Below the pieces are notes generated by a model, which saw only the letters and a list, made by a program, of their open reading frames with translations, searched no databases and was not told the origin of the DNA. The position numbers and the translations under genes were made by a program. Positions 1 to 64,000 of a stretch of 64,000 bases of DNA are shown in pieces; the stretch's first letter is position 1; each line of letters opens with the position of its first letter. Source of the DNA: Natronolimnobius sp. AArcel1 (GTDB lineage: Archaea > Halobacteriota > Halobacteria > Halobacteriales > Natrialbaceae); assembly GCF_011043775.1 (NCBI RefSeq), contig NZ_JAAKXY010000006.1, positions 372,001-436,000 on the forward strand. The letters run 5' to 3'.

Positions 1-2148
1 ATCAGGATCGGTCTCTTCGAGCACCTCGAGTATGTCGCTGGTTGCAATCGAACTTGGCACCTCGAGTTCGATTCGGTAAGGGTCGGTCTCGAGTCCGACT
101 GAAGACCCTGCCCGCTGGCCAAGCAGTGCGGAGAGCGTTCGCCCAAGCGTCTCGTTGGCCATGTGGCCGAGACAGGCGTTGATGACGACCGTTCGGCCCC
201 GGCGCTCGAGGACGATCCGGTCGGCCGTCGGCATCGGGGACTCGCCGTCGATCTGGCGCTCGAGTTGTTCGCAAGCCTCGGTCAGTGTATACTCGTCGGC
301 CGGATAGCGACCGGCGAATTCGCGTCCAACGCTGGCTGCATCCGCGCCCGCCTCAAACTGCGGTTCTGCAACAGCACGGATTTCGCCGACCTCACCTGCG
401 ACAGCGGCGGGAACGGGAATCTCCTGGCCGATCCAGGATGGCACCTCGCCTGCTGGGTCTTCGATAGGGCTGACCTTTACGCGTCCCTCCTCGTCGTCGA
501 TTTCCGCAATCCGCCACATCTCGCCGCGCTGGATGAACACCTCGCCGGGCTGGGCGAAGTTGACGACGAATCGCTCGTCTAAGGTCCCGATCTGGCCGCC
601 CGAGGCGATGTCGTGGACGTCGTAGGTCTCCTCGTCGGGAATCATCGAGAGATTCGCGTAGACGTACTGCCAGGTGCCACCGGAGGTCTCGATGCGATTT
701 TCGCCCTCGTCGTGCCACAGAATCCGGTTGCGACTCAGTTCGGAGACGACCTCGCGGAACGTCTCCTCGGTGAGGTCGCGAAACGGATACGCGCGAGTGA
801 TCGTGGCGTAGGCGTCCTGTATGTGTCTCGAGCCGCGGCTCTTGACGATGCCGGGGATCTGGTTTGCGACTACGTCCAGACTCCCCTCGTGAATCGCCGC
901 GGGTTCGACCTCGCCTGCGCGGGCGCGGCGAGCAATCGCCAGCGCCTCGAAGGTGTCGTCCGGTCTGGTCGTGACGATCGTCCCGCTCGAGACCTCGTCG
1001 CGGCTGTGGCCGGCGCGTCCGATCCGCTGGAGCAAGCGCGTGACCTGTCGTGGACTCTTGTACTGGATCACGTGATCGACGCGGCCAACGTCGATGCCCA
1101 GTTCCATCGAGGAGGTACAGAGTAACCCGTCCAGTTGACCGGCCTTAAAACGATCCTCGACGTCTATTCGGGCCTCTTTCGAGAGCGAACCGTGATGAAC
1201 ACCGATCGGTAACTCGAGTTCGGTAAACCTCGAGCCGAGTGCCTCGGCTGTCTGGCGGGTGTTCACGAAGATCAGCGTTGATTCGTGCTTGTCGACGAGA
1301 TCACGAATCACGCGAACGTGACTCGCGGTGTCGGGTTCGGTCATCAGTTTCCCGGCGAGTGTCTCGTCCTCGTCGGTGATCTCTGGCTTGTGGACGGTCA
1401 CGTCGACGTTACTCCCGACGTCGATTTCTCGCACTTCGCAGGGCCGGCCACCCGAGAGGAATTGACCGACCTCACCGGGGTCACCGACCGTCGCCGAGAG
1501 ACCGATGCGCTGGAACTCACCCGCCAGATCGTGCAGTCGCTCGAGACCGATGGCCAACTGCGCGCCGCGTTTTGAGGCGGCGAGTTCGTGGACTTCGTCG
1601 ATCACGACGTGAGAGATGTCGGCCAGCCCCTTGCGCAGGCGCTCTCCCGTCAACATCGCCTGCAGTGTCTCTGGCGTCGTCACAAGCACGTCTGGTGGGT
1701 CCGTGGCCTGCTTACTGCGCTGGTAATCCGTGGTATCACCGTGGCGAACGTCGACCTCGAGATCTAAGTACTCGCCCCACCACTCGAGGCGTTCGCGCAT
1801 GTCGCGGTTGAGCGCCCGCAGCGGTGTGATGTACAGGGCACCGAACCCCTCGGGTGGGCCAACGTCGGAGGAGACCGCCGACGGGGATCGCGTCGCTGCG
1901 CTCCGCTCGCCCGCCTCGGCGTCGTCGGTTGTCTCATCTGTCGCTACGAGGTGATCGAAGACGGGTAACATCGCCGTCTCGGTTTTCCCACTGCCGGTCG
2001 GCGCGATCACGAGCGTGTGGTTGCCTGCGGCAAGTGGTGGAATTGCCACCCGCTGTGGGGCCGTCGGCGTCGAAAAGCCGCGTTCGGAGAGGGCTCCACG
2101 AACTGTCGAACCGAGGTGGGTAAAGGCTGCGACATCCCCGTCGGTCAT
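1..2148 (-). CDS. Lhr-type DEAD/DEAH ATP-dependent helicase, C-terminus cut by window edge
   Basis: This is a superfamily 2 helicase of the archaeal Lhr type, expected to unwind nucleic acid in DNA repair or recombination. The frame stays open from the ATG ending at 2148 to base 1 (716 codons), so the 3' end lies outside the window. Near the N-terminus the Walker A sequence APTGSGKTE follows a Q-motif-like TPTAPQRVAIP. The Walker B box reads IDEVHELA (DNA about 1580-1600), the DEVH variant typical of Lhr. An acidic, low-complexity insert follows Walker A. Lhr family members usually exceed 850 residues, so roughly the last quarter is missing. The family call is firm; the exact Lhr subtype is not decided. 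Confidence 0.9.
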   Translation of the reverse strand, partial: MTDGDVAAFTHLGSTVRGALSERGFSTPTAPQRVAIPPLAAGNHTLVIAPTGSGKTETAMLPVFDHLVATDETTDDAEAGERSAATRSPSAVSSDVGPPEGFGALYITPLRALNRDMRERLEWWGEYLDLEVDVRHGDTTDYQRSKQATDPPDVLVTTPETLQAMLTGERLRKGLADISHVVIDEVHELAASKRGAQLAIGLERLHDLAGEFQRIGLSATVGDPGEVGQFLSGGRPCEVREIDVGSNVDVTVHKPEITDEDETLAGKLMTEPDTASHVRVIRDLVDKHESTLIFVNTRQTAEALGSRFTELELPIGVHHGSLSKEARIDVEDRFKAGQLDGLLCTSSMELGIDVGRVDHVIQYKSPRQVTRLLQRIGRAGHSRDEVSSGTIVTTRPDDTFEALAIARRARAGEVEPAAIHEGSLDVVANQIPGIVKSRGSRHIQDAYATITRAYPFRDLTEETFREVVSELSRNRILWHDEGENRIETSGGTWQYVYANLSMIPDEETYDVHDIASGGQIGTLDERFVVNFAQPGEVFIQRGEMWRIAEIDDEEGRVKVSPIEDPAGEVPSWIGQEIPVPAAVAGEVGEIRAVAEPQFEAGADAASVGREFAGRYPADEYTLTEACEQLERQIDGESPMPTADRIVLERRGRTVVINACLGHMANETLGRTLSALLGQRAGSSVGLETDPYRIELEVPSSIATSDILEVLEETDPD

Positions 2149-2287
2149 CGACCGCCAGTAGGGACGACCACCGCATAACGTTGTTGTGTGCTTGCGCCTG
2201 TGTGCGTGCGTGGCCACACCACCGCTTTACTTTCACTTTCACTCTGCTTGGAATTGACTTACGACAGTGCCGTCTCAATCGGTGTGT

Positions 2288-2563
2288 ATGTCACTCAATA
2301 ATCAAGACGTCTGGAATCCGACGATTGCGATAACACGGACGATTCGCGAGAACATTCTGCGCTATCTCTTCGAATACGGCCCATCATCTGCGGGCGAGAT
2401 TCGTGACGCTCTGTCGCTTCGACGCACCGGTAACGAGGGTGCGTTCAGATCACTCCTCGAGTTCGAGTTGCTTGCCCGGTCGGTCAGACATGGCCGGGTG
2501 CACTACGAACTCACCGCATGTGGTGAACGATTTATCGAAGAGCAATTGCTCGGGACACGCTGA
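2288..2563 (+). CDS. Small winged-helix DNA-binding protein
   Basis: This 91-residue protein has the pattern of a single winged helix-turn-helix: IRENILRYLFEYGPSSAGEI, then a recognition-helix segment and a wing ending RVHYELTACGERFIEEQL. Haloarchaea carry many such stand-alone regulators (PhiH1-like or MarR-like). I chose the ATG at 2288 over an upstream GTG at 2267 because the residues before it match no family pattern. It stands alone and diverges from the helicase gene, with a T- and C-rich stretch between them that probably holds both promoters. The target is unknown. Confidence 0.75.
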   Translation: MSLNNQDVWNPTIAITRTIRENILRYLFEYGPSSAGEIRDALSLRRTGNEGAFRSLLEFELLARSVRHGRVHYELTACGERFIEEQLLGTR

Positions 2564-2930
2564 TCTTGTCGCAGTTCATCTCATTCCCGCTTGCGAGTGT
2601 ACGTGTGACTGGCCAGCTACAGCAATGTCTCTCGAGGACGATATCTGCCGTACTAGGCTCGACTCGAGTGCTGAACTACCCGGTTAAGTGTCTCCTACGG
2701 CACGCTGCGTAAGGGAACGAAATAGAAGGGGTCGGTTTCCGAGTGGTATGCGGTCCATAGCTATTTGCATATCGCCGGTACCTCGGGGAGATGACACCTA
2801 TCAAGACAGGACAGTCACACTCATTGATTGGTTGGTCCCCAATGGTGGCTCTGCAAGCGGGTCACCAGTCCCTTTCGGCACTCATCAGTACTGTGGAGTT
2901 GAACGCACGCATACAAGCAGAGGCGCAGGT
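2564..2930. other. Intergenic region before the PGF-CTERM gene
   Basis: An open frame runs through this stretch from 2688 into the next gene. Its translation lacks the acidic haloarchaeal composition, and the signal peptide only begins at 2931, so I treat it as non-coding. I see no RNA gene or repeat in it. Confidence 0.5.
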
Positions 2931-3959
2931 ATGACTCCTCTGCATGACCGCGGCTGGATACTGGGTATAGCCGGTGCGCTCGTCGTCTGTGGCGCGCTCG
3001 TTGCGGTCGGTTTCGCCGGCGGTGTTGGGGCAGTACAGGAGACTCAGCAGAACGTCTCCGAAGAGGCACATATCGAACCCGTTCCTGAGCCCGGCGATGC
3101 GTACTTCGAGGCCGAAGCGTCGGATGGCAGTTGGGTGAGTTACGTCAACCCGCGCGATGAGTATCGCTCGCCGTATCTCGGTGATGGCTCTGGAAAGCTC
3201 TGTGTGACGCTCGTCAATGAGCGCGGCGAACCCGTCGTCGGGGAGAGCGTCCCCGGAACAACGGTGACGATGCCAACCGGTGATGAACTCGACTGGCACT
3301 CTCACACCGATCCGTTCACCGTGGAATACCCGCTTACCGAGCACTACCAGCGCCCACTCGATGCTGACCAGTTCGGTACTAGTCCGGACCTCGCACAGGG
3401 CGATGGTTACATGGACTCTCACTGCATGGAAATCCACGGGCTCCCAGAAGATGGTGGCACCGTCGAATACGGCCCTGTCGACGTCACTGGCGAGCACGCA
3501 GATGATATCGAGGTCGTCGGCTACATCCAGCAGGCACACGACTCCTGGGATACAGACGTTGATCCAATCGAGGACGCCGAACCGTACGAGGAAGCCGGTG
3601 GCGGCTGGACCTACTACCCTGACGGGTCACACGGACAGGCCGTTGCCGTCCTCCAACTCGACGGCGATGCGGATATCGCTCCCGACGATACACCAGACAC
3701 CGACGACGAAGACGCCACGAACTCGAGCGACGCTGGCCAATCCGACGATACCGAGACTGACGCTGACACCGAAACAGACGCTGACAACGAGACTGATAGC
3801 ACCGACACCGATCCGTCCTCGAGTGACGACGGGTCTGAGGGCGATAGCGATGATGTCGACGAGGGGGAGAGCATGCCCGGCTTCGGCCTGCTTGGCGCAG
3901 TCGTTGTCGTGCTTGCACTGGTCTGTGTCCGCGCTATTCACGCTGGCACGCGCGAGTGA
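2931..3959 (+). CDS. Secreted surface protein with PGF-CTERM anchor
   Basis: This 342-residue exported protein begins with a hydrophobic signal segment (about residues 8-30, ILGIAGALVVCGALVAVGF) after MTPLHDRG. The globular middle is acidic. A long Asp/Thr/Ser-rich linker follows, and the end is a PGF-CTERM tripartite signal: MPGFGLLG, a hydrophobic helix and a short basic tail. In haloarchaea such signals are processed by archaeosortase ArtA and lipid-anchored to the membrane. The start at 2931 puts the signal peptide at the N-terminus. The central domain is not one I recognise, so the function beyond surface display is unknown. Confidence 0.8.
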   Translation: MTPLHDRGWILGIAGALVVCGALVAVGFAGGVGAVQETQQNVSEEAHIEPVPEPGDAYFEAEASDGSWVSYVNPRDEYRSPYLGDGSGKLCVTLVNERGEPVVGESVPGTTVTMPTGDELDWHSHTDPFTVEYPLTEHYQRPLDADQFGTSPDLAQGDGYMDSHCMEIHGLPEDGGTVEYGPVDVTGEHADDIEVVGYIQQAHDSWDTDVDPIEDAEPYEEAGGGWTYYPDGSHGQAVAVLQLDGDADIAPDDTPDTDDEDATNSSDAGQSDDTETDADTETDADNETDSTDTDPSSSDDGSEGDSDDVDEGESMPGFGLLGAVVVVLALVCVRAIHAGTRE

Positions 3960-4048
3960 CCAGCGTCTTTCCAAGCCTCGCACGCTGACGACACAGTCGG
4001 CCGTGATGAACCACTCCTGTTTTGGCAGTTGCACTCGGAGTATCGAGT

Positions 4049-4267
4049 ATGACCGACGACGACGCGGCCGATTCGGAGCCTCGCGTTCCTGTGGTGTGTT
4101 CGACGTGCGAAACGACATCTCGGATCCCGCTTTCGGAGTTGGCCGACGCAGTCGACCGACACAACACCCAGCTCCATGACGGTGAGGACGTGGCTCAGGT
4201 CGACCCGGAAATCGCCGACCAACTCGCCAATCTCGTTGCGACTGACCTCGGCTTACTCGAGGAGTGA
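4049..4267 (+). CDS. Small acidic haloarchaeal protein with one CxxC
   Basis: This 72-residue protein begins MTDDDAADSEPRVPVVCSTC and continues as an acidic helical segment ending DLGLLEE. A single CSTC pair could bind zinc only as a dimer or with other ligands; one His occurs in DRHNTQ. Composition and the ATG at 4049 support a real gene. It lies just upstream of the winged-helix gene at 4345 on the same strand, with a 77-base gap. I do not know its function. Confidence 0.65.
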   Translation: MTDDDAADSEPRVPVVCSTCETTSRIPLSELADAVDRHNTQLHDGEDVAQVDPEIADQLANLVATDLGLLEE

Positions 4268-4344
4268 CCGACGCTGGAACGTGATCAGACTCGAGACAAC
4301 GACGGAGAGACGAATTTTTGAACGAGACGCCCGTACACACGGCC

Positions 4345-4602
4345 ATGACCGACCAGGCAGAGTGGATGGAACCCGAAGACGACCACATTCTCGAGTTGCT
4401 GGCCGAAGACGATATTTTTGAGCCAAGTCATATCGAATCCGAGGGCATTTGTCGCGGCCCCGACGCCGCCTACCGATGCCGTGAACTCACCAAGTACGGA
4501 CTGTTGACCCGGCCGATGACCGGCATGTACGATCTGACCGACCTCGGCGAGCAGTATCTCGCGGGAGAGGTCGATGCGAGCGAATTGACTCCAGAGGAAT
4601 AA
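4345..4602 (+). CDS. Winged-helix transcription regulator, PhiH1-repressor-like
   Basis: This 85-residue protein begins MTDQAEWMEPEDDHILELL and continues through GPDAAYRCRELTKYGLL to MYDLTDLGEQYLAGE. That order (DD-ILE-L, helix-turn-helix, wing, LGEQYLAGE-D-EL) is typical of the haloarchaeal winged-helix family related to the PhiH1 phage repressor. I set the start at the internal ATG 4345 because the preceding nine codons are not conserved-looking. It converges on the thioredoxin gene with only 2 bases between stops. The target is unknown. Confidence 0.8.
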   Translation: MTDQAEWMEPEDDHILELLAEDDIFEPSHIESEGICRGPDAAYRCRELTKYGLLTRPMTGMYDLTDLGEQYLAGEVDASELTPEE

Positions 4603-4604
4603 GA

Positions 4605-4958
4605 CTACTCCGACCCCGAAACGGCATCTTGAACGTGCGTCTCGAGAAAGGAGACGACCTCGTCGCCGCCCATGAAGCCATCAGTCACGTGTGCGATCTG
4701 AGTGCCGTCCCGAAAGAGAAACAGGGCTGGAACCGACCGAACGTCAAAGCGCTCGAGCAGCGCTAGATCGTCCCTCGGGTTGACGAGTCCAATCGGAATC
4801 CCGGTTTCTCGAGCAACATTGCCGAGGACGGGTTCCATCGCCTGACACAGCGTACACCCGCTGGTATAGCACTCGACCAGTGCAACGTCGTGGGACTCAA
4901 TGAACTGTGTGACCGCATCGTTGTCCTCGAGATGGACAGGTTTCGTCAATTCGTCCAT
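4605..4958 (-). CDS. Thioredoxin-fold protein
   Basis: This 117-residue cytoplasmic protein has the thioredoxin layout: strand VALVECYTSG, redox pair CTLC (Cys35 and Cys38), helix, and the cis-proline segment SVPALFLFRDG. The usual WCGPC is replaced by GCTLC, so redox potential and partner are likely to differ from classic thioredoxins. A longer upstream frame exists, but the ATG ending at 4958 gives the family's usual length. It probably acts as a small disulfide reductase or carrier; its partners are not visible nearby. Confidence 0.85.
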   Translation of the reverse strand: MDELTKPVHLEDNDAVTQFIESHDVALVECYTSGCTLCQAMEPVLGNVARETGIPIGLVNPRDDLALLERFDVRSVPALFLFRDGTQIAHVTDGFMGGDEVVSFLETHVQDAVSGSE

Positions 4959-5152
4959 GTGTGTGATATGGTCTACGAGTGGATACCGTTGACGCCGTTG
5001 TTGGACACAGAAAGTGACCGAACGCGCAGGATATATACGATCTAGGGGCGTTCGCATACCGGTTTTGGCAATCGCGAACGCAACGCAGTCGGGACTGCCA
5101 TCGATGATCATCCAGAAATGGACTGATACGTCTCGAGTGCCTACGGCTGTTA

Positions 5153-5377
5153 ATGACTCGACAGACGACCCACGAGGCGCGCTCGCGCCAAAAATCGACG
5201 TTATTCTGCTGGGAGTGTCACTACTCGAGTCCGGCTACTGAGGGGTGGATTCGCCGGTCCAGTGATGGCACAGTTGCCACCGTCTGTCCGCAGTGTCAGA
5301 CTACGATTACCACGCGTCCACAGCGTAGTGATCGCTCCGACAGCCGCCGGCCACATCACAGTTCTGCAACGGGGTAG
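5153..5377 (+). CDS. Small zinc-ribbon protein, DUF8106-like
   Basis: This 74-residue protein has two cysteine pairs, CWEC and CPQC, about 26 residues apart, making a single zinc ribbon followed by a basic, serine-rich tail. The pattern STLFCWECHY...VCPQCQTTITTRP is one I associate with a haloarchaeal domain (DUF8106). It probably binds zinc and perhaps nucleic acid, but no function is established. It stands alone, about 300 bases before glnA. Confidence 0.7.
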   Translation: MTRQTTHEARSRQKSTLFCWECHYSSPATEGWIRRSSDGTVATVCPQCQTTITTRPQRSDRSDSRRPHHSSATG

Positions 5378-5683
5378 CAGGCGCACACGCCCAATATTGG
5401 TGTTTGTGAGCGACAGCGTGACTGCATGTTACGCCCTGATTCGCGCATATTTTGCCTGGCATTCCCCGAGTGATTGTACAGATTCAGACGAATGTACACA
5501 CCATTTCGGCGACCATTGCTGACATTGTTCAGTTTGGTCCGCAGCACAGTCTCCATTTGTCTCTATTTGTTATTGCTGCACATCACTTATTGACCGAATG
5601 GGCTATTTTCTCGCAGAATGCGTATATTCGCCCACAACAGTAGAGCTTTAATAGTAGGATCCATTTCCTTACTCGAGTAGAAG
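5378..5683. other. AT-richer intergenic region upstream of glnA
   Basis: This stretch is visibly richer in A and T than its surroundings and contains no convincing gene on either strand. It should hold the regulatory region of glnA; the core promoter is listed separately. Confidence 0.6.
5647..5654 (+). promoter_or_regulatory. Putative TATA box of glnA
   Basis: The sequence TTTAATAG lies about 30-37 bases before the glnA ATG. That is where a TATA box should sit for a transcript with almost no leader, as is common in haloarchaea. It is identified by position and composition only. Confidence 0.45.
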
Positions 5684-7039
5684 ATGACAGGTGACAACCT
5701 GACCACTGCGGAACAGGACGTACTGGACGAAATCGAGGCGGAAGACGTTGACTTCCTCCGACTGCAGTTTACGGACATTCTGGGAACGGTCAAGAATGTC
5801 GCCGTCCCGGCCCGTCAGGCCGAGAAGGCGTTTACCGAAGGCATTTACTTCGATGGCTCGTCGATCGAGGGCTTTGTCCGCATTCAGGAGTCGGACATGC
5901 GCCTCGTTCCTGACCCAGAGACCTTCGCCGTCTTGCCATGGCGCAACGACGAGGACAGCGCTGCCGGTCGAATGATCTGTGACGTCTACGACACCTCGAG
6001 TGGTGAACCGTTTGAGGGCGATCCACGACGCGTTCTCAAAAACGCGATCGAACGTGCTGAGGAGCTCGGGTACACGGTCAACGCCGCACCAGAGCCCGAA
6101 TTCTTCCTGTTCGAAGAGGACGAGGACGGCCGCGCAACGACGAAAACGAACGACGCTGGCGGCTACTTCGACGTCGCCCCGAAAGACCTCGCCAGCGACG
6201 TTCGCCGCGACATTATCTACGGCTTAGAGGAGATGGGCTTCGAGATCGAAGCCAGTCACCACGAAGTTGCAGAAGGCCAACACGAGATCAACTTCGAGTA
6301 CGATGACGCGCTTTCGACGGCAGACAACGTCGCCACTTTCCGAACGGTCGTCCGTGCAATCGCCGCCCAGCACGACCTTCACGCGACGTTCATGCCGAAG
6401 CCAATCCCAAAAATCAACGGCTCGGGGATGCACACCCACCTCTCGCTGTTTACCGAGGACGGCGAAAACGCCTTCCACGACGAGGACGACGAGTTCAACC
6501 TGAGCGAAGAGGCTCACTCGTTCCTCGCCGGTATTCTGGAACACGCCCCGGCAATCACCGCCGTTGCAGACCCAACTGTCAACAGCTACAAGCGCCTCGT
6601 GCCCGGCTACGAAGCACCCGTCTACGTTGCCTGGTCCGACCGCAACCGCTCGGCACTGATCCGCAAACCGGCCGCCCGTGTCCCAGCCGCAAGCCGCATC
6701 GAAGCGCGCTTCCCAGACCCATCGTGTAACCCATACCTCGCGCTCGCCGCGCTCATCCACGCCGGTCTCGAGGGAATCGAGAACGACCTCGACTGTCCCG
6801 ACCCAATCCGCGAGAACATCTACGACTTCGACGAAGAAAAACGCGACGAGTACGGCATCGAAACGCTCCCATCGAACCTGGGCGAAGCCGTCGACGCACT
6901 TGAGGAAGACGAGGTCATCTACGACGCCCTCGGTGAACACGTCGCACCGAAGTTCGTCGAAGCCAAGAGCCAGGAGTTCGAAGAGTACCTCATCGACGTC
7001 TCCGACTGGGAACTCGATCGGTACCTCGAGACGTTCTAA
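5684..7039 (+). CDS. glnA: Glutamine synthetase, type I
   Basis: It makes glutamine from glutamate, ammonia and ATP in the cytoplasm, the main ammonia-assimilation step. The 451 residues carry the family signatures in order: [65 protein letters not shown]. Length and the lack of the about 25-residue insert fit the I-alpha group, which is regulated by feedback or GlnK-type contact rather than adenylylation, although a Tyr is kept in [10 protein letters not shown]. It is monocistronic, with its own promoter upstream. No glnK or glnB is in the window. A 279-codon open frame on the opposite strand is a compositional shadow. Confidence 0.97.
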
Positions 7040-7182
7040 TCGAGACACCGCGTCTCTCGTCACTGATCACTCTCCACGGCTCACGCGTCTGCCAGTCTCG
7101 TTGTTTACTGTCAGTTACAGGTCACGGACGGTGTCGATGTAGTCCGTGAAACGTTTCCTTTCTGGACCGAACGTATCGGACG

Positions 7183-7515
7183 ATGACGGATACCGATCGA
7201 CCAGCGCCGCCGCCAACGCTCGAGGAACCACTTCGCGAGTTACTTGTAGAACTCGCAGTCGAGGAGCCAGCCCAACTTCGGGCAGTCGCGACACATGCAA
7301 CGCAACTCGAGGGCTGGCTCGACCGCCAGGACGAAGACGGAGAGGCGGAACCGACAGCGGACTCGAGCGAACAGGTGGCTGTGGGTCCCGAGACGGTTCC
7401 GCCGGGCGTGCCTGAGCGAGCGAGTGTGAGCGTCACGGAGATTGCCGGGAGCGAGTACTGGTACTATCAGTGGCGGGATGGCGACGAAATTCGGTCGAAA
7501 ACGGTTGAACGGTAA
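7183..7515 (+). CDS. Conserved haloarchaeal small protein
   Basis: This 110-residue acidic protein is predicted cytoplasmic. The N-terminal half (PLRELLVELAVEEPAQLRAV...LEGWLDRQ) looks helical. An acidic linker follows, and the end reads SEYWYYQWRDGDEIRSKTV, an aromatic YYQWR motif seen in small haloarchaeal proteins of unknown function. It converges on the SDR gene. I cannot assign a role. Confidence 0.7.
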   Translation: MTDTDRPAPPPTLEEPLRELLVELAVEEPAQLRAVATHATQLEGWLDRQDEDGEAEPTADSSEQVAVGPETVPPGVPERASVSVTEIAGSEYWYYQWRDGDEIRSKTVER

Positions 7516-7539
7516 GGACAGTCCACTCTCGGCCCGAAC

Positions 7540-8262
7540 TCACGCCTCACCGTAGACTGGAACCGCTGCCCCGCTTGTAACCGCCGCGGCGTCGCTACAG
7601 AGAAACGCCATTACCGCAGCGATTTCGGCGGGTTCGACCCACGACTCGTGATCCGAATCCGGCATCATCTCGCGGTTCATCGGTGTGTCGATCACGCTCG
7701 GCATTACTGAGTTCGCTCGAACCGTTCCCTGATTCTCCTCGGCAATCGTCTCCATCAACAGTCGGATACCGGCTTTCGTGATCCGGTAGGGGCCGTCGCC
7801 CTCACCACCCTCGAGCGACGAGCGTGCACTGACGCTGACAATTGCTCCGTCGGTCTCCTGTAATGCTGGGAGCGCGTGTTTGGAGGTGAGAAATGCCGTC
7901 TTCAGATTGATGTCGACCAGAAACTCGAACGACTCGAGGTCGGTCTCTTCGATGTGGTCACCGCCGCGCCAGGTGCCGGCGATGTTCAGCAGGTGATCGA
8001 TTCGTCCGTGGTCGTCGAGAACCGACTCAATGAGGGATTCAACCGCGCTCTCGTCGGTCAGGTCTGTTTCGTAGAACTGGACGCCATCGGCTGGCTCGAG
8101 GTGGCTGTCTTCGTCATCGGGAGCGACGACATCGACGGCACAGACTGTCGCGCCGGCCTCGCGAAATTGATCCACGGCGGCGCTGCCGAGTGCACCGCTT
8201 GCACCCGTAATGATGGCAACAGTGTCCTCGAAGTCGACCGTAATCGAACGCTGTGGTGACAT
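7540..8262 (-). CDS. Short-chain dehydrogenase/reductase (SDR)
   Basis: This 240-residue oxidoreductase uses NAD(P) to interconvert an alcohol and a ketone. It has the glycine-rich nucleotide loop TGASGALG near the N-terminus, NIAG, the catalytic serine segment VSVSARSS and the YxxxK pair in GPYRITKAG, then the C-terminal SSGAAVPV-like segment (VTSGAAVPVYG). All catalytic parts are present. An acidic residue after the second strand (CAVDVV) suggests NAD rather than NADP. I used the ATG ending at 8262 rather than one five codons earlier. The substrate is unknown. Confidence 0.9.
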   Translation of the reverse strand: MSPQRSITVDFEDTVAIITGASGALGSAAVDQFREAGATVCAVDVVAPDDEDSHLEPADGVQFYETDLTDESAVESLIESVLDDHGRIDHLLNIAGTWRGGDHIEETDLESFEFLVDINLKTAFLTSKHALPALQETDGAIVSVSARSSLEGGEGDGPYRITKAGIRLLMETIAEENQGTVRANSVMPSVIDTPMNREMMPDSDHESWVEPAEIAAVMAFLCSDAAAVTSGAAVPVYGEA

Positions 8263-8396
8263 AGACTCTCCTGCCACATCCAGGGAGATTAATTACGGGG
8301 GCGAGCGCGCCTGCACTGGTTGGCGTCCGGTCCAGTCGAATGACCACCGGCCATGAACCGGGAGTATATTGGCTCCCAGCCCATTAGTATCGGCGA

Positions 8397-9062
8397 ATGC
8401 GACTGATCGCCCATCGTGGATTCGCTGCGACGGCGCCGGAGAATACGATTGCCGCCGTACAGTCGGCCGCCGACCACGCCGATGCCGTCGAGTTCGACGT
8501 CCGACGCTGTGGCTCGGGCGAACTCGTCGTTATCCACGACGACACAATCGACCGCGTCACCGGCACGAACGGCACCGTCGCCGACCTCAGCCTCACGGAA
8601 CTCAAAACACACACAATCCTCGAGTCGGACGAACAAATTCCGACGCTCGAGGAGATGCTCGCCGCGTTGCCGCCGGACATTGAGGTCAACCTCGAGATGA
8701 AAGCCGAGGGAATCGCAGCAGATGTCCTCGAGACGATCGCTGCCGCGGATGTTGACAACCGAATCGTCACGACCTCGTTTCTCCTGTCGGAACTGCGGAC
8801 GATCCGCGAACTCGAGCCGGATCAGCCATCTGGACTGCTCGTCAGCCGTCGCCTCGAAACACCGGTCACGACCGCCATCGAACTCGACTGCGACGTGATC
8901 GGCGCGAACTACGCGCGGTGTCTCACCACACAGCTCGTCCCGCGGGCGAAAGCCGTCGATCTCGAGGTTCACGCGTGGTCACTCGAGCGCTGGCTCCTGG
9001 CGAAGATACTCGAGTTGCGCGGTGTCGATTGCGTGTCGGCGGATCGGCCGCTTCGCGTGTAA
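8397..9062 (+). CDS. Glycerophosphodiester phosphodiesterase
   Basis: It hydrolyses glycerophosphodiesters to glycerol-phosphate and an alcohol. At 221 residues it is a short, cytoplasmic GDPD-type TIM barrel with the expected residues: HRGFAATAPENT (catalytic His and the ENT metal loop), VEFDVR and VIHDDTIDRVT (second catalytic His), then NLEMK. No signal peptide is visible. In archaea it probably recycles phospholipid head groups. Its neighbours do not point to a pathway. Confidence 0.92.
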   Translation: MRLIAHRGFAATAPENTIAAVQSAADHADAVEFDVRRCGSGELVVIHDDTIDRVTGTNGTVADLSLTELKTHTILESDEQIPTLEEMLAALPPDIEVNLEMKAEGIAADVLETIAAADVDNRIVTTSFLLSELRTIRELEPDQPSGLLVSRRLETPVTTAIELDCDVIGANYARCLTTQLVPRAKAVDLEVHAWSLERWLLAKILELRGVDCVSADRPLRV

Positions 9063-9069
9063 GGTAGCG

Positions 9070-9462
9070 CTACTTGGGGGATGAACCAGTTCCGGCATCT
9101 GGCTCGGGCGATAGGTAGTACGCTCGAGCGTGATAGAGATAGATAATGAATATCACGCTGATGAGCAGCCCACCAATCTCGTCCTGAGCGATATCGAAGA
9201 CAGCGTCAATGCCGAAAATGAACAGTGTCACGACCCATGCCCACAGTTGGCCAGTCCACAGTCCGTAGGCAACGACCAGATACAGCAGTGCAACAAACAG
9301 GTACAGCAACACAGTCTCAGTGTCGCCCATGCGAAGCACGCGGAACGATATGAGAACGAGCAGTATCGAAATGAGGACGCCGAGTACGCAGATGAGTGAG
9401 ATCCCAATCGGTCGTGATCGCCCCCCTGAGTGAGACGACACACTGGCTTGAGGCGTGCCCAT
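9070..9462 (-). CDS. Small integral membrane protein
   Basis: This 130-residue protein has four predicted membrane helices, the first being ISLICVLGVLISILLVLISF. The second is LLYLFVALLYLVVAYGLWTG and the third AWVVTLFIFGIDAVFDIA. The layout resembles small DUF2127-like or haloarchaeal four-helix membrane proteins. The ATG ending at 9460-9462 removes a weak eight-residue extension. Function unknown. Confidence 0.75.
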   Translation of the reverse strand: MGTPQASVSSHSGGRSRPIGISLICVLGVLISILLVLISFRVLRMGDTETVLLYLFVALLYLVVAYGLWTGQLWAWVVTLFIFGIDAVFDIAQDEIGGLLISVIFIIYLYHARAYYLSPEPDAGTGSSPK

Positions 9463-9524
9463 ACACTCGCCTGTGAGTTCAACCAATAAATATTTTCTCT
9501 GAGACAGGTTGTCTTCCTAGCAGT

Positions 9525-9914
9525 TCACTTACCAACCGTCGTCACCGACACCGTCCGCGTCCGTGGGCCATCACACTCGAGGACGAACACAGACTGCCAG
9601 GTTCCGAGCGCGAGATCACCGTCGCGAACGGGAATCGTGACGTCCGGGCCGACAAGCGCCGCGCGCAGGTGTGAATCGGCGTTGCCATCTAACTGGTCAT
9701 GAGCGTGGCCGTCGTCCGGAACGAGGTCATCAAAAAAGCCCTCGAGATCGCCTCTAAGGCGTGATTCGTTTTCCTGAACGATGAGTCCAGCCGTCGTGTG
9801 CTCGACGAACGCAGTCGCGATCCCAGTTGAGAGATCATTGGGAATGGCCGCTGCAAGCTGGTCGGTGATATCGACGCTCGTGAGTCGGGCATCTGTTTCG
9901 ACAGAAAACGCCAT
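9525..9914 (-). CDS. YjbQ family protein (UPF0047)
   Basis: This 129-residue protein belongs to the YjbQ/UPF0047 family, trimeric cytoplasmic proteins; some members show thiamine-phosphate synthase side activity, but the true role is unsettled. Family marks are TAFVEHTTAGLIVQENE, DGHAHDQLDGNADSHLRAAL with its metal-binding histidines, and GTWQSVFVLECDGPRTR. Length is normal and nothing is missing. It lies 32 bases downstream of the HEAT-repeat gene and may be co-transcribed with it. Confidence 0.93.
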   Translation of the reverse strand: MAFSVETDARLTSVDITDQLAAAIPNDLSTGIATAFVEHTTAGLIVQENESRLRGDLEGFFDDLVPDDGHAHDQLDGNADSHLRAALVGPDVTIPVRDGDLALGTWQSVFVLECDGPRTRTVSVTTVGK

Positions 9915-9946
9915 ACTCGGATCAACGTGAGCCAGGACAGACTACG

Positions 9947-11029
9947 TTACGGTGGCGACTGTCTCGAGTGACTCCCGTCGTCCGTCGCTTGATTCGCCGT
10001 CGGAAGTTGTGCACGCGCCCAGGCGGCTCGCTCTCGGACGCCCCGGTCTGGGTCGCGGTGCTCGAGTGCACCGAGTTGCTCCCGCGCGGCTTCAATACGG
10101 CCGTATCCAACCGCGAGACAGGCGTTCAACCGGACTGACGTGTGCTCATCCTCGAGCAAGGAAACGAGTTGGTCGCTGATCGGTGAGGTCGCAGTGTCGG
10201 CATCAACACCGGCAGCGACGCGTGCAATCGTCGTCGCAGCGTTCGCTCGGGTTTGTGGATACTCGCTCTCGAGGGCGGGCGTGAGGTCGGGACAGACGCC
10301 TTCGACCGTTGCGGGGTGGTGGCGCGCTACGTCTGCAAGGCAGCCGATGGCGTTGGTTCGTAGCGAGTCGTTCTCATGAGTGGCCAGTGAGGCGGCGGCG
10401 GCGACGAACTCGTCCGTCTGCAGCGTCGTGCCGGTACGGGCGATTCGCCCGAGCGCAGCAAACACTTCGACGCCGTGTTCCGTAGGATCTGGCTCGAGTG
10501 CGTCAACCAGGACCGGAACGGCAGGCTCGAGTTCGGTCGGATACGCCGTTGATAGGTGGCTCACTATCTGGATGCCCCACCCGTCTATGACCGGGCGATC
10601 GGCAATGGCAGCCGTGAGCAGTTCAATCTGTTCGACGAGCGCACCAGGGCGGTCATCGGCAATAGAGGCGAGACAGCGACAGAGGTCTGCTGTCGCCGGA
10701 TGTGACGGCTGATTCGTGACGAACGCGAGGATCTGGTCAGCCGACGGCGCAACGTCAGGTGGTGATTCGTCTGCGAGTTCGGCGAGACAGTACGCAATCT
10801 CGTCGTGGAACTCGAGCGACGGTCGGTCGAGAAGCGTCCGCAGTTTCGGAACGGTCGGTATACAGCGTTCGGGGTATGTATCGACGTGTCTTCGAATCGT
10901 TCGAACGGCTGCGTGTTGTGTCTCCGGTGTGTGATCATCGAGTTGTGCAAGAATCGCGGGCAACTCGAACGGCGCCGAATCGCGCTCGACTTGGTCGTCG
11001 TCGCTGCCCCCATACCCATCCCCATCCAT
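9947..11029 (-). CDS. HEAT-repeat protein
   Basis: This 360-residue protein is built of paired helices of about 35-40 residues, as in HEAT or PBS-lyase repeats (for example HDEIAYCLAELADESP, LRTNAIGCLADVARHHP, SVRLNACLAVGYGRIE). Such alpha solenoids serve as binding scaffolds. It has an acidic N-terminus and a disordered C-terminal tail, with no membrane helix. The start was taken from the ATG ending at 11029, after which composition becomes typical. The partner is unknown, though the YjbQ gene follows in the same direction. Confidence 0.85.
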   Translation of the reverse strand: MDGDGYGGSDDDQVERDSAPFELPAILAQLDDHTPETQHAAVRTIRRHVDTYPERCIPTVPKLRTLLDRPSLEFHDEIAYCLAELADESPPDVAPSADQILAFVTNQPSHPATADLCRCLASIADDRPGALVEQIELLTAAIADRPVIDGWGIQIVSHLSTAYPTELEPAVPVLVDALEPDPTEHGVEVFAALGRIARTGTTLQTDEFVAAAASLATHENDSLRTNAIGCLADVARHHPATVEGVCPDLTPALESEYPQTRANAATTIARVAAGVDADTATSPISDQLVSLLEDEHTSVRLNACLAVGYGRIEAAREQLGALEHRDPDRGVRERAAWARAQLPTANQATDDGSHSRQSPP

Positions 11030-11105
11030 GCTATCCGCTCCATGTGTGATCTACCGTAAAAGTCTTCCGTCAGTTTAATTCACGGTGGCCGAACGGAAAG
11101 TCTGC

Positions 11106-13133
11106 CTACGCGAGCCAGTCGTCGGGTTTCGTGTCGTAGTCGACGTCGTCTGCCTCGAGATGTTCGACCTCTTCCCACGGCACATCTTCGATACGGACCT
11201 CCCGTCCGTCGTAGCGCAGCAACTTTCCTTGCTCTCTCGCTTCGGGTTCGCGATTGCGTCGCTTTGCAACCTCGATGTCGTGTTCGTCGACTTCGGTGAC
11301 AATCGTGAGGAGATTGACCGGACGCCCCCAGAGTTCGAAGATGCGCTTGATCGTCTCTCGAGCCTGCCCGAGATCGAGCATAACGCCGTTGTACTGATGG
11401 CCCAACAGGAGTTCGTTGGCGTTGTTGTAGTTACCATCATAGACCGCAATCGTCGGCTTCCCGAAGTTGGTAAACTGCAAGAGCAGCTTCTTTTTGACGT
11501 CTTCGGCGGCATCGCTTGCGACGTGGAACTGCCCTGTCGCCTTCGAGTGCTCGTAGGTGAAGTAGTTGTTCTCGGTGATGAACTCCTCAGTCAGGAACTC
11601 ATCGAGGAAGGTTACGTCGTTGTGGCTCTCCCGGACGTCGTACATCCGATCCCAACCCGCCCCAAAGTCGACATCCTCGAGTGCGTCCTCGACGCTGCCG
11701 TAGCGGGCGTCGTCGAACAGATAGCGCCCGATTCGCTCGAGTTCGTTCTGACTGACCCGCGAGAGGAAGCCACGATTCTGGCGCTGTACCAGCGAGTAGT
11801 GTCGCCGCGCGAGTCCCTCCTGAGTTAGAACCTTCCAGGGGTACTGATCGACATCGATCTCGCTCGCGCGAGCGCGCTCGAGTGCCTCGTGGTCAACCCA
11901 CTCCTCGGGAAGGGACGTGAGGTCTGCGAGCGTGTCAGACGAAATCGACTCGAGTGCAGTCGGTGGCTCAAGCGCAGCGAGTACGTCATCGAAGTCGACG
12001 ACATCTGTGAGGTTGCGCCAGGAGATGCCCTCGACGCGAAGCAGTCGCTCGAGGACTTCCCGGCGGTTGGTGGTGTTTTCGACATACTCCCAGAGCTCCA
12101 TGCCGAGGCTGTACGGATTCAGGCCGCCGGAGGCGAGGACTTTCGCCATGTGATCGGCGTAGTTCATGAACTCGTCGTCGCCGGCGAAGCCCTCATCGGT
12201 CATCATCGTCGACTCCCAGTAGGCTGCCCAGCCCTCGTTCATCACCTTCGTCATCTTCTGGGCCGCGAAGTAGTACGCCTCCGCGCGCATCATATCGAGG
12301 ACGTCGCGTTGCCACTCCGTCATCTCGACGGCACGCTCGCGCTCGTCGTCGTACTGCTTGCCGTGCTCGCGAACGAACGACAGCAGGTCCTTTTCCGGAA
12401 CGTCTGGGAAGGTGACGCCTTCCTCCTCGCCCTCGAGTTGCTCGAGCCACTCGTCGTCGAACACCTCGCCTTTGATCTCGTCGGAGAGATCGAGTTCGTC
12501 CAGTTTGGCCGCGAGGTCGTCGTCTAGCTCCTCGGCTGTGCCGTCGACCGCCAGCCGGCGCTGGAAAACTCGATGCTGGTCGATGTTGTCCTCGAGACTC
12601 AGGCAGTGGTCGATCCATTTTTCGACCTCGGCACGGTCGATCTCCGGGTCGGACATGTAGCCGTCGATAGCGCGAGCGTGGCGCTCGAGCATGGCGGCGG
12701 CGTTGACCTGTTCCTCGTCGGCTTGCCCACCCGTAAAGAGGCCGAACCACTCGTTTTTCGCGAAGAAGTCAGAGTGGGCCTCGACGTGTGTGATGACGGC
12801 CTTCTGGTCGGCCAGGGTGTTCGACTCCTGTAAGAAGGCATGGGCTGGGTTGTCATTGTTGACGATTTCGAACGCTTTCCCGCCGCCGTACTGGCCTTGC
12901 TTGCGCTGTTTGTCGTACTGCATCCCCCATCGCCAGTGTGGGTAGCGAGTCTGGAAGCCGCCGTAGGCGATGAGTTCGTTCATCTCGTCGTAGTCGATGA
13001 TCCAGTACTTGACCGGATACGGCTCTAAGCCGAGTTTCTGTGCGAGATTGCGAGCCTCCGAAACCGGCTCCTCTAAGTCGCTGGCGATTGCCTGTTTGCG
13101 GAATCGGTCCGCATTCGAGTTGCGTTTACTCAT
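11106..13133 (-). CDS. SpoVR family protein
   Basis: This 675-residue cytoplasmic protein is a homologue of bacterial SpoVR/YcgB, linked to stress, stationary phase or spore cortex in bacteria but with no proven biochemical activity. Matching segments include [51 protein letters not shown] and [15 protein letters not shown]. It is the last gene of a four-gene operon. The ATG ending at 13133 overlaps the stop of the DUF444 gene by 8 bases (ATGAGTAA), which argues for translational coupling. Other ATGs lie two and three codons upstream. Confidence 0.93.
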
Positions 13134-14448
13134 TGTCATCACTCTCCGTCGAGAGAATCCGGTAGATTGCGTCCGTCACGTCTGCCTCGTTGTTGACGTA
13201 CGCCACCGCGACATCGTCGTCGTCGATGCCGAAATGGCGCTCGAGTTCCTCGGCGTGGGTCGCGTTGATCGCGTTCCCGCTTGGCTGGGTCTCTACGTAA
13301 GCGTGGAGGTTCGCCGGAATCTCCTCCATCATCGGAATCACGCGCTGTTCGGTGTCGTTACTCGAGTTCTCCGAGTCACCTGCCGCGAACACGTAGCGGT
13401 TCCAGTCGCTCCAGGGGTACTCCTCTAACAACTCGGCAGCCAGTTCGTACGCACTCGAGATTTTTGTCCCGCCGCCTGAGCGGATGCCGAAGAAGTCGTC
13501 GCGTTCGACCTGCCAGGCATCTGCATCGTGGGCGATGTAGATGAACTCGGCGTTGTCGTACTTGCCCTGCAGGTACCAATCGAGCGGGGTGAACGTCCGC
13601 TCGACGAGTTCACGCTTCTTTTCGCGCATCGACCCGGAGACGTCGCGGATGTTGACGACGACGACGTTCTTCTCTTTTTCCTCGATGATCTCGGGGTGGC
13701 GGTAGCGTTCGTCCTCGCGGCGGAACGGGATCTGTTTGATCCCTTCGCGGCGAATCTGTTCCTGAACGGACTCGCGTTCGACGTTCTGTTCGACCGCCTC
13801 GATGGACTCCCAAGTCCCGCGCTCGTCGGCTACCTCGTGGTAGGCCTCTTCGACCCAGGCCATCGACACCGGCAGATTCTCGCCTCGAGCCCACTCGAAG
13901 ACCTCACGCGGGGAAATGCCCTCGACTTTGCACAGTTCGCGCAGGAAGTCCTCGTCGAAATCCATCGCGAGCTTTCGCTTGAGTCCCTCCTTGAACATCC
14001 GCTCGAAGTCGAGCGTGCTGTCGGGGCCCGTCCGCGTCATATCGGTGAAGGGGCCTTCTTTCTCTTCGATGACCTTCTTGCCCTTTGGCTCGAGGTCTAA
14101 GCCGAGTTCTTCGTCTAACTCCTCGGCGAACTCCTCGGGGTCCATCTCGTAGTACTCGTGCTCGCCGCCTTCCTCGCCGGGTTCGCCGTCTTCGTCGCCA
14201 TCGCCTGGCTGTGGCTGTGGTTGGCCAACCGGCTGGCCGGGCTGGGGTGTGCCACCGTCGCCCTGGCCGACGCCGCCCTGATCGCGCTGATCGTACGCGA
14301 ACTCGGGGAGCGAGACGATTTTGACCGGCACGTTGATTTGGCCGGGGCCGCTCCCGCCGAGTTCGCCGTACTGGATGAACTCTGCCAGATCCTCACGGCG
14401 CTGTTCGCCCACTTCACGGAATCGCTCGAGGTCATCTCTCAGTCCCAT
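13126..14448 (-). CDS. DUF444/YeaH-like VWA-domain protein
   Basis: This 440-residue protein of the YeaH/YhbH (DUF444) family is, in bacteria, the partner of the YeaG/PrkA kinase. A VWA metal-site motif DVSGSM lies at 269-274 after strand NVVVVNIR, and the family segment [13 protein letters not shown] follows. Residues 60-100 form a Gly/Pro/Gln/Glu linker that is longer and more acidic than in bacterial members. It overlaps both neighbours, the second kinase by 10 bases and SpoVR by 8, so the three are surely one transcript. Confidence 0.93.
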
Positions 14449-16724
14449 CGGTAGCTCACCTGTCCCATAACGTGTCTGCTGGTCAGTTCGGCCGAGGCCG
14501 CCGAGTAGTCGAACTCCGCGACCATGTTCTGGATTGTGTTCTCCTTGACCGTCTCCGTCTCCGTCCCGCTCGGTGGGTCATCCCACTGGCGCGGGTCGAA
14601 GTCCTCGAAGGTCCGCCGAACGTCGTCCCAGTCGTGGCTCTCGAGGACGCTCTTGATGACTGGAATCGCAGTCAGATCGACGTTGCCGACGGCGAAGTCT
14701 TCGTCGCGGTGTTCCCAGGCGTGGCGATTCAAGGAGGTGATCACCTTCTCGCGGCGGAAGTTTCGGACGCTCTCGCGAGGGAGGTTCCCCTCGTACTCTT
14801 CCTCGGAGAACCGCCCGAGATGTTCGACCTCGAAGAGTTTCATCTTCAGCGGATCGGGGTCGACCTCCTCGCCGCGGTCATTGTACAGCGGTTCGTCGGT
14901 CTCCCACGCGTAGACGTGTTCGACGTACTCGCCGACGGTCTCTTCGTCGACGCGTTTGTCGTGCATGATCGCCTCGATTACATCCGACTCCTGGCGGTCG
15001 TAGATGTAGTTTTTCACCGGCACGACGCGATTTTCGAACTCCGAGCGCTCGCCGGTCGAAAACACTGGTGCATCGCTCAGCCCCTCTGCCATCGTGTTCA
15101 GTACGTCACGCGGCATGACGACATCGTCGACGGCTAACTCGGCGTGGTGACGATCCCGGTCCGTCTGCAGGAGTTCTGCGAGCGTATCGCGAGTGTAGGT
15201 CACCGGAATACCGTGGTCGCCGTCTGCACCGTCGTCATTGAAGTCGAACTCGTCTTTCTCCCGACGCGTATCGCCTTCCTGTAGGTAGCCCTGATCGTAG
15301 ATCAACGCCTTATCTACCAGATCGAGGCCGTTCGGCAGATTCTCCTCGTCCAGTCGCGTGACGACCGCATACAGCGCCGCCGCCTCGAGTGCGTGCGGTG
15401 CGAACTCCTCCGTTCGCGTCTCACCCGCCTGATCCTTGAGCGTCACCGTCACCGGCGAACGGATGCGCTCCTCGAGTTCGTCGTACGTATCGGCCTCCCA
15501 GACGGCCGTCTCGTTCGTCAGTTCGCGGCGAATGAGTTCGGACTCGAGGCTCAGGTTCGTCAGGTAGCCAAACTGGTGCTTATCGAGGCGGCGCTTGAGT
15601 GCCTTGAGCGGGTCCATCCCGTTCCGGTCGGCGTGCTGGTTGAGTTGGGCCTCGAGGTCGGGATTCGAGATGATCAGCATCTGCGTGTCGACGTCCATCC
15701 CGATTCCCTTGTCCAACTTCACGGACTGCTCGTCGGGGACGTTCAGCAGCTTCTGCAGGAGATCGGCGTGCTGGGCTGCGTCCTCAACGATGGTGAGGAC
15801 ACCGTTGCCCTGCGAGAGCACGCCGTCGTAACTGAACGCCTGCGGGTTCTTGCGCCCGCGTGAATCTAACTCCTGAAGCATCCCGTGCATCCACGAGCCG
15901 ACGAGTCGCTCCTTGGGCTGGCCGTCGTCCTCGCTGTGGAGGACGCCGACGCCCTGGCCAACATCGACGACGTAATTTTTCACGCGCAGGTGGCTCTCGT
16001 CGGCAATCGCCGAGAACAGTTCCTCCTCGCCGTTTCGGCGGTACTGTTCCTCGAGATAGTCGTATGCCTCCCGTGAGAACGGATCGAGTTCGGAATCGAC
16101 CTGGACTGGAACGTGGTCCTCGAGTTCCTCGTTGAGATCTGCGAGCAGTTGCGCGCGGACATCTTCGGGGAATACCGACAGCGGGTGGGCCTGAACCGGG
16201 CTTTCGTACCAGTTTCGGTCGTCACCCGCGGTCGGATCGCTGCCATAGCTCAGGCCGCGGTCGTCGGCCTCGGCGGTCGTGACGTTCCACTCGACCGTGT
16301 ATCGGCGGCCTTCGGGCGTTTTGGAGTACTCGCGCAGGCCGTTGACCAGACAGCGCTTGAGTTCGGATTTGCCCGTCGCCGTTGGCCCTTCGAACCAGAT
16401 GATCTTCTCGTCTTTCGCCCGGCCCGCGGCGATTGATCGAAGGTCATCGACGAACCCGTTCAACACCTCGGTGTTGCCCAAGATTGCGTGCTCGCCGTCG
16501 TTGTGCGGATCGTCGAAGAAGCGGTAGCGTTCGTTCTCTTCGCCTTCTTCGACGACCGTGCGCGTGCCAGCGGCTTCGATTGCCTCGAGCAAGTACTTCG
16601 AGGCGTGGGAGGCTATCGTCGGGTTCTCGAAGAGCCGGTCGACGTACGCCGCAAGGCTCATCGGCTCCTCGTAGGTCGCCTCGAGTTCGCGGTCGGCCTC
16701 AGTGACGTAGTCGTCGCCAGTCAT
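14439..16724 (-). CDS. prkA2: PrkA-type AAA+ serine kinase, divergent second copy
   Basis: At 761 residues this is the longer and more divergent of two tandem PrkA-family proteins. PrkA/YeaG proteins combine an AAA+ core with a C-terminal kinase-like part and act in nutrient and stationary-phase stress. Walker A reads GPTATGKSE (113-120), an unusual loop. Family segments [12 protein letters not shown] and [18 protein letters not shown] are kept. It begins 17 bases after the first kinase stops and overlaps the next gene by 10 bases. Two unequal kinases could form a mixed ring; that is inference. Confidence 0.9.
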
Positions 16725-16741
16725 ATTAGGTCACACTCATA

Positions 16742-18814
16742 TTAGTCGTCGATCTCCGCTTTGGCGACCTCTGCGCCAGCAAACTCGAGCACCTCCCTTG
16801 CGCCGCCTTCGGAGTAGCCCTGTTCGATCAGCGCGTCGATCCAGGCAGAGCGCTCGTCGTCGTCGAACTCGTTTGCCGACACCAGCGCCGAGAAGTTGAT
16901 GTTGTGTTTCTTGTCCTCCCAGAGTTTGCGCTCGAGTGCACGGCGCAGGCGCTCGTTGTCCTGCGGGTTGAACGCCTCGCCCTCGCGGGCCCGGCGGGAA
17001 ACCCAGTTGCTCACTTCCTGGCGGAAGTCCTCCTTGCGGTCTTCTGGAATGTCGAGTTTCTCCTCGACCGACCGGAGGAACGTCTCGTCGGGTTCTTGCT
17101 CGCGCCCAGTCAATTCGTCTTCGATGGTGTCGTCGTCGATGTAGGCCATCACGTGGTCCATGTACTTCTCGCCCTGGCGCTGGATTTCGTCCAGATCGTA
17201 GGCGAGTGCGTGGCGCACGTCCTCGATGGCGCGCTCTTTGTACTCCTCGCGGACGACCTCGAGGTAGCGGTAGTACTTCTCGAAGTTGTCCTCCGGAATC
17301 GAGCCGTGATGCTCTAAGTTCTCCTCAAAGAAGTTAAACACCGTTAGCGGCGAGAGGAAGCCTCGAGAGCGGTGTTTCGAGTCCATAATCGCCTCGGCGA
17401 TTTCGTCGCCGATGAACCGTGGCGAGACGCCGACCATCCCCTCGCCGATCTCGGCTTTGCCTTCCGCTTCCTCGCGGAGTTTCTTCACGTCGACGTCGTC
17501 GCCTTCGTCGATTTCGCCGTTGTACGCCTTTGCCTTCGAGAGCAGATCGACGGTTTCTGCGTCGGGTTCCTCGATTCGGGTGAGGACGCCGAACAGTCCG
17601 GCCATCTCGAGGGTGTGGGGCTCGACGTTGATGTCGGGCACGTCGGCGTTGGTGAGCATCTTCCAGTAGATTTCGGCCTCATCCTCGTAGGAAAGGACGT
17701 AAGGGAAGTCGATCCGTTTCGTCCTATCGTTGAACGCTTCCATCTTCTCGTCGCCCTTTTTGTCCTTGTACTCGGGCATGTTCGTCCGGCCGACGATCAC
17801 CTGGTCGATGTCGATTCGCGGGTTGTTCTTCGGCTTGATCGTCTGTTCCTGCGTGGCGTGCAGGAAGTCATAGAGGAACTCTCGCTGGAGTTTTAGCAGT
17901 TCCTCGCCGGAGAAGATGCCGCGGTTCGCGTTACAGAACGCCCCCGAGTAGTCAAACGCACGCGGGTCAGACTCGCCGTAGACGGCGATTTTCGAGTAGT
18001 TGACGTCGCCGGTGAGTTCGGTCTCGTCCTGGTTCTTCTTGTCTTTCGGCTCGAACGTCTCGAGGCCCTGGCGCTTGTTCTCGTCGGCGATAAAGCGGAC
18101 GATCTCAACGTGATTCTCGAGGACCTGTTGGAGGTCGTCATCGTAGTACGCGAGCAACCGGTCCATGTAGAACTCGCTTTCGGGGTCGAGTGCCTGCTCG
18201 TTCTGGATGGTGTAGGGGGCGTCTAGGCGCTCGTTCAGGTCGTCGATCACCGACTGGCGCTGTTCTCGCGGGAGCAAGACCAGGGGGTCCTGATTCATTG
18301 GCGAGCGGACGGTGTCATCAGCGGGGTCCTGATCTTTGATGACGTCACAGAGGTTCGTCCACTCGAACGTGTACATCCGCCCTTCGTCGCGAAGTGTGTA
18401 ATCCTCGAAGTACTGGCGAACCTGTTTGTCGAAGTGGGACTTCCCGGAGCCAACGGGACCAAGCAAGAGCTTGATCCGCCGTTCGGGTCCGAGACGGCGT
18501 GCACCGGATTTGACTTTGTTGACAAACTCGTGGATCGACTGGTGGATAACCTTTCCATAGAAGGTGTTCTCGCCGTCGTTAAGCGGATCCTCGCTCGCCA
18601 GCAGGTACTCGACCATGCCTTCAGTTTCGTCGTAGGTCGTCCCGTAGTGGTCGAACATGTCCGCGACGCGCTGGTGGGCGTTGCGGGCGATTTTCGGGTC
18701 CTCGTAGCACGCCTCTAAGTACCAGTCGAAGGACTTGGTTTCCCGCAGGTCTGCGGGCATCGATTCTTTGTACGCCGTACTAAGCTGCTCGAGTGTTTCG
18801 ATGTCACCGGTCAT
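16742..18814 (-). CDS. prkA1: PrkA-type AAA+ serine protein kinase
   Basis: This 690-residue protein is the closer match to bacterial PrkA/YeaG. Walker A is GPVGSGKSH (119-126). The segments NRGIFSGEELLKLQREFLYDF, IDIDQVIVGRTNMPEYK and RTKRIDFPYVLSYEDEAEIYW cover the AAA+ sensor and nucleotide region, and SPLTVFNFFEENL begins the C-terminal domain. It leads the operon prkA1-prkA2-DUF444-spoVR, so the promoter should lie within 18815-19506. The family is cytoplasmic and acts in stress adaptation; archaeal substrates are unknown. Confidence 0.94.
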   Translation of the reverse strand: MTGDIETLEQLSTAYKESMPADLRETKSFDWYLEACYEDPKIARNAHQRVADMFDHYGTTYDETEGMVEYLLASEDPLNDGENTFYGKVIHQSIHEFVNKVKSGARRLGPERRIKLLLGPVGSGKSHFDKQVRQYFEDYTLRDEGRMYTFEWTNLCDVIKDQDPADDTVRSPMNQDPLVLLPREQRQSVIDDLNERLDAPYTIQNEQALDPESEFYMDRLLAYYDDDLQQVLENHVEIVRFIADENKRQGLETFEPKDKKNQDETELTGDVNYSKIAVYGESDPRAFDYSGAFCNANRGIFSGEELLKLQREFLYDFLHATQEQTIKPKNNPRIDIDQVIVGRTNMPEYKDKKGDEKMEAFNDRTKRIDFPYVLSYEDEAEIYWKMLTNADVPDINVEPHTLEMAGLFGVLTRIEEPDAETVDLLSKAKAYNGEIDEGDDVDVKKLREEAEGKAEIGEGMVGVSPRFIGDEIAEAIMDSKHRSRGFLSPLTVFNFFEENLEHHGSIPEDNFEKYYRYLEVVREEYKERAIEDVRHALAYDLDEIQRQGEKYMDHVMAYIDDDTIEDELTGREQEPDETFLRSVEEKLDIPEDRKEDFRQEVSNWVSRRAREGEAFNPQDNERLRRALERKLWEDKKHNINFSALVSANEFDDDERSAWIDALIEQGYSEGGAREVLEFAGAEVAKAEIDD

Positions 18815-19506
18815 TGTATCACTGGGTGGGTTCGGGTCCCCCGCTGGGTGCTTGTGTTCGTGTTAGTCGTGTCTGTGATCGCGCGGGGCCATTGTAGGAC
18901 AGCACGTGCGCCGTCGACGAATCCGTCAGCCGTGACCACTGGTCTCGAGTGGGGGTGAATCGATCTGGGCACCGTGTGGTCGCGGTCGTCGTTGTGTCCG
19001 TGCGTCGCTCGCACAGGGTGTGACCCACGGCGGGCGCCAGCGCATTTGCATGTCATGTGTGAGCGATCACCACTCGACGTTGCGAGACGACCCTGTCGAT
19101 GGTCAGTCACAACGTGCGCCGGGGACGGACGCAGAGTGGATCGGCCCGGTAATCGGATACCGATAGTATTTAATGAGTGAGTAATCCAGCTACTTAATGT
19201 TTGCCACAAAAGGTATTTGCCAGGAGTATTTTCCATGCATATGTTGCCAGTACTGAACACAGTCATGTGGTATCGCGCCTCATGGTTGGCCGGATATGGG
19301 TTAAATGACAGCCCTGCGATGGCACCGTCAGTTCACGCGCGAATAGTCACGCAATCGCGAACGTCACTAGATACCACACGTCACTGGGCATATAGCTCGA
19401 GTATCGTCGCAGTTTGTGAGAACGGGATGGTCACGTCTCGTTTTCGCTCTCGCTGGGATCGCCCGCAGATCGCGGGAATTTAGCCAACTCGAGTCTAACG
19501 GAGGGT
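18815..19506. other. Long divergent intergenic region with an inverted repeat
   Basis: This is 692 bases between the divergent prkA1 and the gene at 19507. It includes an AT-rich island around 19170-19235. A 9-base inverted repeat, TGTGGTATC at 19266-19274 and GATACCACA at 19370-19378, is separated by about 95 bases. An 88-codon frame at 19217-19483 has no recognisable pattern and I do not call it. The region should contain the operon promoter and may contain a small RNA. Confidence 0.5.
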
Positions 19507-19908
19507 ATGCCCACGCTCGAGGCGCTTCCCGATACCTGGACCGTCTGGTCGGATGGCGACGACGGTCGGCTTGTTCTCGCATACCGGCCGGACGTCTTCA
19601 ACGGTGATGCGTTCCCGGCTGCCTGTCTCCCGACACTGTATCTCACACACGGCAAACGGACCCGACGCCCCGGCCAGAATCCGACCAGCACCGACGGCAC
19701 CGCCGACTGGTACGTCACTTTCTATCTCGAGCCCGATGTCTCGCTGAACGAGACCAATCGATTCCCGACGCGAGAGTGTGCACTCGAGTGTGCACTCGAG
19801 TTGGCACAGGCGTTCGATAATGGCGAGATCGATTATCGCGGGCTGTATCAGGTCCCTCGCGAGGAATACTTCGAGCGCCTCGATGAACTCACGGGACGTG
19901 AGGCTTAA
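19507..19908 (+). CDS. Conserved haloarchaeal protein (DUF5820-like)
   Basis: This 133-residue soluble protein begins MPTLEALPDTWTVWSDGDDG and later reads DWYVTFYLEPDVSLNE and GLYQVPREEYFERLDEL. It looks like a small alpha/beta protein of a haloarchaeal family of unknown function, which I recall as DUF5820. It is followed after 25 bases by the UPF0179 gene on the same strand, so the two are probably co-transcribed. Confidence 0.75.
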   Translation: MPTLEALPDTWTVWSDGDDGRLVLAYRPDVFNGDAFPAACLPTLYLTHGKRTRRPGQNPTSTDGTADWYVTFYLEPDVSLNETNRFPTRECALECALELAQAFDNGEIDYRGLYQVPREEYFERLDELTGREA

Positions 19909-19933
19909 CCCTGCGTAGCGAGTACGAGTGATC

Positions 19934-20380
19934 ATGTCAACTGTGACGCTCGTCGGCACCCGACTGGCCGAGTCGGGCACCGAGTTCGTCTATCAGGGGG
20001 AAGCCGACGGCTGTGCCGGCTGTCCCTACCGAAGCCAATGTCTGAATCTCTCACCTGAGACGACCTATCGCGTCACGGCTGTTCGGGAAAACGCCCAGAC
20101 GCTGGAGTGTGCAATGCACGACGAAGGCGTCCGTGCTGTCGAGGTCGAACCCGTCTCTATTCGTGCGAACGTCCCCGCACAGGGTGCCTACGCTGGCAGC
20201 AAGGCGAGTCTGCAGGGGTCCTGCCCGTACGTCGAATGCCCAAGCCACGAGTTCTGTGAACCTGCGGGTACCGACTTCGACGAGGAGTACCGCATTCAGC
20301 AAATTCTGGGCGACCCGCCACACGAAATCTGTCATCTCGATCGCTCACTCGAGTTGGTCGAACTCGATGTGAACGACTGA
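19934..20380 (+). CDS. UPF0179 family cysteine-rich protein
   Basis: This 148-residue archaeal protein belongs to UPF0179. It has two cysteine clusters: CAGCPYRSQCLNL near the N-terminus and CPYVECPSHEFC in the second half, plus isolated Cys. This spacing suggests a metal or iron-sulfur site, though no activity is established for the family. I chose the ATG at 19934 over a GTG two codons earlier. It converges with the deacetylase gene. Confidence 0.9.
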   Translation: MSTVTLVGTRLAESGTEFVYQGEADGCAGCPYRSQCLNLSPETTYRVTAVRENAQTLECAMHDEGVRAVEVEPVSIRANVPAQGAYAGSKASLQGSCPYVECPSHEFCEPAGTDFDEEYRIQQILGDPPHEICHLDRSLELVELDVND

Positions 20381-20412
20381 ATCCGCTGCTGTCCTAACCG
20401 ATTCCCAGATTC

Positions 20413-21069
20413 TCACGCCACAAGCGACAGTGGGTCCTCGAACTCGAGGCCGCGCTCGAGGAGTCGGTCAACGAAGTGTGCGGTCAGATCGGGTGTGTTC
20501 CCCGCGTCATGAAACAGAACGATATCGGCCGACTCGGACTCGAGTCGATCAGAACGCGCTGCGATCTTTTCATCCAGTTCTGCAGGCGAGTCGACGGTCC
20601 AGTCCGCAACGTCGACCGTCCAGAACCAGTCTCGATCCTCGCCGTGGTCCGTGCGGTACCACTCGTACTCGATCAGGTCGGGATCAGGTGAGACGAAGCC
20701 GTCCGCCGCGAGTCGGTCCTGAAACGCTGTGGCGTGCTCGTCGCCTTTGTCGCCGAACGGGAAGCGGAATAGCTTCGCCGGGCGGCAAACGTTTGCGGCG
20801 TCGTAGACCTCTTCGAGAAGCGATTCAGTTCGCTCGAGTTCTGCGTCGAACGTCTCGACCGACAGCTCCGAGGCGTGTTTGTGGGAGTAGGCGTGATTAC
20901 CGAGGTGAAAGCCAGCCTCGAGCGCCATCTGTGCGTGGTCCGGATACTCAGCCAGTCGGCGACCCTCACAGAAGAACAGTGCAGGGACATCGCGGTCCTC
21001 GAGACGAGCCACTAGCTCTGGGAGCGTCGCCGAAGGCGCGTCATCGAGTGTGAGATAGGCCGTCGTCAT
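20413..21069 (-). CDS. Polysaccharide deacetylase-fold protein (NodB-like)
   Basis: This 218-residue enzyme has the carbohydrate esterase 4 / NodB fold, which removes acyl groups from amino sugars. The first motif is TLDDAP (residues 7-12), equivalent to TFDD. The metal-binding HxxxH is in NHAYSH (His59, His63), and RFPFGDKG is the third motif. A late VLFHDAG carries the final His. There is no signal peptide in the ATG ending at 21069; a 43-codon upstream extension is not protein-like. The substrate is unknown. Confidence 0.87.
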   Translation of the reverse strand: MTTAYLTLDDAPSATLPELVARLEDRDVPALFFCEGRRLAEYPDHAQMALEAGFHLGNHAYSHKHASELSVETFDAELERTESLLEEVYDAANVCRPAKLFRFPFGDKGDEHATAFQDRLAADGFVSPDPDLIEYEWYRTDHGEDRDWFWTVDVADWTVDSPAELDEKIAARSDRLESESADIVLFHDAGNTPDLTAHFVDRLLERGLEFEDPLSLVA

Positions 21070-21152
21070 CACTCGTGAATCAGATGGGCTAGGCGAAGTC
21101 GATGACGGTTTCCCGCAAAACAGAGTGCAATTGCGCTGGGAATCGGTGCCGC

Positions 21153-21515
21153 TCAGGCCTCGAACGTTTCTTCGTCGAGCCACGTCCCTGCCCAGCACTC
21201 GATTTCGTCGAACACTGGCTCGAGCGATCGCCCTTTGTCTGTCAGGCTGTAGTAGGTCGCAATCGGGGACTCTTCCTCGAGTCGGCGTTCGACAAAGCCC
21301 ATTTCACCGAGGTCATCGAGCACGCGCGAGAGCGTGCGTGCGTTCGCGTCAGTCGAGCGCTTGAGTTCGTTAAAGCGCTGTTCGCCCTCGAGCAGTTCGT
21401 GAAGGACTGCCAGTCGCCACTGGGAACCGATCTGCTCGAGCGATTCGATGACGGGGCAGGCGGTTGACTCGTGGTCACCATCTCGCGTCTCGGTCTGGGT
21501 GGGTGTAGATGCCAT
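21153..21515 (-). CDS. HxlR-family transcriptional regulator
   Basis: This 120-residue winged-helix protein has the HxlR pattern: CPVIESLEQIGSQWRLAVLH with the N-terminal sensing Cys, RFNELKRSTDANARTLSRVL as the recognition helix, and the wing ATYYSLTDKGRSLEPVF. HxlR proteins often sense thiol or aldehyde stress through that Cys. It lies divergent from the penicillin-acylase gene, with about 160 bases between, so that gene is a possible target. Confidence 0.92.
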   Translation of the reverse strand: MASTPTQTETRDGDHESTACPVIESLEQIGSQWRLAVLHELLEGEQRFNELKRSTDANARTLSRVLDDLGEMGFVERRLEEESPIATYYSLTDKGRSLEPVFDEIECWAGTWLDEETFEA

Positions 21516-21674
21516 CAGCGGGTCTTACCCCGGAGTACGTGACAGCGCCGTATAGCAGTTCGGCTTCGAACCAGCTATCACAGTGATAGTGCCTCGAGTT
21601 CGTCACTGACGAATGTGGGGTGGGCAACCTGACAGTTATGGGGGCCGAGATACTGGTCTCTGCTAGCGATTGTG

Positions 21675-24200
21675 ATGAACGAGACGACACGGCGTGGCCT
21701 ACTCGCGGGAGCGCTTGCTGCAGGCGTTGGTGGGCTGTCACTGCACTCCGTGAGTGACCTCCTCGAGACCGTTGCGCCGCTTTCGGGTCGGGCCTGGGAC
21801 GCAGCCGATCGGGACCTCTCATCGCAGGTCGAGAGTCCGCACGGACCCGCCACTGTCCACTATGACGAGTACGGCGTCCCGACGATTGCGGCTGAGACGG
21901 ACGAGGCCGCGTCGTTTGCCGTCGGCTACGTGCAGGCGTTTGACCGCCTGTTCCAACTCGATATCCAACGGCGCGTTATGCGCGGGCAGGTCTCCGAACT
22001 CGCTGGCGAGGCAACGGTCTCCGACGACCGATTTTACACGATGATGGACTTCGCCAGTGCCGCTGAAGCAACCTGGGACCTCGTTCGTGAGACGCCCGCC
22101 GGGCCACTCATCGAGGCCTACGCCGCCGGCGTCAACGCCGCCATCGACGGCGAACAGCTCCCACTCGAGTTCGAGTTACTGGGGTACGAACCCCGCGAGT
22201 GGACGCCTGTCGATACGCTGTTGATGGAAAAACAAATCTCGTGGGACCTGACGGGGAACTTCAGCGAACTTCGCCGCGAGGTGATCGCGGAGCGACTGGG
22301 TGCAGACATCCTCGAGGAGTTGTATCCCGAGTCTCTGGATCACGAGGTCCCCATTCTGCACGACGACATCGAGGGGGACCGACTCGAGGAGACTGAATTC
22401 ACTCACCTTGGCGAGACAGAGCATGTGCGTTCGCTCGGGAGTACCGAAGGGCAAGCGACGGGTGAGCACAGTGTTGGCCACGAACTGGCGAGTTGGGTTT
22501 CAGGCTTCGAGTCACCGCCGGGTGTCGGCTCGAATAGCTGGGTGGTGGGAGGCGAACACACCGAAAGCGGGGTCCCAATTGTCGCCTACGACCCGCATCT
22601 TTCCTTGATGACGCCGCCGCTGTGGTACGAACAACACGTCGAGACGCCACGCGTCTCCGTTCGCGGCGCGACGTTTCCCGGCGTCCCGTTCGTCATTGCA
22701 GGAGCGAACGAGACTGGCGTCTGGTCCTTTACCAACGTCGGGGCGGACGTCCTCGACTGCTATGAGTACGATCTACGCGAATCGGCGTCCGACTCGTCCG
22801 ACACAACTGAGACGGACAACGCGAGCGACGACCTCGAGACGGCGACTGACGCCGACGAGTACTACTACGACGGCGAGTGGCGTGAGTTCGACACTGAAAC
22901 CCGCGAACTCGTCGTTTCCGGCGGTGAGAACCAAACGATCCACCTCAAAAAGACCGTCCACGGCCCCGTCCTCGAGCGCGAGGGCCAGACGGTCGGCGTC
23001 GCCTGGACAGGCCACACTGCAACCCGAACGACGGAAGCGATCTACGAGTTCGAACGCAGCGACGGCCTTGAGGACGTACTCGATGCAACCCGGAAGTTCG
23101 ACCTGCCGACGCAGAATCTGGTTTATGCGGACGCTGACGGCCGGACGCTGTACTATGCGACTGGCAAACTGCCGATTCGTCGCATCGATGGCGACCCAGT
23201 CGCTGGCAATCAGGTCTTCGACGGCTCTGCGGGCGAGGGCGAGTGGGACGGGTTTACGCCCTTCGGTGAGTCCTCGTGGGAAGGGTTTGTCCCGTTCGAG
23301 GAGAAGCCACACGCGATCGACGCAGACGTCCTCGCAACGGCGAACCAGCGCGTCGTCGACGATCCTGACCACTACATCGGTGTCGACTACGCAACGCCAT
23401 ATCGCGGTGCCCGCATCGCAGAGCGACTCAGCGACCGCCTCGAGTCGGGCGAGCCGACTGATTTCGATTTCCATCGCGACCTGCAGAACGATATCGTCGA
23501 TGGCCGAGTCGAGCAGTTCCGTCCCGCGTTACTCGAGGCAGTCGCCGAAGACGAGACAATCGACGATCGCGTGGCCGACGCGGCCGCCACACTCGAGGCG
23601 TGGGATGCGCGAATGGCCCGCGACTCGTCACCTGCGCTGGTGTTTGCCCGCTGGCTGGCCCACTACCGCGAGGCCGTTTTCGAGCCGGCGTTTGCCGACC
23701 ACGAACTTGACGAGTCGTACTATCCGAACGACTGGGTGCTCGCAGGTCTCGAGTCCGAGAGCCGATGGTTCGACGAGCGCACGCGTGCGGATACAATGGT
23801 GGCAGCACTGCGAGACGCACTCGAGGAGATCGATGCCGAGGGGTGGGACACCTACGGCGACTGGAACTCGACTCGGACGCTCGAGCATCCGTTCAGCGTC
23901 GAAGCGCCGTTTCTGGACTACGAAGAGCGCCCAGCGGATGGCTCCGTCGCGACGGTCAAGAACTATCGGGTCGAAAGCGGCGTCGGAGCGAGTTGGCGGA
24001 TGATCGTTGAACCCGGCGGTGACGCAACGGCGATTCTTCCCGGCGGGAACTCGGGTGATTACTTCTCCCCACACTACGACGATCAACTCCAGTTGTGGCT
24101 CGACGGCGACCAAAAGTCGATGACAAGAACCGGACGAACCGATGGCGAGGCCGATGCGACGTTCGTTGCAACCGACGCCGCAGCTGGGGGCGATCAATGA
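21675..24200 (+). CDS. Tat-exported penicillin acylase-family N-terminal nucleophile hydrolase
   Basis: This is an amide hydrolase of the penicillin/AHL acylase family, 841 residues. The N-terminus NETTRRGLLAGALAAGVGG is a twin-arginine-type signal, so the folded enzyme should reach the cell surface. The family's self-cleavage site is seen in GVGSNSWVVGG: the Ser at about 286, after Gly, would become the beta-subunit N-terminal nucleophile. Alpha-subunit marks are YGVPTIAA and AVGYVQAFDRLFQLD. An acidic Ser/Thr/Asp insert of about 30 residues lies in the beta part. The substrate could be a beta-lactam, an acyl-homoserine lactone or a peptide; the sequence does not decide. Confidence 0.92.
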   Translation: MNETTRRGLLAGALAAGVGGLSLHSVSDLLETVAPLSGRAWDAADRDLSSQVESPHGPATVHYDEYGVPTIAAETDEAASFAVGYVQAFDRLFQLDIQRRVMRGQVSELAGEATVSDDRFYTMMDFASAAEATWDLVRETPAGPLIEAYAAGVNAAIDGEQLPLEFELLGYEPREWTPVDTLLMEKQISWDLTGNFSELRREVIAERLGADILEELYPESLDHEVPILHDDIEGDRLEETEFTHLGETEHVRSLGSTEGQATGEHSVGHELASWVSGFESPPGVGSNSWVVGGEHTESGVPIVAYDPHLSLMTPPLWYEQHVETPRVSVRGATFPGVPFVIAGANETGVWSFTNVGADVLDCYEYDLRESASDSSDTTETDNASDDLETATDADEYYYDGEWREFDTETRELVVSGGENQTIHLKKTVHGPVLEREGQTVGVAWTGHTATRTTEAIYEFERSDGLEDVLDATRKFDLPTQNLVYADADGRTLYYATGKLPIRRIDGDPVAGNQVFDGSAGEGEWDGFTPFGESSWEGFVPFEEKPHAIDADVLATANQRVVDDPDHYIGVDYATPYRGARIAERLSDRLESGEPTDFDFHRDLQNDIVDGRVEQFRPALLEAVAEDETIDDRVADAAATLEAWDARMARDSSPALVFARWLAHYREAVFEPAFADHELDESYYPNDWVLAGLESESRWFDERTRADTMVAALRDALEEIDAEGWDTYGDWNSTRTLEHPFSVEAPFLDYEERPADGSVATVKNYRVESGVGASWRMIVEPGGDATAILPGGNSGDYFSPHYDDQLQLWLDGDQKSMTRTGRTDGEADATFVATDAAAGGDQ

Positions 24201-24667
24201 CCGAGCCACACGCGTCGCCATCGGACGATGATGTCGCAGGGAGCGATACCGACGACGTGACTGACACGCCAGACAGATCCAGTACTGCCACGCACGACAG
24301 CCGACAGGAACAGCACCACCGCTCACCGCTAGCGTCGCAGGCACTGGCGCTCCTTGAGCGCGCCAGAACGGAGTCCGGCGTCCACGCAGGTGCGCTTTGT
24401 CTCTGCGTCAGTATCGGACTCGTACTTGCGTGGGTCCACTGGCTTGGACTCGTCGCCGGGGGCGCAGCGGTCGGGCTGGTGTCACCGACGCGGACGCGAG
24501 CCATACTGGGTGGCGTTGCCTTTGGACTCCTCGCGCTTGGCGCGTTCGCGCTCACGCTTGGGGAGACGACACGCGTTGTCCTCGAGATGACGCCAGTTGT
24601 CTACGCGACAGGTGCAAGCGCAGTCGGACTGGCAGTGCTTGGGTCGCTGAGCAGAGTGGTCCTCTAA
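24197..24667 (+). CDS. Small membrane protein coupled to the acylase gene
   Basis: This 156-residue protein has a hydrophilic, acidic N-terminal part (about 60 residues) and four predicted hydrophobic helices, starting with ALCLCVSIGLVLAWVHWLGL. Its ATG overlaps the acylase stop as ATGA, so translation is coupled. The association with a secreted hydrolase suggests a role in its maturation or anchoring; this is inference from position. I recognise no family. Confidence 0.72.
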   Translation: MTEPHASPSDDDVAGSDTDDVTDTPDRSSTATHDSRQEQHHRSPLASQALALLERARTESGVHAGALCLCVSIGLVLAWVHWLGLVAGGAAVGLVSPTRTRAILGGVAFGLLALGAFALTLGETTRVVLEMTPVVYATGASAVGLAVLGSLSRVVL

Positions 24668-24804
24668 CAGAGACTGGTGCGGCCAGTCAGTACCACATCT
24701 GCACCTGGACGACAGCTGCATGTCAAATCGATCCGAACCGTCAGTAGGAGCCGTACGGCACTCTCACGGTGGGGTCCTATGACACCTTCGTACGTCCATC
24801 GGGT

Positions 24805-25011
24805 ATGCGACTCATTCTCAATGAATCGACGAACACCGTTCACCGGGCGCGTCACGACACCGGCGACCAGGTGGCTGACTGCGGTGCGCTCAGACACGTC
24901 ACCCATCGCGAGGTCCACCCACTCGAGGAGGCCGACCTCGAGTCGGAATCGGCGGACGAGCGCGCGATCAATCGCTGCGGGCGCTGTTTCGATGGCTATG
25001 GTGGCTACTAA
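24805..25011 (+). CDS. Small haloarchaeal protein with putative zinc site
   Basis: This 68-residue protein begins MRLILNESTNTVHRARHD. It has a Cys in DCGALRHV, several His (RHVTHREVH) and a closing CGRC in NRCGRCFDGYGGY. The Cys and His arrangement suggests one zinc site. The start at 24805 was chosen because the family-like pattern begins there. It is monocistronic, before the catalase gene. Function unknown. Confidence 0.65.
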   Translation: MRLILNESTNTVHRARHDTGDQVADCGALRHVTHREVHPLEEADLESESADERAINRCGRCFDGYGGY

Positions 25012-25177
25012 CTGTGGGGTCTCTACTCTGCTGATCCCGTAGAAGCCCCGGTACGGCCTGCAACGTAACAGCCATCGTTTATGGCGCTGGTCGGTGCCAA
25101 CTTGATACCCGCCACCACGCTTGTCCGTGGGTTCTGGCGGTCAGGGACGACCGCCACGTCACCGACTACACCGAGCC

Positions 25178-27427
25178 ATGTCAGACGAGACTCCAACCGA
25201 CGACACGCGCCATGAGGAATCGACGACAGACTCCAACCCAGAGGCCGCAACAGACGGCGGCTCGAGCCAGCCCGGCACGAGCGATGATACTGACGGAGTC
25301 GACGAGGCGAGCAAGCAGGACCAACTCGAGGACGTACGCGAAAACCCGGAGGGAGAGGACCTCACCTCTGATCACGGCGTGAAGATCAGCGATACGGACA
25401 ACTCCCTGAAGGCGGGCGAGCGCGGGCCGACGATCATGGAGGACTTCCACTTCCGGGAGAAGATGACTCAGTTCGACCACGAGTCGATCCCGGAGCGGGT
25501 CGTCCACGCCCGCGGAACGGGTGCACACGGTTACTTCCAGCCATACGAGGACCCGGATTTGGGTGACGAGTACGACGATCTCGAGGAGATAACGAAGGCC
25601 AAAGTCCTCACGAATTCAGACCAGAAGACACCGGTGTTCACTCGGTTTTCGACCGTTGTGGGCTCTCGAGGCTCCTCGGACACTGTTCGAGATGTTCGAG
25701 GCTTTGCGACGAAGTTCTACACGGAGGAGGGCAACTGGGACCTCGTCGGGAACAATATGCCGCCCTTTTTCATCCAAGATGCGATGGAGTTCCCCGATCT
25801 GGTTCACGCGATTAAACCCGAACCCGACGATGCGATTCCGCAGGCCTCGGCGGCCCACGACACGTTCTGGGATTTTGCCTCGCTCAAGCCCGAGATCACG
25901 CATATGATTATGTGGGTCCTTTCGGGACGGGCACTTCCCCGCGCGTACCGGATGATGCAGGGCTTCGGCGTCCATACCTTCCGACTGGTCAACGACGACG
26001 GCGACGCTGTATTCGTCAAATTCCACTGGACGCCCAAACTCGGCACCCACCAGCTCGTCTGGGACGAAACGACGAAGCTCTGGGGCAAGGACTCGGATTT
26101 CAACCGAAAAGGTCTCTACGACGTCATCGAGGAGGGGTACGACCCCGAGTGGGAACTCGGCGTGCAGATCTTCGACGAGGAGCAAGCCGAGGAGTTCGAC
26201 TTCGATGTCCTCGATCCGACGAAGATTGTCCCCGAGACCGAAGTCCCGGTCCGGCCGATTGGCAAGATGGTGCTGAACGAGACACCGGACAACTTTTTCG
26301 CCGAAGTCGAGCAGGTCGCGTTCCACCCCGGAAACGTGGTTCCGGGGATCGACTTCTCGAACGACCCGCTCCTTCAGGGACGACTCTTCTCCTATCAGGA
26401 TACCCAGCTCAACCGCTTCGGCAGTGCCAACTGGGACGAAATTCCGATCAACCGGCCCATCGCCGAACGGCACAACAACCAGCGCGCCGGCTTCATGCGC
26501 CAGGAGATCAACGAGGGAAAAGCCTCCTACAAACCCAATTCCATCGGCGACGACGACCCACAGGAGGTTCCCGAGGAAGAAGGCGGCTACGAGCACTTCG
26601 CCGAGAAGATAGACGGCAAGAAAATCAGAAACCGCAGCGACAGCTTCGGGGACCACTTCACACAGGCACGGCTGTTCTGGAACAGCATGTCCGAGCCCGA
26701 AAAGCAGATCATCGTCGACGCTGCCCACTTCGAACTCGGGAAGGTCGACCGCATGGAGATCCGCGAGCGGATGGTCTACGACCTGTTCAACAACGTTGAC
26801 CACGAGTTTGCGAAACGCGTTGCGGACGGAATCGGCGTCGAACCGCCCGAGTCACCCGGCGACGAGATGCCAGACCACGACCGAGAAGATCCCTCGCTCA
26901 GCATGGAAAATCGGACGCCGGACACTATCGAAACCCGCAAAATTGCGATGCTGATCGACGATGGCTTCGATGACGACCACGTCTCGGAGCTTCGCTCGGC
27001 CTTAGAAGAGGAGGGCGCTCGAGTCAAGATCATCTCGAAAGTCCTCGGCGAGAAGTCGGGAGCCAACGGCGAGACCGTCGAACCGGACAAACACCACGTC
27101 GCGGCGGCCTCGGTCTCGTTCGACGCAGTCCTCATCCCTGGCGGCAGCGAGAGCGTCGACGCCATGCGCCAGCAGGGCTCGCCGAAACACTTCGTTGCGG
27201 AGGCGTTCAAACACTACAAGCCAATCGCGGCAGTCGGTGAGGGGACGAAGCTTCTCGAGGCAGTCGACCTGCCAGACACCGACATCGCCGACGACGGCGA
27301 CCTCGTCTCGGATACCGGTGTCGTCACCTGTCGCAACGACGATCTCGAGGAGTTCGCCGAAGCGTTCCGCGATGCCATTGCCCAGCACCGTCACTGGGAC
27401 CGAGAGCCGGAGGAAGTGCCGGCATAG
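25178..27427 (+). CDS. katE: Large-subunit catalase with C-terminal DJ-1/PfpI-like domain
   Basis: This haem catalase breaks down hydrogen peroxide; at 749 residues it belongs to the large-subunit (HPII-like) clade. The distal His is in VVHARGTGAHGYF (about residue 110), the distal Asn in VGNNMPPFF, and the proximal haem Tyr in RLFSYQDTQLNRFG. Residues from about 605 form a flavodoxin-like domain (KIAMLIDDGFDDDHVSEL, VLIPGGSESVDAMR) whose nucleophile elbow reads AVGEGTKLL without Cys, so it is structural rather than catalytic, as in HPII. The N-terminal 75 residues are acidic and probably disordered. No KatG is in the window. Confidence 0.95.
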   Translation: MSDETPTDDTRHEESTTDSNPEAATDGGSSQPGTSDDTDGVDEASKQDQLEDVRENPEGEDLTSDHGVKISDTDNSLKAGERGPTIMEDFHFREKMTQFDHESIPERVVHARGTGAHGYFQPYEDPDLGDEYDDLEEITKAKVLTNSDQKTPVFTRFSTVVGSRGSSDTVRDVRGFATKFYTEEGNWDLVGNNMPPFFIQDAMEFPDLVHAIKPEPDDAIPQASAAHDTFWDFASLKPEITHMIMWVLSGRALPRAYRMMQGFGVHTFRLVNDDGDAVFVKFHWTPKLGTHQLVWDETTKLWGKDSDFNRKGLYDVIEEGYDPEWELGVQIFDEEQAEEFDFDVLDPTKIVPETEVPVRPIGKMVLNETPDNFFAEVEQVAFHPGNVVPGIDFSNDPLLQGRLFSYQDTQLNRFGSANWDEIPINRPIAERHNNQRAGFMRQEINEGKASYKPNSIGDDDPQEVPEEEGGYEHFAEKIDGKKIRNRSDSFGDHFTQARLFWNSMSEPEKQIIVDAAHFELGKVDRMEIRERMVYDLFNNVDHEFAKRVADGIGVEPPESPGDEMPDHDREDPSLSMENRTPDTIETRKIAMLIDDGFDDDHVSELRSALEEEGARVKIISKVLGEKSGANGETVEPDKHHVAAASVSFDAVLIPGGSESVDAMRQQGSPKHFVAEAFKHYKPIAAVGEGTKLLEAVDLPDTDIADDGDLVSDTGVVTCRNDDLEEFAEAFRDAIAQHRHWDREPEEVPA

Positions 27428-27466
27428 GCGTTTCCGTCGGTTTGTTTTCGACTGATATAGACGCCC

Positions 27467-29692
27467 CTATACGTCTACGTCCTCTCGAGCAGCCTCGAGG
27501 TGTCGTCGCTCGATAACCACCTCATCAGCCTTCTCGTTCGCCTCATCTGGCTCGCATTCGTCCGCGACTTCTCGAATGGCTTTCATCGAGGCGTCCCGAA
27601 CCAGCGCCTCGAGATCCGCACCGGTGTAGCCCTCGAGATCGGCTGCGAGGTCCGTGATGTCGACATCGTCGCTAAGTGGTTTGCCGCGGGTGTGAACCTC
27701 GAGAATCTTCTCGCGGGCTTCGGCGGTCGGTTCGCCGACGAGGACGTGCGTATCGAGTCGTCCGGGTCGGAGCAAGGCAGGGTCGATGAAGTCCTTGCGG
27801 TTGGTCGCCGCGAGGACGACGAGATTCGGATTCTCGCGCATGCCGTCCAGTTCGGTCAGGAGTTGAGAGACGACGCGCTCGGTGACCTCATGGCTATCGC
27901 CTCGAGCGGCGGTGATGGCGTCGATTTCGTCGAAGAAGACAATCGACGGCGCGGACTGCCGGGCGCGTTCGAACACCTCGCGGATGGCCTTTTCGCTCTC
28001 GCCAACGTAGCGGTCGATGATTTCGGGACCGTCGACGCGGACGAAGTTCACATCTGTTTCACCCGCTAACGCGCGCGCCATCAACGTTTTTCCTGTGCCT
28101 GGCGGGCCATACAGCAAGACGCCCGATGGCGGATCTGTGTTCGTTTTCTCGAACAGTTGATCGTAGGTCAACGGCCATTCGACGGACTCGCGAAGGGTCT
28201 GTTTGGCCTCCTCGAGGCCACCAACGTCTGAAAAGTCCGTGTTTGGCGACTCGGCAACGTACTCGCGCATCGCCGATGGTTCGATTGAGGCGAGTGCCTC
28301 GTCGAAGTGTCGCTTTTGGACTGTGGGATTTCGATTCCATTCGTCGCGCTCGTCGGTTTCGGTCGGGCGGCTACGGATGGCTGCCATCGCGGCCTCACTT
28401 GCGACGCCGTCGAGATCCGCGCCGACGAAGCCGTGTGTGCGCCGAGCGATTGCCTCTACACTGACGTCGTCCCCGAGGGGCATCCCACGGGTGTGAACCT
28501 CGAGAATCTCCTTGCGACCCTGTTCGTCGGGGACGCCGATCTGAATCTCGCGGTCGAAGCGGCCGCCACGACGCAGGGCGGGGTCAATCGAGTCGACGCG
28601 GTTGGTCGCGCCGATGACGATCACTTCGCCACGGGCGTCGAGGCCGTCCATCAGCGTCAGTAACTGGCCGACGATGCGGTTTTCGGCGTCCCCGTCGTCG
28701 TCGCGCTGGCCTGCGATGGAGTCGATTTCATCGAAGAAGATGATCGTTGGCGCGTCCGCTTCGGCTTCCTCGAACACCTCCCGCAGGCGTTCTTCGCTCT
28801 CGCCTTTGTACTTCGACATGATCTCCGGACCGGAGACCGTCTCGAAGTTCGCATCGACTTCGTTCGCGACCGCGCGGGCGATCAGCGTTTTCCCGGTTCC
28901 TGGCGGGCCATACAGCAAGACACCCGATGGCGGATCGACACTCAGCCGCTGGAACAGTTCCGGCTCCGACAGCGGCAGTTCGATCATCTCCCGGACGAGT
29001 TCGAGTTCCTCGTCTAACCCACCGATATCCTCGTAGGTAACGCCCGACCCGGCTGTCTCACTCTCGATATCAGCGTCGGCTGCGGCGTCACTCGTGGACG
29101 CTCCCGATCCGCCCGAGGCAGACTTGTTTGTGCCGCTCGAGGCGTTCGCTGTGTTCGAACTCGCTGTTGGGGACCCGCTCGCGTCGACGATCCGGATCGT
29201 GGTCGTACTCGAGATGCGAACGTCGCCGTTGGGATCGGTATCGATGACTTTGAACGGTTCCTGGCCGAGTCCTTCGACGCGGATTTGCTCGCCCGAGCGG
29301 ACGGGGCGATTGCGGAGTTTCTTCGTCGCTTCGCGCTCGGCGAGGCGGCGCTGGTCGCTCGAGACGGCAGGCGGCGCTCGCAGTGTGACGCGGTCGGCTT
29401 CCTGAATCGAGGATTTGTCTTTCGTCCGGACGGTAACGGTGTCACCGACGTGAACGCCGGCGTTTGCGCGCGTATCGCCGTCGATCTGGACGACGTTTTC
29501 GGGGACCGACGGATCGGCCGGCCACATCTTCGCGACGGTTTCTGCATCACCCTCGATAACGACCGTGTCGCCGCTCAACACGCCGAGTTGCCGGCGCGCG
29601 AGTTCGGGAATGCGTGCCACGCCGCGGCCAGCATCTCGTTTCTCCGCGGCTCGTACTGACAGCGAAACGCCGTCCGAATCCGACCCACTCAT
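27467..29692 (-). CDS. cdc48: CDC48/VCP-type AAA+ ATPase
   Basis: This double AAA+ unfoldase works with the archaeal proteasome and in remodelling complexes. An N domain (about 1-170) is followed by a Ser/Ala/Gly-rich linker (about 172-218) that is longer than in most archaeal members. D1 Walker A GPPGTGKT is at 262-269 with FFDEID, and D2 Walker A GPPGTGKT at 530-537 with FFDEID. The D1 arginine region ALRRGGRFD and the D2 ALLRPGRLD are intact. Haloarchaea often encode several paralogues; the linker suggests this may be an accessory one. The start is at the ATG ending at 29692. Confidence 0.96.
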
Positions 29693-29834
29693 ACGCACGT
29701 CTTTCGTGGCCCCCGTCTTGAGAATTTCCCAACAATTCTATCTCGGCAACTGACCGGTTAGCACAGCAAATCGTCACCGAACCTCGGACTGTGCCGGTGA
29801 AACGCATTTGGTTATCGCTGTCTCATCGTCTGGC

Positions 29835-29969
29835 ATGGTGGTCCAGACCGAGCGCGACGACGCCACGTGGTTCGAGTGTGAGACCTGTGGCTTGCTCTTC
29901 GACGAGCAGTCGGATGCAACCGAACACGAAAAACACTGTGACGGCACCGATCCGTCCTACATTCAGTGA
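29835..29969 (+). CDS. 44-residue zinc-finger protein (DUF7128-like)
   Basis: This short gene codes for MVVQTERDDATWFECETCGL and continues to a stop at 29967-29969. CETC and the later HEKHC give a CxxC...HxxxC zinc finger. I recognise the pattern, with the ending DPSYIQ, as a conserved haloarchaeal protein (DUF7128). It diverges from cdc48. Its function is unknown; small zinc fingers of this size may bind nucleic acid or a protein partner. Confidence 0.82.
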   Translation: MVVQTERDDATWFECETCGLLFDEQSDATEHEKHCDGTDPSYIQ

Positions 29970-29994
29970 GCACGCGACGCCAGCATCACAGTCC

Positions 29995-30240
29995 CTACTC
30001 GAGTCGCTCGCGGTGTTCAGCCGCGAGGTCTTGAGCCTGCTCGCGGGTGTGTGTCTCCTCCCAGCGAACCTGGTCGCCGTCGCCGTAGGCCAGCGCCGTC
30101 TTGAGTTCATCGCGGAGAATCCCGTCTCCGACCGACTGGACGGTTCCATCGGCAGTCCCGAGTTCGTAGACGCCAGGCCGATCAGGCGCACTCGAGACGG
30201 TCGCCCGCTCGAGGTCGCGCCAGGGTTTCTGCAGCGGCAT
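29995..30240 (-). CDS. Small protein with GIY-YIG-like core (DUF7508-like)
   Basis: This 81-residue protein begins MPLQKPWRDLERATVSSAPD, then RPGVYELGTADGTVQSVGDG. PGVYEL and the following G-V-GDG resemble the first strands of a GIY-YIG domain, but the catalytic Arg/Glu pattern is not evident, so nuclease activity is doubtful. I recall a haloarchaeal family DUF7508 of this form. The gene ends at 29995 and starts 2 bases after the stop of the DUF5796-like gene, so they form an operon. Confidence 0.78.
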   Translation of the reverse strand: MPLQKPWRDLERATVSSAPDRPGVYELGTADGTVQSVGDGILRDELKTALAYGDGDQVRWEETHTREQAQDLAAEHRERLE

Positions 30241-30242
30241 GT

Positions 30243-30716
30243 TTAGACGCCCTCCTCGCCATCCGCTTCATCCTCCTCAGTAGCCGACTCATCCGCAGCG
30301 ACCAGTTCGTAGGCGTGTTCGCTCATCTCGTCCTCCGCAAAGACAAAGACACGGCCGTCGACGAGTGAGAGATCCGCCTCGACGCGAATCGAGTACGCCT
30401 CCGTCGTAACGCTGACGCCCGGAAACAGCACCTCCTCGTCGTTCGCCTCGAGCATCACGCGGCCGACGCCGGTCGTCTCGAGGATGTTGTCGTGGGTGTC
30501 GCGGTCGTTGACGTACGTCATGACGCCTTCGATGCCGTCGGGATCGGTGACGAGAACATGGACGTCCTTGCCAGGCGGCGTTGTAATCGCCCGTTCGACG
30601 GGTTGTGGTGGCCCGTGGTAGAACACATCCCGGCCGTCGAGATACTCGACGACGATCCCACCCTCGACGAAGTCGACGCCGATCGTACTCGGCGCAACGT
30701 TGTTGCGTGCGCTCAT
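30243..30716 (-). CDS. Conserved haloarchaeal protein (DUF5796-like)
   Basis: This 157-residue soluble beta-rich protein starts MSARNNVAPSTIGVDF and contains VEYLDGRDVFYHGPPQPVE, VLVTDPDGIEGVMTYVND and FVFAEDEMSEHAYELV, ending in a Glu/Asp-rich tail. These segments match what I recall of haloarchaeal DUF5796; the biological role is unknown. A much longer upstream extension was rejected because it lies over the promoter of the shikimate kinase gene. It is paired with the 81-residue gene downstream. Confidence 0.82.
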   Translation of the reverse strand: MSARNNVAPSTIGVDFVEGGIVVEYLDGRDVFYHGPPQPVERAITTPPGKDVHVLVTDPDGIEGVMTYVNDRDTHDNILETTGVGRVMLEANDEEVLFPGVSVTTEAYSIRVEADLSLVDGRVFVFAEDEMSEHAYELVAADESATEEDEADGEEGV

Positions 30717-30821
30717 TATCCCGTCTTCGACTGGTATCGGGAAAAGCCGTGTGTTTGACCGGAAGGGGGCGACCGAATCGCAATCGCCAGCCGTAAATAC
30801 ACGCTGTGTGAGTGTGTCACC

Positions 30822-31694
30822 ATGGACGGCCGCGCCGTTGCACCCGCCGCCGGGACGGTTCTTAACGCACTCGCGACCGGAGTCGGCTCCGCGTTCGCAA
30901 TCGACCTCGAGACGACCGCCACCGTCGAACTCACCGACGACGGCGAGTACGTCGGCGAGGTCGATGGCCAGCCCGACGCCGATACGACACTCGTCGAGCG
31001 CTGTGCTGAATTCACGATCGAGGAGTACGCAGACCGCGCCGGATTGAACGCCGACACAGTCGGTGCCCGTATCCAAACCGAAAGCGAGGTTCCGATGGCC
31101 TCCGGCCTAAAAAGCTCGAGCGCCGCAGCCAACGCGACGGTTCTGGCCACGCTTGACGCCCTCGAGATTGGCGACGCCATCGACCGGATCGACGCCTGCC
31201 GACTTGGCGTTCGCGCCGCTCGCGATGCCGGCGTCACCGTCACCGGCGCGTTCGACGACGCAAGCGCCAGCATGCTCGGCGGCGTCACCGTCACGAACAA
31301 TTTGGGCGACGAACTGCTCGCCCGTGAAGCGGTCCAGTGGGACGCACTCGTCTACACCCCACCGGAGCGCGCCTACAGCGCCGACACCGACGCCGCAGCC
31401 TGCGAACGAATCGCGCCGATGGCCCGACTCGTCGAAGAACTCGCACTCGATGGCCGCTACGGCGAGGCCATGACCGTCAACGGCTTCGCGTTCTGTGGCG
31501 CCCTCGAGTTCTCGGCCGCCCCGATGGTCGAAGCCCTCCCCAATGTCGACGGCGTCTCCCTCTCTGGAACCGGCCCGAGCTACGTCGCCGTCGGCGACCG
31601 CGAGACACTCGAGGCGGTCCAAGAGAAGTGGGCCGCCCGCGACGGAACGACACGATTACTGCAAACGCGAACGGACGGCACACATATACAATGA
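30822..31694 (+). CDS. aroK: Archaeal shikimate kinase (GHMP superfamily)
   Basis: It phosphorylates shikimate using ATP, the fifth step of the chorismate pathway. Archaea use a GHMP kinase, unrelated to bacterial AroK. The 290 residues show the GHMP ATP loop PMASGLKSSSAAANA (91-105), the N-terminal AVAPAAGTVLNALATG and the C-terminal motif LSGTGPSYVAVG. The gene overlaps the next one as ATGA, coupling it to chorismate mutase, which acts at the branch towards Phe and Tyr. Confidence 0.95.
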   Translation: MDGRAVAPAAGTVLNALATGVGSAFAIDLETTATVELTDDGEYVGEVDGQPDADTTLVERCAEFTIEEYADRAGLNADTVGARIQTESEVPMASGLKSSSAAANATVLATLDALEIGDAIDRIDACRLGVRAARDAGVTVTGAFDDASASMLGGVTVTNNLGDELLAREAVQWDALVYTPPERAYSADTDAAACERIAPMARLVEELALDGRYGEAMTVNGFAFCGALEFSAAPMVEALPNVDGVSLSGTGPSYVAVGDRETLEAVQEKWAARDGTTRLLQTRTDGTHIQ

Positions 31695-32014
31695 CTCGAG
31701 ACGACACAGCCACAGACGGCGGCACAGAGCAGCGAACCCCCGACGAGATGAGCCTCGACGAACTCCGCGAGGAGATCCAGACTATCGACCGCGAAATCGT
31801 CGAACTGATCGCCCAGCGAACCTACGTCGCAGATACTATTGCACAGGTCAAAGACGAGCGAGACCTTCCGACCACCGACGAGAAACAAGAAGAGCAGGTC
31901 ATGGCTCGAGCAGGGAACAACGCAGAGCAGTTTGATGTGGATGCGAATCTGGTGAAGGCGATCTTCCGGCTGTTGATCGAGTTGAACAAGGTTGAGCAAA
32001 GGGATAGTAGATAG
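31691..32014 (+). CDS. Chorismate mutase, AroQ type
   Basis: It converts chorismate to prephenate for Phe and Tyr synthesis. The 107 residues form the AroQ three-helix pattern: LDELREEIQTIDREIVELIA, RTYVADTIAQVKDERDLP with the active-site Arg and Lys, and a C-terminal helix ending LLIELNKVEQRDSR. The start overlaps the shikimate kinase stop (ATGA). The last 39 bases are one of three related copies of this gene end (the others at 32998 and 33777), so the present 3' end may have been supplied by an inserted cassette. Confidence 0.95.
   Translation: MTRDDTATDGGTEQRTPDEMSLDELREEIQTIDREIVELIAQRTYVADTIAQVKDERDLPTTDEKQEEQVMARAGNNAEQFDVDANLVKAIFRLLIELNKVEQRDSR
31976..32014 (+). repeat. Chorismate mutase 3'-end repeat, copy A (within the gene)
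   Basis: It codes for IELNKVEQRDSR and a stop as the intact end of the gene. By hand count it matches copy B at 27 of 39 bases and copy C at 28 of 39. The differences are largely at third codon positions, as expected for diverged coding sequence. Confidence 0.8.
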
Positions 32015-32322
32015 CACTAATCGAGTTTCTAAGCGCGTGTAACGCCCAATAAGCGATTAGAAATCGTCCGGTTGCTGTTCAGTTGGTTCGTGTTGAACGA
32101 ATTGAGCAGTAGACCGATCACCAGAACCAGCGGACACTACACGTGCGAATCGAACACGCGCATTCGCGCGAACGAGCGGTCCGAAGGACCCGGTAGTGAG
32201 CGCGATTCGCCGGTCGAGCGAAGCGAGACCGGCTTTTTGGCATGAACGGGTTTTCGTCGAGCGGTGCGCGAAGCGCACCCGAGGCGAAAAGAGGTTCGCC
32301 TATACTGATCACAGTGGACACG
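32015..32322 (+). other. Non-coding, hairpin-rich segment between chorismate mutase and the MazF gene
   Basis: I see no gene here. Several hairpins are visible: GGTCC-GAA-GGACC at 32178-32190; a 7-base stem GCCGGTC/GACCGGC at 32209-32233 followed by five T; and GGTGCGC-GAA-GCGCACC at 32263-32279, extended by TTTTCGTC/GGCGAAAA to 32251-32290. An imperfect CTAATCG/CGATTAG pair lies at 32017-32023 and 32054-32060. The T-run after the second stem could end plus-strand transcripts. GAGCGAAGCGAG-type stems are also familiar as dispersed intergenic sequence in haloarchaea. Confidence 0.6.
32209..32238 (+). terminator. Hairpin plus T-run, possible terminator
   Basis: A 7-base GC-rich stem with an 11-base loop is followed directly by TTTTT. 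On the plus strand it would lie about 200 bases downstream of the chorismate mutase stop. Archaeal termination mostly relies on T-tracts, so the assignment is tentative. Confidence 0.35.
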
Positions 32323-32676
32323 TCAGTCCAGTCCGAGGCTCAATGTTAACGCTTCGTCCACTGCCTCCATCGACTCTGTGTCGAGGCTTCCAAGCACCGA
32401 GCGAATCCGTTTTTCGATGGAAACGACACGAACTTGATCGAGGCGAATCGAGGAATCTTTCTCGAGCGGCGAGTCCGCTGCTTCGACGAGGACCTCGAAC
32501 GGATAGCCTCGATATGTCCTCGTTGCAGGTGCAACGATAGTCGTACTAGCATTTTTATTCCCAACGTCGTTCTGGACGACTACCGCAGGACGAGTTTTCT
32601 TCATTTCGTGTCCTTCAGCGGGATCGAGTCGAACGATAACCACGTTGCCGCGACGAATTTCCGAGTCCTCGCTCAT
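32323..32676 (-). CDS. MazF/PemK-type toxin
   Basis: This 117-residue protein of the MazF/PemK family is expected to be an mRNA-cleaving toxin. It has the N-terminal RRGNVVIVRLDPAEGHEMKK, KKTRPAVVVQNDVGN with the family RP(A/V)V(I/V)VQ segment, then TTIVAPATRTYRGYPFEV and LDQVRVVSIEKRI. All typical parts are present, so it may be active. Its start overlaps the antitoxin gene by 4 bases. The pair lies between chorismate-mutase-end copies A and B. Confidence 0.92.
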   Translation of the reverse strand: MSEDSEIRRGNVVIVRLDPAEGHEMKKTRPAVVVQNDVGNKNASTTIVAPATRTYRGYPFEVLVEAADSPLEKDSSIRLDQVRVVSIEKRIRSVLGSLDTESMEAVDEALTLSLGLD

Positions 32677-32912
32677 TTATTCAGTCCGTCCCACGCCTCG
32701 TCCGACGCTTCATTCCACTCTTCCGCAAACTCTTCCGCACTCTCCGAAGCTTCGCGGTACGCGGCAGCCAGTTCATCTTCGTCGGGATGGCCAGATTCCA
32801 CCTTGACGACGGCGACGGTCACACGCTTGTTCGCGTACTCCGTTCCGAGATAGATTCGACCTCGGTCATCGGTCTCGTTAGTTCGTAGGTCCCGAGCATC
32901 TACTTTCGTCAT
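32673..32912 (-). CDS. Antitoxin of the MazF pair
   Basis: This 79-residue acidic protein begins MTKVDARDLRTNETDDRGRI, followed by YLGTEYANKRVTVAVVKVES, a short beta part of AbrB/MazE-like character. A helical acidic tail with AAAYREASESAEEFAEEW would wrap the toxin. Position directly upstream of and overlapping MazF is the main evidence for the function. The start fits the putative TATA box 27 bases upstream. Confidence 0.8.
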   Translation of the reverse strand: MTKVDARDLRTNETDDRGRIYLGTEYANKRVTVAVVKVESGHPDEDELAAAYREASESAEEFAEEWNEASDEAWDGLNK

Positions 32913-32935
32913 GTTACCGACTTGGCCCTACGGCT

Positions 32936-32962
32936 GAATAAGTATTGCCCACTATTACCCAC
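32936..32962 (-). promoter_or_regulatory. Putative promoter and operator of the MazF pair
   Basis: Read on the minus strand, AATACTTATTC (32936-32945) is centred about 27 bases before the antitoxin ATG, the right spacing for a TATA box of a leaderless transcript. Directly upstream are two tandem 10-base repeats differing at one base, TATTGCCCAC and TATTACCCAC on the plus strand (32943-32952 and 32953-32962). Antitoxins commonly bind such repeats to repress their own operon; that role is inferred. Confidence 0.45.
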
Positions 32963-32997
32963 GGTAGATATTTTCTGTGACTCGTACCATGGATTTC

Positions 32998-33036
32998 ATC
33001 TACTTGAACAAAGTAGAGCAGCGTGAGGATAGGTAA
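32998..33036 (+). repeat. Chorismate mutase 3'-end repeat, copy B (fragment)
   Basis: It reads IYLNKVEQREDR then a stop, preceded in frame only by a short MDF. It matches copy C at 31 of 39 bases. It is a stranded C-terminal end of a chorismate mutase gene lying between two toxin modules, like the displaced attachment end left by an insertion into a gene's 3' end. Confidence 0.75.
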
Positions 33037-33055
33037 CACTCGGCATAGGCCTATG

Positions 33056-33439
33056 TCATTCATCAGCCGGTTCTAACGGGACTCGTTCCACCTCGATGTC
33101 CTCGTAATCTTTCTCCGATGAGAGCACGTTTAGCGTACGTGTTTCTGCAGTCGCGGCGTGGAACGCATCGAACGCCGTCATTCCCTCGTCGTAGTAGTTG
33201 ACGGCCTTCAGAACGATTTGTCGTTCTTCCTCGTCTCGGACAGGAACGAGTTCGAGCAAATTTGCCACGAGTGGGACGTAATCAAACTCGTACCGTTCTC
33301 GGGCGAGAAGGAGTTCGAGATAGGAGAATGCTGACGTTTCTACGTCGTACTCGTCGAGTGCTTCTTCTGCTGATTGCTGCAACCAGTCCGAGTCTTTGGC
33401 AAGTGCAAGTAAAAAGTCAGTTTCGACGTAGACCGTCAT
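33056..33439 (-). CDS. PIN-domain toxin (VapC-like)
   Basis: This 127-residue PIN-domain protein is a probable ribonuclease toxin. It begins MTVYVETDFLLALAKDSDWL, where VETDFL stands for the usual D-x-N/S-x-L opening acidic motif, with Glu and Asp available. The middle acidic residues are in FSYLELLLARERYEFD and the third site in MTAFDAFHAATAE. The first metal position is less canonical (ETD) than in classic VapC. It overlaps the AbrB-type antitoxin by 4 bases. The module lies between gene-end copies B and C. Confidence 0.88.
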   Translation of the reverse strand: MTVYVETDFLLALAKDSDWLQQSAEEALDEYDVETSAFSYLELLLARERYEFDYVPLVANLLELVPVRDEEERQIVLKAVNYYDEGMTAFDAFHAATAETRTLNVLSSEKDYEDIEVERVPLEPADE

Positions 33440-33681
33440 CTATCGTCCCCGTTCTCGCGGGCCTCGGCTTTCGCTTCTGCTTCGATGTCCACCCGAATAT
33501 CGTCGATGGACGCGTCACGTAACTCGCCTGCCGCTTCGCGGACCGCAGCGAGCGGGTCGTCCGCAACCGGAACAAGTTCGATTCTATCCTCGTACGTGAC
33601 GATATGGTACTTTTCACCGTATTTTTCTCGTACGTCTTTGGGGATGTACAGCCTCCCCTGCCCGTCCGTTTTTGCTGACAT
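33436..33681 (-). CDS. AbrB/SpoVT-like antitoxin of the PIN pair
   Basis: This 81-residue protein has an N-terminal swapped-hairpin AbrB domain, MSAKTDGQGRLYIPKDVREKY followed by HIVTYEDRIELVPV, and a C-terminal helical toxin-binding tail rich in Glu and Ala. I used the ATG ending at 33681 because the AbrB fold begins there. Overlap with the PIN gene and this domain pairing are typical of archaeal VapBC-like systems. Confidence 0.88.
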   Translation of the reverse strand: MSAKTDGQGRLYIPKDVREKYGEKYHIVTYEDRIELVPVADDPLAAVREAAGELRDASIDDIRVDIEAEAKAEARENGDDR

Positions 33682-33776
33682 AGATATGACTATGATGCCA
33701 TAGACAAAGAATCTTACCACCAACAGGGAACCAATGGTACAGTCATCAGTTTTTATCTGTTCGCACATTGGATATT

Positions 33777-33815
33777 ATCTATCTGAACAAGGTCGAGCAG
33801 CGCGAGAATCGGTAG
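33777..33815 (+). repeat. Chorismate mutase 3'-end repeat, copy C (fragment)
   Basis: It reads IYLNKVEQRENR then a stop, preceded in frame by LDI. This is the outermost copy on this side; no fourth copy is visible up to 35.4 kb. Confidence 0.75.
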
Positions 33816-33918
33816 CAAACGATACTGGTTTCACGGATTTACTACTGTTTCTCCTCGCCAATAGCTTCAGCGTTCGGACGCCGAAACACCTACAGTAACA
33901 CGCAGGTAATACAAATGT

Positions 33919-34203
33919 ATGTCCGAAACGGCCACAAACAACGGCGACGACGAGATCGTCACGGTAAACTTTAAAGTCACACGGTCGTTTCTCAACGAGA
34001 TCGAAGACACGTGGCAAGGACGAGGATTTAACAGCCGGAGCGAATTTATTCGGTATACCTTACGCGATGCCGTCGAACACCCCACGTTCGACCGCGATGA
34101 GCTCGTTGCACTCCTCCAAGCGGAGGAGGACGTTCGTGAAGAACGGACGATGAGCGCCGAAGAAGCGCGCGAACGATTCGGTACTGGCGACACGAATGAG
34201 TGA
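33919..34203 (+). CDS. Ribbon-helix-helix antitoxin
   Basis: This 94-residue protein has a ribbon-helix-helix DNA-binding core: VTVNFKVTRSFLNEIEDTW, then FNSRSEFIRYTLRDAVE. An acidic C-terminal tail (LVALLQAEEDVREERTMSAE) should bind the toxin. Its stop overlaps the start of the RelE-like gene by 8 bases (ATGAGTGA). A short inverted repeat TTCGG-ACG-CCGAA lies about 40 bases upstream and could be an operator. The antitoxin appears intact although the toxin does not. Confidence 0.85.
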   Translation: MSETATNNGDDEIVTVNFKVTRSFLNEIEDTWQGRGFNSRSEFIRYTLRDAVEHPTFDRDELVALLQAEEDVREERTMSAEEARERFGTGDTNE

Positions 34204-34576
34204 CGACGGGTGGGCGTGGGAACTCGCATCGAGCGCACAGGACGACCTCAATGCGCTCAATCCGGACGAGCAGCAACGTATTATCGATAAACCCGAGGAA
34301 ATCGTCGATTCTCCGTGGCGCGACCCACCACGCCTACCACTCACTTCGCAGTTCGTGGATCACGATGTTCTCCGCTTACGTTTCCCAACAGCGTGTTCCT
34401 ATCCTGATAGATACCTGCAGCGTCTGAACGTTTCTTGTACTACCCTATCTGCTCTCGAGTGGAAGGCTATTGATCGCCAGTACGCCACGAAATCGGCGTT
34501 TCAGTGCTTACTGTTCGGAAGATTCGCGATGTTCCTCGAGCCAGTCGACGGCGAAATCGACGAGCGCCCGCTGTGA
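34196..34576 (+). pseudogene. RelE-family toxin, probably decayed
   Basis: The first 45 codons look like a haloarchaeal RelE/ParE toxin: WAWELASSAQDDLNALNPDE, then RIIDKPEEIVDSPWRDPP. After that the expected core (K-RVG-YR-, then a terminal HR--Y) is not found in this frame, nor clearly in the other two. The frame runs on to 126 codons, beyond the usual 85-95, and its end overlaps the tail of the convergent acetyltransferase gene by 69 bases. A Pro in DKPEEIV also sits in what should be a helix. A frameshift or deletion is likely; a divergent live toxin is less likely. Confidence 0.6.
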
Positions 34577-35329
34577 TGCGAGTGTTGCATTTGCAGCACC
34601 CACCGGTCCCTCGGTGACTCCGACGCAGCGTTCGAACGCCGCGCCGAGGTCGGCAAAGTCGTCTGTGTGACCGTCAAGGAGTGTGTACTCGACCATGACG
34701 CGCTCGCCGTCTCTGATGATCGGGACGCGATTGGTCGTCGTCTCGAGTGAGATTGCTGCACGGTGTTCGGCGAGGTGCAGCGACGTATTGGTTTCGTGGC
34801 CGGTGCCAAGCATCAGGACGCTGGCGTCGTGGTCGTACAGTCGCGCAAGTGGCGAGGATTCGCCGAGGCCGTAATCGAGGGCGTGGTCGCCGGTGATGGC
34901 GTCGGCGTCTGCACCCCACGCCGCAACGGAAACGGTCGGGTGGGCACTGCGGATAACACCGGGATAGTTTCGGAAGCATTCGGGAATCGCGCCCATGCCT
35001 CGAGTCGGTGTGGTCTCGGGGCGGTAGGCTGGCCGTTCCTCGCGGATGGTCTCGATCCAGTCGTCGGGGGCGGGAGGTGCTCCCCAGTCGGCTGGATTGG
35101 TGTACTGAGACGAGTGAGTTGGCATGACGAGCGTGCCAGCGTCAGTGAGTACGGTCTGGAGCGCCTCGATGACAGCAGGTGCGTCGCCACAGACCCAGCC
35201 GAGGGCGCTCAGTGACGAGTGGACAAACACGGTATCGCCGGCTCCAACACCGAGGTCACGGAGGTCGGAGACAAGAGAGGCAACGGTCGCTGGTTCTGCA
35301 ACGCGCGCAATCGCATCCGCTTCGCTCAT
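34508..35329 (-). CDS. Aminoglycoside N(3)-acetyltransferase family protein
   Basis: This 273-residue acetyl-CoA-dependent enzyme is of the AAC(3)/YokD family. Family segments are GDTVFVHSSLSALGWVCG, GTLVMPTHSSQYTNP, TRGMGAIPECFRNYPGVIRS and SAHPTVSVAAWG, with the catalytic His in the last. In archaea, which are naturally insensitive to many aminoglycosides, the true substrate is probably another amine. Lying just beyond the toxin island, it may be cargo or an old neighbour. Confidence 0.92.
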   Translation of the reverse strand: MSEADAIARVAEPATVASLVSDLRDLGVGAGDTVFVHSSLSALGWVCGDAPAVIEALQTVLTDAGTLVMPTHSSQYTNPADWGAPPAPDDWIETIREERPAYRPETTPTRGMGAIPECFRNYPGVIRSAHPTVSVAAWGADADAITGDHALDYGLGESSPLARLYDHDASVLMLGTGHETNTSLHLAEHRAAISLETTTNRVPIIRDGERVMVEYTLLDGHTDDFADLGAAFERCVGVTEGPVGAANATLASQRALVDFAVDWLEEHRESSEQ

Positions 35330-35473
35330 ACCTCGAGTGTCACAGGACGCGTAGTTGAATATTCGGGTGCCGTGAGACCGAAATGAACGGACTGGATAGA
35401 CAGTTTCTCGTCACGGTGACTCTCATCAAATGCTGAAAAATGATTGATACGCAGAGTTGGCAAACACGCATCT

Positions 35474-35944
35474 ATGTCCACGTTCGGTCGACGAGAGACG
35501 ACGGCGGATCGACGAGTGTGCCAGTTGCGAACCGACGGCGGCCAGAACCGAGCCGAAACGGATTCGACGCGCCAGAAGACGGAGACAGATGGCGTCACGA
35601 TTGCGTTCGAAGGACCAGAAACGGTACGCATTTCGGGCAATCTCGAGGACGTGTTGCTCGCGGTATGCTGGTGGGACGAGTCGGGACTCGTCGGGACGAT
35701 CACGGAACCGGTTGGCAGCGTTGACGGCGATCGAACCGTCACTGCATCATCAGCGTTCAGCGACGTCGAATTCGCCTACGGGCCGATTGTGACCGGTGTC
35801 GAGGGCTTTCGTGACCCAGGCCCCTCGGTTCCTGGCACAGGTGACGTTTCGGCTGTAAATCCGACTCTCGAGGCCTACATCGAGGCTGTTCGTGAGAGAC
35901 ACGCAGCTATCGACCTTGAGGAGCCGTTTCCCAATACCGACTAA
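35474..35944 (+). CDS. Conserved haloarchaeal protein of unknown function
   Basis: This 156-residue acidic soluble protein has a beta-rich middle: GVTIAFEGPETVRISGNLED, then LLAVCWWDESGLVGT. It continues with FSDVEFAYGPIVTGVEGFRD and a helical end. An alternative start lies at 35444; I prefer 35474 (MSTFGRR). It lies 40 bases before a UspA gene on the same strand and could be co-transcribed with it. I know no function. Confidence 0.68.
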   Translation: MSTFGRRETTADRRVCQLRTDGGQNRAETDSTRQKTETDGVTIAFEGPETVRISGNLEDVLLAVCWWDESGLVGTITEPVGSVDGDRTVTASSAFSDVEFAYGPIVTGVEGFRDPGPSVPGTGDVSAVNPTLEAYIEAVRERHAAIDLEEPFPNTD

Positions 35945-35984
35945 CTGTCGACCGAATTTTCAGTGTTGACAGCTGACGTAAGCT

Positions 35985-36386
35985 ATGTACGACGATATCC
36001 TCATCCCGACTGACGGCCGTGCGAACACCGAGCGCGCAATCGAGGAGGCAATTGACCTCGCAGGTGTCCACGGGGCAACCTTGCACGCGTTGTATATCAT
36101 CCACTCGAGTGCGATTGCGCCGGGAATGGAGTTCAGCGATCTCGAGGACGCCGGCAGCGAAGCCGTTGATTACGTCGCCGGACAGGCGGCCGAGGCTGGC
36201 GTCACCGACGTCGAGACGATGGTTCGCCACGGACTGCGCCACGAAGCAATTCTCGATTACGCACAGCAACACGGAATCGATCTGATCGTGATGGGGCGCA
36301 ATCGCGGTCTCGAGCGATTCCTGCGAACGAGTGTCTCGGAGCAGGTCTCGGCGGACGCAACCACGCCGGTGTTGATCGTCGAGTAG
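35985..36386 (+). CDS. Universal stress protein UspA family
   Basis: This 133-residue alpha/beta nucleotide-binding-type protein begins MYDDILIPTDGRANTERAIE and ends with the G-x2-G-x9-G(S/T)-like loop region VMGRNRGLERFLRTSVSEQV and TTPVLIVE. The loop is slightly changed (GRNRGLERFLRTSVS), so ATP binding is likely but not certain. It converges on a second Usp gene 20 bases away. Confidence 0.92.
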   Translation: MYDDILIPTDGRANTERAIEEAIDLAGVHGATLHALYIIHSSAIAPGMEFSDLEDAGSEAVDYVAGQAAEAGVTDVETMVRHGLRHEAILDYAQQHGIDLIVMGRNRGLERFLRTSVSEQVSADATTPVLIVE

Positions 36387-36405
36387 GGCTGCGACTGTGA
36401 CCGCG

Positions 36406-36783
36406 CTATAGTTCCGGAATTGGGACAACAACAACTGGGCGGGTCGTTTGCTCGAGCAGTGCCGTCGTCGTCGACCCGACGGTGGCGGTTGCAGCCGGAT
36501 TCCCGCTGTAAGCGCCGACGAGGAGTTCGTCAGCACCGATTTCGTCGGCAACTGCTGGCAATACCGACTCGGGACTACCTTCGTGGACAGCAGTTTCGAC
36601 GCTTCCAACGCCTGCGAGGCGGACTGGGGCGACAGTCAGGGCTTCTCGAGCATCTTGGGGGGCGGTTGTCTCGTCGACGGTGGCAACGACTGTGACGGCG
36701 TCGTCGCTTGTGGCACGGCCCTCGAGGTAGTCACAGAGTGCAGCGGTTGTGTGGACGGAATCGGTGCCGGCGAGATACTGCAT
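36406..36783 (-). CDS. UspA-like protein, divergent
   Basis: This 125-residue protein has the Usp fold but weaker motifs: MQYLAGTDSVHTTAALCDYL at the start, and DELLVGAYSGNPAATATVGS followed by TTRPVVVVPIPEL at the end. The nucleotide loop GAYSGNPAATATVGSTT keeps the glycine spacing. I used the ATG ending at 36783. The convergent arrangement with the plus-strand Usp is unusual but has no clear meaning. Confidence 0.8.
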   Translation of the reverse strand: MQYLAGTDSVHTTAALCDYLEGRATSDDAVTVVATVDETTAPQDAREALTVAPVRLAGVGSVETAVHEGSPESVLPAVADEIGADELLVGAYSGNPAATATVGSTTTALLEQTTRPVVVVPIPEL

Positions 36784-37223
36784 AAGAGAGGATAAACGCG
36801 GGCTGACCAATACCCTGCGGTCGGACGGTCGGTCTGTTCCACGCGTTTTCCGACTCAGAAAACGCCCTTGTAGCTCTATTATGGTCGCACCGAAAGGGAG
36901 TGATAGAGGCGTGTGATGCCCGACTGCGCACGTCTCGACACTGCCCGATCATCGATCGAACGACGACTGCTCTCCACACGACACGAGCTGCCCCACATAT
37001 CGTGTCTGGTCGTTTGATCACTTCCCCTCGTGGCTCGCCACCACGATTCCGTCGACCGCACTCGGGACACACTGCCCCACTCGTGTGCCGGGAACGGTCG
37101 ACTGTCTGCTCGTTCACTCGCTTCGGCCCTCACGATTGGTGGTTTCGATGTCGCATTTCTCCTGCGAGCAAGTCGCACCGCTCTGCCAGACAGCACCCAT
37201 AGCGCTACCAAAACTAACCAGCC
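36784..37223. other. Intergenic region without a recognisable gene
   Basis: This is about 440 bases between the Usp gene and the membrane-protein gene. Open frames here (for example 36879-37211 on the minus strand) are Arg- and Ser-rich, unlike the acidic proteins around them. I see no RNA gene. Confidence 0.5.
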
Positions 37224-37535
37224 TCAGTGACGTCCGTACAACGAGTACATAATCGCGAGCAGCCCGAGCAGCCGGCTCACGTTCTCGAGGAAGACTGTCA
37301 CGATCTGATCAACCGTCGTGAAACTGGTGGTGACGACGTTGACGAGGAACGGACACAGTGTCAACAGGAGCAAGCCAACGGCGAGATACAGCATGGACGA
37401 GGCATCATTGCGCCGGTAGCCGCGGTAGGCTTGGTACGCGATGATCGTGCCGATCAGCGCGACGAGAAAGAGACTCGCGATGGTCAAGAGCTCGAAGAGC
37501 GTGGCATCAGCGACCCAGATGCGGCCGTTGCTCAT
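37224..37535 (-). CDS. Small three-helix membrane protein (DUF7521-like)
   Basis: This 103-residue protein has three predicted membrane helices: LFELLTIASLFLVALIGTII, MLYLAVGLLLLTLCPFLVNV and VTVFLENVSRLLGLLAIMYS. Its ATG overlaps the stop of the winged-helix gene as ATGA. Such regulator/membrane pairs are common in haloarchaea, where the membrane partner is thought to sense or gate a signal; this is inference from arrangement. Confidence 0.8.
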   Translation of the reverse strand: MSNGRIWVADATLFELLTIASLFLVALIGTIIAYQAYRGYRRNDASSMLYLAVGLLLLTLCPFLVNVVTTSFTTVDQIVTVFLENVSRLLGLLAIMYSLYGRH

Positions 37536-37882
37536 CGCATCCCCTCCCACATGCGAGTGAACTTGTCCGCAACGTCGCCATCATCCTCGTAGCTCAACTC
37601 GAGATCGAACGCCCCATCCTCGAGCGAGAGCTCTAGCCGATCCAGATTCGCGCTGTAGACGCTATAGTGGTTTCCGTCCGAGGCGAGTTCGGTTTCTTCG
37701 GTCACGAGGCGACACTCCTCGAGGCGGTCGAGTCGGCGATAGATCGTCGGGAGGGATGCGTCACACCGCTCACTCAAGGTACTGGCAGACATGGGTTCGA
37801 CGCTCGTATGTGTGAGGATGTCCCGCGCGTACTCGTCGTCGAGAATGGCGAGCACCGTCGAAAGATCAGGCTCCTCACTCAC
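37532..37882 (-). CDS. Winged-helix regulator (ArsR-like/HTH_20)
   Basis: This 116-residue regulator begins (GTG start) MSEEPDLSTVLAILDDEYAR, then DILTHTSVEPMSASTLSERC, DASLPTIYRRLDRLEECRLV, and a C-terminal beta segment YSVYSANLDRLELSLEDG. The HTH is of the ArsR-like class with the recognition helix PTIYRRLDRL. It is translationally coupled to the membrane protein. The usual targets are its own operon or an adjacent gene. Confidence 0.88.
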   Translation of the reverse strand: MSEEPDLSTVLAILDDEYARDILTHTSVEPMSASTLSERCDASLPTIYRRLDRLEECRLVTEETELASDGNHYSVYSANLDRLELSLEDGAFDLELSYEDDGDVADKFTRMWEGMR

Positions 37883-38128
37883 TGGTAGCTGATCGTTCTG
37901 GTATGAGTATCAAAAGCAGTCCGGTTTTTCTGACCCAGAAAACACTCAGTATCGGAAGAGTGAGTGGTGTTCGCACAACTCACTCGAGGAACAGTCCTTC
38001 TCGAGGGAGTATTTTGTCCGTACGTGATGGACAACGTTGGATATACTGGTGAGTGAGAGCACAGCCCAGATGAACGAGTACGACCGGTATCCAGGCCATA
38101 ACTAACCCCACAAAGTCGCTGAGTATCG

Positions 38129-38752
38129 ATGATGTGGCCGTGGGAACACGCAATTGTTGGCTATCTCGCGTATTCACTGTTCTGTCACCTCGTGTTTCGG
38201 CGCTCGCCGACCGGACTCGAGGCGTTTGCAGCGGTGTTTGCGTCCGTCTTACCAGATATAATCGATAAGCCGCTGGCGTGGGAGTACGGCGTCTTTCAGA
38301 CGGGCTATGCGCTTGGGCACTCGATCTTTTTCGCCGTTCCGCTCTCGATTGCGGTTGGCGTGCTCGCCCACTGGGCGGGACGGGGGTCGGCTGGCGTCGC
38401 ATTCGGGTTGGGATATCTGCTCCATCTTCCCTCGGACGTCCTCGATGGCTACGTTCGGGAGGGACAGGCCCATCCGGAACTGATGCTCTGGCCGCTCGAG
38501 ACGGTAACCGAACACGACCACGGGCAGGGCTTTACCGACCAGTTCTGGCTGCTGTTCACCCGATATCAGCAGGACCTGCTCGCGGGCGATCTCTCGACGT
38601 ACATGTGGATACAGCTCGGATTAGCGGGCTTCGTCGGCCTGCTCTGGCTGTATGATGGCGCGCCGGTTCTCCGTGAACCGTTGTACTGGGTCGGACACAG
38701 ACTCCGTGGTCTTCTTTCAGGTCGGACAACCCGCGACGACCGGACTCGGTGA
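38129..38752 (+). CDS. Membrane-bound metal-dependent hydrolase, YdjM-like
   Basis: This 207-residue multi-helix membrane protein of the YdjM/DUF457 family has putative metal ligands in PWEHAIVGYLAYSL, VLPDIIDKPLAW, ALGHSIFFAVPL and GYLLHLPSDVLDG, the H..., D, H, H-x-D set of the family. About four or five helices are seen. Hydrolase activity is named by family, not proven. It lies upstream of the surface-glycan locus and may belong to it. Confidence 0.82.
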   Translation: MMWPWEHAIVGYLAYSLFCHLVFRRSPTGLEAFAAVFASVLPDIIDKPLAWEYGVFQTGYALGHSIFFAVPLSIAVGVLAHWAGRGSAGVAFGLGYLLHLPSDVLDGYVREGQAHPELMLWPLETVTEHDHGQGFTDQFWLLFTRYQQDLLAGDLSTYMWIQLGLAGFVGLLWLYDGAPVLREPLYWVGHRLRGLLSGRTTRDDRTR

Positions 38753-39014
38753 CTCGCATATCGTCGTCAGATCCCAGCCAAACCTGTTGCCGGTATGGAC
38801 ATCCATTCACTGGATAATGTCGTCATTTACTATCCTCCTGTTTCCGATGAGAGTCTAGCTGTAATGAGCGATACGAACCGGTGTGATCGATTTTCGACGC
38901 ACGCCCCTCGTGAGTTGCTGCAATGGTCCCCCTCCTCACAGCAGCGGCTTCCACGCGGGCACCCCCTCGGAATTCATCGACACGAACGACCGGCACTCGC
39001 CGGTGGGTGGAATC

Positions 39015-40136
39015 ATGCCTGATACGACCGACTTGAGCGCCAGCGCAGCCGAGTCGACTAACTCGAACGTTCCGGTCTCGCCGACGACCGCCGCGACTGA
39101 ACTGCTCGAGCCAGCTCGTGTCCAGACACTTCCCGGCGATGCGGAGTTCGCCCTCTGTCTGACCCACGATGTCGACCGGCCGTATAAGGGCATCCGGTCG
39201 TTGTACTACGCGACACAGGACCGTCCCGCCTATCACCTCCGGTCGGCACTCGATCGCTCGAATCCCTACTGGCAGTTCGAGGAAATCATGGAACTCGAGG
39301 CCGAGCTGGGTGTTCGGTCGGCGTTTTACTTCCTGAACGAACAGCACCTCCTCGCAGACCGCTCGCCTCGAGAGTGGCTCTCGCCAGCAAATTGGGTGCA
39401 ACACCTCGGCCGGTACGACGTGACCGCGCCCGAGATTATCGACGTAATCCAGACGCTCGACGAGGGCGGCTGGGAGGTTGGCCTTCACGGCTCGTATCAC
39501 ACGGCAACCGACCGCGAGCGACTCCGTGAAGAGAAAACCCTCCTCGAGTCCGTCCTCGAGAAACCGATTCGTGGCGGACGCCAACACCATCTGCGACTCG
39601 AGAACCCCGAGACGTGGCACCATCACCGCGCAATCGGCCTCGAGTACGACGCGAGTTTAGGCTCGAGCACTGAGTGTGGCTTTCATGAGGGCTATCACCC
39701 GGTGCGGCCGTTTGGCGATGAGTTCGTCGTCTTCCCACTGACAGTGATGGATCAGGCGCTGCCGGATCCCGCGACGACGTTCGACGCTGCTCAGCGGACC
39801 TGCGAGCGACTGCTGCTCGAGGCGATGAACCACGGCGGCGTGATGACCGTGCTCTGGCATCCGCGCTTTTTCAACGAACAGGAGTATCCCGGTCACCGGG
39901 CGCTGTATCGGTGGGTCGTCGAACGCGCACTCGAGTTAGGTGCGTGGGTTGGCTCGCCCGGCGAGTTCTGTACGGCGCTGGAACTCGAGAGCGAACGCGA
40001 GCGCACGCGCGAACGTGAGCATGAACTCGAGCATTCGACACACGAGCGACCACAGTCGAGTCAGCACGCCGAGCAGAACCGCCTCCTTGAGGAGGCGCCA
40101 CCAACTGGTGTCTCAGCGGTCCGAGGTGAACCATGA
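39015..40136 (+). CDS. Polysaccharide deacetylase-fold protein
   Basis: This 373-residue protein carries a NodB-like domain. Motif 1 is LTHDVDRPYKGI (residues 49-60), and motif 2 HGSYH is at 158-162 with the two His spaced HxxxH. RQHHLRLENPETWHHH and a late HPRFF fit the rest. It resembles the family linked to bacterial exopolysaccharide clusters. The C-terminal 60 residues are a charged Glu/Arg-rich tail. I used the ATG at 39015. Its stop overlaps the next start (ATGA), coupling it to a surface protein. Confidence 0.85.
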   Translation: MPDTTDLSASAAESTNSNVPVSPTTAATELLEPARVQTLPGDAEFALCLTHDVDRPYKGIRSLYYATQDRPAYHLRSALDRSNPYWQFEEIMELEAELGVRSAFYFLNEQHLLADRSPREWLSPANWVQHLGRYDVTAPEIIDVIQTLDEGGWEVGLHGSYHTATDRERLREEKTLLESVLEKPIRGGRQHHLRLENPETWHHHRAIGLEYDASLGSSTECGFHEGYHPVRPFGDEFVVFPLTVMDQALPDPATTFDAAQRTCERLLLEAMNHGGVMTVLWHPRFFNEQEYPGHRALYRWVVERALELGAWVGSPGEFCTALELESERERTREREHELEHSTHERPQSSQHAEQNRLLEEAPPTGVSAVRGEP

Positions 40137-41494
40137 ACGAGAAAGTGATCGCGGTTGCACTGGTCGCGCTCGTTGCCTTTGGCGGGATCGCGGCAGTGGC
40201 CCAGCCAGTTGCAGCCTCGAGCACCCAACCGTCGGCAAACGACGAGCATGTCGTCGAACAGGACGGCGAGTGCTACCCGATCGAGGCACTGACCTCGAGT
40301 GGCACTGTCGAGGCGTTCTATGACTACCGGAACCACGAGACGCATCCGGAGGATGTTGATCGGATGTACAGTTCCTATGGCACTGAACACCTACAAGAGG
40401 ACAATACGAGCGTGCTGTTCCTCCACGAAGGCACTGATGGAATGAGCCTCGTCATGATCCACGACCAGGTTGATGGCGACACGACGGGTGGCGTTGCAAC
40501 CTTCGAGATTACGGGTGCGCCTGCCGAGGCAGAGTGGGTCGTCCAGGACGACCTCTACGATAGTGAGGAGAACATGGTTGAGTGGTACGACGAGGATGGC
40601 TGGCTCGGTGCTGACTGGATCTGGAGCGAGGCGCGAACCGACGGCGGCGCGATTCAGGGTGGACTCAACGATGACTTCGCCATGACGATTCACCCAGCGT
40701 TCAACGAGGACGCGGCACTCTACGATGTTGAAGACATTTACGACCCGGACTTCCACGAGAACGGAACGATCGACGACTGGGAGGTCCTCTCGGGCGATAG
40801 TGATGACCCAGACCGGACCGACCTCGACCTCGACGAGCCAGTGACGATCCGAACTGGATCGTGTGATGGCCCATCGGTTAGCTACGACCAGCCGGGTGAC
40901 GGCGACACAGACGAACTCACCGCCACCATCGACGGCGCGGACGCGTCCGACGAGATCGCACTCCAGCCACTCTCCGGCACCGATTCGGTCGCCACGTTCG
41001 ACGACATCACGATGACCGACGTCGACGGCAACGGCTCCGTAACGTTCGCAAACGACGCTGATGGCCTCCCCGACACCCCGAGCGATATCGAGACGTTCTC
41101 CTCGCTTTCAGTCACCAGTGACTCACTCGAGGACTCGAGCGCGACGGTCTCGTTCAGCGTCGATGCGGATACGCTCGAGGAACACCAGCTCTCGCCGGAT
41201 GAGGTTGCACTGTACGAAGCCGATGGCGACGAGTGGGAACAGGTGCCAACGTCGGTCACCGACCAGACTGGCTCGGAGTATCGCTACAGCGCAGACATCT
41301 CGTCGCTCGAGGGGCTCATGATCGGCGAGCAACAAGAACAGTTGACTGACGATGATTCGGCGGACGGGACGGACTCGAGCGGCGCTGATGACGATGGTGC
41401 ATCCTCGATGCCTGGCTTCGCGGTCGGCAGCGCACTGAGCGCCCTTGCGGTACTCTGTGTTGCACTCGCCGCCCGCACGCGGTTGAGCCAGTAA
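40133..41494 (+). CDS. Secreted surface protein with PGF-CTERM anchor
   Basis: This 453-residue exported protein begins with signal peptide VIAVALVALVAFGGIAAVAQ (cleavage perhaps after VAA). It ends with an acidic linker and the tripartite tail MPGFAVGSALSALAVLCVAL followed by RTRLSQ. The PGF motif and hydrophobic helix predict archaeosortase-dependent lipid anchoring. The second half (about 260-420) has immunoglobulin-like features resembling the region often found before PGF tails. Coupling to the deacetylase gene suggests a shared surface role. Confidence 0.85.
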   Translation: MNEKVIAVALVALVAFGGIAAVAQPVAASSTQPSANDEHVVEQDGECYPIEALTSSGTVEAFYDYRNHETHPEDVDRMYSSYGTEHLQEDNTSVLFLHEGTDGMSLVMIHDQVDGDTTGGVATFEITGAPAEAEWVVQDDLYDSEENMVEWYDEDGWLGADWIWSEARTDGGAIQGGLNDDFAMTIHPAFNEDAALYDVEDIYDPDFHENGTIDDWEVLSGDSDDPDRTDLDLDEPVTIRTGSCDGPSVSYDQPGDGDTDELTATIDGADASDEIALQPLSGTDSVATFDDITMTDVDGNGSVTFANDADGLPDTPSDIETFSSLSVTSDSLEDSSATVSFSVDADTLEEHQLSPDEVALYEADGDEWEQVPTSVTDQTGSEYRYSADISSLEGLMIGEQQEQLTDDDSADGTDSSGADDDGASSMPGFAVGSALSALAVLCVALAARTRLSQ

Positions 41495-41503
41495 CGACTC
41501 CCG

Positions 41504-41519
41504 TATTTTCTACTTATTT
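41504..41519 (+). terminator. T-rich tract between convergent genes
   Basis: TATTTTCTACTTATTT lies between the PGF-CTERM gene and the convergent phosphoesterase gene. Archaeal transcripts often stop at T-rich tracts; here it could end plus-strand transcription. The call rests on composition only. Confidence 0.35.
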
Positions 41520-42869
41520 GCTTGGAGAGTGTGTTTCGTCGGCGTACTCGAGTGACGACTCCGAGTGCTCGAGGGGGACGACCGATCGGTCAGGAAGCGT
41601 CGGGGTCGGGGCGCGCCCGAGCGTGAGCAGTCGTTCGGTGCGCGTTAACTCCTCGGCGCTTGGATCGGATTTTGCAATCTCTTCGTACTTGACGACGATT
41701 GCGTCGTCGGCCGTCGCGATGCGGACGACACACAGCTGATAGGACGGGTAGTAGACTGGCGGGAGCACGCCAGTGACCACGTTGCGTCGATGTAATCGCT
41801 TGAGCCACGTGCCGGTGTTAACGAGTACGCGATCGTCAACCCTGTTCGTCGTCGGCCGGTGGGTATGACCGTAACAGAACACCGCTGTCTCCGGGTGTTC
41901 GGAAAACACCGCTCGAGCCGCCTCGATGTATGGCGTGTCAGGGTCGACGGTGAGATCGCCCTCGAGGACACCGAAACGGTCGACCGTGTGGCCGAAATCG
42001 CGAAGGATGAGATACGCAGGGATACTGACGACGAGCAGGGAGGAAACGACGGCCACGGTGGCAACGAGCAGGAAGTGGACGGCTTCGCCGACAAGTCCCA
42101 GTTGCGCCAGGACGGCATCTGCTGTTTCGACTGGCAGTGTCCACACTCCGGCGACGTCGAGTACGGCAAGCACCGCCAGAATCACACTAAGGTTAAACAA
42201 CAGGAGAAACGGCACCAGACTGTATCGCAAGAGTGGATTCATCTCCCGATAAAAGTACTTCGAGAGCAACCAGCGCGGGACGCGCTCAGTCGGTGTCACC
42301 GCTTGCACGTCTTTGAGCCAGTTGTATCGCCCACGCTCTGAGAGGCGCCCAGCACGACTCGTCACGAGCGTATTGTAATAGTATCCAAGCGGCGTCTCGT
42401 AGGGATTGCCAAAGTCTTCGAAGCGATTGTTCTCGTCCTGCTGGTGGCCGTGTTCGAAGTGAATGGTTCGCTCGCCGATCGGACGAGTCATCGACGTAGC
42501 CTGCACGAGTGTGATGTTGTACTTCGCGAGCAGGTCGACGTACTCATCGTGGGCAGCAAGTTCACTGTCGTGATTGCCCGGCAAGAGCGTAATCGGTATT
42601 TCCGCACCGGTCGCACGCAACTGCTCGAATAGCTCGGGATAGCGCTCGATCAGCGCCTCGAGTTTAGCAATGCCAGTGTGTTCAGTCACTTCCCACAGGC
42701 CGAACGCATCGCCGTTGATTACCAACTCGGCGTTCTCGTCAGTCATTTCGAGGCGCTCGAGAAAGGCGAGCAACTCCTCGAGAAAGTCGACGGTTCCCAG
42801 CTGTTCGTCACCGCCCATGTGGAGGTCACTGATGACGTAGTAGACCGGGTCGCTGGGGGAATCTGCCAT
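41514..42869 (-). CDS. Membrane-anchored metallophosphoesterase
   Basis: This 451-residue calcineurin-like phosphoesterase has motifs in order: SDLHMGGD (Asp15, His17), NGDAF (Asp54), LPGNHD (99-101) and FEHGHQQ (140-142). Two hydrophobic helices follow (about 217-240 and 264-288), and then the last metal motif YGHTHRP (334-339). All metal ligands are present, but a membrane hairpin is inserted between the fourth and fifth motifs. The active site should face the cytoplasm if both halves fold together. It resembles the LpxH/UDP-sugar pyrophosphatase group. The substrate might be a lipid-linked phosphate of the glycan locus. Confidence 0.85.
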   Translation of the reverse strand: MADSPSDPVYYVISDLHMGGDEQLGTVDFLEELLAFLERLEMTDENAELVINGDAFGLWEVTEHTGIAKLEALIERYPELFEQLRATGAEIPITLLPGNHDSELAAHDEYVDLLAKYNITLVQATSMTRPIGERTIHFEHGHQQDENNRFEDFGNPYETPLGYYYNTLVTSRAGRLSERGRYNWLKDVQAVTPTERVPRWLLSKYFYREMNPLLRYSLVPFLLLFNLSVILAVLAVLDVAGVWTLPVETADAVLAQLGLVGEAVHFLLVATVAVVSSLLVVSIPAYLILRDFGHTVDRFGVLEGDLTVDPDTPYIEAARAVFSEHPETAVFCYGHTHRPTTNRVDDRVLVNTGTWLKRLHRRNVVTGVLPPVYYPSYQLCVVRIATADDAIVVKYEEIAKSDPSAEELTRTERLLTLGRAPTPTLPDRSVVPLEHSESSLEYADETHSPSK

Positions 42870-43094
42870 AGGGCCACCGAGTCAACATCGAAGAACACTA
42901 TAGTGGTACTCCCGGCGGGTCGCAAGGCAGCGCGAAACAGACACCGCGCAGAACACATACGGTTTACTGTACGTCATTTCTGGCGCACCCGCTGCCCGCG
43001 TTGCGGGTGCAACGGTGGACTCGCTGCACTCGCCCACCGAGACTCGTCTCACACAGGTCGACTCACCGCCGGTACATCGGTACAGCAATCCGTA

Positions 43095-44213
43095 TCAGTC
43101 GCCGCCAACACCGACCGATTGTGCCGGTTCGTGCGCGGCCACTTGACTGAACTGTGAGAGTGACTCGAGTCCGTCGACATAGCCCTGCTCGGTTGCAACA
43201 TCAACGATCACGTCCGTCAGGTTGACCTTGTCCGCGAGGAAGGCGTTACGCCGACGACGCCAGGTCTCTGCCGTATCGTCGGCCTCGAGCAACGTCGTCG
43301 CCTGTTCGATGATCTCATCCGCCGAGGCCACGTTGTGGATCAGGCCCTGATTCTCGAGTTCGACGAAGTTGCCCATGTCGTCTTCGCCGACGAACGAGTT
43401 CGAGCGGATCGCAGGCGTCCCGAGCAGTGCAGCCTCGGTGACCATCGTCTGCGTGTCTGCGACCAGTAGGTCTGCCTCGGCGAGTACGTCGTGGAGCAGC
43501 GCCGGGTGGAGATCAAACGGCCGGGCTGGCAGCCCCTCGAGGTCAGCGTCACCACCTTCGTCGGAGACGAGCACCGTTGCGTCCTCGTCGAGTCGCCCAA
43601 TAATCCGTTGCTGATCCTCGCTCGTGATCCCCTGTTTGCCCACGTCGTGCTGGGAGCCAAAGGCGTTGAGCCGGAGGATTGCGTAGGACTCGTCGGTCTC
43701 GAGGCCGAGTCGGTCGCGGACCGAGGGGTTCGACTCGTACACTTCGGGGTGAAGGTACGCACACTCTTTGAGGCCGGGGAAGACGTGGTGATCCTCGCCC
43801 AGATCCTTCCGGAACGTATTCGGCGTCAGAATTGTGCGGGCAAACGGCGTCGAGATCGTGTGATCGAACGACGCCGGCTCGGAGTCGATAAGCAAGACAG
43901 TCGGAGTTCGCGTTACTGCGCCGGTGTGGGCTGCATACGCGCCCATCCCGAAGATGAGATCCGGGTCGAATCGTCGCGCGCTCGCAATTGCGCGGACGTA
44001 ATGGGCCGGCAGTTGACTCATCAGCGACCCTTTGGAGGTGTCACAGGAGCCATAGACCGTGTGTGGAAGATCGTACCACTCGAGCAAATCCGTCGTGCAG
44101 GTGTATTCCCGCGCGAGGACGAGTACGTCGTGGCCACGGTCACGCAGCCGTTCGACGGCGTGTTTGTACAGATGAACGTGCGCCGGGGTGTTAGTGAAAA
44201 ACAGGTACTTCAT
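43095..44213 (-). CDS. DUF354 family GT-B-fold protein
   Basis: This 372-residue protein of the DUF354 family has a GT-B-like fold related to UDP-GlcNAc 2-epimerases. It begins MKYLFFTNTPAHVHLYKHAV, followed by LRDRGHDVLVLAREYTCTT. Further marks are LIFGMGAYAAHTGAVTRTP, SEPASFDHTISTPFA and ADLLVADTQTMVTEAALLG, the last being the nucleotide-sugar-binding region. I used the ATG ending at 44213. Members occur in glycan clusters, but the reaction is unproven. Confidence 0.9.
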   Translation of the reverse strand: MKYLFFTNTPAHVHLYKHAVERLRDRGHDVLVLAREYTCTTDLLEWYDLPHTVYGSCDTSKGSLMSQLPAHYVRAIASARRFDPDLIFGMGAYAAHTGAVTRTPTVLLIDSEPASFDHTISTPFARTILTPNTFRKDLGEDHHVFPGLKECAYLHPEVYESNPSVRDRLGLETDESYAILRLNAFGSQHDVGKQGITSEDQQRIIGRLDEDATVLVSDEGGDADLEGLPARPFDLHPALLHDVLAEADLLVADTQTMVTEAALLGTPAIRSNSFVGEDDMGNFVELENQGLIHNVASADEIIEQATTLLEADDTAETWRRRRNAFLADKVNLTDVIVDVATEQGYVDGLESLSQFSQVAAHEPAQSVGVGGD

Positions 44214-44347
44214 GCTGAAAGGCACCGTAGACTGTCTGTCTGGATGCCGAAGGTTTGTTATCTGGCTCGTACCGCCAGTTTTGGCCACACAAACAACCGG
44301 CAGTCATCCCCTGTCGGCGCGATTCGAACGGTAGCAGGCGTATAATA

Positions 44348-45700
44348 ATGGGTTCTCCGGTGGATCACCCACTGATGCAGTCACAAGGACTCGGACGTTC
44401 CGACCCCACCACACAGGCCGAGACGGATGGCCGTCCTCGAGCCGTCGATCACTATCTCTCAGTTCTGGATTCGACGCTCGCGTACGCTCGTCGCCGTGAC
44501 TATGCCGGACCGGATTACGGTGACGGGATGAGTAGCAAGCTGTTACAGGCTGCCCCAATCGAAAATCGCTTCGTGAATCTGGTCGTCCAGGAACTCGTCA
44601 AACGCAGTCCGGTCAATATCCGCCCACTGTTGCGCGTCGAACACCGCCGAAATTACAAGGGAACAGCGCTGTTTACGATGGCAAATCTGAACTTCGACAC
44701 CTACACGAGCGCCGATGAGGGCTCGAGGCGGCGGTTCGATCCACGAGCTGAAGCCGACCACCTTGCCCAGTGGCTCGTCGACGAGAGCCTCGAGGGCTAC
44801 AGCGGCTTCTGTGGCGGCCATCGACACGAGATCCAACACTTCCACACAAAGGGCGTTCCGAGCGACCCGGATATTGTCTCGACAGCCTACGCCGTCAAAT
44901 CGCTCTTGCAGGCGACGGAACACGGACTCGGCGACGAGTACGCCGAGACCGCTCGTAGCGCGGTTGAGTTCCTCATCGAGGATCTGGACTACCGAGAAGT
45001 CGAGGACGGCGCGAAAATCGACTACCATCTGAACCATCCCGACGACTCCTATACACTCAACTCCGCGGCCCTCGGCGCGGGAATGCTGATCGACCTCTAC
45101 GAACATTTCGGCGAGGAGGATCTGATCGAGCGTGCGACAAATATTCTGGACCACATCGCGGCCAACCAGACAGACATCGGCGGCTGGCCATATCGCATCC
45201 CCGCCGACGCCTCACATCTGTCGATGGACAGCCATCACAACGGCTTCATCATCGAGGTCTTCCAGCGCTATCGTGACGTGGTTGACGCCGACCGCTACGA
45301 CGACACCCTCGAGTCTGCACTCGAGTTCTACCGCGAGGAGCTATTCGAACTCGACGGCGCGCCGAACTTCGACGAATCCAACGCCTACCCGCGTGACATT
45401 CACGCGAGTACGCAAGGAATACTGGTCTTTACCCGGGAGGGTGACCTCGAGTTCGCCGACCGAATCCTGCGCTGGGTGCTCGCGAATCTGCAGGTCGATG
45501 GCACGGAAGGCGAGTTCTACTATCGGCAGTATCGCCATCACACGAAACGCGTCACGCTGATGCGGTGGTGTCAGGGCTGGATGTCCTATGCCATGTCGGA
45601 GTTCCTGCTGGCCTGCCAAACCGACGGCGTACAGGAGACAGCACTCGACTCCGAAATCGAAGTCGAACAACTCGAGTCAACGCCACAGCCAAACGCATGA
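44348..45700 (+). CDS. Alpha/alpha-toroid (six-hairpin-like) protein
   Basis: This 450-residue soluble protein has repeated helix-loop units of the alpha/alpha-toroid type, with segments such as DIVSTAYAVKSLLQATEHG, SYTLNSAALGAGMLIDLYEH and IGGWPYRIPADASHLSMDSH. These barrels are found in glycosidases, glycan epimerases and terpene cyclases. No catalytic residue can be assigned with certainty. Homologues are sometimes mislabelled as ABC permeases, but no membrane helix is seen. It overlaps the GT4 gene as ATGA. Confidence 0.72.
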   Translation: MGSPVDHPLMQSQGLGRSDPTTQAETDGRPRAVDHYLSVLDSTLAYARRRDYAGPDYGDGMSSKLLQAAPIENRFVNLVVQELVKRSPVNIRPLLRVEHRRNYKGTALFTMANLNFDTYTSADEGSRRRFDPRAEADHLAQWLVDESLEGYSGFCGGHRHEIQHFHTKGVPSDPDIVSTAYAVKSLLQATEHGLGDEYAETARSAVEFLIEDLDYREVEDGAKIDYHLNHPDDSYTLNSAALGAGMLIDLYEHFGEEDLIERATNILDHIAANQTDIGGWPYRIPADASHLSMDSHHNGFIIEVFQRYRDVVDADRYDDTLESALEFYREELFELDGAPNFDESNAYPRDIHASTQGILVFTREGDLEFADRILRWVLANLQVDGTEGEFYYRQYRHHTKRVTLMRWCQGWMSYAMSEFLLACQTDGVQETALDSEIEVEQLESTPQPNA

Positions 45701-46893
45701 GCGAGACAACCGCCGACACCGAACGCGCAACCACCGACGCCAGCGCCGAGACAGACGCGCGAGCGCGCTGGCGAGCGCCAGTCGAGCCGATGGGCGACAC
45801 CGATGCAGCGGGCGCTCGAGTGCTGGTACTGACCGGACTCGGGCACAAGAACGCTCTCCACTACGGGCCGCTTGCAGACATCGCCGAGGAGATGACGCTC
45901 GTTTGCCTCGACCCGGACCACGTCGGCGAGATCGAGAACGCAAACTACGTGCAGGTGCCCGACTTCGGGCCACGAATCCTGCGGGTGCTCATGCTCTTTG
46001 TTGTCGCTCTGCTCGAGGGCTATCGCAACGAGTACGACACCGTCGCCTCGATTTCGCTGGTGCCGTACGGCCTCTACGCGCTCGCGTTGAAGAAGCTCTA
46101 CGGCTATCAGGCGTTTCTCGGGATCATCGGGATCGACCTCGATCACCACGCCGAGCAGTGGTACGGCGCGGGGCCGCGCTGGGCGTTCAGACAGTTCGAT
46201 GCCGTCTCCGTTCCCGGCTCCGACCACGCCGAGCGCCTCCTCGAGTATGGTCTCGAGCGGGATCGCATCCACATCTTGACGAACGCCATCGATACCGACA
46301 CCTACCACCCGATCCCGGCCGACATCGACACCGCGTACGACTTCGTCTGGGTTGGCCGCTTCGGCCCCGAGAAAGATCCCGTCCTGTTCGTCGAGGCGCT
46401 TGCCGAACTCGAGGCCCGCGACACCGACTTTCAGGCAGTCATGGTCGGCAACGGCACGCTCCGAACCGAGGTCATCGATGCGGTCGCCGCCCACGGCCTC
46501 GAGGATCGGATCGACTTCGCGGGCTGGGTTGATGAACCGCTGTCGTACTACCGCCAGTCGGATACGTTCGTGTTGACCTCACGTCGGGATGCCCTGCCGC
46601 TTGCGATGCTCGAGGCGATGGCGTCAGGTCTGCCCGCTGTCGTCCCCGATATCGGCTCGGTAACTGACGCGGTCACAGACGGCGAAAACGGTGTTGTCGT
46701 CGACAGTCGACACCCACGGGCGCTCGCAGCGGCGATGGAACGCTGTCTTGACGACGAGTATCGAGGCCCGCTCGCCGAGGCCGCACCCGACGTTCGTGAG
46801 TCAGTTTCGATGGACGAGGCCGAGACGGACTGGCGAAACATTCTCACGACGCTTGGAAACAAGAACACAGCCGTCTCGAGCACTCGAGACTGA
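45697..46893 (+). CDS. Glycosyltransferase family 4 protein
   Basis: This 398-residue GT-B glycosyltransferase uses a nucleotide sugar as donor. It has a short acidic N-terminus, then VLVLTGLGHKNALHYGPLAD and SVPGSDHAERLLEYGLERD. FVWVGRFGPEKDP marks the start of the C-terminal Rossmann domain, and SRRDALPLAMLEAMASGLP is the donor-binding E-x7-E region, with its first Glu replaced by Asp. It is translationally coupled to the toroid gene before it. The sugar and acceptor are unknown. Confidence 0.92.
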   Translation: MSETTADTERATTDASAETDARARWRAPVEPMGDTDAAGARVLVLTGLGHKNALHYGPLADIAEEMTLVCLDPDHVGEIENANYVQVPDFGPRILRVLMLFVVALLEGYRNEYDTVASISLVPYGLYALALKKLYGYQAFLGIIGIDLDHHAEQWYGAGPRWAFRQFDAVSVPGSDHAERLLEYGLERDRIHILTNAIDTDTYHPIPADIDTAYDFVWVGRFGPEKDPVLFVEALAELEARDTDFQAVMVGNGTLRTEVIDAVAAHGLEDRIDFAGWVDEPLSYYRQSDTFVLTSRRDALPLAMLEAMASGLPAVVPDIGSVTDAVTDGENGVVVDSRHPRALAAAMERCLDDEYRGPLAEAAPDVRESVSMDEAETDWRNILTTLGNKNTAVSSTRD

Positions 46894-46906
46894 CGCGACC
46901 ACGACC

Positions 46907-46920
46907 GTTTTTGGTTTTTT
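46907..46920 (+). terminator. T-rich tract after the GT4 gene
   Basis: GTTTTTGGTTTTTT lies 14 bases after the GT4 stop. Such double T-runs are typical termination sites in archaea. It separates the toroid-GT4 pair from the next gene, which has its own start at 47049. Confidence 0.5.
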
Positions 46921-47048
46921 GGCGTGGCCTCGAGCAACTGCTGTCGGATGCCACACGCAGTCAGTTTCATGCACTCGAGACCGTTCAGCACTCGTTACGA
47001 TCAGGTAGCACCGAGATAACAAAACAATTACTCGTCACACCGTCGTGT

Positions 47049-48068
47049 ATGGATATCGAACGACTGACGCTCGAGGAGTGGGGCGATGCGCTGCCACGAT
47101 CCGGTATCGAGGTGTTTCACGACCCGGACGCACTCGCTGTGCTCGATGCACACACTGACGCGGAGATGCGACTCTACGGCGCGTCCAAAGGCCAGCAGGT
47201 CGTCGGCCTGCTACCCGTATTCGTCGACCAGAAATCGGTCGGCCGCACAGTGTTTTCGCCACCGCTCTCCCTTGGCGTGCCACGACTCGGCCCGGTTATC
47301 AACCCCAACAGCCCGAAACAGCGCAAGTGGGAGCGCATCAACAGCGAACTCGCCGACGCGGTGATGGCCGACCTCGAGACCGACAAGCGCTCGACGCTGT
47401 TCCGGATGACCTGCCCCGTCGGCTACGAGGACCCGCGACCGTACAGCTGGAACGACGCCTCGATGGAGCCGAAGTTCACCTACGTCGTCGACCTCGAGGA
47501 CGCCCAGGATATCGAGGATGCGATGAGTGGGTTCAGCAAGAGCCTGCGAAACGAGATGCGCCGCGTTGACGAGGTCGATCTGACAATCGAAACCGAAGGC
47601 ATCGACAGCGCCCTGCGGATCTACGACGATGTCGTCGCCCAGTACGAAGAGTACGACGACACCGCGCCAATGTCTCGCCAGTTCGTTCGCGACCTGCTCT
47701 CGAGTCTGGACGACGACCGCTGGCGTGTCTACGTCGCCCGCACACCCGACGGCGAGTACAAAAGCGGCATCCTCTCGCTGTTCTCGAACGATCTGGCATA
47801 CTACTGGCAGGGCGGCGTCGTCGCCTCCTACGGGAACGTCAGCGTCAACAACCTCATTCACCGCACGATCTTAGAGGATATCGTCACCGATCCCGCCCTC
47901 GAGTCCGTCTCCGGCTACGACCTCGTCGGGGCCAACACCGAACGCCTCTGTGAGTACAAAGGCAAGTTCAACGGCGAGTTGCGCCCCTACTACGTCGTCG
48001 AATCGTCCGGCCTCGAGATGACGCTCGCGAAGTCAGCGTATCAGCGCGTCTCCGGGACGTTCAAGTAG
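47049..48068 (+). CDS. FemAB/GNAT-like transferase, copy 1
   Basis: This 339-residue protein of the FemAB-like double-GNAT type in bacteria adds amino acids to cell-wall peptides or modifies exopolysaccharide. Seen segments are FSPPLSLGVPRLGPVINP, EPKFTYVVDLEDAQ and GYDLVGANTERLCEYKGKFN near the end. It shares that end pattern with the protein at 56360, so the two are paralogues. I chose the ATG at 47049 because a 46-codon extension looks non-coding. In archaea the acceptor is unknown. Confidence 0.85.
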   Translation: MDIERLTLEEWGDALPRSGIEVFHDPDALAVLDAHTDAEMRLYGASKGQQVVGLLPVFVDQKSVGRTVFSPPLSLGVPRLGPVINPNSPKQRKWERINSELADAVMADLETDKRSTLFRMTCPVGYEDPRPYSWNDASMEPKFTYVVDLEDAQDIEDAMSGFSKSLRNEMRRVDEVDLTIETEGIDSALRIYDDVVAQYEEYDDTAPMSRQFVRDLLSSLDDDRWRVYVARTPDGEYKSGILSLFSNDLAYYWQGGVVASYGNVSVNNLIHRTILEDIVTDPALESVSGYDLVGANTERLCEYKGKFNGELRPYYVVESSGLEMTLAKSAYQRVSGTFK

Positions 48069-48259
48069 GATTGACTTTCCGCACCCGAGTCGTCTGGGAG
48101 CGTGTCGCCACTCCTCGAGAACACCGTTGAAACGAAATATCGCAAAAAAGAGCGAACCTTCGGAGTCGTGTGTCAATCGGAGTCCTGACCCGGCCGACAG
48201 CGCGCGACCAGTTCGCACGCTCCCGGCTGAGACGGGAGTCCACACGCAACGCCCCTGTC

Positions 48260-50557
48260 TTAGCGGGCGTTGTACTCGATGTCGACGTAGGCGTCGCCGT
48301 TCAGCCAGAAGTCCGTAATGTCGCCGCTGAACCAGTAGGCGTCGCGTGAGTCGTCGACGGAGCCCTCGACTCTGTTGCCGTCGATGATGTCGCTGTCATC
48401 GATGGAGGCGTCTCGGTGGGTCGCCTTCTCGACCGTTCCCGAGACTTCGAACGTGTAGGACGCTTCCGCACCGGTTTCGGTGCTGTCGATGACGATGGCT
48501 TTTGAGGGCTGCTCGCCGTCATCACCGTCTTCGTCCTCGTCGTCGCCACCAGTTTCCTCGATGATCTCATCGACACTCATCTCTTCGCCGCCGAGTTCGA
48601 CCCACATCACGTCGGGTTGCTCGAGAGTGATGTCCGTGACCGAGCCCTCGACCAGGAAGGCGTCACCGTGGCCGCCGCCGGTGATTCCGCCGGCGTGGAC
48701 AGTGTCGCCGTCTTCGTCGATGAAGTCTTGGCCCGTGTACGTGCCGCCCTCGATTGAGCCGCCGGAGGGGCTCTCGTAGGGTGCTTCGGTGAATTCGACG
48801 GCACCCTCTGCCGTGAACTCGTAGCCGGCGTTTCTGGCGTCCGGTTCAGTCACGAACGAGAGCAGATTTCCCTCCGTATCGGTCTCCTCGTCGTCTTCGT
48901 CGGCACCACCAGTTTCTTCGATGATCTCCTCGACGCTCATCTCCTCGCCGTCGAGTTCAATCCACATCACGTCGGGCTGCTCGAGGTCGATATCTGTGAC
49001 TGCGCCATCGACCAGGAAGGCGTCGCCGTGGCCGCCGCCGGTGATCCCACCGGCGTGGACAGTGTCGCCATCTTCGTCGATGAAGTCTTCGCCGCTGTAG
49101 GTGCCGCCCTCGATGCGTCCGCCGGACGGACTCTCGTAGGGCGCTTCGGTGAATTCGACGGCACCCTCTGTCGTGAACTCGTAGCCAGCGTTTTCGGCGT
49201 CCGGTTCAGTCACGAAGGCGAGTAAATTTCCCTCCGTATCGGTCTCCTGGTCGTCTTCGTCCTCACCGCCAGTTTCCTCGATAATCTCGTCGATAGACTT
49301 CTCTTCGCCATCGAGTTCGACCCACAGCAGGTCGGATTCCTCGAGGTCGATGTCCGTGACTGCGCCGTCGACGATGAACGCGTCACCGTGACCACCGCCG
49401 GTGACCCCACCGGCGTGAACGGCGTCTCCGTCGTCATCGATGAAGTCTTCACCCTCGTAGGTGCCGCCCTCGATGTGTCCGCCGGACGGGCTCTCGTAGG
49501 AAGCCTCATAGAACTCGACAGCACCCTCAGCAGTGAACTCGTAGCGGGCGTTTCTGGCGTCAGGGTCAGTCACGAACGCGAGGACATGACCTTCAATCTC
49601 GTCTTCGTCGTCCTCACTCTCGTCACCCTCGTCCGGCGATGAACTCGAGGAACCCGAAGCGGCGTCTTCGGCGCTGAGTGGGACGCCGTCGACCTCGTCT
49701 GGCTCAGTTCGCTCTGGCGAGCCTGCGGAACTGCCGCTGATCTGGCCGGAGTGGTTGACGGTCGTGTCGTATCGGGTGTTCGTCACCGTCACGGTCGCGT
49801 TGTGGCCCCAGTGGCCATCACCGGTTCCGATGTCGCCGAAACGGGCATCCGAGAAGTCACAGTCAATCGCTTCCGTCTCGTGGTAGAAGCCCCAGAAGTT
49901 GCGGTCACAGCCGACTGCAACACAGTTTTCGGCGTACGAGCCTGGCGAGCCAATTCGGAATCCGCCGGCACGGCAGTCTGCCGCGTAGGAGTTCGTAATA
50001 TGAACCTCGCCGCCGCCCCCCTCTCCGCTCGTGTGGTGGGGCAAGTCGCCGGGCGAGCTGCCATAAATCGCATTATCCGGATAGCCCTGGATGTTTACGC
50101 GGTCGATCTCGAGGACGCCCGCGTGGCTGTTTGCAACGTAGATTCCGGTCGCGCCGGGGTAGGTGTCATCAGGCGTTCCGTCACCGAGATAGAGATTTTC
50201 GATTCGACCGACGCCGCCACTCGAGACGCTCGCAATCAGTGGTTCTGCTTTTTGGTGGCCGTCCCACTCTCCGTGAACACCAACGTTGCGAATCTCCCAG
50301 TCAGACCCCGAGGCGTTGATCTGGTACTGCGCATTTCGAGCGGTGATGTCGATTAGCGTGTTCTCGAGCGTATCGCCATCGCCGAGATTCACACTGTACG
50401 TGTCTCCGGCAGACACTTCGACGACGTCGTAGTCTTCGTCTGCTGCTGCGCCGGTACTGGCGATACCGAGTGCGGCCGCGCCGGCTGCGACTTTCAGGTA
50501 CGAGCGGCGGCCGAGCAGCGAGTCGTTATCAGGTCGTGGATCCGTGTTCTCGCTCAT
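48260..50557 (-). CDS. Tat-exported beta-helix protein with 120-residue repeats
   Basis: This 765-residue exported protein begins with a twin-arginine signal LLGRRSYLKVAAGAAALGIA. Residues about 45-275 form short beta-strand units (IYVANSHAGVLEIDRVNIQG, VHITNSYAADCRAGGFRIGS) typical of a right-handed parallel beta-helix, as in pectate-lyase-like enzymes. A Ser/Asp/Glu linker follows, then three repeats of exactly 120 residues (321-440, 441-560, 561-680), each with YESPSGG, HAGG(V/I)TGGGHGDAF and EEIIEETGG-like segments. A fourth, degenerate unit closes the protein. There is no PGF tail. It probably binds or coats a surface glycan; enzymatic activity is unproven. Confidence 0.88.
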   Translation of the reverse strand: MSENTDPRPDNDSLLGRRSYLKVAAGAAALGIASTGAAADEDYDVVEVSAGDTYSVNLGDGDTLENTLIDITARNAQYQINASGSDWEIRNVGVHGEWDGHQKAEPLIASVSSGGVGRIENLYLGDGTPDDTYPGATGIYVANSHAGVLEIDRVNIQGYPDNAIYGSSPGDLPHHTSGEGGGGEVHITNSYAADCRAGGFRIGSPGSYAENCVAVGCDRNFWGFYHETEAIDCDFSDARFGDIGTGDGHWGHNATVTVTNTRYDTTVNHSGQISGSSAGSPERTEPDEVDGVPLSAEDAASGSSSSSPDEGDESEDDEDEIEGHVLAFVTDPDARNARYEFTAEGAVEFYEASYESPSGGHIEGGTYEGEDFIDDDGDAVHAGGVTGGGHGDAFIVDGAVTDIDLEESDLLWVELDGEEKSIDEIIEETGGEDEDDQETDTEGNLLAFVTEPDAENAGYEFTTEGAVEFTEAPYESPSGGRIEGGTYSGEDFIDEDGDTVHAGGITGGGHGDAFLVDGAVTDIDLEQPDVMWIELDGEEMSVEEIIEETGGADEDDEETDTEGNLLSFVTEPDARNAGYEFTAEGAVEFTEAPYESPSGGSIEGGTYTGQDFIDEDGDTVHAGGITGGGHGDAFLVEGSVTDITLEQPDVMWVELGGEEMSVDEIIEETGGDDEDEDGDDGEQPSKAIVIDSTETGAEASYTFEVSGTVEKATHRDASIDDSDIIDGNRVEGSVDDSRDAYWFSGDITDFWLNGDAYVDIEYNAR
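48518..49597 (-). repeat. Three tandem 360-base coding repeats
   Basis: Each unit is exactly 360 bases (120 codons), and units two and three are nearly identical in protein sequence. The first differs at more positions (for example FYEASY for FTEAPY, AGGV for AGGI), and the region after 48518 holds a decayed fourth unit. The regular period indicates unequal recombination or slippage duplicating whole domains. Confidence 0.9.
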
Positions 50558-50610
50558 TACATCCCAATCGAAGACTGTTCTGTCGAAGTAATACTCTCTT
50601 CATCTGATTA

Positions 50611-50620
50611 CTCTTTAAAC
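50611..50620 (-). promoter_or_regulatory. Putative TATA box of the beta-helix protein gene
   Basis: On the minus strand GTTTAAAGAG lies about 54-63 bases before the ATG ending at 50557. It is the most TATA-like sequence in an AT-rich upstream stretch, implying a leader of roughly 30 bases. Confidence 0.35.
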
Positions 50621-50805
50621 ACTGATCATCAGAATCGCCAGAGACTATTGCTCGAGTGGAAGTCAGTAATGGCTGTCGTTCCATATTCCTGATTCCTGCC
50701 AGAGCACGCCTGTTGACGCTGTTTCGGCCTTGCTTGAAGGGGGAGGTACGTACAGCAAACGCAGAAAAGTGGGTGCGCGGTGGCCAGTACCACCACACGC
50801 TCGGC

Positions 50806-52323
50806 TTAACTTAGTTGAGACATCGCCCACCGAATGTCGAGCAAGCCGCTCCCGACTGCCAGGGCAAGCCATACCGCAACGCCGATGCCGATCGCTGCGA
50901 ACAACGTGATGAGTCCGGAGACGTAGGGGAGAAACGCGACGACGATAAGCGACATCCCGAGCGCGATCGAGCAGGTTTTTGCAACCGTAACCGCAAGCGC
51001 CCGGCCCGACAGCGACAACTCGAGGTGGATCAGATAGAGGTTGACGATGACCATGAGTACGTAGCTGACGACGGTCGAAATCGCAGCCCCGGCAACGCCG
51101 ATGATCGGCAAGAGCGCGAGATTGAGGCCGACGTTGAGGATCGCTGCCCCGCCCTTCGATATCGCACGGTGACGGGCGCGCCCAAGGTAATCGAGCGCAT
51201 CGTTCGTGATCTTGTTAATCGACTCCAAGACGACGAAAATCGCCAGGATCTGGACGAGCGGGATCGCACCGAGATAGTCCGCGCCGAAGACAAGTCGGAT
51301 CGCGGGATCGGCAACAAGAATCATCCCTGCCGCCGCTGGAATGTACAGCAAAAGGTTGTACTCGAGTGCCGTTCTGTAGATGCTCGAGGCCCGTTCGATG
51401 TCGTTGCTCGATTTTGATTCGCCAAACGTCGGCGCAACAGCGAATCCGAGCGAGCTAGCCGGTGCGATGACAAACTCCGTCAGCTGCTTTGCCAGGGTGT
51501 AGTATGCGACCGCGATAGGGGTGAGAAACGCCCCGACGAGGACGATATCGACGCGCTTGAACATGATCGCAGACGCACCAGTCACGGACAGGGGCAAACT
51601 GTACTCGAGAATTCGGCGAGTGAGTCCCTTCTCTTCGCTGTCTGTTACTGTCGCGTCTGAATCGTCAGGGGAGTCGGATTCTGTGGCGGTTATCTCTGCG
51701 GGCATCTGTGAGACCCACCGATAGAGGACGAACAAGCCGACCGTTGCGCCCAGTGCATAGCCAGCGGCGTAGCCAAGTACCGCGCCGGGAATGCCAAAGC
51801 CGAGTGAGAGCAGGACGACTGTGAACACGAATATGCCGAGATTCGAGACGATCGAGAGAATCGAACTCCAGGCGACCCGATTGAAGCCCTGACAGAGGAA
51901 GTAGACGTACGACCGAAGCGTCTGCCCAACGATGAAGAGGACGCCGATCGAAAACAGCGACAGCAGTTCGGGTTCGCCAAACTGCGCGATAATTGGTTCA
52001 CGGAACACGACGACCACTGTCGAGACGATCGCAATCGTAGCGAGATTACACAGCAGTGATCGGCGAACGATGACCGGAATCATCGAGGGATCGCGCTCGC
52101 GATACTCCGTGACGTAGCGGGCAGCCGATTTGGCCAGCCCCATCTGGCTAAAGAAGACGGAAATCGAAAAGATCGCAATCGCAAGCGAGAACAGGCCGTA
52201 CTCTTCGTTCGTCAGGAATACGCGAGTCAGCAGTAAGATGAGAAGGCCGTTGACGACCACTTCGACGACTTTGCTGATAAGGTTCGCCTTGAATCCGTCA
52301 ACGATCGTATCTGTCGTAGACAT
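50806..52323 (-). CDS. Polysaccharide/lipid-linked glycan flippase, Wzx-like (MOP superfamily)
   Basis: This 505-residue protein has about 14 predicted membrane helices and the MATE/MOP flippase layout. Examples are EVVVNGLLILLLTRVFLTNE near the start, FSQMGLAKSAARYVTEYRE, and the central LTRRILEYSLPLSVTGASAI after an acidic cytoplasmic loop (DSPDDSDATVTDSEE). Proteins of this family move lipid-linked oligosaccharides across the membrane, as AglR does for haloarchaeal N-glycans. Position inside the locus supports an export role for its glycan. Confidence 0.92.
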   Translation of the reverse strand: MSTTDTIVDGFKANLISKVVEVVVNGLLILLLTRVFLTNEEYGLFSLAIAIFSISVFFSQMGLAKSAARYVTEYRERDPSMIPVIVRRSLLCNLATIAIVSTVVVVFREPIIAQFGEPELLSLFSIGVLFIVGQTLRSYVYFLCQGFNRVAWSSILSIVSNLGIFVFTVVLLSLGFGIPGAVLGYAAGYALGATVGLFVLYRWVSQMPAEITATESDSPDDSDATVTDSEEKGLTRRILEYSLPLSVTGASAIMFKRVDIVLVGAFLTPIAVAYYTLAKQLTEFVIAPASSLGFAVAPTFGESKSSNDIERASSIYRTALEYNLLLYIPAAAGMILVADPAIRLVFGADYLGAIPLVQILAIFVVLESINKITNDALDYLGRARHRAISKGGAAILNVGLNLALLPIIGVAGAAISTVVSYVLMVIVNLYLIHLELSLSGRALAVTVAKTCSIALGMSLIVVAFLPYVSGLITLFAAIGIGVAVWLALAVGSGLLDIRWAMSQLS

Positions 52324-52636
52324 CAGTGTACAGGGGAAGACGTGGGTCGTTCACACGCGAGACGACGGACGCACTGGCTCGAGATCATCGTTTGCGCCAC
52401 CGCAATAGACACACCGGAACACACCGTGTGTGGAGTCAGCGTCGCCAGTTCCAGGTGAGCCGACACTCGGAGCGAAGAAGATCGAATTCGTCGGTCGCAA
52501 TCCCGCGTCATTAGTGGTAGCAGATACATCAGGTGACACACACCTTGTTATGGCGCTGTTACCAGTGAGCCAACTACTGGTATGGACGGGGCCACTCCGT
52601 ACGGCCTCGAGCGCTCGTGGGTGGAGTATCTCGCAG
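52324..52636. other. Intergenic region between flippase and membrane-protein genes
   Basis: I see no gene or RNA here. The open frames on both strands are Arg- and Ser-rich and lack the acidic bias. It probably carries the flippase promoter. Confidence 0.5.
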
Positions 52637-54457
52637 TTAGACCTCCTCGGTTGCACCAGGGACGTAGTAGAGGTCAAACTCGCCGTTGGATTGAATCCGA
52701 TTCACGCCGGGTTCGTTTTCGATGGCGTCTAACTCGCTCTCGGTGTAGCGAAGTTCGTCGTAGACCGTTAGCTCGCGGTCGCGATCGACTTGCGTGAGTG
52801 CGAGATAGCGGTCGTCTTCGTACTGGCCGGAGACGCCATCTCTGAATTCATCAGCTTGCACATCTCTGTGTTCCCAGCTTCGGTCTTCGTTTCCATTGAT
52901 CGCATCGTCGTATCGGTTTGGCCCATCACGCAGCCCCAGGAAATCGATCTCGTCGTCCTGAGAGTCGAAGGCAGTCTCGTAGCCACTCATCGTCGTCTCG
53001 CTGACGTGCGGTGAGGCGTTGTAGGTGTACGGCGACGGGAAGATTGCGACCAGCGACAGCACCAGTAAAACGGTAAAGCCGATAGCCAGCAGCGGACCAG
53101 CGGAGACCGCGACTGCCGGACGCCCGCTGCGGAGCCGTTCCGTAAGCCCATAGATCGCAACCGCACCGAGTATCGTCAAGAACACCATCATCAGCCCGAA
53201 CACACGGAAGTACATACTCGAGCCAGGGGCGAAGAAGTATGCGCCGGCGACGGGAACAAGGACGATCAGCGCAACGGCGAAGTACGTCGTTTCAGCGGCG
53301 ATTCGATCGACCCACGGTGAATCTCGGAGGAAGATGAGTCCGAGGATGAGCCCGCCAACGAGGGCCGAAAAGACGAGATGGACGCTGAAGAGTTTGAGGA
53401 AGATCTCACCTAAACTGCCGCCAATTTCAGAGAGGGATGCTCCCTGGGTTGCCACCTGTTCGCCAGCTGAGCCGCTTCCACCGAGGAAGAAGTCGAATGC
53501 CGCACTGAAGAAGTATTCGAACATCCCGCCGAAAAAGCCGTGATCGGCCGACCAGAGCAAGAAGAGCCCGATCAGGAACACTGTGTGTCCGTACACGGGG
53601 GTCTGTCCGGCAATCGTTCCCTCAGACGCGATCCGTCGTGCGAGGAACTGAACGGCACAGATGGCGACGAAGGCAGCGATCAGGTGGACGACGAGTTGCG
53701 GGTGGTAGACAACGGCGGCAACTGCCACCAGCGAAAAGGCAGTTCCGATCGCAGAGACTGTCGCCAACGACTGGTCCGAGCGGACGTACTTGACGAACAA
53801 GAACAACAACAGTGCAGAGAAGAAGACTGCCTGCGACATCGCGTGCGCGGACAGATACATCGAGATTGTCGTAATCGGCAGGAGCAAGAACGCGGCAAAC
53901 GCAGCGATGACCGCCGCACGGTTGTCCTCGGTGATCACACCGACACAGAGCGGGACGAACACACAGAACACCAGCATTGAGACCAAGACGACGAACATCA
54001 ACGACCGCGAGAGCGGAATCCCGGTAACCGAGTTGATGAACACCGTCGTCACGTGAATTGCGGGATAGAACAACTCGAACGGCGACATCGTTCCTTCACT
54101 GATTCCGCGCGCCCAGCCGAGATGCGTCAATGCATCGTAGTGACCCTGAAAGCGATACCCCCGGATAATCGGGAGCGCAGCGAAGACGACCATTGTGAGT
54201 CCACCGAGTACAACGGCGAACGGACGCCCGCCCCGAGGCCCGTCCCCGAACGGGACGAACGCAATGGTCAGGGCAACGGCCATCGCGACCATGAGCCCGA
54301 CCCAGACTGCCGACGGCGTCATCGCATAGATCGATACCTCGTATCCAGTCGCTGGTGACCCACGGGCAACGAGTGCACTCCCGGCAAGCGCCAAAAAGCC
54401 GATCGAGAGTGCCACCTTCCGGAGGAGTCCGTCGTTGATGGCTGACTGATGTGACAT
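52637..54457 (-). CDS. Large multi-span membrane protein, GT-C-like
   Basis: This 606-residue protein has about 13 hydrophobic helices and a hydrophilic C-terminal domain of about 130 residues. An extracytoplasmic loop after the second or third helix reads RGYRFQGHYDALTHLGWARG, with an acidic residue in the place where GT-C glycosyltransferases (AglB, ArnT relatives) carry their catalytic Asp. On this basis and by context I suggest a membrane glycosyltransferase or a polymerase; the family is not certain. The start is at the ATG ending at 54457. Confidence 0.7.
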   Translation of the reverse strand: MSHQSAINDGLLRKVALSIGFLALAGSALVARGSPATGYEVSIYAMTPSAVWVGLMVAMAVALTIAFVPFGDGPRGGRPFAVVLGGLTMVVFAALPIIRGYRFQGHYDALTHLGWARGISEGTMSPFELFYPAIHVTTVFINSVTGIPLSRSLMFVVLVSMLVFCVFVPLCVGVITEDNRAAVIAAFAAFLLLPITTISMYLSAHAMSQAVFFSALLLFLFVKYVRSDQSLATVSAIGTAFSLVAVAAVVYHPQLVVHLIAAFVAICAVQFLARRIASEGTIAGQTPVYGHTVFLIGLFLLWSADHGFFGGMFEYFFSAAFDFFLGGSGSAGEQVATQGASLSEIGGSLGEIFLKLFSVHLVFSALVGGLILGLIFLRDSPWVDRIAAETTYFAVALIVLVPVAGAYFFAPGSSMYFRVFGLMMVFLTILGAVAIYGLTERLRSGRPAVAVSAGPLLAIGFTVLLVLSLVAIFPSPYTYNASPHVSETTMSGYETAFDSQDDEIDFLGLRDGPNRYDDAINGNEDRSWEHRDVQADEFRDGVSGQYEDDRYLALTQVDRDRELTVYDELRYTESELDAIENEPGVNRIQSNGEFDLYYVPGATEEV

Positions 54458-54976
54458 TCGAAGCTGGCAGCGTCTTTGCGCATTCTCACCCTTGTTATAC
54501 ACCGATTGCTGACCGTAAGCGTCTCAATACCGTCTCACTGTGTGAAACGTCTCGAGCAAACCTGCCTGTAGAACGCTTCATGAGCGCAATTTCCAAATCC
54601 GCCACTCGCGGGCTATATTCATCCTGACAGGATCACAAACGGTCCGTGGTGACTGCCTCACATCAGCGGTGGTGGTACAGTAACTGCCACACTGACAGTA
54701 GAGCCGAGTGTGATACCACTGTGGGACACTCACACACCGATCTGCCAGTCGGCTCTCAGGAGGCCCGCGTCTGGCCGAACGGAAGAGGGAAATGCCCATG
54801 TGCGCCGGTCGGGCACAGAAAATGACTCGAGAGCGGGGACACCAGCCGGACTCGAGAAACAGATTCAGCAAACGGACTCGAGTTCACCTGTTGTGAATAC
54901 CACGAGCAGAATGAGTGGAGATCAGTTCGAGCGTGGTGGTTGCAAAGACGACAGACCAGCGCCACGTAGTCCTCAA
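54458..54976. other. Intergenic region without a recognisable gene
   Basis: This is about 520 bases between the membrane-protein and DUF1616 genes. AT-rich segments at 54480-54620 may include the promoter of the upstream membrane-protein gene. Open frames here are short and compositionally unlike the neighbours. Confidence 0.5.
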
Positions 54977-56020
54977 TCAGTCGTCGTCAGCGTCGACATC
55001 GTCGGTGATCTCAGTCCAGAAGTAGCCGTAGCGGTAGGCGTTCTCTTCTGACGGCTCATCTGGGACCTCGTCGTCGTACAGTAAGACGGCGATTCGGACG
55101 TCGCCGGATTCAGCGTCTGGCGTGACCGAGAGTTCGTCCTGTGTCGTGTCGCCGTCTGCAAGCTGATAGTCGACGTGCTCGTGGTCCGTTCGGTCGAAGA
55201 CCTCGCCGTCACTGACCCACTGCTCCTGGACGACGGCGGTGTACTCCGTTGACTCACCTTCCTGATTCTCGAGTGCAACGGCAAACGGGATGTCCTCGCC
55301 AGAGTCGACCGTCGAGGTGTAGTTTGCGGCGACGAGTTCGCCGGCGTCGTCTTCGGCAAGCAGTTGGAGGTCAGTGTACTCCTCGGCCGATTGTGGGTCG
55401 GCAAGTGCATACCCAACGGAGGTCAACGCGATCAGCAGACTCGCGATGAGGACGACGTTCGCGGCGGCGTGAACGGTCGAGTTCGTCCCCAAAATTGCGG
55501 TTCGAACGGCACGCAGTCGCCGAGTAAACGAGAACTGATAGCGCTCCGTGCGAGGAACGCGAATCCGCCTGATCGCTGCGACACACACCCCAAGCAGAGT
55601 GTATACGCTGACCACGGCGACGATAACCGTCTGCGAAAAGCCAAGCGATGCGATGGCGAGGCCGAGTCCGAGCAGCGGAATCACCGCCACGCTCAGTCCA
55701 AACGCAAGTGCAACGCGCTCGAGGTCGGAGAACTCCTGTACCTGTCCGATGAGTCCGGTCGCCGTAACTGAGTGGGCAGGGGTCTGTCGTGGAAAGAGCG
55801 CTGACACTGTTGCATACCCCGGTGCGAAGAACAACAGCGGGAAGCCAATTGCGGCACGGACAATCGGTGACCCGATGTCGACGACCGCAAGGACAATGGC
55901 GGCGACGATAACGAATCCGGCGGTAGTGATCAGGTCAGTCGGTAACTTCCCGAGGACGTGTTTGCCTCCCTGTCGAACGGCTGTAAACGGATGTGATGGC
56001 TGCGATGTACGATCTGTCAT
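54977..56020 (-). CDS. DUF1616 family membrane protein
   Basis: This 347-residue protein has four N-terminal membrane helices in two pairs and a fifth hydrophobic helix at about residue 190-210. Marks of the family are GFPLLFFAPGYATVSALFP and ERVALAFGLSVAVIPLLGLG, then an extracytoplasmic beta domain (QLLAEDDAGELVAANYTSTV, ending in a Glu/Asp tail). DUF1616 proteins often lie in archaeal surface-glycan loci; the activity is unknown. Confidence 0.88.
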   Translation of the reverse strand: MTDRTSQPSHPFTAVRQGGKHVLGKLPTDLITTAGFVIVAAIVLAVVDIGSPIVRAAIGFPLLFFAPGYATVSALFPRQTPAHSVTATGLIGQVQEFSDLERVALAFGLSVAVIPLLGLGLAIASLGFSQTVIVAVVSVYTLLGVCVAAIRRIRVPRTERYQFSFTRRLRAVRTAILGTNSTVHAAANVVLIASLLIALTSVGYALADPQSAEEYTDLQLLAEDDAGELVAANYTSTVDSGEDIPFAVALENQEGESTEYTAVVQEQWVSDGEVFDRTDHEHVDYQLADGDTTQDELSVTPDAESGDVRIAVLLYDDEVPDEPSEENAYRYGYFWTEITDDVDADDD

Positions 56021-56359
56021 CTATTCCCAGGTATCGGTATTTCAAGAGAGTCAGCTATTGTTACTGGTCGCATAACCAGACGTATCCGCGGACGTTTCTC
56101 TCCTCGAGTCCGATAGATTCGAGACGAACACGCAGAGAGGCGGCCTCTCAGACAGTTTTCGGGAAACACCATCACCTTCAGACTTCGAATTGGAGTCCAC
56201 TCCAGCCGCATGTGCGGTCATCACTGCTTATGCACAACTGCTGCTCGCGTACCGACTCGGAAACTGGATGCTTACAAAGTGCGCACAGGGTGAGCCTCCG
56301 TATATGGTACGCCGAGCGACCAACGATAGGCGAGCAATCGCAGCCGGGTGGTCGAACAG
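56021..56359. other. Intergenic region between divergent genes
   Basis: This stretch lies between the divergent DUF1616 and FemAB-like genes and should hold both promoters. Frames through it are not protein-like. I see no repeat or RNA gene. Confidence 0.5.
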
Positions 56360-57370
56360 ATGAGCATCGAGGTTCGCGTCGCAACCGAGGACGACCTCGA
56401 GACATGGAATCGTCACGTCAGCCGTTCGCCACAGGGGACGCTCTGTCACGAACTCGAGGCGCTGCGGGTGCAAGCCGAGCACTCCGGTGCAACCCTCCAT
56501 CCGCTGATTGGGTTCAAAGGACAGGAGCCAGTCGGTCTCTTTCCCGTCTTCGAAATCTCGAAGAAGTTCGTGACAACGGCGTTTTCGCCGCCGCCACACC
56601 TTCGGGTGCCGTATCTCGGGCCGGCGTTTCTGAACATGGAAAAGCTGAAACAGCGAAAGCGCGAGCGACGACGTCAGCGCTTTATGGACGGCTGTTTCGA
56701 GTGGATTCAGGACGAACTCGCCCCGAAGTACGGCCACGTCCGCACCTCGACGGCGTTCGAGGACTCGCGCCCATTCAAGTGGAATCAGTACGATGCGACG
56801 CCGGAGTACACGTACGCGGTCGACATCACGCCCGAGACAGACGATCTGTTGATGACGTTCAGCAGTGACGCACGAAGTAACATCCGCAACACCGACGAAA
56901 ACGACTACGAGGTCACCGTCGGCGGCGACGAGGAAATTCGCCTCATCCACGAGCAGGTGAAAAACCGCTATGAGTCCCAGGATATCAGCTTCGGCGTCCC
57001 CGTCGAGTTCATCCTCGACCTCAATGACGCCGCCGAAGACGGTGCCGTTCGCCCGTACACACTCCGAGTCGACGACGAATTCGTTGGCGGGATTCTTGCC
57101 CTCGAGTACGGCGACCGAACCGGCCGCTGGATGGGCGGCGTTCGCACCGATACCGACGTCGACGTGCCGACGAACGACCTGCTCGACTGGGCGATCATGG
57201 AAGACGGTCACGAGCGCGGCCTCGAGACCTACGACCTCGTCGGCGCAGATACACGCCGGATCAACCGCTACAAGGCGAAGTTCAACCCCGAACTCGAGAC
57301 CTACTACGGCCTCGAGTACGGCAAGTGGGGAATGCGCCAGCTGGCGTCGATGTACGATTCGGTCAAATAA
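56360..57370 (+). CDS. FemAB/GNAT-like transferase, copy 2
   Basis: This 336-residue paralogue of the gene at 47049 begins MSIEVRVATEDDLETWNRHV. It shares FSPPPHLRVPYLGPAFLNME, TPEYTYAVDITPE, TFSSDARSNIRNTDENDYEV, and the end YDLVGADTRRINRYKAKFN. The double-GNAT layout and length (about 340) match FemAB-like proteins of bacterial exopolysaccharide loci. The two copies flank the beta-helix, flippase, GT-C-like and DUF1616 genes. Confidence 0.86.
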   Translation: MSIEVRVATEDDLETWNRHVSRSPQGTLCHELEALRVQAEHSGATLHPLIGFKGQEPVGLFPVFEISKKFVTTAFSPPPHLRVPYLGPAFLNMEKLKQRKRERRRQRFMDGCFEWIQDELAPKYGHVRTSTAFEDSRPFKWNQYDATPEYTYAVDITPETDDLLMTFSSDARSNIRNTDENDYEVTVGGDEEIRLIHEQVKNRYESQDISFGVPVEFILDLNDAAEDGAVRPYTLRVDDEFVGGILALEYGDRTGRWMGGVRTDTDVDVPTNDLLDWAIMEDGHERGLETYDLVGADTRRINRYKAKFNPELETYYGLEYGKWGMRQLASMYDSVK

Positions 57371-57542
57371 TCGGAGACGCCACGGGTCTGTAGACCGGTT
57401 TTCCGTCAGTCTGCAGTATTATACAGGTCCTCGAGAAACGTCGACGGCAGAACAGAGGGGGTTCGACACAGACGCCGTGAGCGGGAATTGCAAAACAGAA
57501 GAGAGCAAAAACGATTGACCGGTACGGAACCAATTGTCGTTC

Positions 57543-58658
57543 TTACTCTGTATCGTGACTGATGAAACTCGTTTTCCAGTTTGTCGGATCATCGACTGCC
57601 CAGTCGTGCTCACCGAGCGTCCACGTGGTCTCATCGGCCATGAGCGGGCGGACCATCTGCGTCGTCGTTTCCGTAATCGGTGAGAGCGGCAGTGTGTTAT
57701 CCGGAAGGAAGCCACGATTCATCAGCGTCTCGCGGGGGATCGACCCGCCGAGTGCGACGATCAGGTCGACACGTCGGTTGTACTGACACACGGCAGCTAG
57801 AATGTGGTCAAGCACGGCTGTTTGCTCACCGTTGCGTGTGAGCACATCGAAGATGCTCGTCTTTGTGAGCCCGCCAGACGTTTGCGTGCCTGTGATAACT
57901 GCAGCAACGTCTTGCCCATCTACTGTCGCGAGATACGTCGAATACTCCCAGTTTGGATTTTGCAGCCGCCATCGCAGAAGTTGCTCGTCACGGGGGACGT
58001 GAAACACGTCGGGCCTCGAGTCGTGATACAGCGACGTAAGCCGGTTAATTGGGGCCGTTTCGTGGCGCTCGAGCGTGACCGCTCTCTTTGTCTGTCCAAG
58101 CTGTGAGAGCGTTGATCGCGCGGCTGCGTAGCCGTTCGCAAGCGGTGTCGCTGCGCTTGCGGCTAATTCAACTGCTCGTCCAGTGCCGGCAGACCGAGCA
58201 ACTGCACCGGGATTTTGCATTCGGTAGTACTGGTCTTTTTCAGCCACGATTCGCCAGCCGAGTTTCTTGTTGCCGGCTCGAGTTCTGCTGTTGGGATAGT
58301 TAAAACAGAGATCGGGTGCGCCCGTCTGATAGTCTGCAATCGCGGCTTCAGTCATTCGCGTGAACAGTCCCTGTCGACGATGATCCTCGTGGACCATCGT
58401 ATCGCATGGTTGGAACGCGAGCAATGTTTCTCGGTCGGCTCGAATTGGAAGTGCGAAGAACGATCGAGCGCCGACGATCTCTCCGTCACCTTCCGCGAGA
58501 TAGATCGGAACGTGGTCCGCGTAGGGATTGTTTCGGTACTTCCAGGCAAACCACTCGTCGTCCGGACGAGAGCCGAACACAGATTCGTACAGCGAGCAGT
58601 AGCCCTCGAGGTCGGTCGCGCGGAATCGTCGAATCGTATATGTGTCTGTTTCAGCCAT
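57543..58658 (-). CDS. GNAT family acetyltransferase
   Basis: This 371-residue protein has an N-terminal GNAT domain, TIRRFRATDLEGYCSLYESV. PCDTMVHEDHRRQGLFTRMT contains the acetyl-CoA pyrophosphate loop RRQGLF. A second, GNAT-like half runs from about 200 (FHVPRDEQLLRWRLQNPNWE). Length and the split arrangement resemble EPS-associated acetyltransferases. The start overlaps the upstream deacetylase stop by 8 bases, so the two are one transcript: one enzyme could add and the other remove acyl groups. Confidence 0.87.
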   Translation of the reverse strand: MAETDTYTIRRFRATDLEGYCSLYESVFGSRPDDEWFAWKYRNNPYADHVPIYLAEGDGEIVGARSFFALPIRADRETLLAFQPCDTMVHEDHRRQGLFTRMTEAAIADYQTGAPDLCFNYPNSRTRAGNKKLGWRIVAEKDQYYRMQNPGAVARSAGTGRAVELAASAATPLANGYAAARSTLSQLGQTKRAVTLERHETAPINRLTSLYHDSRPDVFHVPRDEQLLRWRLQNPNWEYSTYLATVDGQDVAAVITGTQTSGGLTKTSIFDVLTRNGEQTAVLDHILAAVCQYNRRVDLIVALGGSIPRETLMNRGFLPDNTLPLSPITETTTQMVRPLMADETTWTLGEHDWAVDDPTNWKTSFISHDTE

Positions 58659-59586
58659 GGTGGGTCTCCAGTGTTCGCTGCGTGACGTCTGCCATCGTTT
58701 CGACGGTGATCCGTCCGCGGTCGCGTTGTTCGGCGATGTAGGAAATGACCGCCCGGAGGCGCTCGAAATCGTGCTCGTAGACGAGGTTGTTCGGATGGAG
58801 CCAGATATGAAAGAGGCCAGATTCCTCGGCTGCGGCGTCGATACCCATCTTTGCCTGTCTCACCGTTGGGTCTTCCTCGCCAACTCGCAATGCGGCTTTT
58901 CGAGCGAGTCCCTCGAGTGAGTAGAGGTCGAACGAGGCGGGAATGTTGACGAGGCCGTATTCGTCCACAGTTGGGTCGACGAGTGGCGGCGGCGTGTCAC
59001 CGGTGGTATAGGTTGCGAACTTTTTGGGGTGATACAACAGTGAGTCTTCGTATGCTCGTGGTGGTGAGACGCCGCGGTAGGCGCTAAATCCGTGTGCTGC
59101 GAGTTTCTCTCGAAAGCCAACGACGTTACGCGGAAAGACGAACGACGAACACGAGAGGCTGGTATCTCGAGCGAGTTCGGTACAGCGCTCGAGTTCAGCG
59201 TCGATAACCTCGGCATCGGTTCGGTCATCGTCGAACAGGACATGAGAGAACGAGTGACAGCCGATTTCGTGATCGACGCGTGCATTGTCAACTGCATCGA
59301 CGAGGTCTGGTGCGAACCAACGATCGCGGTCCGCACTGTCGGCCCCAGGATCTGAATCGAACCAGCCGGTCCCACCTGCAGGGTGGTCCATGTGATCGCC
59401 GTCGCAATCCTCGAACAGAAGATGGCCGACTACAGCCCACGTTGCGGGAACTGAGTAGTGATCGAATAGGTCAATGATCAGTTTCCACGCGTGTCGGCTA
59501 TTCTTGATTCGTCGCTTCGGGGGAAATCGCATATCGTGAAATCCCCAGGCAAGTTCAGAATCGAGAGAGACGACAACTGTGCCCAT
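58651..59586 (-). CDS. Polysaccharide deacetylase-fold protein, second in the locus
   Basis: This protein of about 311 residues starts MGTVVVSLDSELAWGFHD, where SLDSEL stands for the TFDD motif. The metal-binding pair follows in HEIGCHSFSHVLFDD (H...HSFSH), with SCSSFVFPRNVVG and a final HIWLHPNNL. This arrangement resembles the deacetylases of bacterial EPS loci. An alternative start 28 codons upstream (ending at 59670) cannot be excluded. It overlaps the GNAT gene. Together with the gene at 39015 it brackets the locus. Confidence 0.84.
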   Translation of the reverse strand: MGTVVVSLDSELAWGFHDMRFPPKRRIKNSRHAWKLIIDLFDHYSVPATWAVVGHLLFEDCDGDHMDHPAGGTGWFDSDPGADSADRDRWFAPDLVDAVDNARVDHEIGCHSFSHVLFDDDRTDAEVIDAELERCTELARDTSLSCSSFVFPRNVVGFREKLAAHGFSAYRGVSPPRAYEDSLLYHPKKFATYTTGDTPPPLVDPTVDEYGLVNIPASFDLYSLEGLARKAALRVGEEDPTVRQAKMGIDAAAEESGLFHIWLHPNNLVYEHDFERLRAVISYIAEQRDRGRITVETMADVTQRTLETHHG

Positions 59587-59876
59587 ATCCGGAGGAAGCA
59601 GTTCCGAGTGATTAGTTAAGGTGATGCTTCCAATTCGAACGTCGACAGTTCGGGGAGGGTGAAGCTTCAATTCTCATAGTTTGGGACGAAACAAGAACTG
59701 GTGAGATAAGCAACACATTTCTCAGCAGTCCAGACCAACTGTTTCTGTGAAAAATGTAGATGGAACACCATTATCCGTGATCAGGGTACTAATTCACCGC
59801 ATGCTCGAGAACTTCCTGCTAAAAGTCCGTCCAATGCGCCATAGGTCGACAGTCGATCGCCGTGGCGGGGGGCAGC

Positions 59877-60326
59877 TCACATCTTCACAACGGTTGTATT
59901 ACCAAAGATATCGCCGAGGCGCTGGTTGTTCTCCGTCGAGAGAATCAACACAATGGCGACGAGGACCGGTAGCAGCGCCGTACTCCCGAGGATTTTCGTC
60001 ACGTTGCGGACGATTGCACCACCGGTTGAACACTGGCGTCCCTCGAGCGTGACGACTCGAATCCCGAGTACCACCTTGCCGGGGGTCTGGCCCCACGCGG
60101 CTTCTGTCCCGCAGTAGTAGACAAAGAGAAAGCCGAGCCCGACGAGCGACCCGAGTCCCTCTGCAGCCTCGAGTGTCAATTCACTTGGCCCAAACACAGA
60201 GACCGTTGGGACCAACAGTGCGAGTAAGAGAATCGTCGCAATGATACCGTCAACGAGCCATGCGAGGCCACGAGCCAGCAATCCTGCGTGTCGGCGTCCG
60301 GAACCACGGGTGTCGTACCTGGCCAT
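59877..60326 (-). CDS. RDD family membrane protein
   Basis: This 149-residue protein has three hydrophobic helices: LAWLVDGIIATILLLALLVP with the start of the RDD motif (ARGLAWLVD), LGSLVGLGFLFVYYCGTEAA, and ALLPVLVAIVLILSTENNQR. WGQTPGKVVLGIRVVT is the family's second signature. RDD proteins may act in ion or small-molecule transport; the function is poorly known. The start is at the ATG ending at 60326. Confidence 0.9.
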   Translation of the reverse strand: MARYDTRGSGRRHAGLLARGLAWLVDGIIATILLLALLVPTVSVFGPSELTLEAAEGLGSLVGLGFLFVYYCGTEAAWGQTPGKVVLGIRVVTLEGRQCSTGGAIVRNVTKILGSTALLPVLVAIVLILSTENNQRLGDIFGNTTVVKM

Positions 60327-60507
60327 ACCGCTACTGGTCAACGGATTCCATAAAGTGGCATGGATTCATTTCTGCTGGCGAAACATGTGACTGACAGTCT
60401 CACGGAAACACAGCATAGACTCGTCTGCGCGACTCAGCGCCGAAGGGAGTGGATTCGACCGATAACCGCACGCATAACCAAGGGCTGAGCTGGTACAGAC
60501 ACAGTCG

Positions 60508-62121
60508 ATGGACGACGGAACCTCCTTACAAACGCTGCTCGTCGGCGTCGACGCCGCGTGCGATCGGGTGCTCGCACCGATGTTCGACGACGACGAGCTG
60601 CCGACAATCGAGTCGATCTACGAGCAGGGGGTCAGTACCCCCCTCGAGTCACAGATTCCACCCTGGACGGCGTCTGCGTGGCCCTCTCTCTACACGGGGA
60701 AGAACCCCGGTAAACACGGTGTCTTCGGCTTTCTCTCGTTCGACGGCTACGACTGGGATGTCGTCAACGCAAGCGACGTGCGCGAACGAGCGATCTGGGA
60801 ACTGCTCGACGAACACGATATGACGAGCGTCGTCGTCAACGTTCCCGTTACCCATCCCGCTCGAGCGTTCGACGGTGCGTTGATCCCCGGCTATACCGCC
60901 CCAGAAGACCCAGAGTGCCATCCAGCCGGCCTGCTCGAGGAGGTTCGCGAGGAAATCGGCGAGTATCGCGTCTATCCCGACGAGGAGGCCGACGACCTCG
61001 GCAACGCCTACAGTGAGTGTGCGCGCATGCGCGGAGAGGCGTTTCGCTATCTTGCCGACGAGTACGACCCCGAGTTCGGTTTTATTGAATTTCAGGGGAC
61101 GGACTCGATTTTCCACAAAGAGCCCGACAACGACGCGGCGATCCGCCAGATCTATCGCGAGGTCGACCGCCAACTCGAGGAGATTCTCGAGACCCACGAT
61201 CCGGACACCGTCATCATCGCCAGCGATCACGGGATGGGGCCCTACGAGGGCCAGGAGTTCCGCGTCAACGAGTATCTTCGCCGCGAGGGCTTCGTCGAGA
61301 CGGAAAACGGCGGTGACGGCATGCCGACGTGGGCGACGGTCCGAGACGGGGCGCTCAAAGAAGGGACAGACGAGACGACACACAATCCGGGCGTTGCCGA
61401 ACGCGCGATGGCGAGTGCGGCCCGCGTTGGGCTCACCAGCCAGCGTATCGGTGCCGTCCTCGAGCGTCTTGGCATCGATGACCTCGTCGCATCGCACGCA
61501 CCGGCTAGTCTGGTCAGTGCGGGTGCAACACAGGTTTCCTTCCCTGACTCAAGGGCGTACGTCCGCTCGCGCATCGAACTCGGCGTTCGGCTCAATCTCG
61601 AGGGACGGGAACCGAACGGCGTGGTCCCGCAAGCGGAGTACGAAACTGTGAGGACGCACATCATCGATGCCTTGCGCTCTGCGCGAACACCGGACGGGGA
61701 GCCTGTGTTCGAAACGGTTCGCCCGCGCGAGGAGTACTTCCATGGCCCCGAAGCCGAACACGCCGTCGACATCGTCACGATCCCCGCGGACTTCGAACAC
61801 TTCATTTCGGCGACGCTGCGAGAGGAACAGTTCGGGCCGCCGACCGAGCCCTGGAATCACAAACTGCAAGGGACGTTCGCTGCGCGTGGCACCGCGATCA
61901 ATCAGGCACGCGGCCTCGAGGACGCACATCTCTTTGATGTCGCACCGACCGTCCTCGCCTCACTCGGTGTGCCGATCGACGAGCAGATGGACGGCCAGGC
62001 GCTTCCCTGTGTTGAGTCCTCAGGAGTACAATCCTATTCTCGACGTGGAGAGACCGACACTGTCGATACCGCCGATGCAGCCGTCGAAGACCGACTCGCA
62101 GATCTTGGCTATCTCGAGTAA
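60508..62121 (+). CDS. Alkaline-phosphatase-superfamily phosphodiesterase/phosphotransferase
   Basis: This 537-residue protein of the type I phosphodiesterase/nucleotide pyrophosphatase group has no signal peptide. Metal and nucleophile marks are LLVGVDAACDRVLAP (first Asp), QIPPWTASAWPSLYTGKNPG with the nucleophile Thr or Ser, and IIASDHGMGPYEGQEFRVNE with the Asp-His pair. A late Lys/His region follows. Such enzymes hydrolyse or transfer phosphate diesters. In a glycan locus it may process lipid-phosphate or sugar-phosphate; this is inference from position. Confidence 0.88.
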   Translation: MDDGTSLQTLLVGVDAACDRVLAPMFDDDELPTIESIYEQGVSTPLESQIPPWTASAWPSLYTGKNPGKHGVFGFLSFDGYDWDVVNASDVRERAIWELLDEHDMTSVVVNVPVTHPARAFDGALIPGYTAPEDPECHPAGLLEEVREEIGEYRVYPDEEADDLGNAYSECARMRGEAFRYLADEYDPEFGFIEFQGTDSIFHKEPDNDAAIRQIYREVDRQLEEILETHDPDTVIIASDHGMGPYEGQEFRVNEYLRREGFVETENGGDGMPTWATVRDGALKEGTDETTHNPGVAERAMASAARVGLTSQRIGAVLERLGIDDLVASHAPASLVSAGATQVSFPDSRAYVRSRIELGVRLNLEGREPNGVVPQAEYETVRTHIIDALRSARTPDGEPVFETVRPREEYFHGPEAEHAVDIVTIPADFEHFISATLREEQFGPPTEPWNHKLQGTFAARGTAINQARGLEDAHLFDVAPTVLASLGVPIDEQMDGQALPCVESSGVQSYSRRGETDTVDTADAAVEDRLADLGYLE

Positions 62122-62284
62122 TTCCACGTGTTAGTCACATCGTTGTCGTTTTGTTTCACTCCGCAAAGACCGAAACACCGATTGGAGTGGGGCGGGCACT
62201 GGCAGACGAACAGATGACTCGCTGTGGCGTGACTGGCTGTCGACACCGAGTTATCCGACAGTCCACAACGGTGGTGACCGAACC

Positions 62285-63478
62285 GTGACCGACCGGAGCG
62301 CTGGGGAGGCAAACGCGGACGCGGACGCAACCGCGACCAGTATTGCACTCGCAGATGCCATCGACGTCTACCTCGAGCGAAAAGCGCTCGGCGACGGCGA
62401 TCCGGAAACGGCTGGCGTCGGGACGTACGCGGCCAAAGCCGGCTCGATACTGGGCCGATTCGCCGAATGGCTCGAGCACGAATTCGACGTCCGAGCGATT
62501 GCTGACCTCTCGGCGGACCACATGCGCGCATATGCCCTCGAGTTGGGCGAGCGCGCTGACCGTGGTGAGTACACAACGTCGACGGTCCACACCTACTACG
62601 CCGTCGTCCGAGCGTTCTTTTCGTGGTGCGTTCGCGGCGGCATCGTTGCTGACAACCCCGCCGCAGCGGACCACGCCGAAGCCGCACTACCGAGTGCACA
62701 TTCAGAAACTGGCGATAACGCACAGACTGACCGCTGGAGCGCGGCCCAGCGCCGACAACTCGAGGCTTACGTCCGAACGCGCTCGCTCGACGCAGATCGC
62801 GAACGACTCGAGCGCGACGAACGCCGCACGCGACTGCGCGAGTACGCGATGGTAGCCCTGCTCGCACACTCGCCCGTCCGAGGGTCGGAACTGTTTCGCG
62901 TCCCCGAAGATGATCGCCGGACGGGGGCAACCTGGGACGATGTCGACTTCTATGCGGGGACGATTCGCGTCCTCGGCAAGTCCCAGCGCTACGAGGACGT
63001 GACCTTATTCGGACCTGCTCGAACGCCGCTTCGCCGATACGGCGTCGTCCTCGATCCACCGTCGAACGACTGGCCGCTGTTTCCAACTCGTCACGCACCG
63101 TCGATTGCCCGTCAAGTCAGAGAAACACTTAGACAGCGCGGCCACGATGACGACGAAATTGAGGCGCTCCTCGAGGAGCACACGGCAACGGAACTTGCCC
63201 GTGAACGCGCCATTGCGCCCCCAGCGATCACGACCGAAGGCGCGCGCTCAGTTCTCAAACGGCTCTGCTCGGATGCCGGCCTCGAGGTTGACGGCGATTA
63301 CCTGACGCCTCGAGGCGTTCGGAGTGATCGCGTGACTGACGACCATCGACGTGAGTCGTCGGGTTCGAAACCGATGCTTCGGGCCGCCCTCACCGAGCGG
63401 TCGATTGCAGTCCGTCACGAAGACGATTCGATCGTTACCGTCGAACCGACGGATCGCTCCTCGAGTGACGAGACGTAG
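62285..63478 (+). CDS. Tyrosine-recombinase-like protein without catalytic tyrosine
   Basis: This 397-residue protein starts at GTG. An N-terminal SAM-like DNA-binding domain (about 20-130, including STVHTYYAVVRAFFSWCVRG) is followed by the catalytic-type domain: PVRGSELFRV with the first Arg (199) and VLGKSQRYEDVTLFGPAR with the Lys (232). The expected H-x-x-R appears as TPRGVR (341-346), with Arg instead of His, and no tyrosine occurs in the last 58 residues, where the nucleophile should be. It should bind DNA but not recombine it. The whole gene is otherwise uninterrupted. Confidence 0.82.
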   Translation: MTDRSAGEANADADATATSIALADAIDVYLERKALGDGDPETAGVGTYAAKAGSILGRFAEWLEHEFDVRAIADLSADHMRAYALELGERADRGEYTTSTVHTYYAVVRAFFSWCVRGGIVADNPAAADHAEAALPSAHSETGDNAQTDRWSAAQRRQLEAYVRTRSLDADRERLERDERRTRLREYAMVALLAHSPVRGSELFRVPEDDRRTGATWDDVDFYAGTIRVLGKSQRYEDVTLFGPARTPLRRYGVVLDPPSNDWPLFPTRHAPSIARQVRETLRQRGHDDDEIEALLEEHTATELARERAIAPPAITTEGARSVLKRLCSDAGLEVDGDYLTPRGVRSDRVTDDHRRESSGSKPMLRAALTERSIAVRHEDDSIVTVEPTDRSSSDET

Positions 63479-63591
63479 TCCCCTGTCGCTTTTCGGCACT
63501 TACTAAATCGATCCAGAGGCTTCTCGAGCGAGAACGTCCGCCTATCGCTCAACCGCAACTCGGACACGCAGCAAAAAGTGGGGAGTGGTGC

Positions 63592-64000
63592 TTAGACCAG
63601 ACGGGAGACAGCGGCATCGAGGAACGTCTGGATCTCAGCGGAGACGAACCCGAGCGTGAGGCCAAGTCCGGCACCGATGACCAGGATCATCACCATGCCG
63701 TAGGTGATCGCAGTCGGATCGACGTCCTCCCCATCGAATGGGTGGAAGTAGATCCGGTTGAGGAACGGGAGGATATACCCCGCCGACAGCAGCGTGCTGC
63801 CGAGGACGAGCGCCGAGATAATCCACAGTCCTTCCTCGAAGGCACCGAGTGCGATGTACCACTTGCCGACGAACCCGACTGTCGGCGGCAGTCCAATCAT
63901 CGCAATCCCGAGTGCGGCAAACGCACCCGCCATAATCGGCGCTCGTTTTGCGAGGCCGGCGTACTCATCGACAGTCCGGATACCGCCGAATCGCAGGGCG
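63592..64000 (-). CDS. Cation antiporter/NADH dehydrogenase-type membrane subunit (MnhD/NuoN-like), cut by window edge
   Basis: Only the C-terminal 135 codons are in the window; the gene runs off the right edge. Hydrophobic helices include AFAALGIAMIGLPPTVGFVG (typical of MrpD/NuoM/NuoN proteins) followed by WYIALGAFEEGLWIISALVL. Others are STLLSAGYILPFLNRIYF and MVMILVIGAGLGLTLGFVSA. It belongs to a proton-conducting subunit of an Mrp-type Na+/H+ antiporter or complex I. The MnhD reading is favoured because of the FVGKWYIALGA sequence, but the rest is needed to decide. Confidence 0.82.
   Translation of the reverse strand, partial: ALRFGGIRTVDEYAGLAKRAPIMAGAFAALGIAMIGLPPTVGFVGKWYIALGAFEEGLWIISALVLGSTLLSAGYILPFLNRIYFHPFDGEDVDPTAITYGMVMILVIGAGLGLTLGFVSAEIQTFLDAAVSRLV

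Follow-up and report, generated by a model that had tools for sequence, protein, structure and literature searches.

In the Wbp/Vim system of Porphyromonas, an acetyl group is removed from a 2,3-diamino-uronic acid, and serine or glycine is attached (PMC7468200). Because archaea lack murein, their FemAB-like enzymes have formerly been without an evident substrate, and a search of one paper collection for FemAB in haloarchaea gave none. The window analysed here (64,000 nucleotides of contig C6 of Natronolimnobius sp. AArcel1) contains a locus in which two FemAB-like genes stand together with a VimE-like gene. We consider it more probable than not that the product of this locus is an exported surface glycan containing a modified 2,3-diamino-uronic acid, and the conserved cluster suggests that haloarchaea build an amino-acid-decorated surface sugar. 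The preliminary description had already proposed an amino-acid- or acyl-decorated glycan, which is still the best reading, and the Wbp/Vim system (PMC7468200) is the precise precedent that it did not name.

Gene content and conservation of the locus

The genes are given below by position in the window, with fractions that count the Natrialbaceae loci with TOROID (27 in total) at which each was found.

38129..38752, plus strand: YdjM-like membrane metal-dependent hydrolase (PF04307, E 3e-9), 14/27
39015..40136 (ORF 38883-40136), plus strand: DEAC1, VimE-like NodB-type putative deacetylase, core (NF053580 VimE, E 2e-21), 22/27
40133..41494, plus strand: SURF1, PGF-pre-PGF protein with signal peptide and C-terminal PGF-CTERM signal (TIGR04213, E 1e-7), 24/27
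41514..42869, minus strand: calcineurin-like phosphoesterase (PF00149, E 1e-9), 1/27
43095..44213 (ORF 43095-44288), minus strand: DUF354, GT-B-like putative glycosyltransferase, core (PF04007, E 5e-8), 25/27
44348..45700 (ORF 44255-45700), plus strand: TOROID, predicted alpha/alpha-toroid protein, core (AF2 model, pLDDT 83)
45700..46893 (ORF 45565-46893), plus strand: GT4 glycosyltransferase (PF00534, E 7e-34), 23/27
47049..48068 (ORF 46911-48068), plus strand: FEM1, VimA/FemAB-like putative acyl or aminoacyl transferase, core (PF13480, E 1e-19), 25/27
48260..50557, minus strand: SURF2, probable Tat-exported repeat protein bordering the variable centre (RRSYLK Tat-type signal and repeats in the sequence), 19/27
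50806..52323, minus strand: Wzx-type flippase, variable centre (PF01943, E 2e-25), 13/27 with this type
52637..54454 (ORF 52637-54502), minus strand: DUF6541, predicted GT-C membrane glycosyltransferase (PF20176), 20/27
54977..56020, minus strand: DUF1616 membrane protein (PF07760, E 4e-92), 19/27
56360..57370 (ORF 56348-57370), plus strand: FEM2, second VimA/FemAB-like putative transferase (PF13480, E 6e-20; TIGR03019, E 2e-7), 16/27
57543..58658, minus strand: GNAT (PF13527, E 5e-15), 1/27
58651..59586 (ORF 58651-59670), minus strand: DEAC2, NodB-type polysaccharide deacetylase (PF01522, E 1e-4, slightly below cut-off), 8/27
60508..62121, plus strand: PDE, alkaline-phosphatase-fold type I phosphodiesterase, right end (PF01663, E 5e-32), 14/27

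Every gene that the preliminary description had listed is present where it was placed, with families assigned by Pfam and NCBIfam and TOROID recognised by its model. The genes recur jointly, with order and strand constant over ~20 genera and one order kept at 24 of the 27 Natrialbaceae loci, and the locus occurs again in other families and on plasmids. The preliminary description had named a lack of co-occurrence in relatives as its refutation, and this outcome did not arise. The core genes are one evolutionary unit, and the notion that they are neighbours by chance, already refuted for the core by this constancy, retains almost no credibility. It does describe the calcineurin-like gene and the GNAT, which are really unconserved and were dropped as pathway members: only the closest relative has a calcineurin-like gene here, so that this gene is probably a neighbour and not part of the locus, and the GNAT, elsewhere partnered with DEAC2, forms with it an optional two-gene cassette outside the core. 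The earlier view of all these genes as one pathway was thus too wide. The left and right blocks are constant around a variable centre of glycan genes (GT61, sulfatase-like, epimerase, methyltransferase and Wzx), with flippases of other types at other loci. The YdjM-like gene is the usual left neighbour, also in the Haloferax operon, and PDE, where present, adjoins FEM2.

DEAC1 and FEM are relatives of VimE and VimA by sequence

VimE (NF053580) is the sole NCBIfam family matched by the DEAC1 homologues (24/24), which all score at the level of DEAC1 itself, 76 bits, far under the curated equivalog cut-off of 440. DEAC1 is accordingly described as a relative of VimE and a putative deacetylase, to which the substrate specificity of VimE is not transferable because of this low score. 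The motifs LTHDVD, R-x-H and LWH are conserved in DEAC1 and common to a VimE-like protein of Parabacteroides, whose gene adjoins a GNAT gene with a glycosyltransferase gene near. In the NodB H-x3-H motif of the DEAC1 homologues the second histidine is unconserved, so the activity of DEAC1 is unproven; the Parabacteroides protein lacks this residue too. Profile searches gave no solved-structure relatives of DEAC1 or of DUF354.

FEM1 and FEM2 are ~34% alike and adjoin each other in Haloferax. Their only NCBIfam match is TIGR03019 (pepcterm_femAB), found in 21 of 30 members of the family, with FEM2 at 30 bits and FEM1 at 20 bits, both far under the cut-off of 260. The FEM profile matches FemX structures (E 4e-3) and lipid II glycyltransferase (E 5e-5), which indicates FemAB-type GNAT homology, as well as the Parabacteroides GNAT beside the VimE-like gene (40 bits) and, with 119 bits, a GNAT of Nitratidesulfovibrio inside an exosortase EPS locus. 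FEM1 and FEM2 are described as VimA relatives, to which the substrate specificity of VimA is not transferable since the TIGR03019 scores are so low. The parallel drawn earlier with bacterial loci, where deacetylase, FemAB-like and GT4 genes are tied to sortase-like sorting, is borne out by TIGR03019 and the Nitratidesulfovibrio locus. DEAC1 is present in 70 of 119 genomes, and in 54 of these 70 it lies within 20 kb of a FEM gene (within 2.5 kb in 16), as against ~2 expected when phylogeny is ignored.

Linkage to Wbp-type genes

On plasmids of Haloferax gibbonsii and Hfx. mediterranei (pHME505 in the latter), WbpD-E-B-A-I-like genes, DEAC1, TOROID, FEM2 and FEM1 are consecutive (the Hfx. mediterranei operon was read by annotation and gene order), and contiguity of the DEAC1/FEM run with the complete Wbp set is seen both in Haloferax and in further families. 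The genome of the window has homologues of WbpA, B, D, E and I, with a WbpD-E-B-A operon at C6:459.1-463.4 kb, 25 kb beyond the locus, and a WbpI-like gene on contig C3. Within Natrialbaceae the linkage is loose, Wbp genes being adjacent to the locus, up to >400 kb away or on another contig. A WbpB-like gene occurs in 68 of the 70 genomes with DEAC1 and in 25 of the 49 others (Fisher P 1e-9, phylogeny ignored), and Wbp genes occur also in genomes without DEAC1. As the FemAB-like genes are fixed beside a VimE-like deacetylase gene and, for several families, lie in one run with the complete Wbp genes, a specific substrate is predicted for archaeal FemAB-like enzymes.

Predicted folds and surface proteins

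TOROID has no family match in Pfam or NCBIfam, whereas a Foldseek search with its AF2 model retrieves cellobiose/GlcNAc 2-epimerase and GH76 folds (E ~1e-7), making it likely to be a sugar epimerase-like enzyme. It is present in 44 of 119 genomes, and its copy in the Haloferax operon stands at 54% (63% for DUF354). The GT4 gene has its probable start at the ATG at 45700, overlapping the TOROID stop. An identification of TOROID with the Agl32 epimerase finds no support in Natronorubrum bangense: its single TOROID sits in this locus and not in the AglB island, and the TOROID profile gives E 0.06 against the island ORF taken as a candidate Agl32. Second TOROID copies, considered as AglB-island genes, are located away from AglB in the genomes checked. 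The top Foldseek matches of the DUF6541 model (AF2, pLDDT 78) are all GT-C proteins (AftA, STT3, ArnT, PglB, AglB; best E 5e-6, TM-score 0.4-0.5), and DUF6541 is thus predicted to fold like GT-C transferases.

The start of SURF1 overlaps the DEAC1 stop. Its tail, SMPGF-TM-R, and the PGF tail kept by most orthologues mark it as the substrate type of archaeosortase A, and hence as a putative sorted substrate conserved within the locus. SURF2 likewise looks exported by its Tat-type signal, in line with the two exported proteins described before. A predicted tRNA-Arg (48770-48864) inside SURF2, on the opposite strand, was rejected, as it lacks Rfam support. As had been noted, AglB and archaeosortase are absent from the window: the single AglB of this genome is at C1:435 kb and ArtA is at C5:552 kb. 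The implication that the locus has no tie to archaeosortase is nevertheless unsupported in view of SURF1, the PGF-CTERM character of which had been overlooked.

Proposed pathway and alternative readings

Homologies, synteny, Wbp linkage, the predicted GT-C and toroid folds and the PGF-CTERM tail are the sequence basis from which we infer the chemistry, substrates, order of steps, acyl donor, acceptor and biological role. The Wbp-type enzymes encoded 25 kb beyond the locus and on another contig would convert UDP-GlcNAc to a 2,3-diacetamido-uronic acid, from which DEAC1 would remove one N-acetyl group, as supposed for VimE, and the amine exposed in this way would then receive an amino acid or a different acyl group from FEM1 and FEM2, as supposed for VimA. 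GT4, DUF354 and strain-variable enzymes may build a lipid-linked oligosaccharide, TOROID probably serving as a sugar epimerase, and the Wzx flippase would flip the glycan outward, where DUF6541 may extend, polymerise or transfer it. SURF1 and SURF2 could be surface partners or acceptors.

An ordinary exopolysaccharide or capsule locus, in which deacetylases act on the polymer once it is complete or while it is lipid-linked and the FemAB-like proteins are simple acyltransferases, with neither amino acid nor diamino-uronate, is conceivable but rather unlikely. Acetyltransf_6 proteins are frequent in exopolysaccharide loci, a centre like the one seen here is typical of them, and the extra deacetylase of one relative resembles IcaB/HfsH; on the other hand, DEAC1 matches VimE specifically, and its contiguity with all the Wbp genes, in Haloferax as in further families, also disagrees with this reading. 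We likewise regard as unlikely a second, strain-variable N-glycosylation pathway (cf. agl5-15 in Haloferax), in which the distant AglB hands the lipid-linked glycan to proteins. AglB is found in every genome tested, Haloferax has an alternative variable cluster of such kind (PMC5867893) and both diacetamido-uronic acid and threonine are constituents of Methanococcus N-glycans (PMC2952790), but AglB is unlinked to the locus in the genomes tested, its own island has a flippase-like gene and a glycosyltransferase, and the locus conserves a GT-C protein of its own in DUF6541. The earlier statements that this is a surface-glycan locus and not the standard N-glycosylation cluster are upheld, the locus being distinct from the AglB island.

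That the aminoacyl sugar is an anchor, attached C-terminally to SURF1 and other sorted proteins in the manner of bacterial type IX secretion, seems improbable. The haloarchaeal ArtA substrates known so far are lipid-anchored. The conservation of SURF1 as a locus member and the occurrence of VimA-like genes alongside PorU, exosortase and rhombosortase systems (PMC7468200) would fit such an anchor, whereas archaeosortase A occurs in 8/8 genomes searched, as against DEAC1 in 70/119, and the Haloferax operon yielded no SURF1 homologue. Slightly less probable still is its specific form, in which N-aminoacyl 2,3-diamino-uronic acid covalently links a surface glycan or glycolipid to PGF-CTERM C-termini (e.g. 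of SURF1) through DUF6541 or archaeosortase; if true, this would be an archaeal counterpart of the type IX linking sugar. 

The decorated glycan that we favour bears on the identity of the enzymes that join amino acids to archaeal glycans. It would also carry beyond bacteria the association suspected between sortase-like surface systems and amino-uronic acids that are aminoacylated, so that two domains of life would share it. The plasmid operon of Hfx. mediterranei and Hfx. gibbonsii makes the prediction testable.

Comparison with known systems

The putative exopolysaccharide genes of Natrialba magadii (polysaccharide biosynthesis protein Nmag_3272, deacetylases Nmag_3271/3278; PMC3403918), for which, unlike here, no pathway or mechanism was proposed, are similar and, judged by numbering, may be this locus. 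Haloarchaeal N-glycosylation islands (AglB; Agl32, AglQ) share a Wzx-type flippase, glycosyltransferases and an alpha/alpha-toroid epimerase-like protein, but the present locus is without AglB. With the Methanococcus N-glycan pathway it would have in common that an archaeal glycan contains a Wbp-type sugar and bears an amino acid, although that pathway is AglB-dependent, forms a threonine amide at position 6 and has an attaching enzyme left unidentified in the review (PMC2952790). Exosortase/PEP-CTERM EPS loci (TIGR03019, TIGR03108 and others) similarly group FemAB-like, deacetylase and GT4 genes, which some relatives supplement with ATP-grasp or amidotransferase genes, and include a FEM1 relative in the Nitratidesulfovibrio locus, whereas here the sortase gene is absent, with a PGF-CTERM substrate instead and archaeosortase elsewhere. 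Like the Wbp/Vim system of P. gingivalis and Tannerella forsythia (PMC7468200), the system described here has VimE and VimA homologues, a near glycosyltransferase gene, Wbp-type nucleotide-sugar genes and, in Haloferax, an asparagine-synthase-like gene; it differs in being archaeal, type IX secretion not being known from archaea, in its two FemAB-like proteins and in the extra TOROID, DUF354, DUF1616 and DUF6541. It would work like Wbp/Vim, yet is not classed as a member because DEAC1 and FEM score well under the curated VimE and TIGR03019 cut-offs.

Conservation and surroundings of the locus

The window (C6:372001-436000 of a 4.56 Mb genome) contains all gene classes named in the preliminary description, as seen in Pfam and NCBIfam scans. 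The main genes are:

39015-40136 (+), DEAC1, VimE-like NodB-type deacetylase
40133-41494 (+), SURF1, PGF-pre-PGF/PGF-CTERM protein
44348-45700 (+), TOROID, alpha/alpha-toroid protein
47049-48068 (+), FEM1, VimA/FemAB-like transferase
48260-50557 (-), SURF2, Tat-exported repeat protein
56360-57370 (+), FEM2, VimA/FemAB-like transferase
57543-58658 (-), GNAT
58651-59586 (-), DEAC2, second NodB-type deacetylase
60508-62121 (+), PDE, phosphodiesterase

Every window gene was mapped onto up to ~40 kb round the TOROID gene in 31 genomes, 27 of them Natrialbaceae. The core genes of the locus form one unit: 24 of the 27 keep the order YdjM (membrane hydrolase), DEAC1, SURF1, DUF354, TOROID, GT4, FEM1, (SURF2, WZX flippase), DUF6541, DUF1616, FEM2, PDE, with nearly all genes on the expected strand. 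DEAC1 is present in 22, SURF1 in 24, DUF354 in 25, GT4 in 23 and FEM1 in 25 loci, and, to the right, DUF6541 in 20, DUF1616 in 19, FEM2 in 16 and PDE in 14, several counts being lower bounds where the fetched stretch ended. Some loci lack individual members or have other genes in their place; a calcineurin-like phosphoesterase and GNAT fall outside the set conserved in these 27, and GNAT and DEAC2 recur together as a pair. The stretch between FEM1 and DUF6541 varies by strain (GT61, sulfatase-like, Gfo/Idh/MocA, ATP-grasp, NDP-sugar epimerase, nucleotidyl transferase, methyltransferase and asparagine-synthase-like genes). A tRNA-Arg(CCT) called by ARAGORN at 48770-48864, inside SURF2 on the opposite strand and without an Rfam match, is probably a false positive.

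Directly right of the locus lies a XerC/D-like tyrosine recombinase gene (62285-63478; kept in 8/27 relatives), which may mark a mobile border. DEAC1/FEM loci are plasmid-borne in Natronorubrum, Haloferax, Halobaculum and others (L145, L146, L151, further plasmid records), so the trait may be mobile. To the left, adjoining a GC-poor stretch, is an AAC(3)-like aminoglycoside N-acetyltransferase homologue (34508-35329; E 5e-59, under cut-off). The window also holds consecutive SpoVR, DUF444 and two PrkA-type kinase genes (11106-18814) and a penicillin-amidase family protein (21672-24200; E 3e-184).

Relation to Vim and Wbp proteins

VimE is the one NCBIfam model matched by all 24 DEAC1 homologues (best E 2e-21, well under cut-off). 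In alignment, these share the motifs LTHDVD, R-x-H and LWH with a Parabacteroides distasonis relative; of the NodB motif H-x3-H, many of them and that relative lack the second histidine. The gene of the relative adjoins a GNAT, with a glycosyltransferase near. The FEM profile matches this GNAT at 40 bits, a Nitratidesulfovibrio GNAT in an exosortase EPS locus at 119 bits and, among solved structures, FemX and a lipid II glycyltransferase. FEM1 and FEM2 (~34% identity) match only TIGR03019 in NCBIfam, with scores under cut-off. For P. gingivalis and T. forsythia, the proposed role of VimE is to take the C-2 acetyl off a 2,3-diacetamido-uronic acid, and that of VimA is the transfer of serine or glycine; the authors point out that VimA matches pepcterm_femAB, sortase-linked sugars being their speculation (PMC7468200).

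A run on Haloferax gibbonsii pHGLR2 comprises N-acetyltransferase, DegT aminotransferase, Gfo/Idh/MocA dehydrogenase (UDP-GlcNAc 3-dehydrogenase family, E 4e-68), nucleotide-sugar dehydrogenase and wecB-type epimerase genes, then DEAC1 (60%), TOROID (54%), FEM2 (51%) and FEM1 (52%), alongside DUF354, GT4, YdjM and an asparagine-synthase-like gene. By annotation, Hfx. mediterranei pHME505 has the same order, and a Wbp-type set near DEAC1 is seen again in other families. In the window's genome, WbpD-E-B-A genes lie 25 kb past the locus (C6:459.1-463.4 kb), and a wecB-type gene on contig C3 with a second DUF354. Ignoring phylogeny, a WbpB-like gene occurs in 68/70 DEAC1-positive versus 25/49 DEAC1-negative genomes (Fisher P 1e-9) and lies <20 kb from DEAC1 in 26 genomes (~1 expected); DEAC1 has a FEM gene no more than 20 kb away in at least 54 of 70 (~2 expected, phylogeny likewise ignored). 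Second TOROID copies (L095, L102, L103, L106) adjoin complete WbpD-E-B-A-I runs and DUF354, in stretches containing neither DEAC1 nor FEM, possibly a parallel version of the pathway.

Nature of the polymer

With homology, synteny and linkage observed and the folds predicted, we lean towards a surface glycan carrying a modified diamino-uronate. DEAC1 and FEM would act on a 2,3-diamino-uronic acid, the group transferred may be an amino acid, and the order of steps and the final acceptor are inferred. That archaea are capable of both is already seen in Methanococcus, whose N-glycans contain a diacetamido-uronic acid and carry an amino acid; a 2010 review identified no attaching enzyme (PMC2952790). 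In a limited literature check that covered few subscription papers, no account of a Wbp/Vim-like pathway in haloarchaea turned up.

That this is an ordinary EPS locus we consider unlikely. Delivery of the glycan by AglB is slightly less probable still, and a glycan serving as linker at a protein C-terminus is improbable. The AglB-delivered and C-terminal-linker readings are compatible with the diamino-uronate reading, hence these likelihoods overlap.

AglB is single-copy, unlinked to the locus and in an island of its own. The predicted TOROID structure is an alpha/alpha toroid, its closest matches being cellobiose and GlcNAc 2-epimerases and GH76; we do not equate it with Agl32 or AglQ, which are toroid-type enzymes of AglB pathways (PMC13308652, PMC3827465). 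DUF6541 is predicted to be a GT-C enzyme. SURF1 combines a PGF-pre-PGF domain with a PGF-CTERM tail that most orthologues keep, so an archaeosortase A substrate type belongs to the locus as it occurs in Natrialbaceae. The gene for archaeosortase A lies on a different contig, and the enzyme was found in 8/8 genomes searched. PGF-CTERM proteins were not found in most other DEAC1-FEM pair loci, so the link is not universal. PGF-CTERM genes stand immediately next to TOROID in another family (L100 14786-16267, L101 5368-6858), and a second window protein (2688-3959; no Pfam family) has a PGF-CTERM-like tail. The AglB-delivered and C-terminal-linker readings are compatible with the diamino-uronate reading, hence these likelihoods overlap.

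The gene content of the pHGLR2 run equals that of the Wbp/Vim pathway, and the layout of the locus, conserved flanks round a variable centre, is like that of a capsule or O-antigen locus.
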